The position numbers were made by a program, and so were the translations under genes. Source: Streptomyces akebiae (lineage in GTDB: Bacteria > Actinomycetota > Actinomycetes > Streptomycetales > Streptomycetaceae). Taken from it: DNA of 64,000 bases. This document shows positions 1 through 64,000 of this stretch, in pieces. How positions within the stretch are numbered: position 1 is the first letter of the stretch; every line of letters starts with the position of its first letter. The notes under the pieces were generated by a model. The model had not been told where the DNA came from, did no database searches, and worked only from the letters and a program-made list of their open reading frames with translations. Location: positions 310,001 to 374,000 of the forward strand of contig NZ_CP080647.1 in assembly GCF_019599145.1 (NCBI RefSeq), written 5' to 3'.

Positions 1-136
1 CGGAGAATACATCGGATGTCTAGGGGTGTGCGCGAACACCAGCGGAAGGGCAGCGGCACAATGACGCCATGTCACGCCACCCGGGCCCCAACCGCCCACC
101 GTCATCTGACCCTTGGGCGTGCCAGGAGAGGACCAC

Positions 137-952
137 GTGAGCGCGAACGAGGCCACCGACACCGCACGCGAGCGCCCTGACACCACCACGGCGCACAACG
201 CCCGCGTCTGGAACCACTGGCAGGGCGGCACGGACAACTACGAGGTCGACCGGCAGGTCGGCGACCACGTCGCCGGCTTGATCCCCGTCATCCGCGACAT
301 CGCCTCCGCCGACCGGCGCTTCCTCGTCCGCGCGGTGCGCCATCTGGCCGAGGAGCGGGGGACACGCCAGTTCCTGGACATCGGCACCGGGCTGCCCGCG
401 CTGGAGAACACCCACGAGATCGCCCAGCGCGTCGCCCCCTCGTCGAGGATCGTGTATGTCGACAACGACCCGGTCGTGCTCGCGTACGCCCGCACCCGGC
501 TGACCAGCACCGAGGAGGGTGCCGCGGCCTACATCGACGCCGACGCGCACGACCCGGACACGATCCTGCGCATCGCCGGAGAGACACTCGACTTCGGCGA
601 GCCCGTCGCGCTGATGCTCCTCGGCATCCTCAACTTCGTCCTCGACGACGCCGAGGCCCGCGCCATCGCCCACCGGCTCCTCGAACCACTCGCCCCCGGC
701 AGCTTCCTCGTGCTGACGCACCCCACCACCGAGCCCGAACTCGGCGGCGACCGCCAGCTGGAGGCGATGGAATTCTGGAACGCTCACGCCAAGCCACCGG
801 TCACCGCGCGCAGCGGCGCGGAGATCGCCCGCTACTTCGACGGTCTCACCCTGCTGGAGCCGGGCCTCGTCCCGTGTTCGCTGTGGCGTCCCGACCCCGG
901 CGACGAGCCCACGGTCGTACCGCAGTTGGGGGCGGTGGCGCGGAAGCCCTGA
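137..952 (+). CDS. SAM-dependent methyltransferase, SAV2177/DUF574 family
   Basis: Probable class I methyltransferase of about 271 residues, the usual size for the actinomycete-specific family PF04672. The SAM-binding motif LDIGTGLP is followed by an acidic strand end (YVDNDPVVLAYAR), and a conserved N-terminal stretch RVWNHWQGGTDNYEVDR is typical of the family. I chose GTG 137 because GGAGAGG lies just upstream; an in-frame TTG at 113 would add eight residues with no ribosome site. Substrate is unknown for most members. It stands alone, divergent in theme from the transporter genes on the other strand. Family assignment is firm; the biological role is not. Confidence 0.88.
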   Translation: MSANEATDTARERPDTTTAHNARVWNHWQGGTDNYEVDRQVGDHVAGLIPVIRDIASADRRFLVRAVRHLAEERGTRQFLDIGTGLPALENTHEIAQRVAPSSRIVYVDNDPVVLAYARTRLTSTEEGAAAYIDADAHDPDTILRIAGETLDFGEPVALMLLGILNFVLDDAEARAIAHRLLEPLAPGSFLVLTHPTTEPELGGDRQLEAMEFWNAHAKPPVTARSGAEIARYFDGLTLLEPGLVPCSLWRPDPGDEPTVVPQLGAVARKP

Positions 953-1184
953 AACACGGCCGCCACCTGGCGTCAGGGCCGGGCGAGTGGGGGTACGAGA
1001 GTTCGGCGTTGCCTCGGTCGACGCAGTGGAGACGAGGACGACGGCGGCACGGGCGTCCCGTTCGGGCCGGAGAGGCTCGGACAGCGGGTCGCCGAGGCAG
1101 CGGCCGTGCGTGGGGGACGACCTCGGCGGTGTACTCGTTCACCCGCCGGGCCCGGATGGGCACGTCCTGCCCCGGACAGCACAC

Positions 1185-2948
1185 CTAGCCCCGAGGTCGG
1201 CTGCGGCTCCAGGTCGTGGAGGAGACGGCGAGGACCGACAGGAGGACGAGGGCGGCGGACGGGCCCAGGACGGTCCAGGGGGCCAGTTCCGCGTAGGGCT
1301 GGTTCTCCGAGAGGAGGCGGCCCCACTCGGGGGTGGGCGGCTGTTCGCCCAGGCCGAGGAAGCCGAGGGAGGCGAGGACGAGGACCGTGGTGGGCAGGCG
1401 GAGCAGGGCGTTGCGCACCAGCGCGGGCCCGACCGCGGGCAGCAGGTGGTGGCGGAGGAGGTAGGAGGGGCCCGCGCCGAAGGAGAGCGACGCGAGGAGG
1501 TGGCCGCTGGCCCGTTCCTGTTCCAGCAGGGCGGCGGTCTGGGCGGCGTACGGAGTCCAGGCCACCAGGCACACCGCGCACGCGGCGCCCCAGACCGACG
1601 GGCCGGTCACGGCGGTGGTGAGCAGTCCGGCGAGGACGGCCGGCATCGTCGAGACCACTTCGGTCAGGCCCGCCCCCAGCTGTGCGGTCGTGCCGATCAG
1701 CAGTCCGACGAGGGCGCTGACCACGGTGACCGCGAGGGCCACGCCCACCGTGCGCAGGGCTCCGTGCCCCAGCCGGGCCAGCAGGTCGCGGCCGAGCGAG
1801 TCGGTGCCGAGGGGGTGCGCGAAGGAGGGGGGCAGCAGTCTGGCCGTCGTCTCGACGTGCGACGGGTCGCGCAGGAGGCCGGCCACGACCAGGGCGAGGA
1901 GGGTCACGGCGCAGAGTCCGACGACCCAGGGCAGCGACCGGGGTCGCGGGAGCCTCGGCGGGTGCAGGGCGGGCAGGGCACCGTCCCGCAGGGCGGGGCC
2001 GAGCAGGGCGTGCCGCAGGAGCTGGATCAGGAAGCCGGCGCAGACGCCGAGCAGGACCAGGGTCAGCGTCGCGGTCTGCAGCGGCGGCATGTCCTGGGCG
2101 GTGGCCGCGTCCAGCGAGAGACGGCCGAGACCCGGGATGTTGAAGATCTTCTCGACCGCGACCGCGCCGCCGACCAGGGCGACGACGGTCGGCAGGAGTT
2201 GCGGGAGGACACCGGCGAGGGCGCTGCGCAGTGCGGTGCGCGCGATGCGGCCACCCGAACATCCGTGAGCGCGCCAGGTCCGTGCCCAGGGTTCGTTGAA
2301 GGCGGCGGGCAGTGCCTGGTCGAGCAGTCCGCCGATCATGGCGCCGGAGGGGACGCCGAGGGCGAGGGCGGGCAGCACCATCGACCGGGGCCCCTCCCAC
2401 CCCTGGGAGGGGAACCAGCCGAGCCACACCCCGCAGACGGTCGCGAGCAGCGAGGCGAGCAGGAACTTGGGCAGTGCCGCCGCGACGGCGGCCGCGGTGC
2501 CCGCACGCTTCTGCCGCAGTTCTCGCCGGGATCCGAGGTACAGGGTGCGGGCACAGACCAGCGCGGCCACCGCGATCGTGACCGCCAGCGCGCCGAGCAT
2601 GAGCGTGACGGAGACCGCGAGGGCCGTGGTCACCTGGGGCAGAACCTGTTCGCCCGACACCCAGGAGGCGCCCGCGTCGCCGTGCGCCAGTCCGCTCAGC
2701 CATCGTCCGAGATGGGCGAACGGCCCCTCGTCCAGACCCAGTTGCTCGCGTACGGCGGACAGCTGGGCCGGGGTCGGGTCCTGGTCGGCGGCGCGGGCGC
2801 GCAGCACGGTGAGGGCGGGGTCGATGCCGGACAGCCAGGGCAGGAAGGCCACGGCCGTCAGCAGCGCCGCTCCGGCGGCGACGCGGCCGGCGCCCGTACG
2901 CCACCGGGTGGGCAGGCCCCGGGCACCGGCCGACGACGTGGTGGTCAT
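1185..2948 (-). CDS. Fused DppB-DppC-type ABC transporter permease
   Basis: Membrane component of an Opp/Dpp/Nik-class importer, 587 residues. Two permease units that are normally separate proteins are joined. The first half carries the DppB-type ending (VEKIFNIPGLG near residue 265). The second half carries the DppC signature (LGFLGLGEQPPTPEWG near residue 545) and the LGTDSLGRDLLARL segment that normally begins DppC. It lies 6 bp behind the lipoprotein gene and is surely in the same operon. No ATPase gene follows within the window, so the energising subunit must be encoded elsewhere or be shared. Substrate is unknown; the iron-box-like site upstream suggests a metal chelate. Confidence 0.88.
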   Translation of the reverse strand: MTTTSSAGARGLPTRWRTGAGRVAAGAALLTAVAFLPWLSGIDPALTVLRARAADQDPTPAQLSAVREQLGLDEGPFAHLGRWLSGLAHGDAGASWVSGEQVLPQVTTALAVSVTLMLGALAVTIAVAALVCARTLYLGSRRELRQKRAGTAAAVAAALPKFLLASLLATVCGVWLGWFPSQGWEGPRSMVLPALALGVPSGAMIGGLLDQALPAAFNEPWARTWRAHGCSGGRIARTALRSALAGVLPQLLPTVVALVGGAVAVEKIFNIPGLGRLSLDAATAQDMPPLQTATLTLVLLGVCAGFLIQLLRHALLGPALRDGALPALHPPRLPRPRSLPWVVGLCAVTLLALVVAGLLRDPSHVETTARLLPPSFAHPLGTDSLGRDLLARLGHGALRTVGVALAVTVVSALVGLLIGTTAQLGAGLTEVVSTMPAVLAGLLTTAVTGPSVWGAACAVCLVAWTPYAAQTAALLEQERASGHLLASLSFGAGPSYLLRHHLLPAVGPALVRNALLRLPTTVLVLASLGFLGLGEQPPTPEWGRLLSENQPYAELAPWTVLGPSAALVLLSVLAVSSTTWSRSRPRG

Positions 2949-2954
2949 CGGCGG

Positions 2955-4481
2955 TTACTTCAGTCGGGTGTCGACGTCGACGAGCGAGCGCTCACGGGGG
3001 TCGAGGAGGACGCCCTCGACATCGTCGGAGATGCCCTGGACGACCTTCTCGTGGACCAGCGGCACGACGGCGTCGGTGCGCAGGATCTCCGCCTCGGCCC
3101 GCATGATCTTCTCCTGCCGCTCGGCCGTGTCGCCTTCCCCGGCGGCGGACTTGATGGCCCGGTCGACCTCGGCGTCCTTCAGGCCGGCGATGTTGTAGAC
3201 GCCGTCGCCGGTGTAGTCGCTGGCGAGGTAGGCGACCGCGTCGCCGGTGTCGAGGAGTGTGACCCGGGAGAAGACGAGGGCGTCGTACTCGCCGGCGAGG
3301 AGGTCGGCCTCCATCTGGGTGTACTCGCGCACGTCCTGCTTCACCGTGAACCCGGCCTTCTCCAGCTGCTGTTGGAGGACGGTGGCGGCCTCGGGCAGTT
3401 CGGCGCGGTTGGTGTAGGTGGCCAGGCGCAGCGTCCTGCCCTTCGTCCCGCTCCTCACCTGTGCGGTGGTCGCGGCCTTCGCCCGGCCGGTCACCTCGAC
3501 CCGCCGGTCGGCGGCCCACGGGACGGCGGGCCCGAACAGGCCCTGCGCGGGGTCGGCGTAGCCGCCGAAGACGGAGTCGACGAGGACTTCGCCGTCCACC
3601 GCCTCACGGGCTGCGGCGCGCAGACCGGCGTCGGTGAAGAGGCCGCTGCCGGTGTTGAGGACAAGGCTGTCGGTGCGCACGGAGGGCACTTCGTGGCGGG
3701 TGTTCTCGTCGAGGAGCTTCGCCTGGGCGGTGGGGATCCACTCGGCTATGTCGACGTCGCCGCCGCGCAGGGCGTTGGCGCGTGCGGTTCCGTCGGCGAT
3801 CCACGTGACATCGATGCCGGACGCCTTGGCCCTGCCGCCCCAGTACCCGTCGTAGCGGCTGAGCGTGGCCTTGGTCTTTCCGGTGAGCCGGGTGATCTCG
3901 AAGGGGCCGGTGCCGGTGCCCACGGGGCTGACGGTGCCGTCGTCGGCGTACGCCTTCTCGGCGAGGATGCCGAGGGCGGGGCTGGCGAGCCGCAGCGGGA
4001 GGACCGGGTCGGCGGCCTCGGTGGTGATGGTGACGGTGTCGGCGTCATCGGCCTGCGCGGTGAGCGTCACGTCGCTCAGAACCCGCGGCTTGGTCTTGGC
4101 CCCGTTCGCGTGGTCGAGGGCGCTCACGACCGACTCGGCGGTGACGTCGGTGCCGTCCTGGAACGTGGCCTCGCGCAACTCGAAGACCCAGGTCGTGGCG
4201 CTCTTCCGGGTCCAGGACTTCGCCAGGGCGGGGGCGGCGGCGCCGTCCTCGTCCAGGGCGGTGAGGCCTTCGGCGACGGAGAGCTTGCTGAGCACGGTGG
4301 CGTCGTTGCTGTACGGCGACAGGGCCTGCACCGGTGGCACCGCGAGGGCTATCCGCAGGCGGCCCGCGGCCCCCGACCCGTCGCTCGCACCGGATCCCTC
4401 CTCGCCTGCGGCGAAGCAACCGGCCAGCAGCGGGGTGAGGGTGAGGGCTGCCAGGAGGCGGCGGGGAGTGGCGGTGCGCAT
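2955..4481 (-). CDS. ABC transporter substrate-binding lipoprotein, SBP family 5
   Basis: Extracytoplasmic binding protein of 508 residues. The N-terminus is a lipoprotein signal: basic MRTATPRRLL, a hydrophobic stretch and lipobox LAGC with the acylated Cys near residue 22. The body is typical of the OppA/DppA/NikA fold (SBP_bac_5), with motifs such as PVGTGTGPFEI and the C-terminal cross-domain part. It is the first gene of an operon with the fused permease. The upstream region holds an iron-box-like palindrome. In this family peptides, nickel and metallophore complexes are known ligands; the regulatory site favours a metallophore, but this is inference. Confidence 0.88.
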   Translation of the reverse strand: MRTATPRRLLAALTLTPLLAGCFAAGEEGSGASDGSGAAGRLRIALAVPPVQALSPYSNDATVLSKLSVAEGLTALDEDGAAAPALAKSWTRKSATTWVFELREATFQDGTDVTAESVVSALDHANGAKTKPRVLSDVTLTAQADDADTVTITTEAADPVLPLRLASPALGILAEKAYADDGTVSPVGTGTGPFEITRLTGKTKATLSRYDGYWGGRAKASGIDVTWIADGTARANALRGGDVDIAEWIPTAQAKLLDENTRHEVPSVRTDSLVLNTGSGLFTDAGLRAAAREAVDGEVLVDSVFGGYADPAQGLFGPAVPWAADRRVEVTGRAKAATTAQVRSGTKGRTLRLATYTNRAELPEAATVLQQQLEKAGFTVKQDVREYTQMEADLLAGEYDALVFSRVTLLDTGDAVAYLASDYTGDGVYNIAGLKDAEVDRAIKSAAGEGDTAERQEKIMRAEAEILRTDAVVPLVHEKVVQGISDDVEGVLLDPRERSLVDVDTRLK

Positions 4482-4520
4482 GGTGGTCCTGTCTTGCGGA
4501 GAGCGGATCGATCAAGAATA

Positions 4521-4539
4521 TAAGGCCAGCCTTACCAAT
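4521..4539. promoter_or_regulatory. Iron-box-like site (DmdR/IdeR type)
   Basis: The 19-bp sequence TAAGGCCAGCCTTACCAAT lies about 40 bp before the lipoprotein start. It matches 15 of 19 positions of the actinobacterial iron-box consensus TWAGGTWAGSCTWACCTWA as I remember it. It would let the iron repressor DmdR1/IdeR silence the transporter when iron is plentiful. Confidence 0.55.
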
Positions 4540-4601
4540 CTTTCACGGCAGGGTGGGTGAGGATACGCACTCCCTGCGACGACCGGCATGAGGACCGCAT
4601 G

Positions 4602-4653
4602 CCGGACACCGCAGAAACCGTGGCGGGCGCCGGCGGGCAACGGCGGTGTCCGG
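4602..4653 (-). terminator. Probable terminator after fdhD
   Basis: An 11-bp inverted repeat (CCGGACACCGC at 4602-4612, its complement at 4643-4653) lies just beyond the fdhD stop codon. A second smaller stem (CCGGCATG arms, 4583-4605) follows. Together they would end the reductase-glyA-sdaA-fdhD operon. Confidence 0.5.
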
Positions 4654-4673
4654 AGACCGTCGGTCGCGGCCCG

Positions 4674-5408
4674 TCATGTGCCGGCTCCCGCCCCGGCCCG
4701 CAGGTCGAGGCGGCGCTCGCCCGCGTACACGTTCATGGAGCCGCCGCGCAGGAATCCGACGAGGGTGAGTCCGGTCTCCGCGGCCAGGTCCACCGCGAGG
4801 GAGGACGGAGCGGACACGGACGCCAGGACGGGGATGCCGGCCATGACGGCCTTCCGGGCGAGTTCGAAGGACGCCCGTCCGGAGGGTGAGAACAGCCCGG
4901 CGGCGTGCAGCCCGCCGGTCCGGTCGAACACCCGTTGCGCGGCCCGCAGTCGGTCGGGAAGGAGGGCCGGCAGGTCGGGGGTGACCCGGACCGGGGGCGT
5001 GTCGGCGAGGGGCCAGGCCGCCGTCGTCCGTACCGCGTCGAGACCGGCCTTCCCGCACAGGCCGCACGACGACGTGGTGTACACGTTGCGCTCCAGCGTG
5101 ATGTCGGGCGGCGGCACGCCGGGGGCGAGACGGACGTCGACGACGTTGTAGGTGTTCCGGCCGTCCTGGGTGGCGCCCGCGCAGTACACGACGGCGGCCA
5201 CGTCCCAGGCGCGGCTCACGACGCCCTCGCTCACCAGGAACCCGGCGGCGAGGGCGTAGTCGTCGCCGGGTGTGCGCATGGTGATGGCCAGGGGTCTGCC
5301 GTCGAGGCGGATCTCCATCGGTTCTTCGGCGACCAGTGTGTCGGGGCGGGTGCTCGGTTCCCCGTCCCGGATCCGCAGCACGCGCCGTCGTTCGGTGACC
5401 CGTCCCAT
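4674..5408 (-). CDS. fdhD: Formate dehydrogenase accessory sulfurtransferase FdhD, internally deleted
   Basis: FdhD passes sulfur to the molybdenum cofactor of formate dehydrogenase. This copy keeps the catalytic CGLC pair (SSCGLCGK near residue 117), the N-terminal EEPMEIRLDG region and the C-terminal SAPSSLAVDLA and LVGFLRGGSMNVY motifs. At 244 residues it is about 35-40 shorter than relatives. The break is precise: HAAGLF is followed directly by SPSGRASFEL, so the conserved segment with VREDVGRHNAVDK is absent. The reading frame is intact. It is the last gene of the operon with the betaine-pathway reductase, glyA and sdaA, consistent with disposal of formate. Family assignment is certain; activity is doubtful. 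Confidence 0.9.
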   Translation of the reverse strand: MGRVTERRRVLRIRDGEPSTRPDTLVAEEPMEIRLDGRPLAITMRTPGDDYALAAGFLVSEGVVSRAWDVAAVVYCAGATQDGRNTYNVVDVRLAPGVPPPDITLERNVYTTSSCGLCGKAGLDAVRTTAAWPLADTPPVRVTPDLPALLPDRLRAAQRVFDRTGGLHAAGLFSPSGRASFELARKAVMAGIPVLASVSAPSSLAVDLAAETGLTLVGFLRGGSMNVYAGERRLDLRAGAGAGT

Positions 5409-5459
5409 GGCCTCGCTCCCCGTTCCGCCGTCGGGGCACCGGCCGCTGCCCCGCGGCGC

Positions 5460-6842
5460 TCAGCACTCGATGACGTTGACGGCGAGGCCGCCGCGGGCGG
5501 TCTCCTTGTACTTGACCTTCATGTCTGCGCCGGTCTCCTTCATGGTCTTGATGACCTTGTCGAGGGAGACGTGGTGGCGGCCGTCGCCGCGCATCGCCAT
5601 ACGGGCGGCGGTGACGGCCTTCACCGCGGCCATGCCGTTGCGTTCGATGCAGGGGATCTGGACGAGGCCGCCCACGGGGTCGCAGGTGAGGCCGAGGTTG
5701 TGTTCCATGCCGATCTCGGCGGCGTTCTCGACCTGTTCGGGGCTGCCGCCGAGGACTTCGGCGAGTCCGCCGGCGGCCATGGAGCAGGCGGAGCCGACCT
5801 CGCCCTGGCAGCCGACCTCGGCGCCGGAGATGGAGGCGTTCTCCTTGAAGAGGAGGCCGATGGCCCCGGCGGCGAGCAGGAAGCGGACGATGCCGTCGTC
5901 GTCGGCGCCCGGCACGAACTCCAGGAAGTAGTGGAGGACGGCGGGGATGATGCCGGCCGCGCCGTTCGTCGGCGCGGTGACGACCCGGCCGCCGGCGGCG
6001 TTCTCCTCGTTCACGGCCATCGCGTAGAGCGTGATCCACTCCATGGCGCGGGCCAACGGGTCGCCCTCGCTGCGCAGGGCGCGCGCGGCCGCGGCCGCCC
6101 GCCGACGGACCTTCAGACCGCCGGGGAGGATGCCCTCGCGGCCGAGACCGCGTGCGATACAGGCCTCCATGACGTGCCAGATCTCCAGCAGGCCCGCGCG
6201 AATCTCCTCCTCGGTGCGCCAGGCCTTCTCGTTCTCCAGCATCAACGCGGAGATCGACAGGCCGGTCTCCCGGGTGAGCCGCAGCAGTTCGTCACCGGTG
6301 CCGAACGGGTGGGGCAGCACGGTGTCGTCGAGCTTGATCCGGTCCGCGCCGGCCGCTTCCTCGTCGACCACGAAGCCGCCGCCGACGGAGTAGTACGTCT
6401 TCTCCAGCAGCGGCACGCCGTCGGCGTCGTACGCGAAGAGGATCATGCCGTTGGCGTGGTACGGCAGTGACCGCCTGCGGTGCAGGACCAGGTCGGTCGA
6501 GGTGTCGAAGCCGACCTCGTGGGCGGGGCCGATCTCGGCGCCGAGGAGACGGATGCGCCCGGTGGCGCGGATCCGCTCGACGTCCAGGTCGGCCCGGACG
6601 ACGTCGACCGTGTGCGGCTCGTAGCCCTCCAGGCCGAGCAGGACCGCCTTGGGGGTGCCGTGGCCGTGGCCGGTGGCACCGAGGGAACCGAACAACTCCG
6701 CCCGTACGGCGGCGGTCTGGGCCAGCGCTCCGTCCTGCTTCAGTCGCCTGACGAACATCCCGGCGGCGCGCATCGGGCCCACGGTGTGCGAGCTGGACGG
6801 GCCGATGCCTATGGAGAACAGGTCGAAGACGCTGATTGCCAC
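5460..6842 (-). CDS. sdaA: L-serine ammonia-lyase (serine dehydratase), iron-sulfur type
   Basis: Converts L-serine to pyruvate and ammonia with a 4Fe-4S cluster. The 460-residue chain is full length for the fused single-chain form. The beta domain at the N-terminus begins with [17 protein letters not shown]. The alpha domain carries cluster cysteines in [16 protein letters not shown] and [14 protein letters not shown]. Start is GTG 6842. It lies 69 bp behind glyA in the same operon, so glycine from betaine can run through serine to pyruvate. Nothing in the frame is broken. Confidence 0.96.
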
Positions 6843-6911
6843 GCCACACTCCGTGGAGTTGGAGGGGACGTGCCGTTCGGTGACGGCACGCCCTCTGCGG
6901 GAGGTTGTCGG

Positions 6912-8167
6912 TCACAGCCCCGGGTACAGCGGGTGCTTGTCGGCGAGTGCCTTGACCCGGGTCTTCAGCGCCTCCGCGTCGTAGGCGGGCTTCAGCGCCT
7001 CGGCGATGACGTCGGCGACCTCGGTGAAGTCCTCGGCCGTGAAGCCGCGCGTCGCCAGAGCCGGTGTGCCGATGCGCAGGCCGGAGGTGACCATGGGCGG
7101 GCGGGGGTCGTTGGGGACGGCGTTGCGGTTGACCGTGATGCCGACCTCGTGGAGGCGGTCCTCGGCCTGCTGCCCGTCCAGCTCGGAGGCGCGCAGGTCG
7201 ACCAGGATCAGGTGCACGTCCGTGCCGCCGGACAGCACGTCGACGCCGGCCGCGCGGGCGTCGGCGGCCGTCAGGCGCTCGGCGAGGATCCGCGCGCCCT
7301 CGACCGTACGGCGCTGGCGCTCCTTGAACTCCTCGCTCGCCGCGACCTTGAAGGACACCGCCTTCGCCGCGATGACGTGCTCCAGCGGGCCGCCCTGGAA
7401 GCCGGGGAAGACGGAGGAGTTGAGCTTCTTCGCGAAGTCCTTCCTGGCGAGGATGATGCCGCCGCGCGGTCCGCCGAGCGTCTTGTGCGTCGTGGAGGTG
7501 ACCACGTCCGCGTACTCGACCGGGTTGGGGTGCAGTCCGGCCGCGACCAGGCCCGCGAAGTGCGCCATGTCCACCCACAGGTACGCCCCGACCTCGTCGG
7601 CGATCCGGCGGAAGGCGGCGAAGTCCAGCTGACGGGGGTACGCCGACCAGCCCGCGATGATCACCTTCGGGCGGTGCTCCTTGGCGAGCCGCTCGACCTC
7701 GGCCATGTCGACGAGTCCGGCGTCGTCCACGTGGTAGGCGACCACGTTGAACTGCTTGCCGGAGAAGTTCAGCCGCATCCCGTGGGTGAGGTGGCCGCCG
7801 TGCGCGAGGTCCAGGCCGAGGATGGTGTCGCCGGGGAGGCCAGCGCGAACAGCGCGGCCTGGTTGGCGGAGGCCCCGGAGTGCGGCTGGACGTTGGCGTA
7901 CTCGGCACCGAAGAGGTCCTTGACCCGCTCGATGGCGATCTGCTCGGCGACGTCGACGTGCTCGCAGCCGCCGTAGTAGCGGCGGCCCGGGTAGCCCTCG
8001 GCGTACTTGTTGGTCAGCACCGAGCCCTGGGCCTCCATGACCGCCACCGGAGCGAAGTTCTCCGAGGCGATCATCTCCAGGGTGGACTGCTGACGGTGCA
8101 GCTCGGCGTCGACGGCGGCGGCGACCTCGGGGTCGAGGTCGTGCAGGGACTGGTTGAACAGGGTCAT
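6912..8167 (-). pseudogene. glyA: Serine hydroxymethyltransferase with a frameshift
   Basis: GlyA interconverts glycine plus methylene-THF and serine. The N-terminal 110 or so residues ([15 protein letters not shown] to NQAALFALA) are in one frame from ATG 8167. The rest, from [15 protein letters not shown] on, with the PLP lysine in [14 protein letters not shown], is in the next frame and runs to the stop at 6912. The switch is at a run of four G on the plus strand (7833-7836). One extra base there would restore the usual ALA(S)PGDTI. Everything else looks like an intact 418-residue enzyme, so this is either a recent single-base deletion or a homopolymer sequencing error. It is probably a second, pathway-specific glyA paralogue. 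Confidence 0.88.
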
Positions 8168-8245
8168 CAGAGGTCTCCTGTGCGGGTTCCGGAGGGAGGA
8201 GAGGGGGACGGGACACTCACGAGACGACGCTCACGTGCGGAACGC

Positions 8246-9436
8246 TCAGGACACGGCGACGGCGACGGGGACGGGGACGGGGACGAGCGTGCGGCGGAGC
8301 CGGTTGAAGAACTTCGGCTGGTTCAGGGAGAGCACGGCCACCGGATCGCCCTCGTACCGGTAGACGGCCGTGAAGGTACGGCTGTCCAGGTCGCCCTCGA
8401 CGACCTCGGGCTCGGCGCCCGGGGCGACGTACCCGGCGAACTGGATCCGCGTGCGGTACTGGTCGGACCAGAAGTACGGGGCGGTGAGCGGGGCGGGCGC
8501 GGACACGCCGGTCAGCAGGGTGCGGGCGGCGGTCTTCGCCTGCTCGGTGGCGTTGGTCCAGTGCTCGACGCGGGCGTGCCGTCCGGTGAACGGGTGGGGG
8601 CAGCGGGCCACATCGCCGACGGCGACGACGCCGGGGACGGTGGTCGCGCAGCCGGTGTCGCACACCACACCGTCGTCCACCAGCACTCCCGAGCCGGCCA
8701 GCCAGTCGGTGTTGGGCCGCACACCCACGCCGACCACGACGATGTCGGCGGGCAGCACCCGTCCGTCCGCCAGCCGTACACCGGTGACCCGGTCCCCGCC
8801 GAGGAGTTCGGCGACGCCGGTGCCGCACAGCAGGTCCACGCCGTGATCGGTGTGCAGGGAGGAGCAGACCAGGCCCATCTCGCGGCCCAGTTGGCGCTCC
8901 AGCGGTACGTCGGCCGCCTCGACGACGGTGACGTGCGCTCCGAGCCGGTGGGCGGTGGAGGCCACCTCGGCGCCGATGAAGCCGGCTCCGATGACGACGA
9001 GCCGGGGCAGGCCCGTCAGCAACTCGGTCCGCAGGGCCAGGGCGTCGTCCAGGGTGCGCAGGGTGTGCACGCCGGCCAGCCCGTCGGAGCCGGGCAGGGT
9101 GCGCGGGCTCGCGCCGGTGGCGACGACCACGCCGTGGGTGCGCACCTGGCGGCCACCGGTCAGCGTGACGGTCCGGGCGGCGGGGTCGAGGCGCACCGCC
9201 CGTTCGCCGAGCAGCCAGTGCACATCCAGGTCCTCGTACTCGTCGGGGTCGCCGAGGGCGAGGGCGTCGGCGTCGAGTTCTCCCTTGAGGAAGTCCTTGG
9301 ACAGCGGCGGACGGTCGTAGGGAGCGTGGCGCTCCTCCCCCACGACGACGATCTCGCCGTCGTAGCCCTCCGCGCGCAGCGCGCGGACCGTGCTCAGGCC
9401 CGCCAGCGACGCTCCGACGACGGTGATGCTCCTCAT
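8246..9436 (-). CDS. FAD-dependent ferredoxin reductase of the betaine pathway, copy 1
   Basis: NAD(P)H-dependent FAD reductase of the rubredoxin/ferredoxin reductase type, 396 residues. The N-terminal FAD loop is VGASLAGLSTVRAL, the NAD loop is VVIGAGFIGAEVAS near residue 147, and the late FAD site is GVVAVGDVARC. I place the start at ATG 9436, where VGA follows at once; a longer open frame upstream lacks homology. It most likely supplies electrons to the Rieske oxygenase encoded just upstream on the same strand. The C-terminus is a low-complexity VPVPVPVAVAV tail made by short GACGGG-like DNA repeats. It has its own operator site (9474-9509), so it can start a transcript that continues into glyA, sdaA and fdhD. 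A paralogue lies at 34453-35616. Confidence 0.87.
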   Translation of the reverse strand: MRSITVVGASLAGLSTVRALRAEGYDGEIVVVGEERHAPYDRPPLSKDFLKGELDADALALGDPDEYEDLDVHWLLGERAVRLDPAARTVTLTGGRQVRTHGVVVATGASPRTLPGSDGLAGVHTLRTLDDALALRTELLTGLPRLVVIGAGFIGAEVASTAHRLGAHVTVVEAADVPLERQLGREMGLVCSSLHTDHGVDLLCGTGVAELLGGDRVTGVRLADGRVLPADIVVVGVGVRPNTDWLAGSGVLVDDGVVCDTGCATTVPGVVAVGDVARCPHPFTGRHARVEHWTNATEQAKTAARTLLTGVSAPAPLTAPYFWSDQYRTRIQFAGYVAPGAEPEVVEGDLDSRTFTAVYRYEGDPVAVLSLNQPKFFNRLRRTLVPVPVPVAVAVS

Positions 9437-9473
9437 GGCGGGCTCCAGACGAGAGGCTGTCTCACATGAGCCT

Positions 9474-9509
9474 GTCTCACATGACACAACGACGGGCGTT
9501 ATGCGCAAC
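9474..9509 (-). promoter_or_regulatory. Tandem 17-bp operator, site 1 (reductase 1)
   Basis: Read on the minus strand, the first unit begins GTTGCGCATAACG and the second is GTTGTGTCATGTGAGAC, 19 bp apart start to start. The element ends 38 bp before the reductase start. It shows that the reductase-glyA-sdaA-fdhD genes have their own promoter although gbcA1 is encoded upstream. Confidence 0.7.
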
Positions 9510-9558
9510 ATGGTTTCGGTGGAATTCCGGGGTGTCAAGGGGGCGGGACCGAGCGAGG

Positions 9559-10692
9559 TCAGTGCGCGGGTCCGACGTCGAGCTTCTTCTGGAGCCAGGT
9601 GTGGAACTCGCCGATGTGGTGCTCGCTGGGCACCAGCACACCGCCCTTGGCGTACGCCTTCGAGCTCATCGCCGGCTGGGTGCGCTCGCAGGCGTCGAAG
9701 TCCTGCTGGTTGACCCGGTGGAAGAGCTCCACCGAACGCTCCACGTCCTTGCCGCTCTCGACGACGTGCGGCAGATACAGCCAGTCGCACTCGACGATCG
9801 TGCGGTCGGCCGCCATCGGGTACATCCGGTGGAAGATCACGTGGTCGGGTACGAGGTTGATGAAGACCTGCGGCCGGACGGTGATCGCGTAGTAGCGGCG
9901 GTCCTGGTCCTCGGCGACACCGGGAATACGGTCCAGACCCTCGGAACCGTCCACGGTGAACCCCCGCACCTCCTCACCGAACTCCGCGCCATGGCCCACG
10001 TAGTACTGGGCGGCGTACCCGTCCGCGAACTCCGGCAGCACCTCGGTCAGTTCGGGATGGATCGTGGCACAGTGGTAGCACTCCATGAAGTTCTCGATGA
10101 TGAGCTTCCAGTTCGCCTGCACGTCGTACGTGATCCGGCGGCCCACCGAGAGGTTGCCGATGTCGTAGCGCTCGATCGACTCCAGGTCGCCGAGCCGCTC
10201 GACGACCGCGCCCAGCACGTCGGCCTCGAAGGACGGCGGCTCGTCGGCCAGGCACACCCACACATAGCCGAGCCACTCCCGCACATGGACGTTGACCAGG
10301 CCGTACGCGGTGCGGTCGATGTCCGGCATCGAGGTCAGGTTCGGCGCGGCGACGAGCTTGCCGTCCAGGCCGTACGTCCAGGCGTGGTAGGGGCACTGGA
10401 AGGCCCGCTTGACCTCGCCGGACTCCTCGGTGCAGAGCCTGGCCCCGCGGTGCCGGCAGATGTTGAGGAAGGCCTTGACCGAGCCGTCCCGGGATCGGGA
10501 GACGAGGACGCTCTCGCGTCCGACCTGGTAGGTGCGGAAGGCACCGGGCTTCGCCAGCTCGGAGGCGCGCGCGACACAGAACCACATGGCCTCGAAGACC
10601 CGCTCCTGCTCCTGGGCGAAGACTCCGGGGTCCGTGTAGTACTCGCCCGACAGCGTGGGGATCAGGCTGGGCGGCAGATTCGTGAGGGTCAT
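9559..10692 (-). CDS. gbcA: Rieske oxygenase alpha subunit, glycine betaine monooxygenase-like, copy 1
   Basis: Likely N-demethylase that turns glycine betaine into dimethylglycine with release of formaldehyde. The protein has 377 residues. The Rieske [2Fe-2S] site is CRHRGARLC then CPYH. The mononuclear iron site is in ENFMECYHCATIHPE. The start is ATG 10692; the frame stays open further upstream only across the neighbouring hydrolase gene. It sits in an operon with the formaldehyde-oxidising mscR and MBL genes, which fits the formaldehyde product. A 366-bp stretch (9817-10182) is identical to the second copy at 33192-34322. Pseudomonas GbcA is the known model; substrate here is inferred from the surrounding pathway and could be another quaternary amine. 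Confidence 0.82.
   Translation of the reverse strand: MTLTNLPPSLIPTLSGEYYTDPGVFAQEQERVFEAMWFCVARASELAKPGAFRTYQVGRESVLVSRSRDGSVKAFLNICRHRGARLCTEESGEVKRAFQCPYHAWTYGLDGKLVAAPNLTSMPDIDRTAYGLVNVHVREWLGYVWVCLADEPPSFEADVLGAVVERLGDLESIERYDIGNLSVGRRITYDVQANWKLIIENFMECYHCATIHPELTEVLPEFADGYAAQYYVGHGAEFGEEVRGFTVDGSEGLDRIPGVAEDQDRRYYAITVRPQVFINLVPDHVIFHRMYPMAADRTIVECDWLYLPHVVESGKDVERSVELFHRVNQQDFDACERTQPAMSSKAYAKGGVLVPSEHHIGEFHTWLQKKLDVGPAH
9817..10182. repeat. Gene-conversion tract, copy 1
   Basis: I aligned this stretch base by base with 33447-33812 and found all 366 bases the same, including wobble positions. Flanking parts of the two genes differ at many sites. A further identical run of about 97 bases begins near 10342. 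Confidence 0.9.
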
Positions 10693-10733
10693 CGAGTCAC
10701 CTTCGGGAGGATCGGGAAGCGATGGCGGGCGGG

Positions 10734-11366
10734 TCAGTGGCCGCGGGTGATCCACTCGTCGAGGTGGGGCGCCTCGGCCCCGATCGTGGTGGTGTCGCCG
10801 TGACCGGTGTGGACGGTGGTGGCGGCGGGGAGCGTCAGCAGCCGGTCCCGGATGGAGGCGATGATGGTGCCGAAGTCCGAGAAGGAGCGGCCGGTGGCCC
10901 CCGGACCGCCCTGGAAGAGCGTGTCGCCGGAGAACAGGGCGTTCAGCTCGGGTGCGTGGAGGCAGACCGCGCCGGGCGAGTGGCCGGGGGTGTGCAGCAC
11001 CGTCAGCTCGACGCCGGCGACGGTCAGGGTCTCGCCCGCGGCCAGCGGGCGGACGTCGGGCGCCTCTTCGCCGTGCGCCATCTTCCACAGGACGGTGTCG
11101 GCGGGGTGGAGCATGATGGGCGCGCCGTGGCGGGCGGCCAGGTCCGGGGCTGCGTTGACGTGGTCGTTGTGGGCGTGGGTGCACACGACGGCGACCAGAC
11201 GGCGGTCGCCCACGGCGGCCGCGATGGCGTCCGCGTCGTGCGCGGCGTCGACGACGAGGACCTCCTCGTCGTCGCCGATCAGCCAGACGTTGTTGTCGAC
11301 CTCCCAGGTGCCGCCGTCCAGTTCGAAGGTGCCGGAGGTGACGAGGCGCTCGACGCGGGCGGTCAC
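10734..11366 (-). CDS. Metallo-beta-lactamase-fold hydrolase, probable S-formylmycothiol hydrolase
   Basis: Zinc hydrolase of 210 residues with the motif THAHNDH (an HxHxDH site with Asn) near residue 68 and later ligands in HTPGHSPG and SGDTLFQGG. Its GTG start overlaps the stop of the mycothiol dehydrogenase gene by 4 bp, so the two are translationally coupled. Such pairing is common in actinobacteria. By analogy with S-formylglutathione hydrolase it may cleave S-formylmycothiol to formate and mycothiol; a glyoxalase II-like role is the alternative. Fold is firm, reaction is inferred. Confidence 0.8.
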
Positions 11367-12448
11367 AGGACCACCACCGAACGCAGGACGTCGCCGTGGT
11401 GCATCTTGGCGAACGCGGCCTCGACGTCGTCCAGGCCGATGGTCTCGGTGACGAACTCCCCCAGGTCGAAGCGGCCCTGGAGGTAGAGGTCGATCAGGGC
11501 GGGGAAGTCGCGGGAGGGCAGGCAGTCGCCGTACCAGGAGGACTTCAGCGCGCCGCCCCGTCCGAAGACGTCCAGCAGCGGCAGTTCCAGCGTCAGCTCA
11601 GGGGTGGGGACACCGACCAGGACGGCGGTACCGGCCAGGTCGCGGGCGTAGAAGGCCTGCTTGAAGGTCTCCGGGCGGCCGACCGCGTCGACGACCACGT
11701 CGGCACCGAAGCCGCCGGTGAGCTCGCGGATCGCCTCGACGGCGTCGGTCCTGGAGGAGTCGACGGTGTCGGTGGCACCGAACCGCTCGGCCCACGTCAG
11801 CTTCCGCTCGTCGACGTCGACGGCGATGATGCGGCCGGCTCCGGCGACCTTGGCACCCGCGATCGCGGCCATGCCCACGCCGCCGCAGCCGATCACCGCG
11901 ATGGAGTCCCCGCGTCCCACACCACCGGTGTGGACCGCGGCGCCGAAACCGGCCATCACTCCGCAGCCGAGGAGTCCGGCTACGGCCGGGGAGGCCATGG
12001 AGTCCACCTTGGTGCACTGTCCCGCGGCGACCAGGGTCTTCTCTGCGAAGGCGCCGATTCCGAGGGCCGGGGCGAGCGGGGTGGCGTCGGCCAGGGTCAT
12101 CGGCTGGGTGGCGTTGTGGGTGGCGAAGCAGTACCAGGGTGTGCCTCTGCGGCAGGCCCGGCAGGCGCCGCAGACGGCGCGCCAGTTGAGGATGACGAAG
12201 TCGCCGGGGGCGACGTCGGTGACTCCCTCGCCGACCGACTCCACCACGCCCGCCGCCTCGTGGCCGAGCAGGAACGGGAACTCGTCGTTGATCCCGCCCT
12301 CCCGGTAGTGCAGGTCGGTGTGGCAGACGCCGCAGGCCTGCACCCGGACCAGCGCCTCACCGGGGCCGGGGTCCGGCACCAGGACGGTCTCCACCGAGAC
12401 CGGGGCGCCCTTCTTTCGGGCGACGACGGCGCGTACCTCGTGTGTCAC
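11363..12448 (-). CDS. mscR: S-(hydroxymethyl)mycothiol dehydrogenase, copy 1
   Basis: Zinc-dependent, NAD-linked class III-type alcohol dehydrogenase of 361 residues that oxidises the formaldehyde-mycothiol adduct. The catalytic zinc region [22 protein letters not shown], the structural zinc cysteines in [15 protein letters not shown], and the Rossmann loop [13 protein letters not shown] are all present. It is the first gene of the mscR-MBL-gbcA1 unit, so formaldehyde from demethylation can be removed where it is made. Operator site 2 lies 103 bp upstream. A close paralogue lies at 36372-37457. Confidence 0.92.
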
Positions 12449-12781
12449 GGTCGATCTCCTCGTCGAGGAAGAGGGGGAAGGGGGAGGGGGAGGAGCTTCA
12501 CCGGGCCTGCCCGCCCGGACGGGGACCGTGGCCGGGCCGCCGATCGCCGCGTTTCATATGACGCAACGATGTTCGTCATGAGCAACGACGACCAAACTGT
12601 CTCCTCGTGGACACCCACTGTCAAGAGGTTGACCACGCCGACTTGCCCGCTCCCCCTCGACGCCTCCCCCTTCCCTGGACGGGAGGGTCCGTGCGAGCAT
12701 GCGGGCGACTGGGTCCGGCCATGGTCACCGCACTCGGCGAGCACCTCGGAGCCATCGGGAGCGGCTGCGTATAGTTGCACT
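12449..12781. other. Divergent intergenic region between mscR1 and iclR1
   Basis: This 333-bp stretch holds no credible gene. It contains operator site 2 for the mscR1 operon and leads into the single palindrome at the iclR1 start. The middle (12600-12740) shows nothing I can name. Confidence 0.6.
12551..12586 (-). promoter_or_regulatory. Tandem 17-bp operator, site 2 (mscR1 operon)
   Basis: On the minus strand the units are GTTGCTCATGACGAACA and GTTGCGTCATATGAAAC with the standard 2-bp gap. It stands 103 bp before mscR1, the farthest of the set, so a leader or a far promoter is likely. Confidence 0.7.
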
Positions 12782-12790
12782 ATGAGCAAC
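12774..12790. promoter_or_regulatory. Single palindromic operator over the iclR1 start, site 3
   Basis: GTTGCTCATAGTGCAAC (minus strand) is a 17-bp palindrome with 5-bp perfect arms. It covers the ATG of iclR1 (12782). The left neighbour unit expected in the tandem form is very degenerate. Binding here would block expression of the regulator itself. Confidence 0.65.
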
Positions 12791-13579
12791 TACTCGGCAG
12801 AGGGCGCAACAGCGGGTGCCGCGGTGAACGGTGTGCAGTCCGTCGACCGCGCCGTCAGCGTCCTGGAGATCCTCGCCCAGCGCGGCGAGGCCGGTGTCAG
12901 TGAGGTCGCCGCCGAGATCGACGTCCACAAGTCGACCGCCTTCCGGCTCCTCGGGGCGCTGGAGGCACGCGGACTGGTCGAGCAGACGGCCGAGCGGGGC
13001 AAGTACCGGCTCGGCTTCGGCATCGTGCGGCTCGCCGGCGCCGTCACGGGCCGGCTCGACATCACGCAGCAGGGCCGGCAGGTGTGCGAGCGGCTCAGCG
13101 AGGAGATCGGCGAGACCGTCAACATCGCCGTGCTCCAGGAGCACTACGCGGTCAATCTCCACCAGGTGCGCGGCCCGGGCGCGGTCGGCACCCACAACTG
13201 GGTCGGCCAGCTCACCCCCGTGCACGCCACGTCCAGCGGCAAGATCCTGCTGGCCCACCTCCCGGAGCGACAGCGGGCCGAGGTGCTGGAGGCGTCCGGG
13301 CTGCGCAAGCTGACGCCGCACACGCTGACGACCAGGGCGAAGCTGGAGCAGGACCTCACCACGGCGCGCGAGCTCGGGTACGCGGTGACGCTGGAGGAGC
13401 TGGAGATCGGACTGCACGCCATGGCGGCCCCGATCCGCTCCCGCGAGGGCCAGGTCGTCGCCGCGCTCAGCGCCTCCGGCCCGGCCTACCGCTTCACCGA
13501 GGAACGCATCCGGGAACTCGTGCCCGTACTGACGCGGGGCGCCGAGGAGATCAGCCGCAGGATGGGCTATCTGGGCTGA
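12782..13579 (+). CDS. IclR-family transcriptional regulator, copy 1
   Basis: 265-residue regulator. N-terminal winged helix (about residues 14-75; [19 protein letters not shown] is the recognition part). C-terminal effector domain with the family feature [14 protein letters not shown] near residue 145 and SASGPAYRF near the end. I take ATG 12782 because the paralogue begins with the same MSNYS. It is divergent from the mscR1 operon. Together with the paralogue at 32387 it is the obvious candidate to bind the repeated GTTGC-N7-GCAAC operators. The last 29 bp overlap, tail to tail, the open frame of the folP remnant. Confidence 0.93.
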   Translation: MSNYSAEGATAGAAVNGVQSVDRAVSVLEILAQRGEAGVSEVAAEIDVHKSTAFRLLGALEARGLVEQTAERGKYRLGFGIVRLAGAVTGRLDITQQGRQVCERLSEEIGETVNIAVLQEHYAVNLHQVRGPGAVGTHNWVGQLTPVHATSSGKILLAHLPERQRAEVLEASGLRKLTPHTLTTRAKLEQDLTTARELGYAVTLEELEIGLHAMAAPIRSREGQVVAALSASGPAYRFTEERIRELVPVLTRGAEEISRRMGYLG

Positions 13580-14153
13580 CCGCCACGGACGGCGCCCCGC
13601 CCAGCGGCCGCCACGCCGCCACCGCCGCTTCGGCGCCCCGACGGGCCGTCACCCGGACCGCGTCCAGCGTCGAGGCGACTTCGGCGGAGCTCAGCCCTGG
13701 GTCGACGGTCAGCGAACCGGGTGGGACGCCCGCCTCCGGGGCCGCGTCGCTCCTCGGCCGCAGCTCCCGGAGCACGTCGTCGACCACATCGCCGTTGACC
13801 AGCCGTGCGCCCGCCTCCAGCGCACGGGCGGCGACCTCGGCCCACCCGGTGTCGACACCGACGACCGCGCCGGGCGAAGCGAGTGGGATCCCCCGGGACG
13901 AAGTCTGGGGGAGGGTCGACTCGCCGCCCACGTCCACGATGGCGGCGCCCTGCCCCAGCAGGGCGCCGCCACGTGCCCCGGCTGCTTCGGTGGCGCATGA
14001 CGGCCCGCCCTCGGAGAACGAGTCCGGCGTGACGTTCACGACGCCCATGACCAGCGTGCGCCCGGGCCCGGCAGTCCGTGCGGGTGCGGGTGCGGGTGCG
14101 GTCCGGCGTGCCCGGGGGCGACGACGGCGTGGGGGCGGGGCCGTGACCGTCAC
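13551..14153 (-). pseudogene. Dihydropteroate synthase remnant
   Basis: The opening motif MGVVNVTPDSFSEGG is an excellent match to dihydropteroate synthase. After it come damaged versions of later motifs: DVGGESTLP, VGVDTGWAEVAARALEAGARLVN and LTVDPGLS. The frame has only about 200 residues, against 270-290 usual, and lacks the C-terminal SRK motif. A Streptomyces-like intergenic repeat (13871-13915) sits inside the frame right after GGEST. It follows soxG in the sarcosine oxidase operon, next to folD-type genes, so it may once have served folate supply there. Start GTG 14153 is a guess. Confidence 0.55.
13871..13915. repeat. Streptomyces intergenic-type repeat inside the folP remnant
   Basis: A G/C-run segment containing GTGGGATCCCCCGGGAC and AAGTCTGGGGGAG resembles, from memory, a repeat often seen between Streptomyces genes. 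It interrupts the conserved part of the folP remnant. Confidence 0.45.
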
Positions 14154-14194
14154 CGGTGTCCGACTCTCGGCCCGCTGACAGGGGCTCGCATGCC

Positions 14195-14797
14195 TCAGAC
14201 GTACTCCGTCGCCGCGTCGAGCAGCCAGTCCGCCAGATAGCCGGCGAACGACGAACGGACCAGGACCCAGAAACCGGCGCCGGGCTCCTCCCGTGCGACC
14301 AGGACGGCCTGGGTGCGGGCCAGGGTGGTCTGGGCGCAGCGCCCGGCACCGAAGGCGCGCGGGTGCAGGTCCAGCGGGCAGCCGTGGGCCAGCAGGTCGC
14401 GGGCGCGCGGGCCGGTGATGAGGACCGTGGTGCGCTGTGCGGAGACGTCGGTCACGGAGACCGGCTCCTCTCCGGCGGCTTCCCTGATCCGGCTCTCCAG
14501 CTCGCGCCCGCCGCCCGGCGGCCCCACGAGCAGCCACTCGTCGGGGCCGAGCCACAGCGCGGTCAGCTCCCCCGCGCGGGCGACGGTGTTGGGCTCCAGC
14601 GGTAGCGGCAGGCCCAGCGCGAGGCCGACGGCGTCCGCCGCCGCCCCCTTGGCGTCGAGACGTACGTCGAGCTGGGTGAGGAAGGGGAGTTCGGCCAGGC
14701 GGATCCTGCCCCCGGAGGTGCGGGTGGCGGCGGCCAGCCGGTCGGCGGCCCCGGACAGGGGGCTGCGGGGCCGGGAGGTCGGGGCGGTGTCAGCCAT
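14195..14797 (-). CDS. soxG: Sarcosine oxidase gamma subunit
   Basis: 200-residue gamma subunit of the heterotetrameric sarcosine oxidase. Motifs AELPFLTQLDVRLD, LGPDEWLLVGP and DVSAQRTTVLITGPRARDLLAHGCPLDL are characteristic, and the fold resembles the folate-binding GcvT N-terminal part. Its ATG overlaps the soxA stop by 8 bp. It is the last intact gene of the dmgO-folD-soxBDAG operon before the folP remnant. Confidence 0.92.
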   Translation of the reverse strand: MADTAPTSRPRSPLSGAADRLAAATRTSGGRIRLAELPFLTQLDVRLDAKGAAADAVGLALGLPLPLEPNTVARAGELTALWLGPDEWLLVGPPGGGRELESRIREAAGEEPVSVTDVSAQRTTVLITGPRARDLLAHGCPLDLHPRAFGAGRCAQTTLARTQAVLVAREEPGAGFWVLVRSSFAGYLADWLLDAATEYV

Positions 14798-17369
14798 CGC
14801 GGCGGGCTCCCTCGGGGTCGTAGAGAACGGGGCTCGCGACGGTCACGGGGACCAGTCGGTCGCCCACGGGGGCGTACAGCCGCTCGCCGACGCGGTCCCT
14901 GCCGCCCTTGACCAGGGCGAGCGCGAAGGTCCGGCCGAGGGCGGCACTGCGGTAGCTGGAGGTGACGTGGCCGAGCATCGGCACGGGCGGGGCCGGCAGC
15001 ACGCTGTCGGCGACCAGGTGGGTGCCCTCGGGGAGGAAGGCGCCCGGGTCCTCGGGGAGGAGGCCTACCAGGTGCTTGCGGTCGGGGCGGGCGGTGTCCG
15101 CGCGGGCGTGGGACCGCTTGCCGATGAAGTCCGGCTTCTTCTTCGAGACCACCCAGCTCATCCCGAGGTCCTGCGGGGTGACGGTGCCGTCGGTGTCCTG
15201 GCCGATGATCGGGTAGCCCTTCTCGGCACGCAGGACGTGCATGGTCTCGGTGCCGTACGGGGTGATGCCGTACGGTGCGCCGGCCTCGTACAGCGCCTCC
15301 CAGAGGGCCAGGGCCTCCCACGGCGACACGTTGATCTCGTAGGCGAGTTCACCGGAGAAGCTGATGCGGCAGACCCGGGCCTCGATGCCCGCGACGGCCG
15401 TCTCGCGCCAGGCCATGAACGGGAAGTCCTCGTTCGACACGGCCAGTCGCGGGGCGAGGGAGCCGAGGACCTCGCGGGACTTCGGCCCGACCAGCGCGAC
15501 CGTGGCCCACTGCTCGGTCACCGACGTGCAGTGGACCTTCAGCTCGGGCCACTCCGTCTGGAGCCACTCCTCCATCCAGTCGAGCACGGTGGCGGCGTTG
15601 CCGGTCGTCGTGGTGACCAGGTAGCGGTCCTGGGCGACCCGGATGACCGTGCCGTCGTCGAAGACCATGCCGTCCGGGCGGCACATGACGCCGTAGCGGA
15701 TCATGCCGACCTTCAGGGTGCTCATCATGTTGGTGTAGAGCAGGTCGAGGAAGACACCGGCGTCCGGGCCCTGGACGTCGATCTTGCCGAGGGTGGAGGC
15801 GTCCATGAAGCCCACGCCCTCGCGGGTGGCCGCGCACTCGCGGAGCACGGCGGTCTCCATGTCCTCGCCGTCCCGCGGGTAGTACCAGGGTCGCTTCCAC
15901 TGACCGACGTTCTCGAACAGCGCGCCGTGCCCGACGTGCCACTCGTGGAGGGCGGTCGTACGGACCGGATCGCTGAGCACGCCCCGGTCACGGCCCGCGA
16001 GGGCGGCGAAGGAGACCGGTGTGTACGGCGGGCGGAAGGTGGTCGTGCCGAGAGCCGAGACGTCCACGCCGAGCAGCTCGGCGACGACACCGCCGGCCAG
16101 CACGCCCGAGGTCTTGCCCTGGTCGTTGGCGGTGCCCGCCGTGGTGTACCGCTTGGTGTGCTCCACCGAGCGCAGGCCGGCGCCGGTCGCGCGGGCCAGG
16201 TCGGCCACCGTGACGTCGCGCTGGAGGTCGACGAACCGGGGGGCGTCCGACTCGCCCGGGACGACGTACACATGCATCGGCGGTGTCCCGGCGGGCCGCG
16301 CGGCGACCACGGGGAGGCGGGGCGCCTCGGCCGTGTATCCCTCGGCCTCGATCGCGCGGGCACCGGCGGCGGCGCCCTGGGCGAGGACGGCGGCCTGGTC
16401 GAGGAGACCGCTCGCGCTGCCCACGACCTCGACCGCCTGGCGGCAGGTGTCGGGCACGAAGGAGCCCAGCGACGCGTCGTGGCGCAGCTTGCCGCCGGAC
16501 TGGCTGAACAGGTGCGCCACCGGGTTCCAGCCGCCGGAGACCAGCAGCAGGTCGGCGGCGAACTCCCGCTGTCCGGCGGACTCGCCGTACGGGGCGACGC
16601 TCACGGCGGTGAGGCGGGGCCCGCCGTCGGTGCCGGTGACGGCGTGTCCGGCCAGGACCTCGATGCCGGCGGCCGTGGCGCGCTCGGCCCACTCCCCCGG
16701 TTCGGGGCGGGTGTCGACGATCGCGGTGACGGTCAGGCCCGCCGAGGAGAGGTCCAGGGCCGCCTCGTAGGCGCTGTCGTTGGTGGTGAGGACGACCGCG
16801 CGGCGGCCGGGCAGGGCGCCGTGGCGGTTGACGTGGGTGCGGGCCGAGGAGGCCAGCATCACGCCGGGGCGGTCGTTGTCCGCGAAGGCCAGGGAGCGTT
16901 CGTGGGCGCCGGTCGCGAGGACGACGCGGCGGGCGCGGATGCGGTGGACGCGTTCCCGGGAGACGTGTCCGGGCGCCGCGCCGCCGAGGTGGTTGGTGCG
17001 GCGCTCGACGGCGAGGAGGTGGTTGTCGTCGTAGTAGCCGAAGACGGTGGTCCGGCGCAGGACGCGGACCTCGGGGGCGGCGTCGAGCAGGTCGGCGGTC
17101 TCCCTCACCCAGTCGAGGTGTTCGGCGGTGCCGAGGAGGCTGCCGCCGAGTTCCGGCTGGTCGTCGGCGAGGATGACACGGGCGCCGCTTCTCGCGGCCG
17201 CCGCCGCGGCCGCGAGACCGGCCGGGCCCGCGCCCACGATCAGGAGGTCGCAGTGGGCGTGCACGGCGTCGTAACGGGCGGGGTCGGGTTCAGTGGCGAG
17301 GCGTCCCTGGCCGGGGAGGCTGGTCGCGACCAGGCCGTCGTACAGCTCGACGGTCGTCGCGGGGAGCAT
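14790..17369 (-). CDS. soxA: Sarcosine oxidase alpha subunit, N-terminus lacking a start codon
   Basis: Large subunit that carries NAD and the THF-binding GcvT-like domain; sarcosine is oxidised to glycine with formation of methylene-THF. From ATG 17369 the protein has 859 residues, with the dinucleotide loop GAGPAGLAAAAAA near residue 48 and the C-terminal aminomethyltransferase domain (about 480-850). Relatives have about 90 more N-terminal residues. These are still encoded in frame up to about 17612 (TTQPFRHPTRGRVDRD through EEPFPEPMLP), but no ATG, GTG or TTG is present in frame between that point and the stop inside the repeat at 17613-17740. Either translation starts at 17369, losing the N-terminal domain, or an unusual start is used. 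Confidence 0.9.
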   Translation of the reverse strand: MLPATTVELYDGLVATSLPGQGRLATEPDPARYDAVHAHCDLLIVGAGPAGLAAAAAAARSGARVILADDQPELGGSLLGTAEHLDWVRETADLLDAAPEVRVLRRTTVFGYYDDNHLLAVERRTNHLGGAAPGHVSRERVHRIRARRVVLATGAHERSLAFADNDRPGVMLASSARTHVNRHGALPGRRAVVLTTNDSAYEAALDLSSAGLTVTAIVDTRPEPGEWAERATAAGIEVLAGHAVTGTDGGPRLTAVSVAPYGESAGQREFAADLLLVSGGWNPVAHLFSQSGGKLRHDASLGSFVPDTCRQAVEVVGSASGLLDQAAVLAQGAAAGARAIEAEGYTAEAPRLPVVAARPAGTPPMHVYVVPGESDAPRFVDLQRDVTVADLARATGAGLRSVEHTKRYTTAGTANDQGKTSGVLAGGVVAELLGVDVSALGTTTFRPPYTPVSFAALAGRDRGVLSDPVRTTALHEWHVGHGALFENVGQWKRPWYYPRDGEDMETAVLRECAATREGVGFMDASTLGKIDVQGPDAGVFLDLLYTNMMSTLKVGMIRYGVMCRPDGMVFDDGTVIRVAQDRYLVTTTTGNAATVLDWMEEWLQTEWPELKVHCTSVTEQWATVALVGPKSREVLGSLAPRLAVSNEDFPFMAWRETAVAGIEARVCRISFSGELAYEINVSPWEALALWEALYEAGAPYGITPYGTETMHVLRAEKGYPIIGQDTDGTVTPQDLGMSWVVSKKKPDFIGKRSHARADTARPDRKHLVGLLPEDPGAFLPEGTHLVADSVLPAPPVPMLGHVTSSYRSAALGRTFALALVKGGRDRVGERLYAPVGDRLVPVTVASPVLYDPEGARRDG

Positions 17370-18067
17370 CGGCTCGGGGAAGGGTTCCTCGATCTGGACG
17401 ACCGCGTTGGGCTCTTCGACGCCGGCGGAGAAGATGCCCCGGGGGCGGCCGAGTTTGATGCTGGTGCCCGCCTCGACGACGCCGTTGGCAAGGAGGGCGG
17501 AGGCGAGGGTGTCGCCTCGGTGGCCCTGGTACTCGGTGCCGTCGAAGGTGAACGTGAGGGTCGTGTCCCGGTCGACGCGGCCTCGGGTGGGGTGGCGGAA
17601 CGGCTGGGTTGTCCCGCCCCCGCCGCCCCTTCCCGTCCCGTCCTGAAGGGGCTGTGCCCCTTCGACCCCGTTCCGGGGGCTGCGCCCCCGGGCCCCCCGT
17701 CGGCCTGAACGGCCTCGTCCTCAAGCGCCGGACGGGCTGAGACATGCCGACCGGCGTCGAGAGGCGTGGCCGAGATCGCCGGCCTTGGTTCCGGGGTTTC
17801 CGGGCGTTCCTCGCCCGAGCGGTACACCGACAGGATCTCGTTCGTCGAGGTGTCGCGGACCGCGTTGAACCAGCGGCGGCAGCCCGCCGCGTGGCTCCAG
17901 CGTTCGGCGAAGGGGCCCTTGGTGTTGTCGCGGAAGAAGAGGTAGCGGGCCCACTCCTCGTCCGTGAGGGCCGAGGGGGTCTCGGGGTAGGCCACGTGGG
18001 CCTGGCCGCCGTAGTGGAACTCGGCCTCGTCGCGGGGCCCGCACCACGGGCAGGTGATGAGCAGCAT
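17240..18067 (-). CDS. soxD: Sarcosine oxidase delta subunit with run-on C-terminus
   Basis: Small zinc-binding subunit. The first 100 or so residues are a normal SoxD: ITCPWCGPRDEAEFHYGG supplies two zinc cysteines, and AGCRRWFNAVRDT the later ones. The normal stop is missing; after SVYRSGEERPE the frame enters the intergenic-type repeat (17613-17740) and then runs out of frame through the start of soxA to 17240, giving 275 residues instead of the usual 95-110. The last half of the predicted protein is therefore not homologous to anything expected. Start ATG 18067 is 12 bp behind soxB. Confidence 0.82.
   Translation of the reverse strand: MLLITCPWCGPRDEAEFHYGGQAHVAYPETPSALTDEEWARYLFFRDNTKGPFAERWSHAAGCRRWFNAVRDTSTNEILSVYRSGEERPETPEPRPAISATPLDAGRHVSARPALEDEAVQADGGPGGAAPGTGSKGHSPFRTGREGAAGAGQPSRSATPPEAASTGTRPSRSPSTAPSTRATEATPSPPPSLPTASSRRAPASNSAAPGASSPPASKSPTRSSRSRNPSPSRCSPRRPSSCTTAWSRPASPARDASPLNPTPPVTTPCTPTATS
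17613..17740. repeat. Streptomyces GC-rich intergenic repeat at the soxD/soxA junction
   Basis: The stretch holds nested inverted repeats (GGGGCTGTGCCCC, then GGGGGCTGCGCCCCC) and ends with TCAAGCGCCGGACGGGC. From memory this resembles a repeat found in many Streptomyces intergenic spaces. Here it occupies the place where soxD should stop and soxA should start. Confidence 0.7.
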
Positions 18068-18078
18068 GGTTGGGCTCC

Positions 18079-19311
18079 CTAGTGGGCCACCGCGGCCGCG
18101 CCGTGCTCGTCGACGAGCGCGCCGGTGGTGAAACGGTCGAGCGAGAAGGGGGCGTTGAGGGCGTGCGGGGTGTCGTGGGCGATGGTGTGGGCGTAGACCC
18201 AGCCGACGCCCGGGGTGGCCTTGAAACCGCCCGTTCCCCAGCCGCAGTTGAGATAGAGGTTGTCGACGGGGCTGAGCCCGATGATCGGCGATGCGTCGGG
18301 GCTGACGTCGACGATGCCGCCCCAGGTGCGCAGCACATGAGCGCGGGCGAAGACCGGGAAGAGCTCCAGGGCCGCGGCCATCTGCTCCTCGATGATGTGG
18401 AAGGCACCGCGCTGGGTGTACGAGTTGTACGCGTCGATGCCCGCGCCCATCACCAGCTCGCCCTTGTGCGCCTGGCTGACGTACACATGCACGGCGTTGG
18501 ACATCACGACCGTGGGGTGCACCGGCTCCAGGAGTTCGGAGACCAGGGCCTGCAACGGGTGGCTCTGGACCGGGAGTCGGATGCCGGCCATGGCGGCGAG
18601 GACCGAGGTGTGGCCCGCCGAGCAGAGGGCGACCTTGCCGGCCGCGATGCGGCCCCGGGTCGTGCGGACGCCGACGACGCGGTTGTCGACCACGTCCAGG
18701 CCGGTGACCTCGCAGTTCTGGATGATGTCGATGCCGGCCGCGTCGGCGGAGCGGGCCAGGCCCCAGGCCACGTGGTCGTGCTTGGCGATGCCGGCGCGCG
18801 GCTGGTAGGTGGCGCCCAGGACCGGGTAGCGCACGTCCTGGGAGATGTTGACGATCGGACAGACGTCCTTGACGCCGTCGGCGTCGAGCCACTCCGCGTC
18901 CACGCCGTTGAGGCGGTTGGCCTCGACGCGGCGCACGCTGTCGCGGACGTCCTGGAGGCTGTGCGCGAGGTTCAGCACACCGCGCTGGGAGAAGAGGATC
19001 GGGTAGTCGAGCTCCTCCTCCAGTCCCTCCCAGAGCTTGAGGGCGTGCTCGTAGATGCCGGCGCTCTCGTCCCACAGGTAGTTCGAGCGGATGATCGTGG
19101 TGTTGCGGGCCATGTTGCCGCCGCCGAGCCAGCCCTTCTCCAGCACCGCGACATTGGTGATGCCGTGGTTCCTGGCCAGATAGTGGGCGGTGGCCAGACC
19201 GTGTCCGCCGCCGCCGACGATGACCACGTCGTACGACTTCTTCGGCTCGGGGTCACGCCACAGCCAGTCGGGGTGCTCGGGGAGGTCGGCGCCGGGGGTA
19301 CGGGGGCTCAT
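18079..19311 (-). CDS. soxB: Sarcosine oxidase beta subunit
   Basis: 410-residue flavoprotein subunit that oxidises sarcosine. The FAD loop is [19 protein letters not shown] near residue 30. Downstream are the family stretches [18 protein letters not shown] and [18 protein letters not shown]. It leads soxD by 11 bp and follows folD by 58 bp. Full length and intact. Confidence 0.96.
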
Positions 19312-19369
19312 CGGACGTCTCCGTCTTCTGAAAGGTGCGGATGCTGCGGGTACTGGGGGACGTGCGCGT

Positions 19370-20230
19370 TCATACGGCGGTGGCGTTCCTCTCGGCGGCC
19401 TCGACGACGTTGGCCAGCAACATCGCGCGGGTCATGGGGCCCACCCCGCCGGGCATCGGCGCGATCCAGCCGGCGACCTGGGCGGCGTCCGGGTGGATGT
19501 CGCCGACCAGGCCCTGGTCGGTGCGGGTGATGCCGACGTCCAGGACGGCCGCGCCGGAGCGCAGCATGTCCTTGGTGATCAGCCCGGGTGAACCGGCCGC
19601 CGCGATGACGATGTCGGCCTCACGGGTGTGCCAGGCCAGGCCCTTGGTGCCGGTGTGGCACAGGGTGACGGTGGCGTTCTCGGAGCGGCGGGTGAGCAGC
19701 AGGCCGATGGGGCGGCCGACCGTGATGCCCCGGCCGACCACGCAGACGCGGGCGCCGGCGAGCGGTACGTCGTGCCGGCGCAGGAGTTCGACGATGCCGC
19801 GCGGGGTGCAGGGCAGCGGGGCGTCGACGCCGAGGGTGAGCCGGCCGAGGTTGACGGGGTGCAGTCCGTCGGCGTCCTTGGCCGGGTCCATGCGTTCCAG
19901 TACGGCGTTCGCGTCGAGGTGGCGGGGCAGCGGGAGCTGGACGATGTAGCCGGTGCAGGCAGGGTCGGCGTTGAGCTCGTCGATGACGTCCTCTACCTGC
20001 TGCTGGGAGGCGTCGGCGGGCAGGTCGCGGCGGATGGAGGCGATGCCGACCTGGGCGCAGTCGCGGTGCTTGCCGGCGACATAGGCGCGGCTGCCGGGGT
20101 CCTCGCCGACCAGGACGGTGCCGAGGCCCGGCGGACGGCCGCCGGTTGCGGTCGACTTGGCCACCCGCTCCGTGAGTTCGCGGCGGATGTCGGCGGCGGT
20201 CGCCTTGCCGTCGAGCAGCGTTGCGTTCAC
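19370..20230 (-). CDS. folD: Methylenetetrahydrofolate dehydrogenase/cyclohydrolase
   Basis: Bifunctional enzyme that oxidises 5,10-methylene-THF to 10-formyl-THF through methenyl-THF. 286 residues. The catalytic lysine lies in [12 protein letters not shown], the NADP loop is [13 protein letters not shown], and the C-terminal signature is [11 protein letters not shown] use GTG 20230 (VNATLLDG) with AAGGAA upstream. Placed between the dimethylglycine oxidase-like gene and soxB, it processes the methylene-THF those enzymes make. A housekeeping folD probably exists elsewhere. Confidence 0.95.
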
Positions 20231-20267
20231 CGGCGGTGTTCCTTCCCTCTGCGGTCGTGGCCGGGGG

Positions 20268-22781
<2,514 letters not shown>

Positions 22782-22861
22782 TCAATGTGCCTTCCGCGCA
22801 GGTGGGTGTCAAGGGCCCCGGGACCTCGGAAAACAGGCCGGGGAAGAGGGGGAACACGGCG

Positions 22862-22908
22862 ATGCCCGGTGGGCGGCGCGCATCCCTCGCGCACCGCCCA
22901 CCGGGCAT
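22862..22908 (-). terminator. Strong terminator after the betaine ABC operon
   Basis: A 15-bp perfect stem (ATGCCCGGTGGGCGG and its complement) encloses a short loop 35 bp beyond the binding-protein stop codon. It separates the betaine uptake genes from the dimethylglycine operon. Confidence 0.8.
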
Positions 22909-22942
22909 GTCCCGACCGGATTCCCGCGTCCGGTCGCCGGCA

Positions 22943-23920
22943 CTACTTGAGCCAGGCGTCCACCTTGAGACGGTTGGCCTCGACCCACTTCTTCGCCGCG
23001 GCCTCGGGGGTCATCTTGTCCACGGCGATGTACTTCGCCACGATGTTCTGGTCGTCGTTGGTCCAGCTGAAGTTCTTCACCAGGTCATAGGCGGGGCTGC
23101 CCGAGTCGGCGAACTTCTTGCTGACGATCTTGTCCAGCGTGTAGACGGGGTAGTCGCAGGCGACCTTCTCGGCGTCGGCGTCGCAGCCCTCCTTGTAGTC
23201 GGGCAGCTTGACCTTCACCAGCGGCACCTCGGACATGAACCACTGGGGCTCGTAGAAGTAGCCGATCACCCATTCCTTGTTCTTCTCCGCCTTGCGGAAG
23301 GTCTGGATGAGGGCGGTCTCGCTGCCCGCGTACACGACCTTGTAGTCCAGGTTCAGGTTCTTCACCAGGGCCTCGTCGTTGGTGACGAACGACGGGTCGC
23401 CGTCGAGGAGCTGACCCTTTCCGCCGGACTCCGACGTCTTGAACTTCGCCGCGTACTTGTTGAGGTTCTCCCAGTTCGTGATGTCCGGGTGCTCCTTGGC
23501 GAGCCACGGCGGCACGTACCAGCCGATCAGGCCTTCGTTTCCGGTCGCGCCGGCGTCCACGGCGGTCTTCTGGTCGGTGATGTACTTCTTCTTCAGGTCG
23601 TCGTGGCCCCAGTTCTCGACGACCGCGTCCACCTCACCGGTCCCGAAGCCCTGCCAGGCGATCTCCTCCTTCAGGTCCTTCTTGGTGACCTTGCAGCCGA
23701 GGTCGTTCTCCGCGACGTAGGCGATGACCGCCGCGTTGGCCTCGTAGCCGACCCACGGGTTGACCGCGAGGTTGAACGTGCCGCACTTGGCGGAGCCGCC
23801 CGAGCCGCCCGCGTCCGAGGAACTGTCACCGACCTTCGCGCCGCCGCAGGCGGTGAGGGTGAGGCCGAGGACCGCCATACCGGCCGCGCCGGCTCTCCAT
23901 CGTCTTGCTTGCCTTGCCAT
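22943..23920 (-). CDS. Glycine betaine/choline ABC transporter substrate-binding lipoprotein
   Basis: 325-residue OpuAC/ProX-type binding protein. ATG 23920 has AAGGAG upstream; signal sequence MARQARRWRAGAAG leads to lipobox LTAC. The NPWVGYEANAAV start of the mature domain and the conserved Trp/Tyr-rich segments (FYEPQWF, GWYVPPWLAKEHPD) fit the aromatic cage that binds quaternary ammonium. It is the last gene of the betB-proV-permease-SBP unit. Confidence 0.9.
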   Translation of the reverse strand: MARQARRWRAGAAGMAVLGLTLTACGGAKVGDSSSDAGGSGGSAKCGTFNLAVNPWVGYEANAAVIAYVAENDLGCKVTKKDLKEEIAWQGFGTGEVDAVVENWGHDDLKKKYITDQKTAVDAGATGNEGLIGWYVPPWLAKEHPDITNWENLNKYAAKFKTSESGGKGQLLDGDPSFVTNDEALVKNLNLDYKVVYAGSETALIQTFRKAEKNKEWVIGYFYEPQWFMSEVPLVKVKLPDYKEGCDADAEKVACDYPVYTLDKIVSKKFADSGSPAYDLVKNFSWTNDDQNIVAKYIAVDKMTPEAAAKKWVEANRLKVDAWLK

Positions 23921-23933
23921 GGTCAGTTGCTCC

Positions 23934-28527
<4,594 letters not shown>

Positions 28528-28552
28528 GCGCCGAGCCTTCCGACTGAAATTC

Positions 28553-28588
28553 GTTGCGCATCGTGCACCCGATTGCTTGTGATGGAAC
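28553..28588 (+). promoter_or_regulatory. Tandem 17-bp operator, site 5 (betB-transporter operon)
   Basis: Plus strand: GTTGCGCATCGTGCACC, 2-bp gap, ATTGCTTGTGATGGAAC. It lies 26 bp before betB and about 110 bp from site 6 for the divergent purU. Confidence 0.7.
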
Positions 28589-28695
28589 ACCCTGTCGCCT
28601 GGCCAGACGGACGTCAAGATGTTCACCGATGACGATATGGCCATGTGACCACTTACCCGCCCGCCCTTGACCGCAAGCGGCACCGAGCCGACCAT

Positions 28696-28731
28696 GTTGC
28701 GTATCGCTCACCTTGTTGTGCAATACGCACC
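28696..28731 (+). promoter_or_regulatory. Tandem 17-bp operator, site 6 (purU)
   Basis: Plus strand: GTTGCGTATCGCTCACC and GTTGTGCAATACGCACC, period 19 bp. It ends 14 bp before the purU start, so a bound regulator would block initiation of transcription or translation. Confidence 0.7.
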
Positions 28732-28744
28732 GACGGAGGCCGCC

Positions 28745-29626
28745 GTGTCCATAAGGTTCCCCCGACCCCAGCCTGGCCGTGAGTTCGTCCTGACGCTTTC
28801 CTGCCCCGACAGTGCCGGGCTGGTCCACGCCGTGAGCGGCTATCTCGTCAGGAACTCAGGAAACATCCTGGAAAGCCAGCAGTTCGACGACCGACTTCAG
28901 GGCCGTTTCTTCATGCGGGTCCACTTCGACGTCTCCGACCCGAACGTCGACCTGGACGGCCTGCGGTACCGCTTCGGCCCCGTCGCCCAGGCGTACGGCA
29001 TCTCGTGGTCCCTCAGCGACGCCTCCACGCCGACCCGGACCCTGATCATGGTGTCCAAGTTCGGGCACTGCCTCAACGACCTGCTCTTCCGCCGGCGCGC
29101 GGGCGCCCTCAACATCGAGATCCCGGCGATCGTCTCCAACCACCGGGAATTCGAGAAGCTCGCGGAGTCGTACAACATCCCCTTCCACCACGTGCCGGTG
29201 ACCCGGGACACCAAGCCCGAGGCCGAGGCACGGCTGCTGGAACTCGTCCGTGAGCTGGACATCGACCTGGTCGTCCTGGCCCGCTACATGCAGATCCTCT
29301 CCGACGACCTCTGCAAGGAACTGGACGGCCGCGCCATCAACATCCACCACTCCTTCCTCCCCAGCTTCAAGGGCGCACGCCCCTACGACCAGGCCTACGA
29401 CCGCGGGGTGAAGCTCGTCGGCGCGACGGCGCACTACGTGACGCCGGACCTGGACGAGGGCCAGATCATCGAGCAGGACGTGGTGCGGGTGGACCACTCG
29501 CTGGACCCCGGCCAGCTGGTCACGGTCGGCCGGGACGTGGAGGCCCAGGTGCTCGCGCACGCCGTGAAGTGGCACAGCGAGAGCCGGGTGATGGTCGCGG
29601 GCAACCGCACGGTCGTCTTCCGCTGA
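28745..29626 (+). CDS. purU: Formyltetrahydrofolate deformylase
   Basis: Hydrolyses 10-formyl-THF to formate and THF, freeing THF when methyl groups flood the pool. 293 residues: N-terminal ACT domain (about 10-85, LSCPDSAGLVHAVSGYL) and C-terminal formyl-transfer fold with the catalytic set in NIHHSFLPSFKGARPY and the aspartate in TPDLDEGQIIEQD. I choose GTG 28745 because GGAGG lies just before it; the frame is open to 28667, but operator site 6 occupies that part. Divergent from betB. Confidence 0.94.
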   Translation: MSIRFPRPQPGREFVLTLSCPDSAGLVHAVSGYLVRNSGNILESQQFDDRLQGRFFMRVHFDVSDPNVDLDGLRYRFGPVAQAYGISWSLSDASTPTRTLIMVSKFGHCLNDLLFRRRAGALNIEIPAIVSNHREFEKLAESYNIPFHHVPVTRDTKPEAEARLLELVRELDIDLVVLARYMQILSDDLCKELDGRAINIHHSFLPSFKGARPYDQAYDRGVKLVGATAHYVTPDLDEGQIIEQDVVRVDHSLDPGQLVTVGRDVEAQVLAHAVKWHSESRVMVAGNRTVVFR

Positions 29627-29663
29627 GCGCAACGGCCTCCGTATACGAACGACCGGTACGACA

Positions 29664-29700
29664 CGAACGCCGGACGGGCTCGGAGCCCGTCCGGCGTTCG
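29664..29700. terminator. Bidirectional terminator between purU and the MetF-like gene
   Basis: A 17-bp perfect stem (CGAACGCCGGACGGGCT and complement) with a 3-base loop sits between two convergent genes and can serve both strands. Confidence 0.88.
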
Positions 29701-29725
29701 GCGTTTCCGTGTCCGGGGCGGGCGC

Positions 29726-30562
29726 TCAGCCCTCCAGCCGGTCCAGCAGGGCCCGCCGCCACCTCTCCGTCTCCGCGATCTGGTTGAAGGTGAACAGGTG
29801 CAGTCCCGCCACCCCGGACGCGGGGTCGGTGAGGACGTTCTCCGTGCGCCTGAGCAGCTTCTCGGGCGAGTAGCCGCCGGGCGCGGCGAAGCGCACGAAC
29901 CACGACGCGTGCCGGGTCAGGAAGCGGGTGGACTCCCCCACGCCGATCTTCGTCGCCATCGCCAGCAGCTTCGCCCGCTGCACGGGCCCCGCGACGCCCA
30001 CATGGACCGGCAGGGTCACCTCCCGGCGCCGCACCCGGACGAGCCAGTCCCCCAGCACCCGCGGGTCGAAGCAGAGGTTGCTCACGATGTACGTGGCGTG
30101 CTCGCGCTTGTCCCACATCGCCTGGACCGTGATGTCGTCGTGGATGAGCGGATGGCTCTCGGGATAACCGGTGACACCGACGTGGTCGAACGGCCGGCCC
30201 AGCTCGCCCAGCCGCCGCAGCACGGGCAGCGCCCCGTCGTAGGAACCGGCCGGTGGATCGGCGTCCCCCGCCGGGACGAACACGTCGTCCACGCCCGCCT
30301 CGCGCAGCCGCCCCGCGATCTCCTTCAGGTGCAGATCGTCCCGCAGGAGCCGGGCGGGGACGTGCGGGACCACACGGTAGCCGTGCGCGGCGAGCCGGAC
30401 GGCGAGGTCGAGGGTCGGTTCCAGTCCCTTGACCGGCGACGCCGTCACGGTGACGACGACGTCGCGCGGGACATGGGCCAGGACCTTCTCCTCGGTGGTC
30501 CTCGCCGGCAGCACCTCGTAGCGGACCGTCCTCAGCAGCACACGGAGCCCCGCGGCGCCCAA
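29726..30562 (-). CDS. Methylenetetrahydrofolate reductase-like protein
   Basis: 278-residue protein of the methylenetetrahydrofolate reductase superfamily. Recognisable parts are the first strand VLLRTVRYEVLPART, VPHVPARLLRD, DVFVPAGDADPP and the C-terminal LHLFTFNQIAETERWR. It is divergent from classical MetF and may be the atypical actinobacterial type or a one-carbon enzyme of other function. The TTG start at 30562 follows the choline dehydrogenase stop by 3 bp with GGAG in front, so the two are coupled. It would turn surplus methylene-THF to methyl-THF. Confidence 0.75.
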   Translation of the reverse strand: MGAAGLRVLLRTVRYEVLPARTTEEKVLAHVPRDVVVTVTASPVKGLEPTLDLAVRLAAHGYRVVPHVPARLLRDDLHLKEIAGRLREAGVDDVFVPAGDADPPAGSYDGALPVLRRLGELGRPFDHVGVTGYPESHPLIHDDITVQAMWDKREHATYIVSNLCFDPRVLGDWLVRVRRREVTLPVHVGVAGPVQRAKLLAMATKIGVGESTRFLTRHASWFVRFAAPGGYSPEKLLRRTENVLTDPASGVAGLHLFTFNQIAETERWRRALLDRLEG

Positions 30563-30565
30563 CGT

Positions 30566-32236
30566 CTACTCCGCCTGCTTCTGGACGTCACGGTGGCGGT
30601 AGTACGCGGCCTTCGACGGCGCCAGCGGCTCCTTGCCGAGGATCAGGTCGGCGGCCTTCTCCGCGATCATCATGACCGGCGCGTAGATGTTGCCGTTGGT
30701 GACGTAGGGCATGACGGAGGCGTCCACCACCCGCAGACCGTCCACGCCGTGCACACGCATGCTGGTGGGGTCCACGACCGCCATCTCGTCGGTGCCCATC
30801 TTGCAGGTGCAGGACGGGTGCAGAGCGGTCTCGCCGTCCTTGGCGACCCAGGCGAGGATCTCCTCGTCCGACTCGACGGACGGTCCGGGCGAGATCTCCC
30901 CGTCGTTGTAGGGAGCGAGCGCGGGCTGGTTGAGGAGCTTGCGCGCCACCCTGATCGCCTCGACCCACTCGCGGCGGTCCTGTTCGGTGGAGAGGTAGTT
31001 GAAGCGCAGGGCGGGGTGCTGCCGCGGGTCCTTGCTCTTGATCTTCACCGAACCGATGGCGTCCGAGTACATGGGCCCGACGTGCACCTGGTAGCCGTGG
31101 CCGCCGGCCGGCACGGAGCCGTCGTAGCGGACCGCGATCGGCAGGAAGTGGAACATCAGGTTGGGGTAGTCGACGTCGTCGTTGCTGCGGGCGAACCCAC
31201 CGGCCTCGAAGTGGTTGGTGGCGGCCGGGCCCTTGCGGAAGAGCCACTGGAGCCCGATGAAGGGCGCGCGCCACTTCGCCAGGTACGGCTGCATGGAGAC
31301 GGGCTGCTTGCAGCCGTACTGGATGTAGACCTCCAGGTGGTCCTGCATGTTCTCGCCGACGCCCGGGAGGTCGTGCACGACGTCGATGCCCAGCGCCCGG
31401 AGTTCCTCGGCGTTGCCCACGCCGGAGAGCTGGAGCAGCTGCGGGGAGTTGATCGCGCCGCCGCAGAGGATGACCTCCTTGGCGCGGACCTGCTTCGGGG
31501 CGCCCTTGCCGCGCTGATACTCGACGCCGACGGCCTTCTTGCCCTCGAAGAGGACACGGGTGACGAGGGCCCGGGTGGTGACCGTGAGGTTGGGACGTCT
31601 GCGGACGGGCTTCAGATACGCCTTCGAGGCCGAGAGCCGGCGTCCGCGGTGGACATTCCGGTCGAACTTCGCGAAACCTTCCTGCCGGAAGCCGTTGACG
31701 TCGTCGGTGGGGGCGTAGCCCGCCTCCTCGGTGGCCTTGAGGAAGGCTCCGAAGAGCGGGTTGGTCGCCGGGCCGCGCTCCAGGACGAGGGGACCGTCAT
31801 GGCCGCGGAACTCGTCGTCCGGATCGGCCGCGAGACAGTTCTCCATGCGCCGGAAGTACGGCAGACAGTGCGCGTAGTCCCAGGTCCCCATACCGGGGTC
31901 GGCCGCCCAGCGCTCGTAGTCCATGGGGTTGCCGCGCTGGAAGATCATGCCGTTGATGCTGCTGGACCCGCCCAGCACCTTGCCGCGCGCGTGGTAGACA
32001 CGTCGGCCACCCATGTGGGGCTCGGGCTCGGACTCGTACTTCCAGTCGTAGAAGCGACTGCCGATCGGGTAGGTCAGCGCCGCGGGCATGTGGATGAAGA
32101 CGTCCCACGGGAAGTCCGACCGGCCCGCTTCCAGGACCAGCACTCGGTTCGCCGGGTCGGCGGACAGCCTGTTTGCCAGTGCACTGCCCGCGGAACCACC
32201 ACCGACGATGACGAAGTCGTACTGCACAGGGGCCAT
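30566..32236 (-). CDS. betA: GMC-family choline dehydrogenase
   Basis: FAD enzyme of 556 residues that oxidises choline to betaine aldehyde. N-terminal [21 protein letters not shown] signatures [13 protein letters not shown] and [18 protein letters not shown], and active-site histidine regions PSCTCKMG and [21 protein letters not shown] 32236 gives the normal N-terminus. Operator site 7 lies 50 bp upstream. It starts an operon with the MetF-like gene and is divergent from iclR2. Confidence 0.9.
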
Positions 32237-32285
32237 GGGTGCCTCGTCTCGCTCGCGCCGTAGATATGCGAGGCATGCTAGACCG

Positions 32286-32321
32286 GTCGCGCTATGCGCA
32301 CCAGGTTGCGAACGACGCAAC
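32286..32321 (-). promoter_or_regulatory. Tandem 17-bp operator, site 7 (betA)
   Basis: Minus strand: GTTGCGTCGTTCGCAAC, a perfect palindrome with 6-bp arms, then GGTGCGCATAGCGCGAC. It is the best conserved copy of the family. Confidence 0.78.
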
Positions 32322-32359
32322 TTGAGGAACTTCGTTTCGGGGCGGTTACTTGCAAGTGT

Positions 32360-32395
32360 GTTGTTTACTGCGCGTATAGTTGCACTGTGAGCAAC
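32360..32395. promoter_or_regulatory. Tandem 17-bp operator over the iclR2 start, site 8
   Basis: Minus strand: GTTGCTCACAGTGCAAC (perfect 5-bp arms), then TACGCGCAGTAAACAAC. The first unit covers the GTG start codon of iclR2, as site 3 does for iclR1, pointing to autorepression. Confidence 0.72.
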
Positions 32396-33190
32396 TACAG
32401 CCTTGACACGGAAACGTCGAATTCACACGGGGGCTCGGGCGGTGTCCAGTCGGTGGACCGCGCCATCAGCGTCCTGGAGATCCTCGCTCAGCGTGGCGAA
32501 GCCGGCGTCAGCGAGGTGGCGGCGGAGATCGAGGTGCACAAGTCCACGGCCTTCCGTCTCCTCGGCGCCCTGGAGGCGCGCGGTCTGGTGGAGCAGGCCG
32601 GCGAGCGCGGCAAGTACCGGCTCGGCTTCGGCATCGTGCGCCTGGCCGGCGCGGTCACGGGGCGTATCGACATCACGCAGCAGGGCCGTCCCGTCTGCGA
32701 GCGGCTGGCCGAGGAGATCGGCGAGACCGTCAACATCGCCGTGATGCAGGAGCATTACGCGATCAACCTGTACCAGGTGCGCGGCCCGGGGGCCGTCACC
32801 GCGCACAACTGGGTGGGCCAGCTGACCCCCCTGCACGCCACGTCGAGCGGCAAGATCCTGCTGGCCCACCTGCCGGCGAAGGAACGCGCCGAACTGCTGT
32901 CCACCGTGGGCATGAAGAAGGTCACCCCGCACACCATCACCGCGAAGACGAAGCTGGAGAAGAACCTCGTCGCCGCACGGGAGCGGGGCTACGCCTTCAC
33001 CCTGGAGGAGTTGGAGATCGGCCTGCACGCCATGGCCGCACCCGTTCGCAACCGGGACGGCGACGTCATCGCCGCCCTCAGCGCCTCCGGGCCCTCCTAC
33101 CGGTTCACCGAGGAGCGCCTGCACGAGATGTCCCCGGTGCTGCTCAAGGGCGCGGCCGAGATCAGCCACCGGATGGGCTTCCTGGGCTGA
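32387..33190 (+). CDS. IclR-family transcriptional regulator, copy 2
   Basis: 267 residues, collinear with the copy at 12782 apart from the variable first 20 residues. Helix-turn-helix region [20 protein letters not shown] is nearly the same, so both should read the same operators. The effector half keeps [14 protein letters not shown] and differs mostly in surface positions ([17 protein letters not shown]). GTG 32387 lies inside operator site 8. Its stop is one base from that of gbcA2, tail to tail, with no terminator between them. Confidence 0.93.
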
Positions 33191-33191
33191 T

Positions 33192-34322
33192 TCACCCCTG
33201 AGGGGTGCCGAGGCGCTCGTTCACCCAGTCGTGGAACGCGCCGATGTGGTGCTCACTGGGCACCAGCACACCGCCCTTGGCGTACAGCCGGGAGCTCATG
33301 CCGGGCTGGGTCCGCTCACAGGCCTCGAAGTCCTGGAGGTTGACCCGGTCGAAGAGTTCCACGGACCGGCTGACGTCCTTGCCGCTCTCGACGACGTGCG
33401 GCAGATACAGCCAGTCGCACTCGACGATCGTGCGGTCCACGGACACCGGGTACATCCGGTGGAAGATCACGTGGTCGGGTACGAGGTTGATGAAGACCTG
33501 CGGCCGGACGGTGATCGCGTAGTAGCGGCGGTCCTGGTCCTCGGCGACACCGGGAATACGGTCCAGACCCTCGGAACCGTCCACGGTGAACCCCCGCACC
33601 TCCTCACCGAACTCCGCGCCATGGCCCACGTAGTACTGGGCGGCGTACCCGTCCGCGAACTCCGGCAGCACCTCGGTCAGTTCGGGATGGATCGTGGCAC
33701 AGTGGTAGCACTCCATGAAGTTCTCGATGATGAGCTTCCAGTTCGCCTGCACGTCGTACGTGATCCGGCGGCCCACCGAGAGGTTGCCGATGTCGTAGCG
33801 CTCGATCGACTCGACGTCGCCCAGGCGGGCGATGACCTCACCGATGACGTCCTCCTCGAAGGACGGCGGGTTCTCCGCGAGACAGACCCAGACATACCCG
33901 AGCCATTCCCGTACGGCGACGCTCACCAGGCCGTACTCGGTACGGCCCACATCGGGCATCTTGGTGAGGTTGGGCGCGGCGACGAGCTTGCCGTCCAGGC
34001 CGTACGTCCAGGCGTGGTAGGGGCACTGGAAGGCCCGCTTGACCTCGCCGGACTCCTCGGTGCAGAGCTTGGCCCCGCGGTGTCGGCAGACGTTGAAGTA
34101 CGCGCGGATCGAGTTGTCCCGGGCCCGGGTGACGAGGATGCTCTCGCGGCCCACGTCGACGGTGCGGAAGGCACCGGGCTTCGCCAGCTCGGAGGCGCGC
34201 GCGACACAGAACCACATGGTCTCGAATATGTGCTCCTGCTCCTGGGCGAAGACCACCGGATCGGTGTAGGAGGAGCCGGGAAGAGTGGCGATCAGGCTGT
34301 CGGGCAGGCTGGTCGAGGTCAC
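33192..34322 (-). CDS. Rieske oxygenase alpha subunit, glycine betaine monooxygenase-like, copy 2
   Basis: 376-residue paralogue of the oxygenase at 9559. Rieske ligands CRHRGAKLC and CPYH, and iron site ENFMECYHCATIHPE are present. The start is GTG 34322 (VTSTSLPDS) with GAGGAG before it. The two proteins differ mainly in the N-terminal 50 residues, in a loop after the Rieske domain and at the C-terminus, so substrate preference may differ a little. Operator site 9 stands 67 bp upstream. Downstream on the same strand there is no other gene. Confidence 0.82.
   Translation of the reverse strand: MTSTSLPDSLIATLPGSSYTDPVVFAQEQEHIFETMWFCVARASELAKPGAFRTVDVGRESILVTRARDNSIRAYFNVCRHRGAKLCTEESGEVKRAFQCPYHAWTYGLDGKLVAAPNLTKMPDVGRTEYGLVSVAVREWLGYVWVCLAENPPSFEEDVIGEVIARLGDVESIERYDIGNLSVGRRITYDVQANWKLIIENFMECYHCATIHPELTEVLPEFADGYAAQYYVGHGAEFGEEVRGFTVDGSEGLDRIPGVAEDQDRRYYAITVRPQVFINLVPDHVIFHRMYPVSVDRTIVECDWLYLPHVVESGKDVSRSVELFDRVNLQDFEACERTQPGMSSRLYAKGGVLVPSEHHIGAFHDWVNERLGTPQG
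33447..33812. repeat. Gene-conversion tract, copy 2
   Basis: Partner of 9817-10182, identical over 366 bases at a constant offset of 23,630. It covers most of the catalytic domain. Bases just outside both ends differ. Confidence 0.9.
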
Positions 34323-34388
34323 GGGGCACTCCTCGGGGAACGTCGCGGAGGGATCATGCGGGCGCCGGGAGGAACGACTCCGGTCGGC

Positions 34389-34424
34389 GTTGTGTATGGA
34401 GCAACGCTGCGCGCTGTGGGCAAC
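34389..34424 (-). promoter_or_regulatory. Tandem 17-bp operator, site 9 (gbcA2)
   Basis: Minus strand: first unit begins GTTGCCCACAGCGCG; the second is GTTGCTCCATACACAAC, with arms matching at four of five positions. It is 67 bp before the oxygenase start. Confidence 0.7.
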
Positions 34425-34452
34425 CGCAGCATGGGGTGACGCCAGGGTGGTG

Positions 34453-35616
34453 TCAAGATGTGGTGGCGGCAAGTTCCTTGCGCACCCGCGTGAACAGCCG
34501 CGGCTGGTTCATCCCGAGCACGGCGATCGGCCGGCCGGCGCGCCGGTAGACGGCGAGGACGTCGCGGTCGTCGGCCGCGCCCGCCTCGACGGTGACGCTG
34601 TCGGCCTCGGCCGCGTTGCCGGCGAACTGGATGCGGACGCCGTACTGGTCCGACCAGAAGTACGGCGGCCTGGGTACGCCCGGCTCGACCGCGCCCCCCG
34701 CCAGCAGGGTGGCGACGGCGGCGTCCGGGCGCTCGCGCGCGCCGGTCCAGTGCTCCACACGGCGGTGGCGGCCCGCACGGGGGTCGTACCAGTTGGCGCA
34801 GTCGCCGACCGCGACCACGGAGGCCAGGCTGGTACGGCCGTCGGCGCCGCACTTCACCCCGTTGTCCAGCGCGATGCCGGAACCCGCGAGCCACTCGACG
34901 CACGGGCGGGCCCCGACGCCGACGACGACGATGTCGGCGGGGACGCTGCGGCCGTCCTCCAGCAGGACGGCGTCGACCCGGTCCTCGCCGCTCAGTCCCT
35001 TCACCCCCACGCCGCACAACAGCCGTACGCCGTGGTCGGCGTGGAGGCCGGAGACCACGGCGCCCATGGTGTCGCCGAGCGGTCCGGCGAGCGGGGTCGA
35101 CGCCGCCTCCACGACGGTCACCTCAAGGCCGAGGGCGCAGGCGGTGGAGGCGACCTCGGCGCCGATGAAACCGCCGCCGATCACCACCAGGCGTCCGCCG
35201 CGGGCCAGTTCGTCCCGCAGGGCGCGGGCGTCGTCCAGGGTGCGCAGGGTGTGGACTCCGGCCAGGCCCTCGGAGCCGGGCAGGTTCCGCGCCACGGCAC
35301 CCGTGGCGATGACGAAGCCGTCGGCACGCACCTCACGTCCGTCGGCGAGGCGGACGGCTCGCCCGGTGTGGTCGAGAGCGGTGACGCGGGTGCCGAGCAG
35401 CCACTCGGCCGCCAGGTCCTCGTCCTGCGTCTCCAGGGCGAGTTCGGCCTCGCCGACGGTGCCGGCCAGGAACTCCTTGGAGAGCGGGGGCCGGTCGTAG
35501 GGACGGTGCGGTTCGTCGCCGATGACGACCAGGCGCCCGTCGAAGCCCTGCTTGCGCAGGGAGCGCGCCGCCGAGAGGCCGGCGAGAGAGGCGCCGACCA
35601 CGGCGACGGTCCTCAC
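34453..35616 (-). CDS. FAD-dependent ferredoxin reductase, copy 2
   Basis: 387 residues with the same plan as the copy at 8246: VGASLAGLSAARSL, the PYDRPPLSKEFL segment, VVIGGGFIGAEVAS, and ASVVAVGDCANW. GTG 35616 overlaps the stop of the Rieske ferredoxin gene by 4 bp, so reductase and ferredoxin are made together. That pair is the likely electron chain for one or both Rieske oxygenases. Confidence 0.88.
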   Translation of the reverse strand: MRTVAVVGASLAGLSAARSLRKQGFDGRLVVIGDEPHRPYDRPPLSKEFLAGTVGEAELALETQDEDLAAEWLLGTRVTALDHTGRAVRLADGREVRADGFVIATGAVARNLPGSEGLAGVHTLRTLDDARALRDELARGGRLVVIGGGFIGAEVASTACALGLEVTVVEAASTPLAGPLGDTMGAVVSGLHADHGVRLLCGVGVKGLSGEDRVDAVLLEDGRSVPADIVVVGVGARPCVEWLAGSGIALDNGVKCGADGRTSLASVVAVGDCANWYDPRAGRHRRVEHWTGARERPDAAVATLLAGGAVEPGVPRPPYFWSDQYGVRIQFAGNAAEADSVTVEAGAADDRDVLAVYRRAGRPIAVLGMNQPRLFTRVRKELAATTS

Positions 35617-35975
35617 GCGGGACCTCCGGCGAGCCGGGCGGAGATGCAGGGCGGCAGGTTGGGGGCCTCCGTGGAGAGCCGGACGTAGATCATGCCGTCC
35701 TCGACGGCGACCTCGTGCGTCCGGACCGGAAGCTTGGCCGGCGGGGAGTCGACCGCGCCGGTGCGCAGGTCGAACTTGGAGGCATGCAGCGGGCATTCCA
35801 CCTCGCAGCCCTCCAGCCAGCCGTCGGCGAGCGAGGCGTCCTGGTGGGTGCAGGTGTCATCGATGGCGAAGACCTCGCCGTCGTCGGTGTGGAACACCGA
35901 CACCGGCGGGTCGATGTCGAGCCGGAAGGCCTCACCTCGCGGAAGATCCGCGAGACGGCACGCGGGAATCATCAT
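35613..35975 (-). CDS. Rieske-type ferredoxin of a non-heme iron oxygenase
   Basis: 120-residue electron carrier with the [2Fe-2S] ligands CTHQDASL and CPLHASKFD, the bedA/ferredoxin component type. It passes electrons from the coupled reductase to an oxygenase. It is the only ferredoxin gene in the island; the first module has none, so this one may serve both. ATG 35975 is preceded by GAGG, and operator site 10 begins 10 bp upstream, the shortest spacing of the set. Confidence 0.9.
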   Translation of the reverse strand: MMIPACRLADLPRGEAFRLDIDPPVSVFHTDDGEVFAIDDTCTHQDASLADGWLEGCEVECPLHASKFDLRTGAVDSPPAKLPVRTHEVAVEDGMIYVRLSTEAPNLPPCISARLAGGPA

Positions 35976-35984
35976 GACACCTCG

Positions 35985-36020
35985 GGTGCGTATAACGAAA
36001 CGGTTTGCGGTAAGCGCAAC
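35985..36020 (-). promoter_or_regulatory. Tandem 17-bp operator, site 10 (ferredoxin-reductase 2)
   Basis: Minus strand: GTTGCGCTTACCGCAAA opens the element (6-bp near-perfect arms) and GTTTCGTTATACGCACC follows at the 19-bp period. Confidence 0.7.
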
Positions 36021-36085
36021 ATCAGTCTGGAGTCGCCCAGAACCCTTGTCAAGACATCCAGAGGCCCCTCCGAGTCCCTCGCATC

Positions 36086-36121
36086 GTTGCGTTATTCAAA
36101 CCCCACCTCACATAGAACAAC
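36086..36121 (+). promoter_or_regulatory. Weak orphan operator-like site 11
   Basis: GTTGCGTTATTCAAACC is followed at the standard spacing by a unit ending ACAAC. Only part of the pattern is kept and no gene starts nearby; it may be the relic of a lost promoter. Confidence 0.3.
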
Positions 36122-36283
36122 AGAAGCCCGGTCGGGGTCATGGCCGCACAGGGGGGTGCCGTGACCCCCGCCCCTGCGGTCTCCGCGCTGATCAGCCGGC
36201 GACGACCGCGCCGGAGGGCACTGAAGGCGATGGCGAGACCCACCACCCGATCACCCCGGGACGCGCCGTTCCCGGAACACGAC

Positions 36284-36323
36284 GACGAGCCGTGGCCGGG
36301 GGATGCCCCGGCCACGGCTCGTC
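36284..36323 (-). terminator. Strong terminator after mscR2
   Basis: An 18-bp perfect stem (GACGAGCCGTGGCCGGGG and complement) with a GATG loop lies about 50 bp beyond the mscR2 stop codon. Confidence 0.88.
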
Positions 36324-36371
36324 CGTCACGCTCCGCGGGCTACGCCGACGCGGCCGCGGCCCTCCCCGGCG

Positions 36372-37457
36372 TCAGAGGACCACCACCGAGCGCAGGACGT
36401 CGCCGCCGTGCATCCGCTCGAAGGCCTTCTCGACCTCGTCGAGCGCGATGGTCTCCGTGACGAAGGTGTCCAGGTCAAGACGGTTCTGCAGGAAGAGGTC
36501 GATCAGCATGGGGAAGTCGCGGTCGGGCAGGCAGTCGCCGTACCAGGAGGACTTCAGGGCGCCGCCGCGGCCGAAGACGTCGAGGAGGGGGAGTTCGAGT
36601 TTCATCTCCGGGGTGGGGACGCCGACGAGGACGACCGTGCCGGCCAGGTCGCGGGCGTAGAAGGCCTGCTTGTAGGTCTCGGGGCGGCCGACCGCCTCGA
36701 TGACGACATCGGCACCGAAGCCGCCGGTCAGCTCACGGATCGCCTCGACCGGGTCGGTCTCGCGGGAGTTGACGGAGTGGGTCGCGCCCAGTTTCCTGGC
36801 GGTCTCCAGCTTGAGGTCGTCGATGTCGACCGCGATGATCTTCGCGGCGCCCGCCAGCTCGGATCCGACGACCGCCGCGGCCCCGACTCCGCCGCAGCCG
36901 ATGACGGCGACCGTGTCTCCCCTGCCGACGTTCCCCGTGTTGATCGCGGCGCCGATGCCCGCCATCACCCCGCAGCCCAGCAGCCCGGCGACGGCCGGCG
37001 ACGCGGCCCGGTCGACCTTGGTGCACTGGCCGGCGGCGACGAGGGTCTTCTCCGCGAAGGCGCCGATGCCCAGCGCGGGAGCCAGCTCGGTACCGTCGAG
37101 CAGGGTCATCTTCTGCTTCGCGTTGTGGGTGGCGAAGCAGTACCAGGGGCGACCACGTCGACACGCCCGGCAACTACCGCACACCGCACGCCAGTTGAGG
37201 ATGACGAAGTCACCGGGGGCGACATCCGTGACCCCCTCCCCCACCGCCTCCACCACACCCGCGGCCTCATGGCCGAGCAGGAAGGGGAAGTCGTCGTTGA
37301 TCCCGCCCTCCCGGTAGTGCAGATCGGTGTGGCACACCCCGCAGGCCTCGACCTTCACCAGCGCCTCGCCCGGGCCGGGGTCCGGCACGACGATCGTTTC
37401 CAGACTGACGGGGGCGCCCTTGCCCCGCGCGACGACAGCACGGACCTGGTGAGCCAT
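36372..37457 (-). CDS. S-(hydroxymethyl)mycothiol dehydrogenase, copy 2
   Basis: 361 residues, same length and motifs as the copy at 11363: [55 protein letters not shown]. The two genes show ordinary scattered differences, with no conversion tract like that of gbcA. It is a single-gene unit with its own operator (site 12) and terminator, and it lacks an MBL partner. Confidence 0.92.
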
Positions 37458-37493
37458 GGCCACTCCTCGGCTGGTACGAGACCTGAGTCTGAT

Positions 37494-37529
37494 GTTTCTC
37501 ATCGCGGCACGCATAGCGCGTACCGCAAC
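37494..37529 (-). promoter_or_regulatory. Tandem 17-bp operator, site 12 (mscR2)
   Basis: Minus strand: first unit begins GTTGCGGTACGCGC, second is GTGCCGCGATGAGAAAC, period 19 bp. It lies 37 bp before the start codon. Confidence 0.68.
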
Positions 37530-37592
37530 ACAGCATCGTGGAGTGCCGACCGGGGGTCAAGGAGTCGCACGGTCGTCGGCGCCGCTCCGGCG

Positions 37593-39983
37593 CTACGCCG
37601 TCCGTTCCTCGTCGGGGAGGGCCTGCTCGGCCCAGATGGTCTTGCCCGTGCGGGTGTGGCGGCTGCCCCAGCGCTGGGTCAGCTGCGCGACGAGGAGGAG
37701 GCCGCGGCCGCCCTCGTCGAAGGCGCGGGCCCGGCGCATGTGTGGAGCGGTGGCGCTGGAGTCCGAGACCTCGCAGATGAGGGTCGCCTCGCGGATCAGC
37801 CGCAGCTGGATCGGGGACCCGCCGTAGCGGATGGCGTTGGTGACCAGCTCGCTGACGACGAGTTCGGTGACGAAGGAGAGGTCCTCCAGCTGCCAGGCGG
37901 CGAGCTGGTCGCAGGCCAGTTTGCGGGCCTGCCCCACGAACGCGGGATCGGCCGGGACGTCCCAGACCGCGACCCGGTCGGCGTCCAGTGCCCGGGTCCG
38001 GGCCAGCAGCAGGGCCACGTCGTCGACGGGGCGGTCCGTCAGCAGGCTCGCCAGGACTCCGTCGCAGGTCTCCTCCAGCGGACGGGCCGTGCCGCGGAGA
38101 GCCTGGCGCAGCCGTGCGAGTCCGTCGTCCAGGTCGCGTCCGGCCCCCTGGACGAGGCCGTCGGTGTAGAGGGCGAACACGCTGCCCTCGGGGACGTCGA
38201 ACTCCGCGGTCTCGAAGGGCAGACCGCCCACGCCCAGCGGGGGCCCGATCGGCAGGTCGAGGAAGGCCGCCTCGCCGTCCGGGGTGATCAGGGCCGGTGG
38301 CGGGTGGCCGGCCCGGGCCATGGAACAGCGGCGCGCGACAGGGTCGTACACGGCGTACAGACAGGTGGCCCCGATCTCGCCCGGGCTCTCCGCGTCCTCG
38401 GCCTCGTCCGTGGTCAGCTCGGACTCCAGCCGCAGCACGATGTCGTCGAGCTGGGTGAGCAGCTCGTCCGGAGCCAGGTCGACGTCGGCCAGGGTGCGCA
38501 CGGCCGTCCGGAGCCGTCCCATGGTGGCGGACGCCTGTACGCCGTGGCCGACGACATCGCCCACGACCAGCCCCACTCGGGCGCCGGACAGCGGGATGAC
38601 GTCGAACCAGTCGCCGCCGATGCCGGCGCGGGTACTGGCCGGCCGATAGCGGGAGGCGACCTCGACGGCCGCCTGCCGGGGCGCGCGGTGGGGCAGGAGA
38701 CTGCGTTGCAGTTCCAGGGCGATGGCGCGTTCGCGGGTGTAGCGGCGGGCGTTGTCGACGCAGACGGCGGCGTGGGCGGCGAGTTCCTCGGCCAGCAGCA
38801 GGTCGTCCTCGCCGAAGGGCTCGGCCGTGCGGTGGCGGGAGAGGATCGACAGGCCGAGGGTGAGGCCGCGGGCGCGCAGGGGCACGGCCATGATCGAGTG
38901 GATGCCGTAGGTCTCGATGCTGCGGGCCCGCTCCCGTGAGCCCCCCGCCCACCGCAGCCCGGTGACGTCGTCGACCTCGTACAGCAGGGCACGGCCGGTG
39001 GCCAGCGCGCGGCCCGACGGCGAGCCCTCGTCGTAGCTGTGTCTGCTGCCGACCGGGATGACGGCCTCGGGGCAGCCCTCCAGCACGGACCGGTGGGCGG
39101 CGCGGCGGAAGACCAGGGGACCGGCGTCGGGCGAGGGGGCGGCCTCCTCACCGGCGAGCACCGAGTCCAGCAGGTCCACGATGATGAAGTCGGCGAGATG
39201 GTCCGTGCACACCTCGGCGAGTTCCTCGGCAGTGCGGGTCACGTCGAGGGTGGAGCCGATCCGGTTGCTGGACTCGTTGAGCATGCTCAGGCGTCGGCGG
39301 GCCAGGAACTGCTCCGTGCTGTCGATCGCCGCCAGGCACATGCCCCGTACGTCGCCGGAGGCGTCCTTCAACGGGCTGAGGGAGACCAGCCACGCGTGCT
39401 CGTTCGCCTCGCCCGGCGCGCGCAGCCACGCCTCGAACGGCATCGGCTCACCCGTGCGCAGCACGCGTCGCACCGCGTCGTCGAGCCCCTCGAAGCCCGG
39501 CAGCCGACGCTGTCCGTCGACGGACACCCCCACCCGCCGGCCGAGGAGGTCCTGCTGCGGCCTGCCCATCACCGTCTCCATGGCGGAATTCGCGGACACC
39601 GCGAGCCCGTCGTGGTCGAAGAGAGCGATCGGCACGGGGAGCTGGTCCAGGGCCAACCGGCGCAGCCGGGCGGCGGGCTCCGGCACCGTGGCCGTCAGGA
39701 ACCACTGCGTCCGGCCGGCGGAGTCCAGCAGGGGATGCGCCTCCAGCTCCAGCTCCACGTCGTGACCGTCCCGATGCCGTGCGTGCACGGGGCCGTGCCA
39801 GTCGGCCGGTTCACTCAGACGGCTCCGCGCCGAGGCGGGAAGGGACCGGGCCAGCAGGTCCGCCGCGCGGCGGCCGAGCACCTCGCCGTGCTCGTATCCG
39901 AGCACCCGTCGCGCGCCGACACTCCACGCGACCACCAGTCCCCTGGCGTCGACCGCGGCCGTGGCGACACCGTGCTCGCCCAT
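37593..39983 (-). CDS. PAS-PAS-GAF-SpoIIE phosphatase with C-terminal anti-sigma-type ATPase domain
   Basis: 796-residue signalling protein. Two PAS domains (about 5-110 and 130-245), a GAF domain (about 260-420), a PP2C/SpoIIE serine phosphatase (about 435-655; GGDWFDVIPL and VGDVVGHGVQA are the metal-binding parts) and a RsbW-like ATP-binding domain (about 670-790; SELVTNAIRYGG, EGGRGLLLVAQL). Such proteins set the phosphorylation of anti-anti-sigma factors in Streptomyces. ATG 39983 has GAAGGA upstream. No sigma or anti-sigma gene is adjacent, so partners are not evident. Confidence 0.9.
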   Translation of the reverse strand: MGEHGVATAAVDARGLVVAWSVGARRVLGYEHGEVLGRRAADLLARSLPASARSRLSEPADWHGPVHARHRDGHDVELELEAHPLLDSAGRTQWFLTATVPEPAARLRRLALDQLPVPIALFDHDGLAVSANSAMETVMGRPQQDLLGRRVGVSVDGQRRLPGFEGLDDAVRRVLRTGEPMPFEAWLRAPGEANEHAWLVSLSPLKDASGDVRGMCLAAIDSTEQFLARRRLSMLNESSNRIGSTLDVTRTAEELAEVCTDHLADFIIVDLLDSVLAGEEAAPSPDAGPLVFRRAAHRSVLEGCPEAVIPVGSRHSYDEGSPSGRALATGRALLYEVDDVTGLRWAGGSRERARSIETYGIHSIMAVPLRARGLTLGLSILSRHRTAEPFGEDDLLLAEELAAHAAVCVDNARRYTRERAIALELQRSLLPHRAPRQAAVEVASRYRPASTRAGIGGDWFDVIPLSGARVGLVVGDVVGHGVQASATMGRLRTAVRTLADVDLAPDELLTQLDDIVLRLESELTTDEAEDAESPGEIGATCLYAVYDPVARRCSMARAGHPPPALITPDGEAAFLDLPIGPPLGVGGLPFETAEFDVPEGSVFALYTDGLVQGAGRDLDDGLARLRQALRGTARPLEETCDGVLASLLTDRPVDDVALLLARTRALDADRVAVWDVPADPAFVGQARKLACDQLAAWQLEDLSFVTELVVSELVTNAIRYGGSPIQLRLIREATLICEVSDSSATAPHMRRARAFDEGGRGLLLVAQLTQRWGSRHTRTGKTIWAEQALPDEERTA

Positions 39984-40375
39984 CGTTCCTTCTCTCCGTA
40001 CGACCGGAGCCGTGGTCCATGGGCTCACAGATCGACTGCGGGGCACTGCTTCCAAGCTTCATTGTGCGCCGGGCGCGCCAGACATGGCGCGCGACCACCC
40101 GGCACACCCGAGCCCCTACCCTGCCACGTCACCTGCCTCGCGGGCGCCCGGTTTCACGCCTCGTCCGGACACCGCGGCGGCCCCGCCCGCGCACGTGCCT
40201 CCGCCGGGCCGGGCGGTCGAGCCGGGCACTCCGGCTGTGGCGGCTCCACGTCGTTCGCGTTCGGTCACCGGTGCCGGACGGACAACTCCTGAAAATGCGG
40301 AGCGGCAGTGCGACCCGCGGCACGGGGGAACGAGGAGCCACGGGGAGCTGCCGGGCCCACCGGGGAGGGGCGGCG
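39984..40375. other. Intergenic region before the XRE/WD40 pseudogene
   Basis: About 390 bp between two divergent units. I see no gene, repeat or clear promoter. Open frames on the plus strand run through it but show no family resemblance until 40376. Confidence 0.5.
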
Positions 40376-41085
40376 ATGCCGCGCAGGGAGCGACCGCTGC
40401 ACGACGACGGGGACGGTCCGTCAGTCGAATTCGCCACAGAATTAAGGCAGTTGGAGCGCACTGCCGGGAATCCGCCGTACCGGAGCCCGGCGGACCAGGC
40501 GCACTGCTCCATCTCGCCCCTCTCTTCCGCCGCGTCCGGACAGCGGCTGCCCACGCTGTCGGTGACGCCGGCCTACGTACGCGCCTGCGCCGGGGACACC
40601 GAGGAGTGGCGCGAGCGTCGGGCAGGACCGGGTCGGGCGAGCGGCTGCGGCGGGTGTCGGCCGCGACCGGTCGGGACAGGCACACGGCGGCAGGTGAACA
40701 CGGTGGCGTTCGGCCCCGACGGACGAAACGACTGGCCACCGGAGGAGCCGACTTCACCGTACGGCTGGGACTCGAGCCGGGCGGGCCGGCCCAGCGGGAC
40801 CCGGCGGCTCACCACGCACACCGACGCGGTCGACGCCGTCGCGTTCGCCCCCGACGGTCGCCGCCTCACCAGCGGTGGGACCGACGGCACCGTACGCCGG
40901 TGGGAGCCGGCGGTTTCCGGGGCCCCGCGCGAGGGGGGATGTGCTCAGGGGACACACCGGCAGCGTCCGGTCGCCGGCCTTCCGCCCCGGGGGCCGCACG
41001 CCGGCCGGCGGCGGCGAGGAGCAGAGCACCCGCCTCTGCGACCCGCCCGGGCGGCGTACCGTCCGACCTGCGGGGACTGAGCCCG
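40376..41085 (+). pseudogene. Remnant of an XRE/WD40 signalling ATPase
   Basis: The first 90 codons from ATG 40376 match the N-terminal helix-turn-helix domain of Streptomyces XRE-nSTAND-WD40 proteins (FATELRQLERTAGNPPYR, SAASGQRLPTLSVTPAYVRA, GDTEEWRERR). The central ATPase (about 400 residues or more) is missing. Directly behind come pieces of WD40 repeats in three different frames: VNTVAFGPDGR, then LATGGADFTVRLG, then VDAVAFAPDGRRLTSGGTDGTVRRW, then LRGHTGSVRSPAF. A large deletion plus several frameshifts explain this. Not functional. Confidence 0.7.
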
Positions 41086-41108
41086 CCGATCGTGAGGAGG
41101 ACACCTTG

Positions 41109-42032
41109 GTGGAGTCAGGGGGCGGGGCGGCGGATGGGCGGAGGCGTCCGCGGGGGTTGTTCGTCGGGTTGTGCACGGTGGACGTCGTGCAGCTCGTCGA
41201 CCGGGTGCCGGGGCCGAACGAGAAGCTGACGGCTCGTGAGCAGCTCGTGGCCGCGGGCGGCCCGGCGGCGAACGCGGCGGTGGCGTTCGCCCATCTGGGC
41301 GGTACGGCCACGCTGCTCACCGGGATCGGCCGCCATCCGCTGGGGGCCGCTGTCGCGGCGGATCTGGACCGGCTGGGCGTGACCGTGGTGGACCTGGCGG
41401 CCGACTCGGTCGAGCCGCCGGCCGTGTCCTCCGTGCTGGTGACCGCGTCGAGCGGCGACCGGGCCGTCGCCTCCACCAACGCGAGGGGCCGCCGGCTCGA
41501 CCCGCCGGACGATCTCGACGCGTGGGTCGCGGCCTCGGACATCGTGGAGTTCGACGGCCACCACATGGAACTGGCCGTGGCCGCCGCCACCAGAGCGCGG
41601 GCGGCCGGTCGGCGCACCGTGCTCGACGGCGGCAGCTGGAAGGCCGGTACGGACAGGCTGTTGCCGTCGATCGACGTGGCCGTCGTCTCGGAGGACTTCC
41701 GTCCGCCCGGCAGGGACACACCGGGGTGCGGGCCGACCGACGCCCTGCGGTTCCTGCGCGACCACGGGGTCGTCTGGTCGGCGGTCAGCCGGGGCGGGCG
41801 GCCCCTCGTCTGGGCGGGGCCCGACGGCGGCGGCACGGTGGAGGTTCCCGTCGTGGAGGTCGCGGACACGCTGGGCGCGGGTGACGTCCTGCACGGGGCG
41901 CTCGCCCATGGCCTCGCGGGGCAGGACGGGCTGACGTCGCACGGCTTCGTCGGGGCCCTGCGCGGAGCGGCGGCGGTGGCCTCGCGGGCGTGCGCGTCGT
42001 TCGGGACGCGGGCGTGGATGCGGGGCGGTTGA
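41109..42032 (+). CDS. PfkB-family carbohydrate kinase
   Basis: 307-residue ribokinase-like sugar kinase. Signature 1 is GGPAANAAVAFAHLGG near residue 45; signature 2 with the catalytic Asp is DTLGAGDVLHGALAHG near residue 258. GTG 41109 follows GAGGAGG; a TTG three bases earlier is possible. Its substrate cannot be told from sequence. It is convergent with the alpha/beta hydrolase gene, 33 bp apart. Confidence 0.9.
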   Translation: MESGGGAADGRRRPRGLFVGLCTVDVVQLVDRVPGPNEKLTAREQLVAAGGPAANAAVAFAHLGGTATLLTGIGRHPLGAAVAADLDRLGVTVVDLAADSVEPPAVSSVLVTASSGDRAVASTNARGRRLDPPDDLDAWVAASDIVEFDGHHMELAVAAATRARAAGRRTVLDGGSWKAGTDRLLPSIDVAVVSEDFRPPGRDTPGCGPTDALRFLRDHGVVWSAVSRGGRPLVWAGPDGGGTVEVPVVEVADTLGAGDVLHGALAHGLAGQDGLTSHGFVGALRGAAAVASRACASFGTRAWMRGG

Positions 42033-42065
42033 GTGCACCGATCCGCCCGCAGCGGCATGTCGTGT

Positions 42066-43124
42066 TCACCGCTCTGCACACATATGAACGTCGTCGGCCT
42101 CCGTTCCGTCGCGGGAGGCCACGGTGGACGGCAGGGGGCTGACGGCGCGGGGGGCTGGGGTCGTCTCGCGGGCCACCAGGCAGTCTTCGAGGAACGCGAG
42201 CGCGCGCAGGTGATAGGCGCGGGCGGCCCGTCCGAGGCTGATGTTGTGTCCGGCCGCCGGTTGACGCTCGACGGTCACCTGCGGGGCGGCCGTGAAGTGC
42301 GCGACCAGATCGGCCAGGGCCTCGTCGTCATGGCGCCACCAGGCCTCGTGCTCGGCGAAGGTCAGCCGTACCGGCACGCGGACGCGCGGCGCGGTCGAGC
42401 GGAAGAGCAGCGGCCAGCGTGCCAGCTCGGCCCGTTCCAGGGCGGGCACGGGCTCGACGATCGAGCCGCTCTCCCGGAAGGTGCCCGAGGGATAGAGCCG
42501 CAGCGGCCCCCAGCTCCTGCGCAGTCGGCCGCCGTCGGGGGCGGTGGGCAGTTCGTGCGGCTCGACGGCGTACAGATGGCCGCAGCCCGAGATGTCGATC
42601 CCGAGCAGGTGCGGCGGGCCGGGATCGGCGGCCTGCGGCAGGTCGGCGGCTCGCGGCAGGTCGGCGGCTCGCGGCAGGTCGGCGGCTCGCGGCAGGTCGG
42701 CGGCTCGCGGCAGGTCGGCGGCTGCGGTGAGGGCCACCTTGCCGCCGTAGGAGTGGGCGAGCAGGAACAGCCCCGCGCCCGTGTCGTGCCGGGAGGCGAA
42801 GTCGCGCAGCGCCGCGCGCAGCGACACGGCCTGCTCCGCCAGCCCCTGCCCCTCGGGCAGCAGGGCGGCGGAATGCCGGTAGCCCGGCCGGTCCACGGCC
42901 AGGACGGTGTGGCCGAGGCTCGCCCCGAGCGTCAGCAGCGACTGCTGGGGGTGGGCCCGGCAGTCGAAGTAGCCCGCGTTCATGCCGCCGCCGTGCACCG
43001 CGACCACGACGGCGCGCGGGGAGCCGCCGGGCGGCTCGCTGAGCAGCGCGGAGAGCGGCAGCCCCGCCGCGTCCAGGGTGATCCCGCGTACCCCCTGCGG
43101 GGACTCGTGGGCCGGTCCGGTCAT
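42066..43124 (-). CDS. Alpha/beta hydrolase with in-frame minisatellite
   Basis: 352-residue serine hydrolase. VVVAVHGGGMNAGYF is the oxyanion region and LAHSYGGKVAL holds the nucleophile Ser near residue 128; LTFAEHEAWW and AAGHNISLGR carry the probable acid and histidine. Between the nucleophile elbow and the next strand the protein has a six-residue unit RAADLP repeated about five times, encoded by an 18-bp minisatellite. The insertion would form a loop near the active-site entrance. Substrate unknown. Confidence 0.87.
   Translation of the reverse strand: MTGPAHESPQGVRGITLDAAGLPLSALLSEPPGGSPRAVVVAVHGGGMNAGYFDCRAHPQQSLLTLGASLGHTVLAVDRPGYRHSAALLPEGQGLAEQAVSLRAALRDFASRHDTGAGLFLLAHSYGGKVALTAAADLPRAADLPRAADLPRAADLPRAADLPQAADPGPPHLLGIDISGCGHLYAVEPHELPTAPDGGRLRRSWGPLRLYPSGTFRESGSIVEPVPALERAELARWPLLFRSTAPRVRVPVRLTFAEHEAWWRHDDEALADLVAHFTAAPQVTVERQPAAGHNISLGRAARAYHLRALAFLEDCLVARETTPAPRAVSPLPSTVASRDGTEADDVHMCAER
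42625..42714. repeat. 18-bp minisatellite, five units
   Basis: Five head-to-tail units of TCGGCGGCTCGCGGCAGG; the first differs by two bases, the other four are identical. A partial sixth unit follows. The unit length keeps the reading frame of the hydrolase. Confidence 0.95.
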
Positions 43125-43519
43125 GGTCGTTCTCCTCCGCGGCCTCGGTGTCGGCGGGTGCGTGCGGGTCGTCGGCCGAGGTCAGGGTCTCCCGTCCCGC
43201 CGGTGGCCGCACCCGCGCCGTCGCGGGCGGGTGAACGACCGGGCCCTTGCGTCGGGGCGGGGCGCGGCGCGGCGCGCGTGTCGGCCGACCGGTCGGGTCA
43301 CGGTACCGCGGGCTGTCGCCGCGCCGAAGACCGCTACCGGCAGGAAGCTGATCGGGAGTTCGCCGAGGCGCCGGGTCCTCGCCGTCGCGTCCCGGTTCAC
43401 ACCGCGGGAACGAGCTTGTCCGTGACGGGAGTCGACCACGGCGAAGGGCTCCCGCACGAGACGTACGAGGCCTGCGTCTCGTACTCGTGGGGAGCCCTTC
43501 TCCGCAAGGGGCGGAGCCG
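43125..43519. other. Intergenic region upstream of the alpha/beta hydrolase
   Basis: About 395 bp. The right end (43443-43500) is the rhamnosidase terminator. The rest should hold the hydrolase promoter, but I see no clear boxes or gene. Confidence 0.5.
43443..43500 (-). terminator. Terminator after the rhamnosidase gene
   Basis: Arms GAAGGGCTCC and GGAGCCCTTC flank a second, imperfect inner stem, 20 bp beyond the stop codon at 43520. Confidence 0.65.
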
Positions 43520-46500
43520 TCAGCCGACGCGGATCTCGGCGAGTTGCAGGCGGTACTTGGCGGACTCGTCGGTGGCGGGGCGGCCGAGTCTGGTGACCCT
43601 CAGCCGCAGGTGGCGGCCGGTGGCGGAGGTGAGGGTGTAGGTCTGGGCGGCTCCGTTGGGGTTGGGTTCGCCGGTGACGGTGCGCGCGGTGGTGTAGGAG
43701 GTGGCGCCGTCGAGGCGGGTCTGGATCGTGAAGTCGACCGGGAAGCCCGCCGTGCCGCCGCCCGCACCACTGGTGTCCGTGCGCGGGTGGAGGGTGACCG
43801 TGCCGACGGCCCGGTCCGCGCCGAGGTCGAGCTCGATCCACACGGGCGTGTCGCTGACATCGGCGGAGGCGAAGTCGATGCTGGTGAAGCCCTTGGCGCC
43901 GGCCGCGCTGGTGAGAGTGCCGTCCAGGACGCGGGTCTTGCCCCAGTCACCGTTCTCCAGCGTGCAGTTGCCGGTGACCGTGGTCGCGGCGGTGGGGACG
44001 GTGAGTTCGGCGAGCTGGAGGCGGTACTTGGCCGACTCGTCCGTGGCGGGGGCGCCGAGCCGCGTGGCCTGGAGCCGCACGTACCGGGCGGTCGTGGTCC
44101 TGAAGCCGTACGTCTGCACGCGGCCGTCGGGGTTGGCCTGCCCGGTGACGGTGCGGACGGTGGTGTAGGTGCCGCCGCCCTCGGGGCGGGTCTGGATCGT
44201 GAAGTCGACCGGGAATCCGGCCGTTCCACCTCCGGCGGCCGGGGTGTCGGTGCGGGGGAAGAGGCGTACGGCGTCGAGGTCGGTGTCGGCGCCGAGGTCG
44301 ACCTCCACCCAGACCGGGTTGGCGCCGACATCGGCGGAGGGGAAGTCGTTGCTGGTGTAGCCCCGCGCGCCGCTGACGCTGGTGAGCTTGCCGTCGGTGA
44401 GCCGGTTCCTGCCCCACTCACCGTTCTCCAGGCTGTTGTTGCTGGTGACCGGACGGGCGAGCGCGAGGTTGTCGAGCCGGCCCGCTCCGGTGACCGTGAG
44501 CGTCCACGCGCCCGGCTGGAGCAGGAAGTAGACGTACGAGGCGTCCTTGCCGTCGTAGGTCAGCCCGCTGACGCCGCCGGTGGCGGAACCGCCGCTGAAG
44601 ACCGTGGTGTCGCCCGCCTTGACCACGGGCTGCGCGCCGCCGTAGGTGGGCACGCCCACCCGGGCGGTCGTGCCGCCCGGCGATGTGAGGGTCAGGGTCG
44701 CCCTGGTGCCGTCGCGGGTGATCCCGAAGCGGATGTCGCCCTTGCCCGTGGGGACGACTGTGTTGATCTTCGTCAGAGTGCCGGTCTGCGGGACCACCTC
44801 GTACCTGCTCCAGCCGGGCGCGGTCGGGCGGACGCCCGCGGCGTAGGCGGACAGGGCGTACAGGGGGCCGCCGTTCCAGGCGTGGTTGTCCGTGCCGGCG
44901 GCCTTGTCCCACAGCTCCCACAGGGTGTGGCAGACGGGGTCGGTGACCTGGGCGGCGAAGCGGTTGCGCATCCGCTCCTCGGCGACCGTGGCCGCGCCCA
45001 TGAGGTAGAGCGCTTCGAGGACGTAGAACTCCATGTACGGGCTGGCGTTGAGGTGCGTGCGCAGCACCTCGGTGACGGCCTTGTGGCGCGAGGCGGGGGC
45101 CAGGCCGGCGACGACGGCGAGGCCGTTGGCGCGGTCGTCGGTGTCACGGGTGTAGCCCGGTGAGCGGTACTCGCCCCGGGAGGAGTTCCACAGGACGCGG
45201 TCGAAGTTGGCCTTGATGCTGTCGCGCCGCGACTTCCAGCCCGCCACGTCGCCGGTGTTGCCGCTGAGGTCGGCGAGCTTGGCGGCGGTGTCCAGCGCGA
45301 GGTAGTACCAGCAGTTGTCGAGGACACGGGCGTCGATGTCGTTCCCCCAGTCCTCCCAGTCCCAGTCCCCCGCCCGGTGGTTGACCAGGCCGTCGCCGTC
45401 CAGGGTCCACAGGTCGAGGTACTTCTTCACCGCCGGGTAGGCGCCGGTGACGGCGCTCTCGTTGCCGGTGTAGAGGTAGTACGTCCAGAAGGACCACACC
45501 GAGGCGAGCATCTGGACGGGCAGTTCGGCGGTCCAGATCGTCGAGGGCACCGGGGAGTACAGGGCGCCGCCGGACTTCTGCCAGGCGGCGAGCTGGGCGA
45601 TGGCCTTCTCGCCGAGGGCGTGGGACCTGGTGTCGAAGGTGTAGAAGCCCTCCTTGAGCTGGTTGACCACGTCCCCCCACCACTGGGCGCGCTCACGGGT
45701 GGGACAGTCCATGTAGTTGTCGCGCATGTTGACGTACATCGTGCGCGCGGCCTTGGTCCACAGCGTGTCCAGGAAGGGGTCACTGCTGCTGAACGACCCG
45801 GCGAAGTCGGTGTCGTAGCCCGACTCCCGGTACTTCAGCTCCAGGATCGTCACGTCGGCGGGGATCGTGTACCGCACCGCCGTACCGCTCATCCACGCCA
45901 GCGACTCGAACTCCTGCACCCCGCCGGCGCAGATGTAGGTGGCGCGCATGTTGTACTGCGTCCCCGGCTCGATCCCGGTCAGGCCCGCGCCGTCGTCGTA
46001 GTGGTCGGTCTGGATGCCGATCACGGCTCCGGCCGGTGCGTCCACCTTCAGGAACGGGGTCACCTGGATGTTCGACGGCAGCGTGGCCGAGATCCCGGTG
46101 GATCCGCGCCCCGTGGTCGGCAGCGACGAGGCGTTGGTGTACGTCCTCAGGCCGGAGTAACGGAACTGCGGGATCGGGCGCTCGACGAGGCCGTTCCAGG
46201 GTGCGGCGCCCGCGGCGCCGAAGTCGGTCGGCGCGGTCCAGGCGCTGTCGTCGAACCCGGGCGACCGCCAGCCGGACATGACGGCGGCGGCGCGGGCGTC
46301 GTAGTGCACATTGGACTCGGGCAACCGGAAGTTGACCTGCGTACCGCTGGTGTTGTTCGAGTAGCCGGGGTGGACTCGGTGCTTCCAGCCGGTGTCGCTG
46401 ACCAGCCGGGTGGTGTTCGCGCCGACCTCGATGGCCGACTGGAACAGCAGCCCGCCCTTGCCGCTGCTGTTGTGCGAGAAGCCCTGCTTGCCGAAGTACC

Positions 46501-46882
46501 ACACCAGCAGCGCCACGGTGTTGCCGCCGCTCTTCAGGTACGGGGCAAGGTCGATCTCGTCGTAGTAGGTGTCCGTGCGGTTGGGGCCGCGCTTGAGCCC
46601 GCCCTCGAAGACCACCAGGGTGCCGTTCACCCACAACCAGTACTTCGAGTCCGCCGCGATCTGCGTGACCGCCTTCGAGGGCGCCGCGGCGAGGGTGAAC
46701 GATCTACGGAAGGCCACCCACTGGTTGGTGGCGCTGGTCGGGGCCCAGATCCACTTCGCGGTCCAGGAGACGGCTGCGGACGCGGTGGACGCGAGCCCGG
46801 GCAGCACAAGCGAGCCCAGGGTGGGCGCGAGGGCCACGGCTACGGCCGAGCGCAGGGTGGACCGGCGTGTGATGTCGGGCAT
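43520..46882 (-). CDS. Secreted alpha-L-rhamnosidase (GH78) with two F5/8-type C-terminal domains
   Basis: 1120 residues. The N-terminus MPDITRRSTLRSAVAVALAP, then LASTASA, is a Tat-type signal. The GH78 core (about 40-780) has the catalytic acidic motif DCPTRERAQWWGD and aromatic-rich substrate walls (WDWEDWGNDIDARVLDN, ELWDKAAGTDNHAWNGGP). Two tandem discoidin-like modules of about 140 residues end the protein; both close with ATDESAKYRLQLAE, so they arose by duplication. It removes terminal rhamnose from plant polysaccharides or glycosides. ATG 46882 gives the signal peptide directly. A divergent LacI gene and a 20-bp palindrome upstream indicate rhamnoside-induced control. Confidence 0.9.
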   Translation of the reverse strand: MPDITRRSTLRSAVAVALAPTLGSLVLPGLASTASAAVSWTAKWIWAPTSATNQWVAFRRSFTLAAAPSKAVTQIAADSKYWLWVNGTLVVFEGGLKRGPNRTDTYYDEIDLAPYLKSGGNTVALLVWYFGKQGFSHNSSGKGGLLFQSAIEVGANTTRLVSDTGWKHRVHPGYSNNTSGTQVNFRLPESNVHYDARAAAVMSGWRSPGFDDSAWTAPTDFGAAGAAPWNGLVERPIPQFRYSGLRTYTNASSLPTTGRGSTGISATLPSNIQVTPFLKVDAPAGAVIGIQTDHYDDGAGLTGIEPGTQYNMRATYICAGGVQEFESLAWMSGTAVRYTIPADVTILELKYRESGYDTDFAGSFSSSDPFLDTLWTKAARTMYVNMRDNYMDCPTRERAQWWGDVVNQLKEGFYTFDTRSHALGEKAIAQLAAWQKSGGALYSPVPSTIWTAELPVQMLASVWSFWTYYLYTGNESAVTGAYPAVKKYLDLWTLDGDGLVNHRAGDWDWEDWGNDIDARVLDNCWYYLALDTAAKLADLSGNTGDVAGWKSRRDSIKANFDRVLWNSSRGEYRSPGYTRDTDDRANGLAVVAGLAPASRHKAVTEVLRTHLNASPYMEFYVLEALYLMGAATVAEERMRNRFAAQVTDPVCHTLWELWDKAAGTDNHAWNGGPLYALSAYAAGVRPTAPGWSRYEVVPQTGTLTKINTVVPTGKGDIRFGITRDGTRATLTLTSPGGTTARVGVPTYGGAQPVVKAGDTTVFSGGSATGGVSGLTYDGKDASYVYFLLQPGAWTLTVTGAGRLDNLALARPVTSNNSLENGEWGRNRLTDGKLTSVSGARGYTSNDFPSADVGANPVWVEVDLGADTDLDAVRLFPRTDTPAAGGGTAGFPVDFTIQTRPEGGGTYTTVRTVTGQANPDGRVQTYGFRTTTARYVRLQATRLGAPATDESAKYRLQLAELTVPTAATTVTGNCTLENGDWGKTRVLDGTLTSAAGAKGFTSIDFASADVSDTPVWIELDLGADRAVGTVTLHPRTDTSGAGGGTAGFPVDFTIQTRLDGATSYTTARTVTGEPNPNGAAQTYTLTSATGRHLRLRVTRLGRPATDESAKYRLQLAEIRVG

Positions 46883-46925
46883 GGCGGCTCTCCTACGGCG
46901 ATGACTCGGTGCGGGTTGCGGCGGC

Positions 46926-46945
46926 GGATTGAATCGATTCAATCC
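46926..46945. promoter_or_regulatory. LacI-type operator before the rhamnosidase gene
   Basis: GGATTGAATCGATTCAATCC is a perfect 20-bp palindrome, 44 bp before the rhamnosidase start, in the space shared with the divergent LacI gene. The central CG and the 10-bp arms fit LacI-family operators. Confidence 0.78.
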
Positions 46946-47096
46946 GAGACCGTATGCGGCTCATTCGTAAAACGTGCCACACGGGGAACGCCCAAAGATT
47001 GAGGCGAGGAAGGCCGAGTCGTCAAGGAGTCTGCGAGTAACGTTCCGAAACGCCGACGAGGCAGAGCGGTGCGTGACGACGGAGGTGGGTCCCCCA

Positions 47097-48155
47097 GTGC
47101 AATCAACCGGCGGCTCGAAGCGAGTCACGATCGCCGATGTCGCGCGCAGCGCCGGGGTGTCCACCTCGGCGGTGTCGAAGGTGCTCAACAACGCCTACGG
47201 GGTGAGCCCGGCGATGCATGAGCGGGTGCGGACGGCGATGGCCGAGCTGGGCTACCGCCCGCACGCCGCCGCGCGAGGCATGCGGGGGCGTACGTACACG
47301 CTCGGCGTTCTCCTCGCGAGCATCCGCAACGCCTTCTACGCCGACCTCCTGGACGGCGTGAACACGGCGCTGCGCGAGACCGAGTACGCGCTCTTCCTCG
47401 GCTCCAGCGGCTCGTCCGAGATGGAGGACCAGACCAGGCTGATCCACGCCATGGTGGACCGGCGGATGGACGGCCTGATCCTGATCGCGCCCGCCGTGCG
47501 GCGCACGGAGGTGGTGCGCCTCGCGGCCGAGGTACCGACGGTGGTGATCGGCCACCACGACCCCTCCCCGGCGTACGACTGCGTGGTCAACCAGGACGGC
47601 ACGGGCGTCGACCTGGTCATCGACCACCTCGTCGGCCTCGGGCACCGGGACATCGCCCACCTGTCGCATCCGACGGTGCGCGGCACCCAGTGGGAGCAGC
47701 GGCCCGAGCACCACGTCCGGGCCGCCTACCGTGCGGCGATGGCCCGGCACGGGCTGGCCGACCTGGCCCGGATCGTGCACTCCGGCTACTCCGACGAGGG
47801 CGGCTACCGGGGCGCGAGGGAACTGCTCACCTCCGCGCGCCCGCCCACCGCGATATTCGCCGGCGCGGACGTCGCCGCGACCGGCGTCTTCCGGGCCGTC
47901 GCGGAGCTGGGTCTGCGCATCCCCGAGGACCTGTCCCTCGCGGGATACAACAACACGTCGGTCGCGGCGCTGGCCCCGGTGAGCCTCACCAGCGTCGACC
48001 AGGCCGGCGCCCTGATGGGCGAGACCGCGGCCCGACTGCTGCTGGAACGTGTCGACGGACGACGCGACCGCGCCGTGGTCACGGCGTCGATCCCCCACCT
48101 GGTGACGCGGGGCAGCACGGCCCCGCCCCGTCGTCGGCCGCCGGCGCTCCGATAG
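47097..48155 (+). CDS. LacI-family regulator of the rhamnosidase gene
   Basis: 352 residues. Helix-turn-helix VTIADVARSAGVSTSAVSKVLN at the start, hinge to a periplasmic-binding-protein-like effector domain (LGVLLASIRNAFYADLLDGVN; AIFAGADVAATGVFRAV; LAGYNNTSVAAL). I select GTG 47097, 8 residues before the helix-turn-helix, with GGAGGTGGG in front; earlier starts at 46974 or 47073 would add a long tail. Divergent from the GH78 gene. Confidence 0.88.
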   Translation: MQSTGGSKRVTIADVARSAGVSTSAVSKVLNNAYGVSPAMHERVRTAMAELGYRPHAAARGMRGRTYTLGVLLASIRNAFYADLLDGVNTALRETEYALFLGSSGSSEMEDQTRLIHAMVDRRMDGLILIAPAVRRTEVVRLAAEVPTVVIGHHDPSPAYDCVVNQDGTGVDLVIDHLVGLGHRDIAHLSHPTVRGTQWEQRPEHHVRAAYRAAMARHGLADLARIVHSGYSDEGGYRGARELLTSARPPTAIFAGADVAATGVFRAVAELGLRIPEDLSLAGYNNTSVAALAPVSLTSVDQAGALMGETAARLLLERVDGRRDRAVVTASIPHLVTRGSTAPPRRRPPALR

Positions 48156-48490
48156 GCCCCGTAGAACGTGGAACGTTCCACGCCGTCGGCCGACGTCAGC
48201 TGACGTCATCGGGCGCGCAGGGGGCCAGGGCCGACCACGAAGCCGGCGGTGACGGGCACCCTCCTGTCCGCTCGGCGTGGAGGGCCGTCGCGTCCTGTCC
48301 GATCGGCGCTCGATGGTCCTCGCCCGAGGGGCTCGCTCCGGGCTCGCTCCGGGCGGAACACGGCTCGGCGTCGGCGCAGCGGTCCGCGTTCCGGTCCTGA
48401 CCCGCCTCCTCGAGGTGGGGCCGAAGCTGTCGCTTCGCCCGCGGCGCACGTCCGTGGTGCGATGGAACCGGGGCGGAAAGGAGAGCGATC
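48156..48490. other. Intergenic region between LacI and GNAT genes
   Basis: 335 bp. It starts with a 16-bp perfect palindrome, CGTGGAACGTTCCACG (48167-48182), right after the LacI gene. No gene is apparent in the rest. Confidence 0.5.
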
Positions 48491-49465
48491 ATGCCCGCAG
48501 CGAAGCGAACGAGTGTCGCCGCCTCGGTGTCGGTCCGCCCGCTGGCCGAGCCGGACCTGGACCGGGCCGACGAGATCTTCAGGATCGCCTTCGGAACCTT
48601 CCTCGGGGCCCCGGAGCCGGAGACGTTCTTCGGGACCGCCGACTATGTCCGCACCCGCTGGGCGGCAGATCCACACGCGGCCTTCGCGGCGACCGTCGAG
48701 GGCGAGGTCGCCGGATCGAACTTCGCGACCGACTGGGGCAGCGTCGGGTTCTTCGGCCCGCTGACCGTCCGTCCGGACCTGTGGGACCAGGGCATCGGCA
48801 GGCGTCTGATGGAACCGGTCATGGCCTGCTTCGACACCTGGGAGAACCGCCACCTCGGACTGTTCACCTTCTCGCACAGTCCCAAGCACCTCGAGCTCTA
48901 CCGCCGGTACGGCTTCTGGCCCCGCTTCCTCACAGCCATCATGAAGAAGCAGGTCACCGCCAGTGCCGCGGTTTCCGGCCGCGTGCTGTACAGCGGGCTG
49001 ACCGCCCCCGAGCGGTCCGAAGCACTGAGCCTCGGTCGCGCACTGACGGGGGCCGTGTACGAGGGCCTGAGTTTGGAGCGCGAGATCATGGCCACACAGG
49101 CGCAGGGGCTCGGCGACACCATCCTCCTGGAGGGCGCCGGCTCGGATCTCGACGGTCTGGCCGTCTGCCACTGCGGAGCGGGGTCCGAGGCCGGGGAGGA
49201 CGTGTGCTTCGTCAAATTCGGCGCCGTACGCCCCGGCCGGGACGCCGCGGACCGGTTCGAGCGGCTGCTGGACGCGTGCGAGCAACTGGCCGCCGAGAGG
49301 GGGCTGGGGCAACTGGACGCCGGAATGAACCTGGCCCGCCAGGACGCCTACCGGTCCATGGTCGACCACGGTTTCCGCACCTGGCTGCAGGGCGTGACCA
49401 TGCACAAGCCCAACGAACCTGGCTACAGCCACCCGGACGCCTACGTGATCGACGACTGGCGCTGA
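48491..49465 (+). CDS. GNAT-family N-acetyltransferase
   Basis: 324 residues, long enough for two GNAT folds. The first half has the acetyl-CoA loop region VRPDLWDQGIGRRLM near residue 100 and a typical RYGFWPRF strand. The second half (about 195-310) keeps a similar layout with DAGMNLARQDAYRSMVDHGFRTW but no clear CoA loop. ATG 48491 has GGAGAG upstream. Substrate unknown. Confidence 0.85.
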   Translation: MPAAKRTSVAASVSVRPLAEPDLDRADEIFRIAFGTFLGAPEPETFFGTADYVRTRWAADPHAAFAATVEGEVAGSNFATDWGSVGFFGPLTVRPDLWDQGIGRRLMEPVMACFDTWENRHLGLFTFSHSPKHLELYRRYGFWPRFLTAIMKKQVTASAAVSGRVLYSGLTAPERSEALSLGRALTGAVYEGLSLEREIMATQAQGLGDTILLEGAGSDLDGLAVCHCGAGSEAGEDVCFVKFGAVRPGRDAADRFERLLDACEQLAAERGLGQLDAGMNLARQDAYRSMVDHGFRTWLQGVTMHKPNEPGYSHPDAYVIDDWR

Positions 49466-49510
49466 GTCGATCGCCACGCTCGGCTTCGGGGAGCTCCCGC
49501 TTCCCCTGTG

Positions 49511-50848
49511 TCACGTCGTGGCTTTGGTGTTGGGCCGCGGAGCGCTTTCCTCGGGGTGCCTGGGTGCGGTGCTCCTCCCTGTCCTGCGGTCCATCTCTCG
49601 CCACTCCGGCCGCAGCCCCACCAGGTTCGTGGTGAGGAAGTACGCGGCCCCGCAGACCAGCAGCACCGGCACGAGTCCGGCGGAGGACACCACCGCCCCC
49701 GCGATGAGCCCGCCGAGAGGGATACCTGCCCAGGCAAGCGAGTCGCCGAGCGCACTGACCCGGCCCAGCATCGGGCGTGGGACCCGCTCGATGAGGACGG
49801 CCCCGATCACCGGGTTGAGGAAGCCCGCACCGAATCCACTGACCGCGAAGACGGCCAATACCGCTCCCAGCGGAGCGTCGGAGGCGAGGATCAGGAATCT
49901 TGGGGCACCGGCCAGCAGGAACCCGGCGAAGAACACGAGTCGGCGGCGCAGCCGGTGTGCGGCCATGGCCGCGATCAGGCTCCCTGCAACCGCCGCGGCC
50001 CCCATCGCGCCGCCGGTGAGACCGATCGCCGTCGGCCCGTTGCCGGACTCCTTGGCCCAGACGGGCATGAGAACCGTCGTGAACGCGGCGTCGAGCAGGT
50101 TGGTGATGCCCACCATGACGATGACGGTGAGCAGCAGCGGCTCGGTACGCAGGAAGGCGAAACCTTCGCCGAAGCGTTTCCAGTAGCCCGCCCTTGTCTC
50201 CCCTGCCCGCGACGAGGCGCCCTCGGCCGGCTCTCCCACTCGGCGAGGCAGCGCCAGTGCGATGATCACCGATCCGAGAGCGAAACAACCCGCGTTGACG
50301 AGAAGCACTGTCAAGGGGCCCAGGAGCGCCACCAACGAGCCACCGGCGACCGGTCCGACGGTAGAGGCGAGCCGCTCGGTCGCGCCGGACAGGCCGGTGG
50401 CCCGCTCCAGCCGCACCCCAGCGCGCTCGGCCGCTTCCGGGACCATGACTTCCTTGGCCAGGTCTCCGGGTCCGCGGGCGCCACCGATCACCGCGACCAG
50501 GACCAGCAGCAGCGGGAAGGACAACAGGTGCAGGGCGTGGAAGAGCGGGACGGCGGCGACGGCGGTCGCGCTGGTGAGGTCCGTGGTCCAGGAGACGGTC
50601 CGTGGGCCGACCCGGTCCACCAGTGGTCCGGTGAGCGCCTTGACCACCACGTAGGGAGCCACCTCGAAGAAGGCGACCAGCCCCGTGCGGGTGGCGCTGT
50701 CGGTCGTGACCAGGACGAACCAAGGCAGTGCGAGCGCCGAGACCCGGGTACCGGTCAGCGACACGGCCATCGCCGCCAATACCCCGCCCAGAGGCCGTAA
50801 GGACCGCCTTCTGGACATGTCGTCAGCGGCTAAGGCGTCCCCCGTCAC
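49511..50848 (-). CDS. MFS transporter (enterobactin-exporter/MefA-like class)
   Basis: 445 residues with about 12 hydrophobic segments. MAVSLTGTRVSALALPWFVL and the loop GPLVDRVGPRTV (motif A) mark a major facilitator exporter. GTG 50848 overlaps the stop of the regulator gene by 4 bp, so it is the controlled partner of that repressor. Likely a drug or metabolite efflux pump. Confidence 0.87.
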   Translation of the reverse strand: MTGDALAADDMSRRRSLRPLGGVLAAMAVSLTGTRVSALALPWFVLVTTDSATRTGLVAFFEVAPYVVVKALTGPLVDRVGPRTVSWTTDLTSATAVAAVPLFHALHLLSFPLLLVLVAVIGGARGPGDLAKEVMVPEAAERAGVRLERATGLSGATERLASTVGPVAGGSLVALLGPLTVLLVNAGCFALGSVIIALALPRRVGEPAEGASSRAGETRAGYWKRFGEGFAFLRTEPLLLTVIVMVGITNLLDAAFTTVLMPVWAKESGNGPTAIGLTGGAMGAAAVAGSLIAAMAAHRLRRRLVFFAGFLLAGAPRFLILASDAPLGAVLAVFAVSGFGAGFLNPVIGAVLIERVPRPMLGRVSALGDSLAWAGIPLGGLIAGAVVSSAGLVPVLLVCGAAYFLTTNLVGLRPEWREMDRRTGRSTAPRHPEESAPRPNTKATT

Positions 50849-51510
50849 GACGTCTCCGCTCCTGCCACGGTCTCCGGACCGGAGTGCACCTCCGGCGCGG
50901 CGGGCGCGTCCAGTTCCGGCAGGATGTGTGCGATGACGCCGACCCGCTGGGCCCCCTCGGGGGCAGTCGCCGCCGCCTCGGGCGTGTCTTTCCGGTACCG
51001 GGCGATCACGTCCCTCAGTTCCTGCCGCATGCCGACGGCCTCTTCGGGCGTGAGCCGCAAGGCCCAGTCGCTCATGTCGAAGGTGTCCCGCCACGCGCGG
51101 GGCATCGTCTGCAGCTCGTTCAGCGTCTGCTGAGCGCGCAGGGTGTAAGCGGTGGCGACGGACTGCAGAAAGGCCATGGTGGCCTCGGGCTCTCGATCGA
51201 CCAGCTCTCGGTCGTTGAGCTCGGTCATCTGATGCACCGAACGCCACCAGCGCTCTCGCGCGTTGCCGCGCTCGGTGTCCTCCTCGACGAAACCAGCCGC
51301 GCCCAGCTGGCGCAGGTGATAGCTGGCCGTCCCGGAGTTGACCCCAAGCCGCTCGGCGAGTCGGGTGGCTGTCGATGGGCCGTACTTCCGCAGCAGCCCG
51401 ATCAGCTGCACGCGCACCGGATGCGCCATGGCGCGCAGGCCCTTGGCGTCCAGAACAACGGAGTTCTCTTCAGCGCTCCGGCCGTCGGGCCTCTTCGTCA
51501 CGTCGGTCAC
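50845..51510 (-). CDS. ArsR-type winged-helix repressor of the MFS gene
   Basis: 221 residues. The winged helix (about 20-95: AMAHPVRVQLIGLLRKYGPS, LGVNSGTASYHLRQL) is ArsR/HTH_20 type; the C-terminal half is a helical ligand or dimer domain. GTG 51510 is the most plausible start; a GTG nine bases later is possible. A 62-bp perfect palindrome begins 16 bp upstream and is the natural autoregulatory operator. Confidence 0.86.
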   Translation of the reverse strand: MTDVTKRPDGRSAEENSVVLDAKGLRAMAHPVRVQLIGLLRKYGPSTATRLAERLGVNSGTASYHLRQLGAAGFVEEDTERGNARERWWRSVHQMTELNDRELVDREPEATMAFLQSVATAYTLRAQQTLNELQTMPRAWRDTFDMSDWALRLTPEEAVGMRQELRDVIARYRKDTPEAAATAPEGAQRVGVIAHILPELDAPAAPEVHSGPETVAGAETS

Positions 51511-51525
51511 AGCACAGAGAGTAAA

Positions 51526-51587
51526 CCGCAAAGGAGTCTTCGCAAAGAGTTCTTCGCGAAGAACTCTTTGCGAAGACTCCTTTGCGG
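51526..51587. promoter_or_regulatory. 62-bp perfect palindrome before the MFS/ArsR operon
   Basis: Both arms are 31 bp and match fully. Inside, a CGCAAAG/CTTTGCG-type word recurs about every 14 bp, so the palindrome contains four phased half-sites. It lies between the ArsR gene and the end of the TetR gene. Confidence 0.85.
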
Positions 51588-51640
51588 CAAACCCTTGCAG
51601 TTCGGAGCGAAGGCGACGTCCGCAGCAGACGAACCCGCGT

Positions 51641-52333
51641 TCATCTCCCCGGCGCACGGGCCGCCAACGCCTCCAGCAGCAGGTCGACCGCGTCCTCGAA
51701 GGAGCTGTCGCCCATGCTGCGCAGGCTGTGGCGTACGGCGGTCAGGGCCGGGTACGACGCCGGATCCAGCCCCTGGTAGACCTCGCTCCACGCCCTCTCG
51801 TCCGCCTCGCGCTGCCCGCGCGGGAGCGCCAGGAGAGCCGCCTCCATGGCCGCGTGACTGAGCACGGTGTCGATGAACGTCAGATACATGCGGGGCGCGT
51901 CGGCGGGCCCGAAGCCCGCCGCGAGCAGCAGGCCGATGCCGGTGTCCACGGCGCGGATCTCGTTCGGGCGCCGGGTGACCCGGTACGAGGCGAAGGCTGC
52001 CGCGCGAGGGTGGGCGAGATACCCGTCGCGGACCCGCAGCGCCATGTCGCGCAGGGCGGCCACCCAGTCGTCCCCGGGGACGAAGCCCGCCATCGCGTCG
52101 CCGATGATGCGGTCCGCGATGGCGAGCACCAGGTCGTCCGTGCCGTGGAAGTAGCGGTAGAGGGCGCTGGGGTCGCAGCCCAGGGCGGTGCCGAGCCGGC
52201 GCACACTGAGGGCCTCCGGGCCGTGCTCACCGATCAGCCGCAGCGCGGTCTCCACGATCAGCTCCTCCGACAGCACGACGCCCGAGCGGGTGGGGCGGCG
52301 GCGGCTGCGTTCCTGCGGGACACGGGTGGACAT
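51641..52333 (-). CDS. TetR-family regulator
   Basis: 230 residues. DNA-binding domain about 20-70 (LIVETALRLIGEHGPEALS, then LGCDPSALYRYFHGTDDLV). The C-terminal domain is of the TetR_C_1 kind. It is divergent from an APC permease gene and probably represses it together with the amidohydrolase. Confidence 0.88.
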   Translation of the reverse strand: MSTRVPQERSRRRPTRSGVVLSEELIVETALRLIGEHGPEALSVRRLGTALGCDPSALYRYFHGTDDLVLAIADRIIGDAMAGFVPGDDWVAALRDMALRVRDGYLAHPRAAAFASYRVTRRPNEIRAVDTGIGLLLAAGFGPADAPRMYLTFIDTVLSHAAMEAALLALPRGQREADERAWSEVYQGLDPASYPALTAVRHSLRSMGDSSFEDAVDLLLEALAARAPGR

Positions 52334-52391
52334 CGAGGGACTCCTGTCGGTCGGGAGGCGTACCGGCAGTGAAGGGGTCGGGTGCCCTTAT

Positions 52392-52406
52392 GTCAACAGC
52401 ATTGAC
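52392..52406. promoter_or_regulatory. Candidate TetR operator
   Basis: GTCAACAGCATTGAC has perfect 5-bp arms around a 5-bp centre in the space between the divergent tetR and permease genes. The TTGAC arm could also be a -35 box. Confidence 0.4.
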
Positions 52407-52481
52407 GCAAGACGAACGCCGGGTGTTCCATCACAGTCCCGCGCGGCTCTCACCTCGTCACCCTCCCCACGAGGAGCCTCC

Positions 52482-53960
52482 ATGTCATCCACCCCACTGC
52501 GCCGCTCCCTCGGCGTGGTCGACGGCGTCGCCATCGCCGCCTCCAGCACGGCCGCCACCACCAGCATCGCCATCGGCATGGGCACGATCGCGACCATCGT
52601 CGGCCTCCAGGGGCCGGCCCTCCTGCTCCTCGCCTTCCTGCCCGTGCTCGGCATCGCCACCGCCTATGCGCGGCTCAACCGCTCGGAGCCGAACTGCGGC
52701 AACGGCTACGCCTGGGTCGGCAGGACCCTCGGACCGTGGCCCGGCTTCCTGACCGGCTGGGTCACCATCGCCGGCTCGGTCGTCTTCTGCGCCTACACCA
52801 GCGCCGTCATGGGTTCGGTCGTCCTGATCTTCGCCAACAAGGCCGGACTGAACAGCCTGGCGGGCATCGCGCTGGATCCGACGTCCACCGGCGTCAGCAC
52901 GGCCGTCGGGCTGGTGCTCCTGCTCGGCCTGACCGCCCTCGCCGTCACCGGCACCCGTGCCACCACCCGCTTCCAGTTCGCGCTGCTGGTCTTCGAGTAC
53001 GCCGTGCTCATCGCTTTCTGCGGCTGGGCCCTCGTCACCGGCGAACAGTCCTTCTCGCTGTCCTGGTTCAACCCCTTCGAGATCGCCGACGGCACCACCT
53101 TCGCCCAGGGCATGGTCCTCGCGGTGTTCTTCTTCTGGGGCTGGGACGCGGCCTTCAGCGTCACGGAGGAGACCCGGAAGCCGGGTGACGCCGCCCGGGG
53201 CGGCCTGATCGCGCTGTTCGCGATGCTGGGCCTGTTCCTCTTCGCCTCCGTCGCCTTCCAGCGGGAGATGAGCCTCGCCGAGTTGATCGAGAACGGTCCG
53301 CAGGCCCTGCCGTACCTCGGGCAGAAGCTGGCCGCCGAGCCCTGGGCCACGCTGCCCCTGATCGCCCTGATGTTCTCCGCCGCGGCCTCGGTGCAGTCCA
53401 CGCTCATCCCGACGGCACGCGGGCTGCTCGCGATGGGCCGGGACCGCACGATGGGCCCGCTGTGGACCCGGGTCCACCCGCGCTACGGCACCCCCGCCGC
53501 CGGCACGGTCGTCGTCCTGGCCGTCGCGGCCTCGATCGCCCTGCTGGCCGTCGCCCTGCCCCGGCTGAGCGACATGCTGCTGGCCGCCGTCAACGCCATC
53601 GGCCTGCTCGTCGCCCTGTACTACGGCCTCACCGCGCTCGCGTGCGCCGTCCGCTTCCGTTCCGCCCGGCACGAGGGGGTGCGCGCGGCGGTGCTCGCCG
53701 TGGGTGTGCCCGCCGTGTCCGGACTGATCCTGCTCGGCCTCGGCGGCTACCTCGGATACTCCTACCTGACGATGAGCGACCACTTCGAACTGAGCCCGGA
53801 CAACGGGTGGTTCATGTTCTCGCTGCCCGCCGTCATCGTCCTGGTGGGTCTCGGGATGGCGGCCGTCGCCAAGTACGTCCGCCGGTCGCCGTACTTCGCC
53901 ACGGGACGCGGCACCGACGCCGAGGCCATCACCCTGCCCATGGACCGCACGCCCGTCTGA
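52482..53960 (+). CDS. APC-family amino acid/amine permease
   Basis: 492 residues with about 12 membrane segments. The first helix (GVVDGVAIAASSTAATTSIA) and NCGNGYAWVGRTLGPWPGF are typical of the amino acid-polyamine-organocation superfamily; HIS-less C-terminal end is cytoplasmic. ATG 52482 follows GAGGAG. Coexpressed with the amidohydrolase 100 bp downstream, so it probably imports that enzyme's substrate. Confidence 0.87.
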   Translation: MSSTPLRRSLGVVDGVAIAASSTAATTSIAIGMGTIATIVGLQGPALLLLAFLPVLGIATAYARLNRSEPNCGNGYAWVGRTLGPWPGFLTGWVTIAGSVVFCAYTSAVMGSVVLIFANKAGLNSLAGIALDPTSTGVSTAVGLVLLLGLTALAVTGTRATTRFQFALLVFEYAVLIAFCGWALVTGEQSFSLSWFNPFEIADGTTFAQGMVLAVFFFWGWDAAFSVTEETRKPGDAARGGLIALFAMLGLFLFASVAFQREMSLAELIENGPQALPYLGQKLAAEPWATLPLIALMFSAAASVQSTLIPTARGLLAMGRDRTMGPLWTRVHPRYGTPAAGTVVVLAVAASIALLAVALPRLSDMLLAAVNAIGLLVALYYGLTALACAVRFRSARHEGVRAAVLAVGVPAVSGLILLGLGGYLGYSYLTMSDHFELSPDNGWFMFSLPAVIVLVGLGMAAVAKYVRRSPYFATGRGTDAEAITLPMDRTPV

Positions 53961-54061
53961 CCGCCCGCGCCCGTCCGACCCGCACGCCCCGTCCGACCCG
54001 CGTGCTCGTCCGACCCGCGCGCCCCTCCGCCGCCCCTCCATCGCCCAGGGAGTTCTTCCGC

Positions 54062-55729
54062 ATGCCCCAGTCCCAGGTCACGGGCCCCGCCGACCTCGTC
54101 CTCACCGGCGGGCCCGTCCACACCGTCGATCCCGCACGCAGCCGCGCCACCTCCGTGGCCGTGCACGGCGGACGGATCACGGCCGTCGGCCACGACGAGG
54201 TGCACGCCCTCATCGGGCCCGGCACCGAGGTCGTCGACCTCACCGGGAAGCTGCTGCTGCCCGGCTTCCAGGACGCCCACGTCCATCCGCAGGGCGCGGG
54301 CCTGGAACTGGGCCTGTGCCACCTCGCCGACACCGTCGACCCCGCCGAGTACCTGCGGCGGATCCGGGCGTACGCCGACGAGCACCCGCACATCGAGTGG
54401 ATCACCGGCGGCGGCTGGTCCCTGGAGGCCTTCCCCGGCGGCGCCCCCACCGCCGCCGCGCTCGACGCGATCGTCCCCGACCGGCCCGTCTTCCTGCCCA
54501 ACCGCGACCACCACGGCGCCTGGGTCAACACCCGGGCCCTGGAGCTGGCCGGGATCGACGCCCACACCCCCGATCCCGCCGACGGCCGTATCGAACGCGC
54601 CGCCGACGGCCGCCCGACCGGGATGCTCCAGGAGGGCGCCGTCCATCTCGTCGGCCGGCTGGTGCCCGAGCCGACCCCCGAGGAACAGCTGGCCGCCCTG
54701 CTGCGCGCCCAGGCCGTGCTGCACTCCCACGGGGTCACCGCCTGGCAGGACGCCATCGTCGGCGCGTACGCCAACATGACCGACCCCGCACCCTCGTACC
54801 GCGCGGCCCTGGACCGGGGGCTCCTCACCGCCCGCGTCGTCGGCGCCCTGTGGTGGGACCGGGAGCGCGGCGCCGAGCAGATCCCCGAACTGCTCGCGCG
54901 GCGCGCGGAGTTGAGCGTGGACCGGTTCCGCGCCGGCACAGTGAAGATCATGCAGGACGGCATAGCCGAGAACCACACGGCCGCGATGCTCGACCCCTAT
55001 CTCACCGGCTGCGGGTGCGCCTCGGACGGCAGCGGCATCAGCTTCGTCGAACCGGGCGAGCTGAAGAAGTACGTCACCGAACTCGACGCGCTCGGTTTCC
55101 AGGTGCACTTCCACGCCCTCGGCGACCGCGCGGTGCGCGAGGCGCTCGACGCCGTGGAGGCCGCCCGCGCCGCCAACGGTCATCGCGACACCCGCCACCA
55201 TCTGGCGCACCTCCAGGTCGTGCACCCCGACGACGTACGACGGTTCCGGGCGCTCGGTGCCACCGCCAACCTCCAGATGCTGTGGGCCGCCCACGAACCC
55301 CAGATGGACGAGCTCACCCTGCCGTTCCTCGGCCCCGAACGCGGCGCCCGGCAGTACCCGTTCGGCGATCTGCTGCGGTCCGGGGCCACGCTCGCGGCGG
55401 GCAGCGACTGGCCGGTCAGCAGCCCCGACCCGCTCCAGGCCGTGCACGTCGCCGTCAACCGCGTCTCACCGGACGCTCCCGAGGGCACTCCGGAGTTCCT
55501 GCCCGGACAGCGCCTCGACCTCGGCACCGCCCTCGCCGCGTACACGGCGGGCAGCGCCTACGCCAACCACCTCGACGCCCTGACCGGCAGCATCACCGTG
55601 GGCAAGGCGGCCGATCTGGTCGTCCTCGACCGTGACCCGTTCGCGCGCCCGGCCGACGAGATCGCGGCCACCCGGGTCCTGCAGACCTTCGTGGACGGAG
55701 CACGCGTCCACGCGGCACCCGACGCGTGA
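54062..55729 (+). CDS. Amidohydrolase family 3 protein (YtcJ-like)
   Basis: 555 residues. The metal-binding HxH is in GFQDAHVHPQGAG near residue 78; later ligands are in FHALGDRAVREA and RHHLAHLQVV; the late aspartate is in GSDWPVSSPDPLQA. ATG 54062 with a purine-rich region (AGGGAG) upstream. Members hydrolyse varied amides or cyclic compounds; the neighbour permease suggests an imported small amine or amide. Confidence 0.88.
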   Translation: MPQSQVTGPADLVLTGGPVHTVDPARSRATSVAVHGGRITAVGHDEVHALIGPGTEVVDLTGKLLLPGFQDAHVHPQGAGLELGLCHLADTVDPAEYLRRIRAYADEHPHIEWITGGGWSLEAFPGGAPTAAALDAIVPDRPVFLPNRDHHGAWVNTRALELAGIDAHTPDPADGRIERAADGRPTGMLQEGAVHLVGRLVPEPTPEEQLAALLRAQAVLHSHGVTAWQDAIVGAYANMTDPAPSYRAALDRGLLTARVVGALWWDRERGAEQIPELLARRAELSVDRFRAGTVKIMQDGIAENHTAAMLDPYLTGCGCASDGSGISFVEPGELKKYVTELDALGFQVHFHALGDRAVREALDAVEAARAANGHRDTRHHLAHLQVVHPDDVRRFRALGATANLQMLWAAHEPQMDELTLPFLGPERGARQYPFGDLLRSGATLAAGSDWPVSSPDPLQAVHVAVNRVSPDAPEGTPEFLPGQRLDLGTALAAYTAGSAYANHLDALTGSITVGKAADLVVLDRDPFARPADEIAATRVLQTFVDGARVHAAPDA

Positions 55730-55824
55730 CGGCCCCGACCCCCGAGGACCCGCGCCCCACGGCTTCCGGGGCGTAGGTCCGGCCGCACGGATCCATGCCC
55801 GACCCCTTGACGGCAGTCGTGTGA

Positions 55825-55846
55825 CTGCGTAGACATGACTACGCAG
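55825..55846. promoter_or_regulatory. Inverted repeat before the sugar-operon LacI gene
   Basis: CTGCGTAG arms around ACATGA form a 22-bp inverted repeat, about 75 bp before the LacI start. A further GACTGCG/CGCAGTC pair surrounds it. Confidence 0.5.
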
Positions 55847-55917
55847 ACATGACAGCGCAGTCAGAAGGGCGATGTCTGACATCATGGGGTCGGTTCGTGC
55901 GGTCACCGGGAGGCATC

Positions 55918-57057
55918 ATGACGCGAGGTACAGGGCGGGGCGGGAGCCCTGCGGCGCCGAGCAGCACGGATGTGGCACGGCTGGCCGGGGTGTCGCAGAA
56001 GACCGTGTCGAGGGTCTTCAACGACGAACCGTACGTCTCCGCCGACGTGCGCCGACGCGTCTCGGAGGCCGCGGAACGGCTCGGTTACCGGCGCAACAAC
56101 GCCGCCCGGGCGCTGGCCTCCGGGCGGACCCGCTCCATCGGGGTGGTGACGCTGGGAACGGCCCTGTACGGGCCGGCCTCGCTGCTCATGGGCGTCGAGC
56201 GGGTCGTCCGGGACACGGGTTACGCGCTCCGCGTGGTCAACACGATGGAAGGCGACCCGGCCGGGATCGCCGGTGCCGTGGACTCACTGCTCGACCAGGG
56301 AGTGGACGGCATCGTCATCTCCGAGCCGATCGACGAGGCGGGCGGGAACGGGGACATGGCTCCGCGGGTCGGCGTGCCGGTGCTGGTCATCGGCGCCCCA
56401 CCGTTCGTCACCGCGCCCGCGGTGCTGAACGCGGGTGACGGCGCCGACCTGATGGCACGTACCGCCACCGAGCACCTGCTGGCGCTGGGCCACACGACGG
56501 TCCACCATCTCGCGGGCCCGCAGCGGTGGTACGCCGCCCGGGACCGTCTGGAGGGATGGCGGGCGACCCTCACGGCACACGGGAAGGACGTGCCCGAGGT
56601 CGTCACGGGTGACTGGTCGGCCGCGTCCGGCTACACGGCCGGACGCGCGCTGGCCGAGGACGGGGACGTCACCGCCGTCTTCTCCGCCAACGACGACATG
56701 GCGATCGGTCTGGTCCGCGCGCTGACGGAGGCCGGACGCCGGGTGCCCGAGGACGTCAGCGTCGTCGGATTCGACGACATCCCGGTCGCCGCCTATGTGA
56801 CTCCTCCCCTGACCACGGTGCGACAGCCGTTCGACGCCGTGGCGCAGGAAGGGCTCAAGCGGCTCGTGCACGCCATCGAGAACCCCGACGCGGACCCACT
56901 GCCGCCGAGCGACCCCCCCATCGACCTGGTCGTCCGCGCCTCGACCGCGCCACCACCGAGCCGGACGACCCCGGCTCGCGGCCGGCGCACCCCAGCACGC
57001 CGCCAAGGGGGCACCCCCGCCGCCGCCCGTCCGGGAGGAGGAGCCCCACAGCACTGA
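55918..57057 (+). CDS. LacI-family regulator of the GH42 sugar operon
   Basis: 379 residues. Helix-turn-helix TDVARLAGVSQKTVSRVFN near residue 20, then the effector domain with VFSANDDMAIGLVRAL and GFDDIPVAAYVTPPLTTVRQP. The last 35 residues are a Pro/Arg/Gly-rich tail not usual for the family. ATG 55918 is the best start (GGGAGG upstream). Same strand as the following transporter operon. Confidence 0.88.
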   Translation: MTRGTGRGGSPAAPSSTDVARLAGVSQKTVSRVFNDEPYVSADVRRRVSEAAERLGYRRNNAARALASGRTRSIGVVTLGTALYGPASLLMGVERVVRDTGYALRVVNTMEGDPAGIAGAVDSLLDQGVDGIVISEPIDEAGGNGDMAPRVGVPVLVIGAPPFVTAPAVLNAGDGADLMARTATEHLLALGHTTVHHLAGPQRWYAARDRLEGWRATLTAHGKDVPEVVTGDWSAASGYTAGRALAEDGDVTAVFSANDDMAIGLVRALTEAGRRVPEDVSVVGFDDIPVAAYVTPPLTTVRQPFDAVAQEGLKRLVHAIENPDADPLPPSDPPIDLVVRASTAPPPSRTTPARGRRTPARRQGGTPAAARPGGGAPQH

Positions 57058-57394
57058 AGACCCCCTCGCCCGCCCGGACATCACCGTCACGGCCGGCGCG
57101 TGACCCCGACAACGAGCCGCCGTACCCGTCACGCCCCCGTCGCTCCCGCGCACCCCTCACGCACTCGCCGTAGGGCCGCCCCCGTCACCCGCGGCGTGTC
57201 CTGAACCAGGTTCACGCGTCCGCCCCGGGTATCGACGCTCCCCCGCTCCCCCGCTCCCCCGCTCCCGACCAAGTCGGTCAGCCGCGCCGGGGCGCGTCGC
57301 GTCGCGCCCCGACAGCCCCACACACCTCCCGCACGTCTCCGTACGTCCGTCTCGGGCGTGCCGCCATCACCCTCGCCACCAGCCGGAGTTCACC
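57058..57394. other. Intergenic region before the sugar transporter operon
   Basis: 337 bp without a gene. A C-rich run CCCCCGCTCCCCCGCTCCC (near 57240-57263) is low complexity. The palindrome TGAACCAGGTTCA (57202-57214) is a possible LacI operator. Confidence 0.55.
57202..57214. promoter_or_regulatory. Candidate operator of the sugar ABC operon
   Basis: TGAACCAGGTTCA is a 13-bp perfect palindrome (odd centre), 181 bp before the binding-protein gene and the only good palindrome I find there. Confidence 0.4.
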
Positions 57395-58789
57395 ATGCCC
57401 AGAAACGCGTTCACAGCCGCCTCCTCCTCCCCCATGAGCCGTCGGCTGTTCCTCACCACCACGGGTGCCCTGTCGCTCGGGGCGGCCCTGACCGCCTGCG
57501 GCGGCGGTGACTCCTCCGGCTCCTCCGGCTCGGCCGCGCCCGTCAGCAAGGCCGACATCGACAAGGCGATGAAGACGCCGACCGAGCTGACGTTCTGGAC
57601 CTGGGTCCCGAACATCGCCAAGGAGATCGCGCTCTTCGAGAAGAAGTACCCGGCCGTCAAGGTCAAGGTCGTCAACGCCGGTCAGGGCACCCCGCAGTAC
57701 ACCAAGCTGCGCACGGCGCTGAAGGCCGGCAGCGGCGCCCCGGACATGGTGCAGATGGAGTACCAGGCGATCCCGACGTTCACCATCACCGACAGCCTGC
57801 TGGATCTGCGCCCGTACGGGGCCGCCGAGTTGAAGGACCGGTTCGTCGACTGGACGTGGGGTCAGGTCAGTGGCGCCAAGGGCGAGGTGTGGGCGATCCC
57901 GCAGGACACGGGCCCCATGGGTCTGCTGTACCGCGAGGACATCTTCGACAAGCACGGCATCGACGTGCCGGGCACCTGGGACGAGTTCGCCGAGGCCGCG
58001 CGCAAGCTGCACAAGGCCGACCCCGACGTCTACCTCACCAACCTCGCGGCCAACCAGCCCGCCGCCTGGCACGGACTGCTCTGGCAGGCCGGCGCCAAGC
58101 CGTACGCCACCTCCGGCAAGAGCGACATCACCATCAGCGTCGACGACGCCGTCTCCCGGAAGCTCGGCGCCTACTGGGGCGGGCTGGCGAAGGAGGGCGT
58201 GATCAGCGTCGACCCGGACTTCACCGACGGGTGGTACGCCGGCCTGAACAAGGGCAAGTACGCCACCTGGATCACCGCGGCCTGGGGCCCCGCCTTCCTC
58301 TCCGGCTCCGCCAAGGCCACCGCCGGCAAGTGGCGCGCGGCCCCGCTCCCCCAGTGGGACGCGGCCAAGCCCAACGCGGGCAACTGGGGCGGCTCGACCA
58401 CCGCCGTCATCCGCTCCACCAAGAACCCCGTCGCGGCGGCCGTGTTCGCGCAGTTCCTCAACAGCGACCCGGCCACCGCCAAGATGTTCGCCACCGAGCA
58501 GTTCTTCTTCCCGGCGACCAAGGCCCTGCTCACCGACCAGGAGTTCGTGTCGGACGCGCCGTCCTTCTACGGCGGCCAGAAGGTCAACCAGGTCTTCGCC
58601 GACATCAGCGCCACCGTCGACCCCTCCTTCCAGTGGCCGCCGTTCCTCGACCAGGCGGCGACCGACTGGACCGAGACCGTCGGCAAGTCCCTCGCCGACA
58701 AGTCCGACACGGTCGCCGCCCTCGGCACCTGGCAGTCACGGATGACCACGTACGCCAAGAACCAGGGCTTCACCGTCAAGGGGAGCTGA
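57395..58789 (+). CDS. Sugar ABC transporter substrate-binding lipoprotein
   Basis: 464-residue family 1 binding protein. The signal has both twin arginines (SRRLFLTTTGALSLG) and a lipobox LTAC, so it is probably a Tat-exported lipoprotein. TFWTWVPNIAKEIALFEKKY and the hinge regions are typical of CUT1 oligosaccharide binders. First gene of the transporter-GH42 operon. Confidence 0.92.
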   Translation: MPRNAFTAASSSPMSRRLFLTTTGALSLGAALTACGGGDSSGSSGSAAPVSKADIDKAMKTPTELTFWTWVPNIAKEIALFEKKYPAVKVKVVNAGQGTPQYTKLRTALKAGSGAPDMVQMEYQAIPTFTITDSLLDLRPYGAAELKDRFVDWTWGQVSGAKGEVWAIPQDTGPMGLLYREDIFDKHGIDVPGTWDEFAEAARKLHKADPDVYLTNLAANQPAAWHGLLWQAGAKPYATSGKSDITISVDDAVSRKLGAYWGGLAKEGVISVDPDFTDGWYAGLNKGKYATWITAAWGPAFLSGSAKATAGKWRAAPLPQWDAAKPNAGNWGGSTTAVIRSTKNPVAAAVFAQFLNSDPATAKMFATEQFFFPATKALLTDQEFVSDAPSFYGGQKVNQVFADISATVDPSFQWPPFLDQAATDWTETVGKSLADKSDTVAALGTWQSRMTTYAKNQGFTVKGS

Positions 58790-58790
58790 C

Positions 58791-59711
58791 ATGGCCGTCA
58801 CCACCCCGTCCACCGCCGAGGACCGCTCCCGGCCGGGCCGCCCGCGCCGCCACCGTTCGGCCGGACCGCTCTTCGTCGCACCGTTCCTGGTGCTGTTCCT
58901 GCTGCTCTTCCTCGCCCCGCTCGGGTACGCCGCCTACCTGAGCCTCTTCCAGACCCGTCTGATCGGCGGGACGGTCTTCGTCGGCCTCGACAACTACGCC
59001 CAGGCCCTCGGCGACTCCCAGTTCCTGCACGGAGTCGGCCGGGTGGCGCTGTTCTTCGTGGTCCAGGTCCCCGTGATGCTGCTGCTCGCCCTGCTGTTCG
59101 CGCTCGCGCTCGACAGCGGTCTGCTGCGTCTCTCCCGGGTGATCCGGCTGGGCATCTTCGTCCCGTACGCCGTGCCCAGCGTGGTCGCCGCGCTCATGTG
59201 GGGCTATCTCTACGGCCCGGACTTCGGGCCGTTCGCCCAGCTGAGCCGGAACCTGGACCTGCCGGCCCCGCACTTCCTCAGTGAGGGCTGGATGCTCGGC
59301 AGTCTGGCGAACATCGTCACCTGGGAGTTCGTCGGCTACAACATGATCATCCTCTACGCCGCCCTGCGCACCGTCCCGCACGAGTTGTACGAGGCGGCCG
59401 CGATGGACGGCGCCGGGGCCTGGCGCATCGCCTGGTCGATCAAACTCCCCGCGCTCCGCCCGGCGTTGCTGCTCACCCTGCTGTTCTCCGTGATCGGCAG
59501 CTTCCAGCTGTTCAACGAGCCGAACCTGCTGATGAAGATCGCCCCCGACGTCATCAGCAGCTCCTACACCGCCAACCTCTACGCCTACTCCCTCGCCTTC
59601 ACCGGCCAGCAGGTCAACTACGCGGCCACGGTGTCCTTCCTCCTCGGCCTGGTCATCGTGATCGCCTCCTACGGAGTCCTGCTCACCGCGAACCGCAGGA
59701 GGACCCCGTGA
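58791..59711 (+). CDS. Sugar ABC transporter permease, MalF type
   Basis: 306 residues, six predicted membrane helices and the coupling motif YEAAAMDGAGAWRIAWSIKLP near residue 200. It follows the lipoprotein by 1 bp and overlaps the next permease by 4 bp. Confidence 0.94.
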   Translation: MAVTTPSTAEDRSRPGRPRRHRSAGPLFVAPFLVLFLLLFLAPLGYAAYLSLFQTRLIGGTVFVGLDNYAQALGDSQFLHGVGRVALFFVVQVPVMLLLALLFALALDSGLLRLSRVIRLGIFVPYAVPSVVAALMWGYLYGPDFGPFAQLSRNLDLPAPHFLSEGWMLGSLANIVTWEFVGYNMIILYAALRTVPHELYEAAAMDGAGAWRIAWSIKLPALRPALLLTLLFSVIGSFQLFNEPNLLMKIAPDVISSSYTANLYAYSLAFTGQQVNYAATVSFLLGLVIVIASYGVLLTANRRRTP

Positions 59712-60637
59712 CCACGACGATCCCCGCGCCCCCGGTGACCAGGACCGCCAAGAAGCCGGCACGCCTCACCCACCGCAGGGCGAGCCCGGCCCGCCGCAGC
59801 ACCCCGCTCACGATCGCCATGCTGGCGGCCCTCGCCTACTTCCTGCTGCCCCTGTTCTGGCTGCTGATCGCTTCGACCAAGAGCACCCAGGACCTGTTCA
59901 ACAGCTTCGGTCTGTGGTTCTCCGACGCCCCGCAGCTGCTGACGAACACCAAGGAGACGTTCACCCAGGACGACGGCGTCTTCGTGCGCTGGCTGCTCAA
60001 CACGGTCATGTACGCGGGAGTCAGCGCGGTCGGGGCCGCGCTGCTCGCGGCGGCGGCCGGGTACGGGTTCGCCAAGTTCCGGTTCCGCGGCGACCGGGCC
60101 GCCTTCAACCTGATCCTCGGCGCCGTCATGGTCCCGACCACCGCGCTGGCCATCCCGACCTATCTGCTGTTCGCGCAGGCGGGTCTGGCCAACACCCCGT
60201 GGGCGATCATCCTGCCGTCCCTCGTCAACCCGTTCGGCCTGTACCTGATGCGCGTCTACGCCGCGGACTCCGTCCCCGACAGCATCCTGGAGGCCGCCCG
60301 GATCGACGGTGCCGGAGAGGCCCGGATCTTCTTCCGGATCGCCCTGCGGCTGATGGCTCCCGGAGTGGTGACGGTGCTGCTGTTCACGCTGGTGGCGACC
60401 TGGAACAACTACTTCCTGCCACTGATCATGCTCAACGACCCCGACCTGTACCCGATCACCGTGGGCCTGGCCTCCTGGGCCGCGCAGGCCCAGAACGGCG
60501 GGGCTGGCGCCAGCAGCGACATGCTCGCGCTGGTCGTGACCGGTTCCCTGATCTCGATCGTCCCGCTGGTCGTGGCGTTCCTGATGCTGCAGCGCTACTG
60601 GCAGAGCGGCCTGGCCACCGGCGGGGTCAAACAGTAG
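59708..60637 (+). CDS. Sugar ABC transporter permease, MalG type
   Basis: 309 residues. Coupling motif LEAARIDGAGEARIFFRIALR near residue 196 and the typical TWNNYFLPLIML segment. GTG 59708 overlaps the preceding gene. No ATPase is encoded here; Streptomyces often use a shared MsiK for such systems. Confidence 0.94.
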   Translation: MTTTIPAPPVTRTAKKPARLTHRRASPARRSTPLTIAMLAALAYFLLPLFWLLIASTKSTQDLFNSFGLWFSDAPQLLTNTKETFTQDDGVFVRWLLNTVMYAGVSAVGAALLAAAAGYGFAKFRFRGDRAAFNLILGAVMVPTTALAIPTYLLFAQAGLANTPWAIILPSLVNPFGLYLMRVYAADSVPDSILEAARIDGAGEARIFFRIALRLMAPGVVTVLLFTLVATWNNYFLPLIMLNDPDLYPITVGLASWAAQAQNGGAGASSDMLALVVTGSLISIVPLVVAFLMLQRYWQSGLATGGVKQ

Positions 60638-60692
60638 GGCCACCGCCCTCGTAGCACTCCCCCCCCACCCTTTCTCTCGGAGGTTTCCCTTC

Positions 60693-62831
60693 ATGGCGGC
60701 TCTGCCTGCCCGCGTCCTGTTCGGCGCCGCGTACTACCACGAATACCAGCCGTACGAACGGCCCGCCGAGCGGCTCAAGACCGACCTGGACCTGATGGCC
60801 GACGCCCATGTGACCGTGATCCGGGTCGGTGAGTCGGTGTGGTCCACGTGGGAGCCGGAGAACGGGACGTTCGATCTCGACTGGCTCCAGCCGGTCCTGG
60901 ACGGCGCCCACGAGCGCGGCATCTCCGTCGTGCTCGGCACCCCGACGTACGCCGTACCGCCGTGGCTGGCCCGCCAGTACCCGGAGATCACGGGCGAGCG
61001 GCGCACCGGCGAGCGCATCGGCTGGGGCGCCCGCCAGGAGGTGGACTTCACCCACCCGGCGTTCCGCTTCCACGCCGAACGGATCATCCGCAAGGTGGTG
61101 GCCCGGTACGCCGACCACCCCGCCGTCATCGGCTTCCAGGTCGACAACGAGCCCGGTCTGCACCTCTTCCACAACCACGGCGTCTTCCAGCGCTTCGTGG
61201 ACCACCTGCGCGCGAAGTACGGCGACGTGGAGACCCTCAACCGGGAGTGGGGGCTCGTCTACTGGTCGCACCGGCTGTCGACGTGGGCCGACCTGTGGAC
61301 CCCGGACGGCAACGAACAGCCCCAGTACGACGTCGCCTGGCGGGAGTTCCAGGCCCGGCAGGTCACCGAGTTCATCGGCTGGCAGGCCGACCTCGTGCGC
61401 GAGTACGCCCGGCCCGAGCAGTTCGTCACCACCTGCATCTCCTACACCCGCCAGGGCGTGGAGGACGACGAGCTGAGCGCGCGTCTCGACGTCGCCTCGG
61501 GCAACCCGTACTACGACATGCAGGACGGCCTGCTGCTGCCCGACCCCACGCCCGACGGTCATGAGCAGAAGTGGAAGACGACCGGGGTGTGGGCGCTGTA
61601 CCAGACCGCCGACTGGATGTTCTCCTCGCGCCAGGAGCCGTTCCTCGTCACCGAGACCAACGCCGGCTCGATCGGCATGGCCTGGGACAACCGCCCCGGC
61701 TACGACGGACAGTGGCGGCAGGCGGCCTGGGCGCTCGTCTCGCGCGGCGCGCGCATGATCGAGTACTGGCACTGGCACACCCTGCACTTCGGCGCCGAGA
61801 CCTACTGGGGCGGCATCCTCCCGCACACCGGGCAGCCCGGCCGTACGTACGCCGAACTCGCCCGTCTCGGCGCGGAGTTCGAGGCGGCCGGTCCGCTCGT
61901 CGCCGGACTCGAACCGGACGCCGACATCACCCTGGTGTACTCGACGCCCAGCAAGTGGCTGATGCAGAAGTACCCGCCGCTCTCCGCACCGGACGGCGAA
62001 CCGGACCCCGCCGCCTACCACCGGATCTTCGACCCGTTCTACCGGGGTGCCTTCGACGCGGGACGCCAGGTCCGGATCGTCCACGCCCGGCAACTGCACG
62101 ACCCGAGCGGGGAGCGGGAGGGCCTGTCACCGGAGGAGGCCGTCCGCCGCCATCCGGTCCTGGTCGTCCCGGCGCTGTATCTCGCCGCCGACGCCACCCT
62201 CGACTGGTTCGCCGCGTACGCCGAGGCCGGTGGCCATCTGGTGCTGAGCCCGCGCACCGGGTACGCCGACCACGAGGCCCGGGCCCGTACCGAACCGGCC
62301 CCCGGGCGGCTGGCGGAGGCGGCCGGCGTCCACTACGACGAGTTCAGCAACCTGACGGGCGAGATCCCGGTGCGCCCGACGCCCGACAGCCCGCTCCGGC
62401 TGTCGGAGGGCGCGGCGGCGACGCGCTGGGCGGACGGGCTCACCGTCGACGACGCCGAGGTGCTGGCCGCGTACGACCACCCGCACTTCGGCCGCTGGCC
62501 CGCGCTCACCACGCGTGGGCACGGTGCGGGGCGGATCACGTACGTCGGTACGGTGCCCGACCGTCGCCTCGGGCGCGCGCTGGCCGAGTGGCTGGCGCCG
62601 GCCGCACGCCACGGCTGGGCGGACCTGCCGGAGTCGGTCACCGCGACCACCGGCACGGCCGAGGACGGGCGGCGCGTCCACATCGTCCACAACTGGAGCT
62701 GGGAGCCCGCGAGCGTCCCGGCCCCGATCGACCTCACCGACGCGCTGGACGGCACGTCCGTCGCGGCGGGCACGGCGGTGGAACTCGGCCCGTGGGACGT
62801 ACGGGTCTTCGTCGCCGACGACCTCGACTAG
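60693..62831 (+). CDS. Beta-galactosidase, GH42
   Basis: 712-residue intracellular glycosidase (no signal). The acid/base Glu is in FQVDNEPGLHLF near residue 150, and the nucleophile Glu in FLVTETNAGSIG near residue 320. The N-terminal GAAYYHEYQPYERP is the GH42 barrel start; the middle and C-terminal trimerisation and beta domains follow. It should hydrolyse galactosides brought in by the transporter just upstream. Confidence 0.93.
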   Translation: MAALPARVLFGAAYYHEYQPYERPAERLKTDLDLMADAHVTVIRVGESVWSTWEPENGTFDLDWLQPVLDGAHERGISVVLGTPTYAVPPWLARQYPEITGERRTGERIGWGARQEVDFTHPAFRFHAERIIRKVVARYADHPAVIGFQVDNEPGLHLFHNHGVFQRFVDHLRAKYGDVETLNREWGLVYWSHRLSTWADLWTPDGNEQPQYDVAWREFQARQVTEFIGWQADLVREYARPEQFVTTCISYTRQGVEDDELSARLDVASGNPYYDMQDGLLLPDPTPDGHEQKWKTTGVWALYQTADWMFSSRQEPFLVTETNAGSIGMAWDNRPGYDGQWRQAAWALVSRGARMIEYWHWHTLHFGAETYWGGILPHTGQPGRTYAELARLGAEFEAAGPLVAGLEPDADITLVYSTPSKWLMQKYPPLSAPDGEPDPAAYHRIFDPFYRGAFDAGRQVRIVHARQLHDPSGEREGLSPEEAVRRHPVLVVPALYLAADATLDWFAAYAEAGGHLVLSPRTGYADHEARARTEPAPGRLAEAAGVHYDEFSNLTGEIPVRPTPDSPLRLSEGAAATRWADGLTVDDAEVLAAYDHPHFGRWPALTTRGHGAGRITYVGTVPDRRLGRALAEWLAPAARHGWADLPESVTATTGTAEDGRRVHIVHNWSWEPASVPAPIDLTDALDGTSVAAGTAVELGPWDVRVFVADDLD

Positions 62832-62839
62832 GAGAAGCC

Positions 62840-64000
62840 ATGCAGAGAAGACGAGCCGCGAGAGTGCTGGGGACCTTCACCGCGGCGTCCGCGCTGCTGG
62901 TGGTGCCCATGGCCAGTGCGGGGGCGTACAGCCCGACCGGTGGAGTCATGTACCAGCTCGGCGCCGAGGCCTGTCTGAAGGGACGGGGCAACTGCGCGGT
63001 CTACCCCAAGTCGGCGCAGCTGCCGAGCGGGCGTCTGGTCGCGTCGTTCGAGAAGTCCACCGTCGTCACGTCGACGGGCAGCGCCGACCGGCAGACCCTC
63101 CCGGTGTACAAGAGCGACGACGACGGAACGACCTGGCAGCCACTGTCCGAGGTGAAGGCACCGGCGTACCTGTCGAAGGATCCCCGCTACGCGAAGTACA
63201 CGAGCAACTGGACCAACCCGTTCCTGTACGTACTCCCGCAGCAGGTCGGCAAGTTGAAGGCCGGCACACTGCTGCTGGCGAGTGTCGTGTCGGGCGACGA
63301 CGCCTACTACCAGGAGCACAAGGCCGCCGACCCCGACTGGACGCCCTCCAACGACGGCGACCGCTCCGACATGGCGATCGCGCTGTACTCCAGCACCGAC
63401 GACGGCCGGACCTGGAAGGTGGTCAACGTCGTCGCGACCGGCGGCTGGCAGGGCGGCAGCGCGGGCGCGGTCGGGCAGAACGTCGCGAGCGCCAACACGC
63501 ACCGTCAGGTGGATCCCCTCTGGGAGCCGTACCTGATGGTCCACAAGGGCAAGCTGGTCTGCTACTACTCCGACGAGAACGACTACCTCGGCTTCGACCC
63601 GGCCACCGGCGTCCCGAGGCTCGACCCGGCGAACGACACCGCCAAGGACTCGCACGGCCAGATCCTGGTCCACAAGACCTGGGACGGCCGCAGCGCCAAG
63701 TGGAGCGCTCCGGTCGTCGACATCGCCGGGTCGACCCAGGACATGGGCGGCGGGAAGACGGAGATCGGCGGTGGCCGGCCGGGCATGACGAACCTCGTCC
63801 CGACGGCGGACGGCAAGTGGCTGCTCACCTACGAGTACTGGGGCGGCGGGGCCAACACCCGCTATCGCGTGGCGAACGACCCGCTGAAGTTCTTCCGGGG
63901 CTCCCCCACCGGCATGGGTGTCGACGCGCTGCCGGTGGTGTCCGGCTCCCGCCCGCTCGCGCAGGGCGGCAGTCCGGTGCTCATCCGCCTGCCCGACGGG
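62840..64000 (+). CDS. Secreted sialidase-fold (BNR) glycoside hydrolase, partial
   Basis: The frame opens at ATG 62840 (GGAGAAG upstream) and leaves the window after 387 codons. The N-terminus is a secretion signal (MQRRRAARVLGTF, then SALLVVPMASAGA). Two Asp-box motifs, SDDDGTTW and STDDGRTW, mark a six-bladed propeller as in sialidases and GH93 exo-arabinanases. With a GH42 gene and a sugar transporter in the same run, an arabinogalactan- or galactoside-degrading role is likely. The missing C-terminus prevents a family decision. Confidence 0.8.
   Translation, partial: MQRRRAARVLGTFTAASALLVVPMASAGAYSPTGGVMYQLGAEACLKGRGNCAVYPKSAQLPSGRLVASFEKSTVVTSTGSADRQTLPVYKSDDDGTTWQPLSEVKAPAYLSKDPRYAKYTSNWTNPFLYVLPQQVGKLKAGTLLLASVVSGDDAYYQEHKAADPDWTPSNDGDRSDMAIALYSSTDDGRTWKVVNVVATGGWQGGSAGAVGQNVASANTHRQVDPLWEPYLMVHKGKLVCYYSDENDYLGFDPATGVPRLDPANDTAKDSHGQILVHKTWDGRSAKWSAPVVDIAGSTQDMGGGKTEIGGGRPGMTNLVPTADGKWLLTYEYWGGGANTRYRVANDPLKFFRGSPTGMGVDALPVVSGSRPLAQGGSPVLIRLPDG

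What the first reader, a model, noticed from the sequence alone, without database searches (positions are those of the whole stretch)
9474..37529. A repeated 36-bp tandem operator defines a betaine/one-carbon regulon
Ten complete elements (9474, 12551, 22746, 28553, 28696, 32286, 32360, 34389, 35985, 37494) share one layout: two 17-bp units of form GTTGC-N7-GCAAC, exactly 19 bp apart. Nine lie 10-103 bp before the start of a betaine, sarcosine or formaldehyde gene; one overlaps the iclR2 start. A single unit covers the iclR1 start. I found none in the sugar or signalling genes on the right. The 19-bp period (about two helical turns) would put two dimers on the same face of the DNA. Known betaine regulators such as Pseudomonas GbdR are AraC-type, so an IclR-based circuit with this operator appears to be a different solution.
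Basis: partly seen in the sequence, partly recalled or inferred. Interest (0 to 1): 0.88.

Follow-up and report, generated by a model that had tools for sequence, protein, structure and literature searches.

The report
IclR operator set for betaine breakdown
A Streptomyces bacterium places the same 36-base DNA switch in front of nearly every gene group for breaking down choline and betaine and disposing of the formaldehyde released, and related bacteria do the same, so it very probably marks one set of genes controlled by an IclR-type repressor.

Summary
All ten 36-bp elements are at the stated places, and a model of them scanned over the 10.55-Mb genome returns only those ten. An eleventh lies at 36086-36121. 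A matrix trained on the ten finds 545 sites, against 2 in reversed DNA, in 80 named loci around iclR2 orthologues; 528 lie at starts of cluster genes. In 392 genus genomes 191 of 192 with the motif have this IclR, but the motif tracks the pathway gene gbcA as closely. The regulon reaches other families.

New: apart from betA, the iclR genes and distal auxiliary operators, every distinct operator examined (50 of 50) follows a TTGAC-N17/18-NANNNT promoter and begins within -2 to +10 bp of the end of its -10 box. It covers the transcription start, which predicts repression. iclR2 carries the operator, and iclR1 one unit, over the start codon; the two are recent paralogues.

Tandem IclR sites 18-22 bp apart are known (PMC8222616), so this is a new member of a known kind: an actinomycete betaine/C1 regulon. 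I found it in no paper searched; that paper's supplement was out of reach. Binding and effector are untested.

The parts
9474..9509 (-). tandem operator before fdR1 (ferredoxin reductase; glyA and sda follow)
   Evidence: TTGACA-N17-AACCAT ends at its edge
12551..12586 (-). tandem operator before mscR1-mbl-gbcA1
12774..12790 (+). single operator unit over the iclR1 start codon; a TATAGT -10-like box overlaps its left edge
22746..22781 (-). tandem operator before dmgdh-folD-soxB-soxD-soxA-soxG
28553..28588 (-). tandem operator before gbsA and the OpuA-type ABC transporter genes
28696..28731 (+). tandem operator before purU
32286..32321 (-). tandem operator before betA-orf278
   Evidence: no TTGAC within 90 nt upstream
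32360..32395 (+). tandem operator over the -10-like box and start codon of iclR2
34389..34424 (-). tandem operator before gbcA2
35985..36020 (-). tandem operator before fdx-fdR2
   Evidence: 20.4 bits; a second operator 101-103 bp upstream at fdx in 37 of 72 named loci; not returned
37494..37529 (-). tandem operator before mscR2
12782..13579 (+). iclR1, IclR-family regulator, 265 aa
   Evidence: PF09339 and PF01614; 207 of 267 aligned columns identical to IclR2
32387..33190 (+). iclR2, IclR-family regulator, 267 aa
   Evidence: PF09339 and PF01614
5460..6842 (-). sda, L-serine ammonia-lyase
   Evidence: TIGR00720 above cut-off
6912..8167 (-). glyA, serine hydroxymethyltransferase, split over two reading frames in this genome
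   Evidence: PF00464 in two pieces
8246..9436 (-). fdR1, ferredoxin reductase
   Evidence: PF07992, PF14759
9559..10692 (-). gbcA1, Rieske oxygenase related to glycine betaine monooxygenase
   Evidence: best NCBIfam GlBtMonoOxGbcA, below its cut-off
10734..11366 (-). mbl, metallo-beta-lactamase-fold protein beside mscR1
   Evidence: PF00753
11363..12448 (-). mscR1, S-(hydroxymethyl)mycothiol (formaldehyde) dehydrogenase
   Evidence: TIGR03451 above cut-off
14195..19311 (-). soxG, soxA, soxD, soxB: heterotetrameric sarcosine oxidase
   Evidence: soxB above its NCBIfam cut-off, soxA and soxG just below theirs; PF04267 for soxD
19370..20275 (-). folD, methylene-THF dehydrogenase/cyclohydrolase
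   Evidence: NF010789 above cut-off
20268..22706 (-). dmgdh, dimethylglycine-dehydrogenase-like FAD and GcvT-fold enzyme
   Evidence: no family above cut-off; substrate inferred from context
22943..27037 (-). OpuA-type glycine betaine/choline ABC transporter (binding protein, permease, ATPase)
   Evidence: PF04069, PF00528; PF00005
27058..28527 (-). gbsA, betaine-aldehyde dehydrogenase
   Evidence: best NCBIfam TIGR01804, below its cut-off
28745..29626 (+). purU, formyl-THF deformylase
   Evidence: TIGR00655 above cut-off
29726..32236 (-). orf278 (no Pfam match) and betA, choline dehydrogenase
   Evidence: TIGR01810 above cut-off; orf278 without family
33192..34382 (-). gbcA2, Rieske oxygenase (start codon uncertain)
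   Evidence: best NCBIfam GlBtMonoOxGbcA, below its cut-off
34453..35975 (-). fdR2 and fdx, ferredoxin reductase and Rieske ferredoxin
36372..37457 (-). mscR2, S-(hydroxymethyl)mycothiol dehydrogenase
   Evidence: TIGR03451 above cut-off

Best explanation
The 36-bp element is the operator of an IclR-family repressor regulon. It covers choline and betaine uptake, stepwise demethylation (betA, gbsA, gbcA, dmgdh, sox), disposal of formaldehyde and C1-folate (mscR, folD, purU, and probably glyA behind fdR1), and the regulators themselves. IclR1 and/or IclR2 bind as two dimers on the two 17-bp palindromes 19 bp apart. Because most operators start right at the end of the -10 box and cover the transcription start, bound IclR would block RNA polymerase. 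A pathway metabolite, probably a methylated glycine or one of its products, would release it. Shown by sequence: sites, spacing, genome specificity, conservation, co-occurrence, promoter geometry. Inferred: binding, repression, effector.
For: Only the ten sites in the own genome match the model at E<=10. 545 sites against 2 in reversed sequence in 80 named loci, 80 of 80 loci with a site, 528 of 545 at cluster-gene starts, matrix trained on the window alone. IclR and motif: 191 both, 15 IclR only, 1 motif only, 185 neither, of 392; outside the genus 19/14/5/230 of 268. Exact 19-bp spacing recurs. Of six sites in genus relatives that matched no cluster gene, four stand at the start of BCCT betaine/choline transporters (3) and folP (1). 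Of 76 distinct operators, 50 have TTGAC 27-39 nt upstream and none has it elsewhere in 90 nt; the 26 without are at betA (9), at iclR genes (9) or are the farther of two operators at fdR1 and fdx (8). NANNNT follows at spacer 17 or 18 in 50 of 50, against at most 8 of 50 at any other spacer from 13 to 22, and in 200 of 204 in the named set. iclR2 has the operator and iclR1 a unit over the start codon. The window's IclR1 and IclR2 share one recognition helix; among the 30 of 59 own-genome HTH_IclR matches compared, the nearest other is 48% identical there. The unit fits the published GTT-11-AAC IclR class except at base 4, its mirror base 14 and a less A/T-rich centre. One of two GylR-protected regions in Streptomyces clavuligerus lies at +11 to +57 (PMC9732521).
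Against: No binding or expression data. The pathway gene gbcA (185 of 392 genomes) goes with the motif as closely as the IclR does: 183 of 185 gbcA genomes have the motif, 14 of the 15 genomes with IclR but no motif also lack gbcA, and only one genome (G058) has gbcA without the IclR, with no motif. So co-occurrence does not separate regulator from pathway. betA and the iclR genes lack the TTGAC module. In the named set 12 TTGAC lie outside 27-39 nt (at 17 and 41-65) and 125 of 328 distinct operators have none at 27-39; in other families only 11 of 25 have it there and 6 TTGAC lie elsewhere. At class level 15 of 20 IclR loci have a site at 22 bits, and one reversed control reached 25.5 bits. 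Five of 38 class genomes with a motif hit have no IclR at E<=1e-60. Related genomes are not independent.
Confidence: 0.82

Rival explanations
1. The IclR proteins are activators or dual regulators, as BhcR is proposed to be, and the operator is needed for induction.
For: The nearest NCBIfam model is BhcR, below its cut-off. BhcR is described as an activator with possible self-repression (PMC11323563). betA and iclR operators lack the common promoter module. An auxiliary operator lies upstream of the fdx promoter in 37 of 72 named loci.
Against: The proximal operators lie at or downstream of the end of a well-formed -35/-10, whereas the proposed BhcR activator site lies upstream of the -35.
Confidence: 0.12
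2. The operator belongs to another transcription factor; the IclR genes are merely members of the regulon and travel with the pathway.
For: The motif tracks gbcA as closely as it tracks the IclR. Binding is untested.
Against: The motif fits an IclR motif class and spacing and lies over both iclR starts. No other regulator appeared among the cluster proteins that I scanned, though not every small frame was scanned. In other families the operator again stands around an IclR of this group.
Confidence: 0.06
3. The similarity is left over from duplication of operons (gbcA1/2, mscR1/2, iclR1/2) or from chance.
For: Several genes are duplicated in the cluster.
Against: Unrelated genes (purU, betA, dmgdh, gbsA, fdx) carry it, with little else in common around it than the promoter boxes. 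Shuffles and reversed controls give almost none. It is conserved in distant families.
Confidence: 0.01

Closest known systems
IclR-family tandem operators (Suvorova and Gelfand 2021, PMC8222616; abstract, passages, sections 13 and 15 read)
   Same: 17-bp palindrome of the GTT-11-AAC class, tandem pairs with centres 18-22 bp apart predicted for 94 orthologous groups, tetramer model.
   Different: Here bases 4 and 14 are G and C (GTTGC...GCAAC, not GTTYC...GRAAC). The target pathway is betaine/C1: the words betaine, sarcosine, choline, formaldehyde and folate do not occur in that main text. Its supplement could not be read, so an unnamed group may be the same.
GylR of Streptomyces clavuligerus (PMC9732521; passages read)
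   Same: IclR-type repressor in Streptomyces, a protected region downstream of +1, self-regulation, released by pathway metabolites.
   Different: Glycerol pathway, 18-bp palindrome GGTCGGCATTGTCGAACA, different operator.
BhcR of Paracoccus denitrificans (PMC11323563; passages and section 5 read)
   Same: Best NCBIfam hit of both proteins; small-acid sensor; pocket serines 239 and 241 conserved.
   Different: Score far below the BhcR cut-off (195.7 for the IclR2 frame and 191.1 for IclR1 against 350); BhcR is described as an activator; here the residue aligned to Asp212 is never Asp and position 149 is always Trp.
Bacillus thuringiensis SoxR (PMC4941409; title and start of abstract seen in a search listing); Pseudomonas GbdR and enteric BetI (recalled)
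   Same: Control the same kind of pathway.
   Different: Sigma-54 with SoxR, AraC-type and TetR-type respectively, not IclR.

Membership tests
IclR-family regulators | IclR helix-turn-helix (PF09339) and IclR_C effector domain (PF01614) above cut-off | tested here: met
   both proteins
IclR-family regulators | palindromic site of group-1 type (GTT-11-AAC) with tandem centre spacing 18-22 bp | tested here: met
   17-bp unit, 19 bp in 49 of 54 and 17 of 21 close pairs; differs at bases 4 and 14 from the published consensus
IclR-family regulators | binds its operator as dimer/tetramer and responds to a ligand | not testable with these tools
   needs gel shift and ligand assays
BhcR (NF045644) | score above the curated cut-off of 350 bits | tested here: not met
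   195.7 and 191.1 bits
BhcR (NF045644) | oxygen-binding residues Gly160, Asp212, Ser239, Ser241 (E. coli IclR numbering; kept in BhcR) | tested here: not met
   of 61 aligned rows (60 proteins, one counted twice) 160 is Ser in 60, 212 is Thr, Ala, Ser, Val or Cys in 61, 239 is Ser in 59, 241 is Ser in 61; numbering carried over by me from the alignment
Repressor by promoter occlusion | operator overlaps or directly follows the -10 box | tested here: met
   50 of 76 distinct operators; the other 26 are at betA, iclR genes or distal positions
Repressor by promoter occlusion | transcription rises when the regulator is removed | not testable with these tools
   needs deletion and RNA measurement
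GbdR-type (AraC) betaine control | AraC-family regulator encoded with the pathway | tested here: not met
   both regulators found in the cluster are IclR-family; no AraC match among the cluster proteins scanned

The most novel reading that the evidence does not exclude
Two recent paralogous repressors with the same recognition helix read one shared operator set but have diverged ligand pockets, so the demethylation and formaldehyde-disposal regulon is gated by two different pathway signals. The family senses a methylated glycine through a pocket with an invariant Trp in place of the acid-sensing chemistry of E. coli IclR. An auxiliary operator 101-103 bp upstream adds looping at the ferredoxin operon.
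Probability: 0.3. Interest if true: 0.65.

Novelty: new member of a known kind. Interest (0 to 1): 0.52.

Why it matters
It assigns a likely regulator, an operator and a mode of control to betaine and choline breakdown in Streptomyces and other actinomycetes, for which I found no described regulator in the papers searched. It ties a large flux of toxic formaldehyde to the genes that remove it under one switch. It offers a very specific promoter-operator module for inducible expression, and a way to find regulon members, such as BCCT transporters, folP and the unknown orf278, by scanning for the operator.

Tried and rejected
Chance and operon duplication as the source of the motif were rejected. 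The BhcR name was rejected as a family assignment (score, pocket). I tried to separate regulator from pathway by genomes that have gbcA but no IclR; there is only one, G058, which lacks the motif, so the test is weak. That recount moved the odds slightly: best explanation 0.83 to 0.82, other-regulator rival 0.05 to 0.06.

Literature: ten full-text searches showed no paper on an IclR regulator of betaine or sarcosine catabolism, judged by title and start of abstract. IclR with Streptomyces, betaine and sarcosine: 0 papers; IclR with sarcosine oxidase: 3; IclR with dimethylglycine: 1. Searches listed only 20 of 55, 175 and 48 papers.

Structure prediction was not run, because coordinates are not returned and pocket distances could not be measured; the Trp argument rests on alignment only (2 of 22 other own-genome IclR proteins aligned also have Trp there).

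Rows dropped: in the promoter counts, sites with no cluster gene start within -40 to 260 bp were left out (6 of 103 in the first set; 17 of 545 in the named set and 10 of 36 in the class set), and identical operators were counted once. The 80 named loci are the best 80 of 227 relatives. The split into genus and non-genus assumes that the tool lists same-genus genomes first. In one search I translated iclR2 in a wrong frame; corrected. The tree holds one protein twice (L065).
Full report
What is there. The window is bases 310001-374000 of the main contig of a 10.55-Mb genome. Among the listed named relatives, IclR2 is closest to those of Streptomyces scabiei 87.22 (95%) and S. caniscabiei (94%). 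From about 5.4 to 37.5 kb it carries a near-complete route from choline and betaine to serine and C1-folate: choline dehydrogenase, betaine-aldehyde dehydrogenase, two Rieske oxygenases of the betaine monooxygenase kind with ferredoxin and reductases, a dimethylglycine-dehydrogenase-like enzyme, sarcosine oxidase, FolD, PurU, serine hydroxymethyltransferase, serine deaminase, two mycothiol-dependent formaldehyde dehydrogenases and an OpuA-type transporter. Some of these names rest on best matches below the curated cut-off (see parts). Two IclR-family genes, 207 of 267 aligned columns identical, lie inside.

The elements. The ten listed 36-mers have 2-6 mismatches to the 20 fixed bases; the rest of the window starts at 7, except for one overlapping shift of site 7. 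A model of the ten (R1) over the whole genome returns only these ten places at E<=10, with 150 of 3378 candidates scored.

Conservation. Using a matrix trained only on the window, 80 named loci around iclR2 orthologues (1.49 Mb) give 545 sites at 22 bits or more and 2 in the reversed control; 80 of 80 loci have at least one, 77 have three or more, and 528 sites lie at the start of a cluster gene. In 20 stretches from 13 other unnamed genus genomes each stretch has at least one site at 18 bits, also where the IclR is only 56-59% identical. Of 103 sites at 20 bits there and in the window, 97 lie at cluster-gene starts and six matched none. Of those six, three stand at the start of open frames that Pfam calls BCCT betaine/choline transporters (L050, L062, L064) and one at a pterin-binding enzyme, that is folP (L064); L061 13233 lies before a partial gbsA match, and L062 10591 I could not assign. 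A matrix from 50 operators of the window and genus (alignment A2), used on 20 stretches around this IclR in other families of the class, finds 36 sites at 22 bits in 15 of 20 stretches against 1 in the reversed controls; 26 lie at dmgdh, gbsA, fdx, iclR, purU, mscR, betA or orf278 starts. One reversed control reached 25.5 bits, so single weak sites there should not be trusted.

Link to the regulator. Across 392 genus genomes, 206 have this IclR at E<=1e-60, 192 have the motif at E<=0.05, and 191 have both; one genome has the motif alone (G338) and 15 the IclR alone. Across 296 genomes of the class, searched with model R2, the numbers are 47, 38 and 33; outside the genus 19 of 33 IclR-bearing genomes and 5 of 235 others have a hit. 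The 2x2 tests are extreme (1e-92, and 5e-16 outside the genus), but genomes are related. The pathway gene gbcA is present in 185 of the 392: 183 of these have the motif, 184 have the IclR, and 14 of the 15 genomes with IclR but no motif lack gbcA. So motif, regulator and pathway travel together, and this does not by itself prove binding. Supporting the IclR as reader of the site: the unit belongs to the published GTT-11-AAC class apart from bases 4 and 14 and a less A/T-rich centre; the spacing is the published tandem spacing; both iclR starts are covered, iclR1 by a single unit; and among 30 of 59 own-genome HTH_IclR matches compared, none other resembles IclR1 by more than 48% in the DNA-binding domain.

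Mode of action. I aligned 76 distinct operators of the window and the 20 genus stretches by the downstream gene. TTGAC occurs 50 times in the 90 bases upstream, always 27-39 bases before the operator, 43 of them at 29-33. The 26 operators without it are at betA (9), at iclR genes (9), or are the farther of two operators, 104-112 bp from fdR1 or fdx (8). A hexamer NANNNT follows at a spacer of 17 (35) or 18 (15) bases in all 50; other spacers from 13 to 22 give at most 8 of 50. In the 80 named loci (partly the same species), 203 of 328 distinct operators have TTGAC at 27-39, 12 TTGAC lie elsewhere, and 200 of the 204 within 40 bases have the -10 hexamer; in other families 11 of 25 operators, 6 TTGAC elsewhere, and 12 of 13. 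The operator thus begins between 2 bp before and about 10 bp after the end of the -10 box and covers the start of transcription. Occupation should block initiation: repression. Precedent: GylR in S. clavuligerus is a repressor with one of two protected regions at +11 to +57 (PMC9732521, passages). BhcR, described as an activator, has its proposed site upstream of the -35 (PMC11323563). At the iclR genes a TATAGT box is followed six bases later by the start codon inside the operator, which suggests leaderless, self-repressed transcripts (inference). For betA no promoter was recognised.

Auxiliary operator. Of 72 named loci with fdx, 37 have two operators within 260 bp upstream, 101-103 bp apart. 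This may allow looping (inference).

The two regulators. A tree of 61 rows, midpoint-rooted for drawing, places IclR1 and IclR2 as sister groups of genus members (97/88 on the branch between the two sets), so they look like a recent duplicate; genomes with only the IclR2 type keep the operators (L059, L060, L061). The recognition helix [15 protein letters not shown] is the same in the window's two proteins. Of positions fixed differently (85% or more in each of 29 IclR1 and 88 IclR2 rows), 11 of 177 lie in the effector domain and 1 of 71 in the HTH region; two correspond to E. coli IclR 145 and 146, the latter a published pocket residue. In 61 of 61 rows (60 proteins) the residue aligned to Pro149 of E. 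coli IclR is Trp and the one aligned to Asp212 is not Asp; Ser241 is kept in 61 and Ser239 in 59 (the numbering was carried over from the alignment). Two of 22 other own-genome IclR proteins aligned also have Trp there. A Trp plus serines could hold a methylated ammonium acid such as betaine or dimethylglycine; this is a proposal from alignment only.

Novelty. IclR regulators with tandem operators are well known (PMC8222616: 94 groups). What I did not find in print is this regulon: ten full-text searches, listed in Tried and rejected. The main text of PMC8222616 does not contain the words betaine, sarcosine, choline, formaldehyde or folate, but its supplementary regulogs were not available, so an earlier prediction there is possible. 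I therefore class it as a new member of a known kind with strong comparative support.

Noticed in passing
6912-8167 (-): The glyA copy in the regulon is split over two frames: the first part of serine hydroxymethyltransferase matches window 7769-8167 and the rest 6912-8216. Three relatives (L049, L052, L054) read the same stretch in one frame. It may be a real lesion or a sequencing error.
   Followed up: partly
29726-30562 (-): orf278, downstream of betA, matches no Pfam family, yet in L163 an operator of 37.4 bits stands directly before its homologue: an unknown protein of the betaine regulon.
   Followed up: partly
9457-9484: A direct repeat (CTGTCTCACATGA twice) adjoins and overlaps the fdR1 operator, as if a third unit were present (seen).
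   Followed up: no
L050:12221-16607 (-): In the near relative, an operator-bearing BCCT transporter and a molybdopterin oxidoreductase stand between fdx and mscR2; the window has only about 400 bp there.
   Followed up: no
L156:380-2140 and L158:100-2110: In two genomes of another family five tandem operators each stand in about 2 kb upstream of dmgdh, around a weak second match to its GcvT-like part.
   Followed up: no
L067 (G289:C58): A second, more distant IclR of this group with its own operator stands on a stretch where no other cluster gene matched.
   Followed up: no
23926-23942: A lone unit-like match (15.1 bits) at the start of the transporter binding-protein gene.
   Followed up: no
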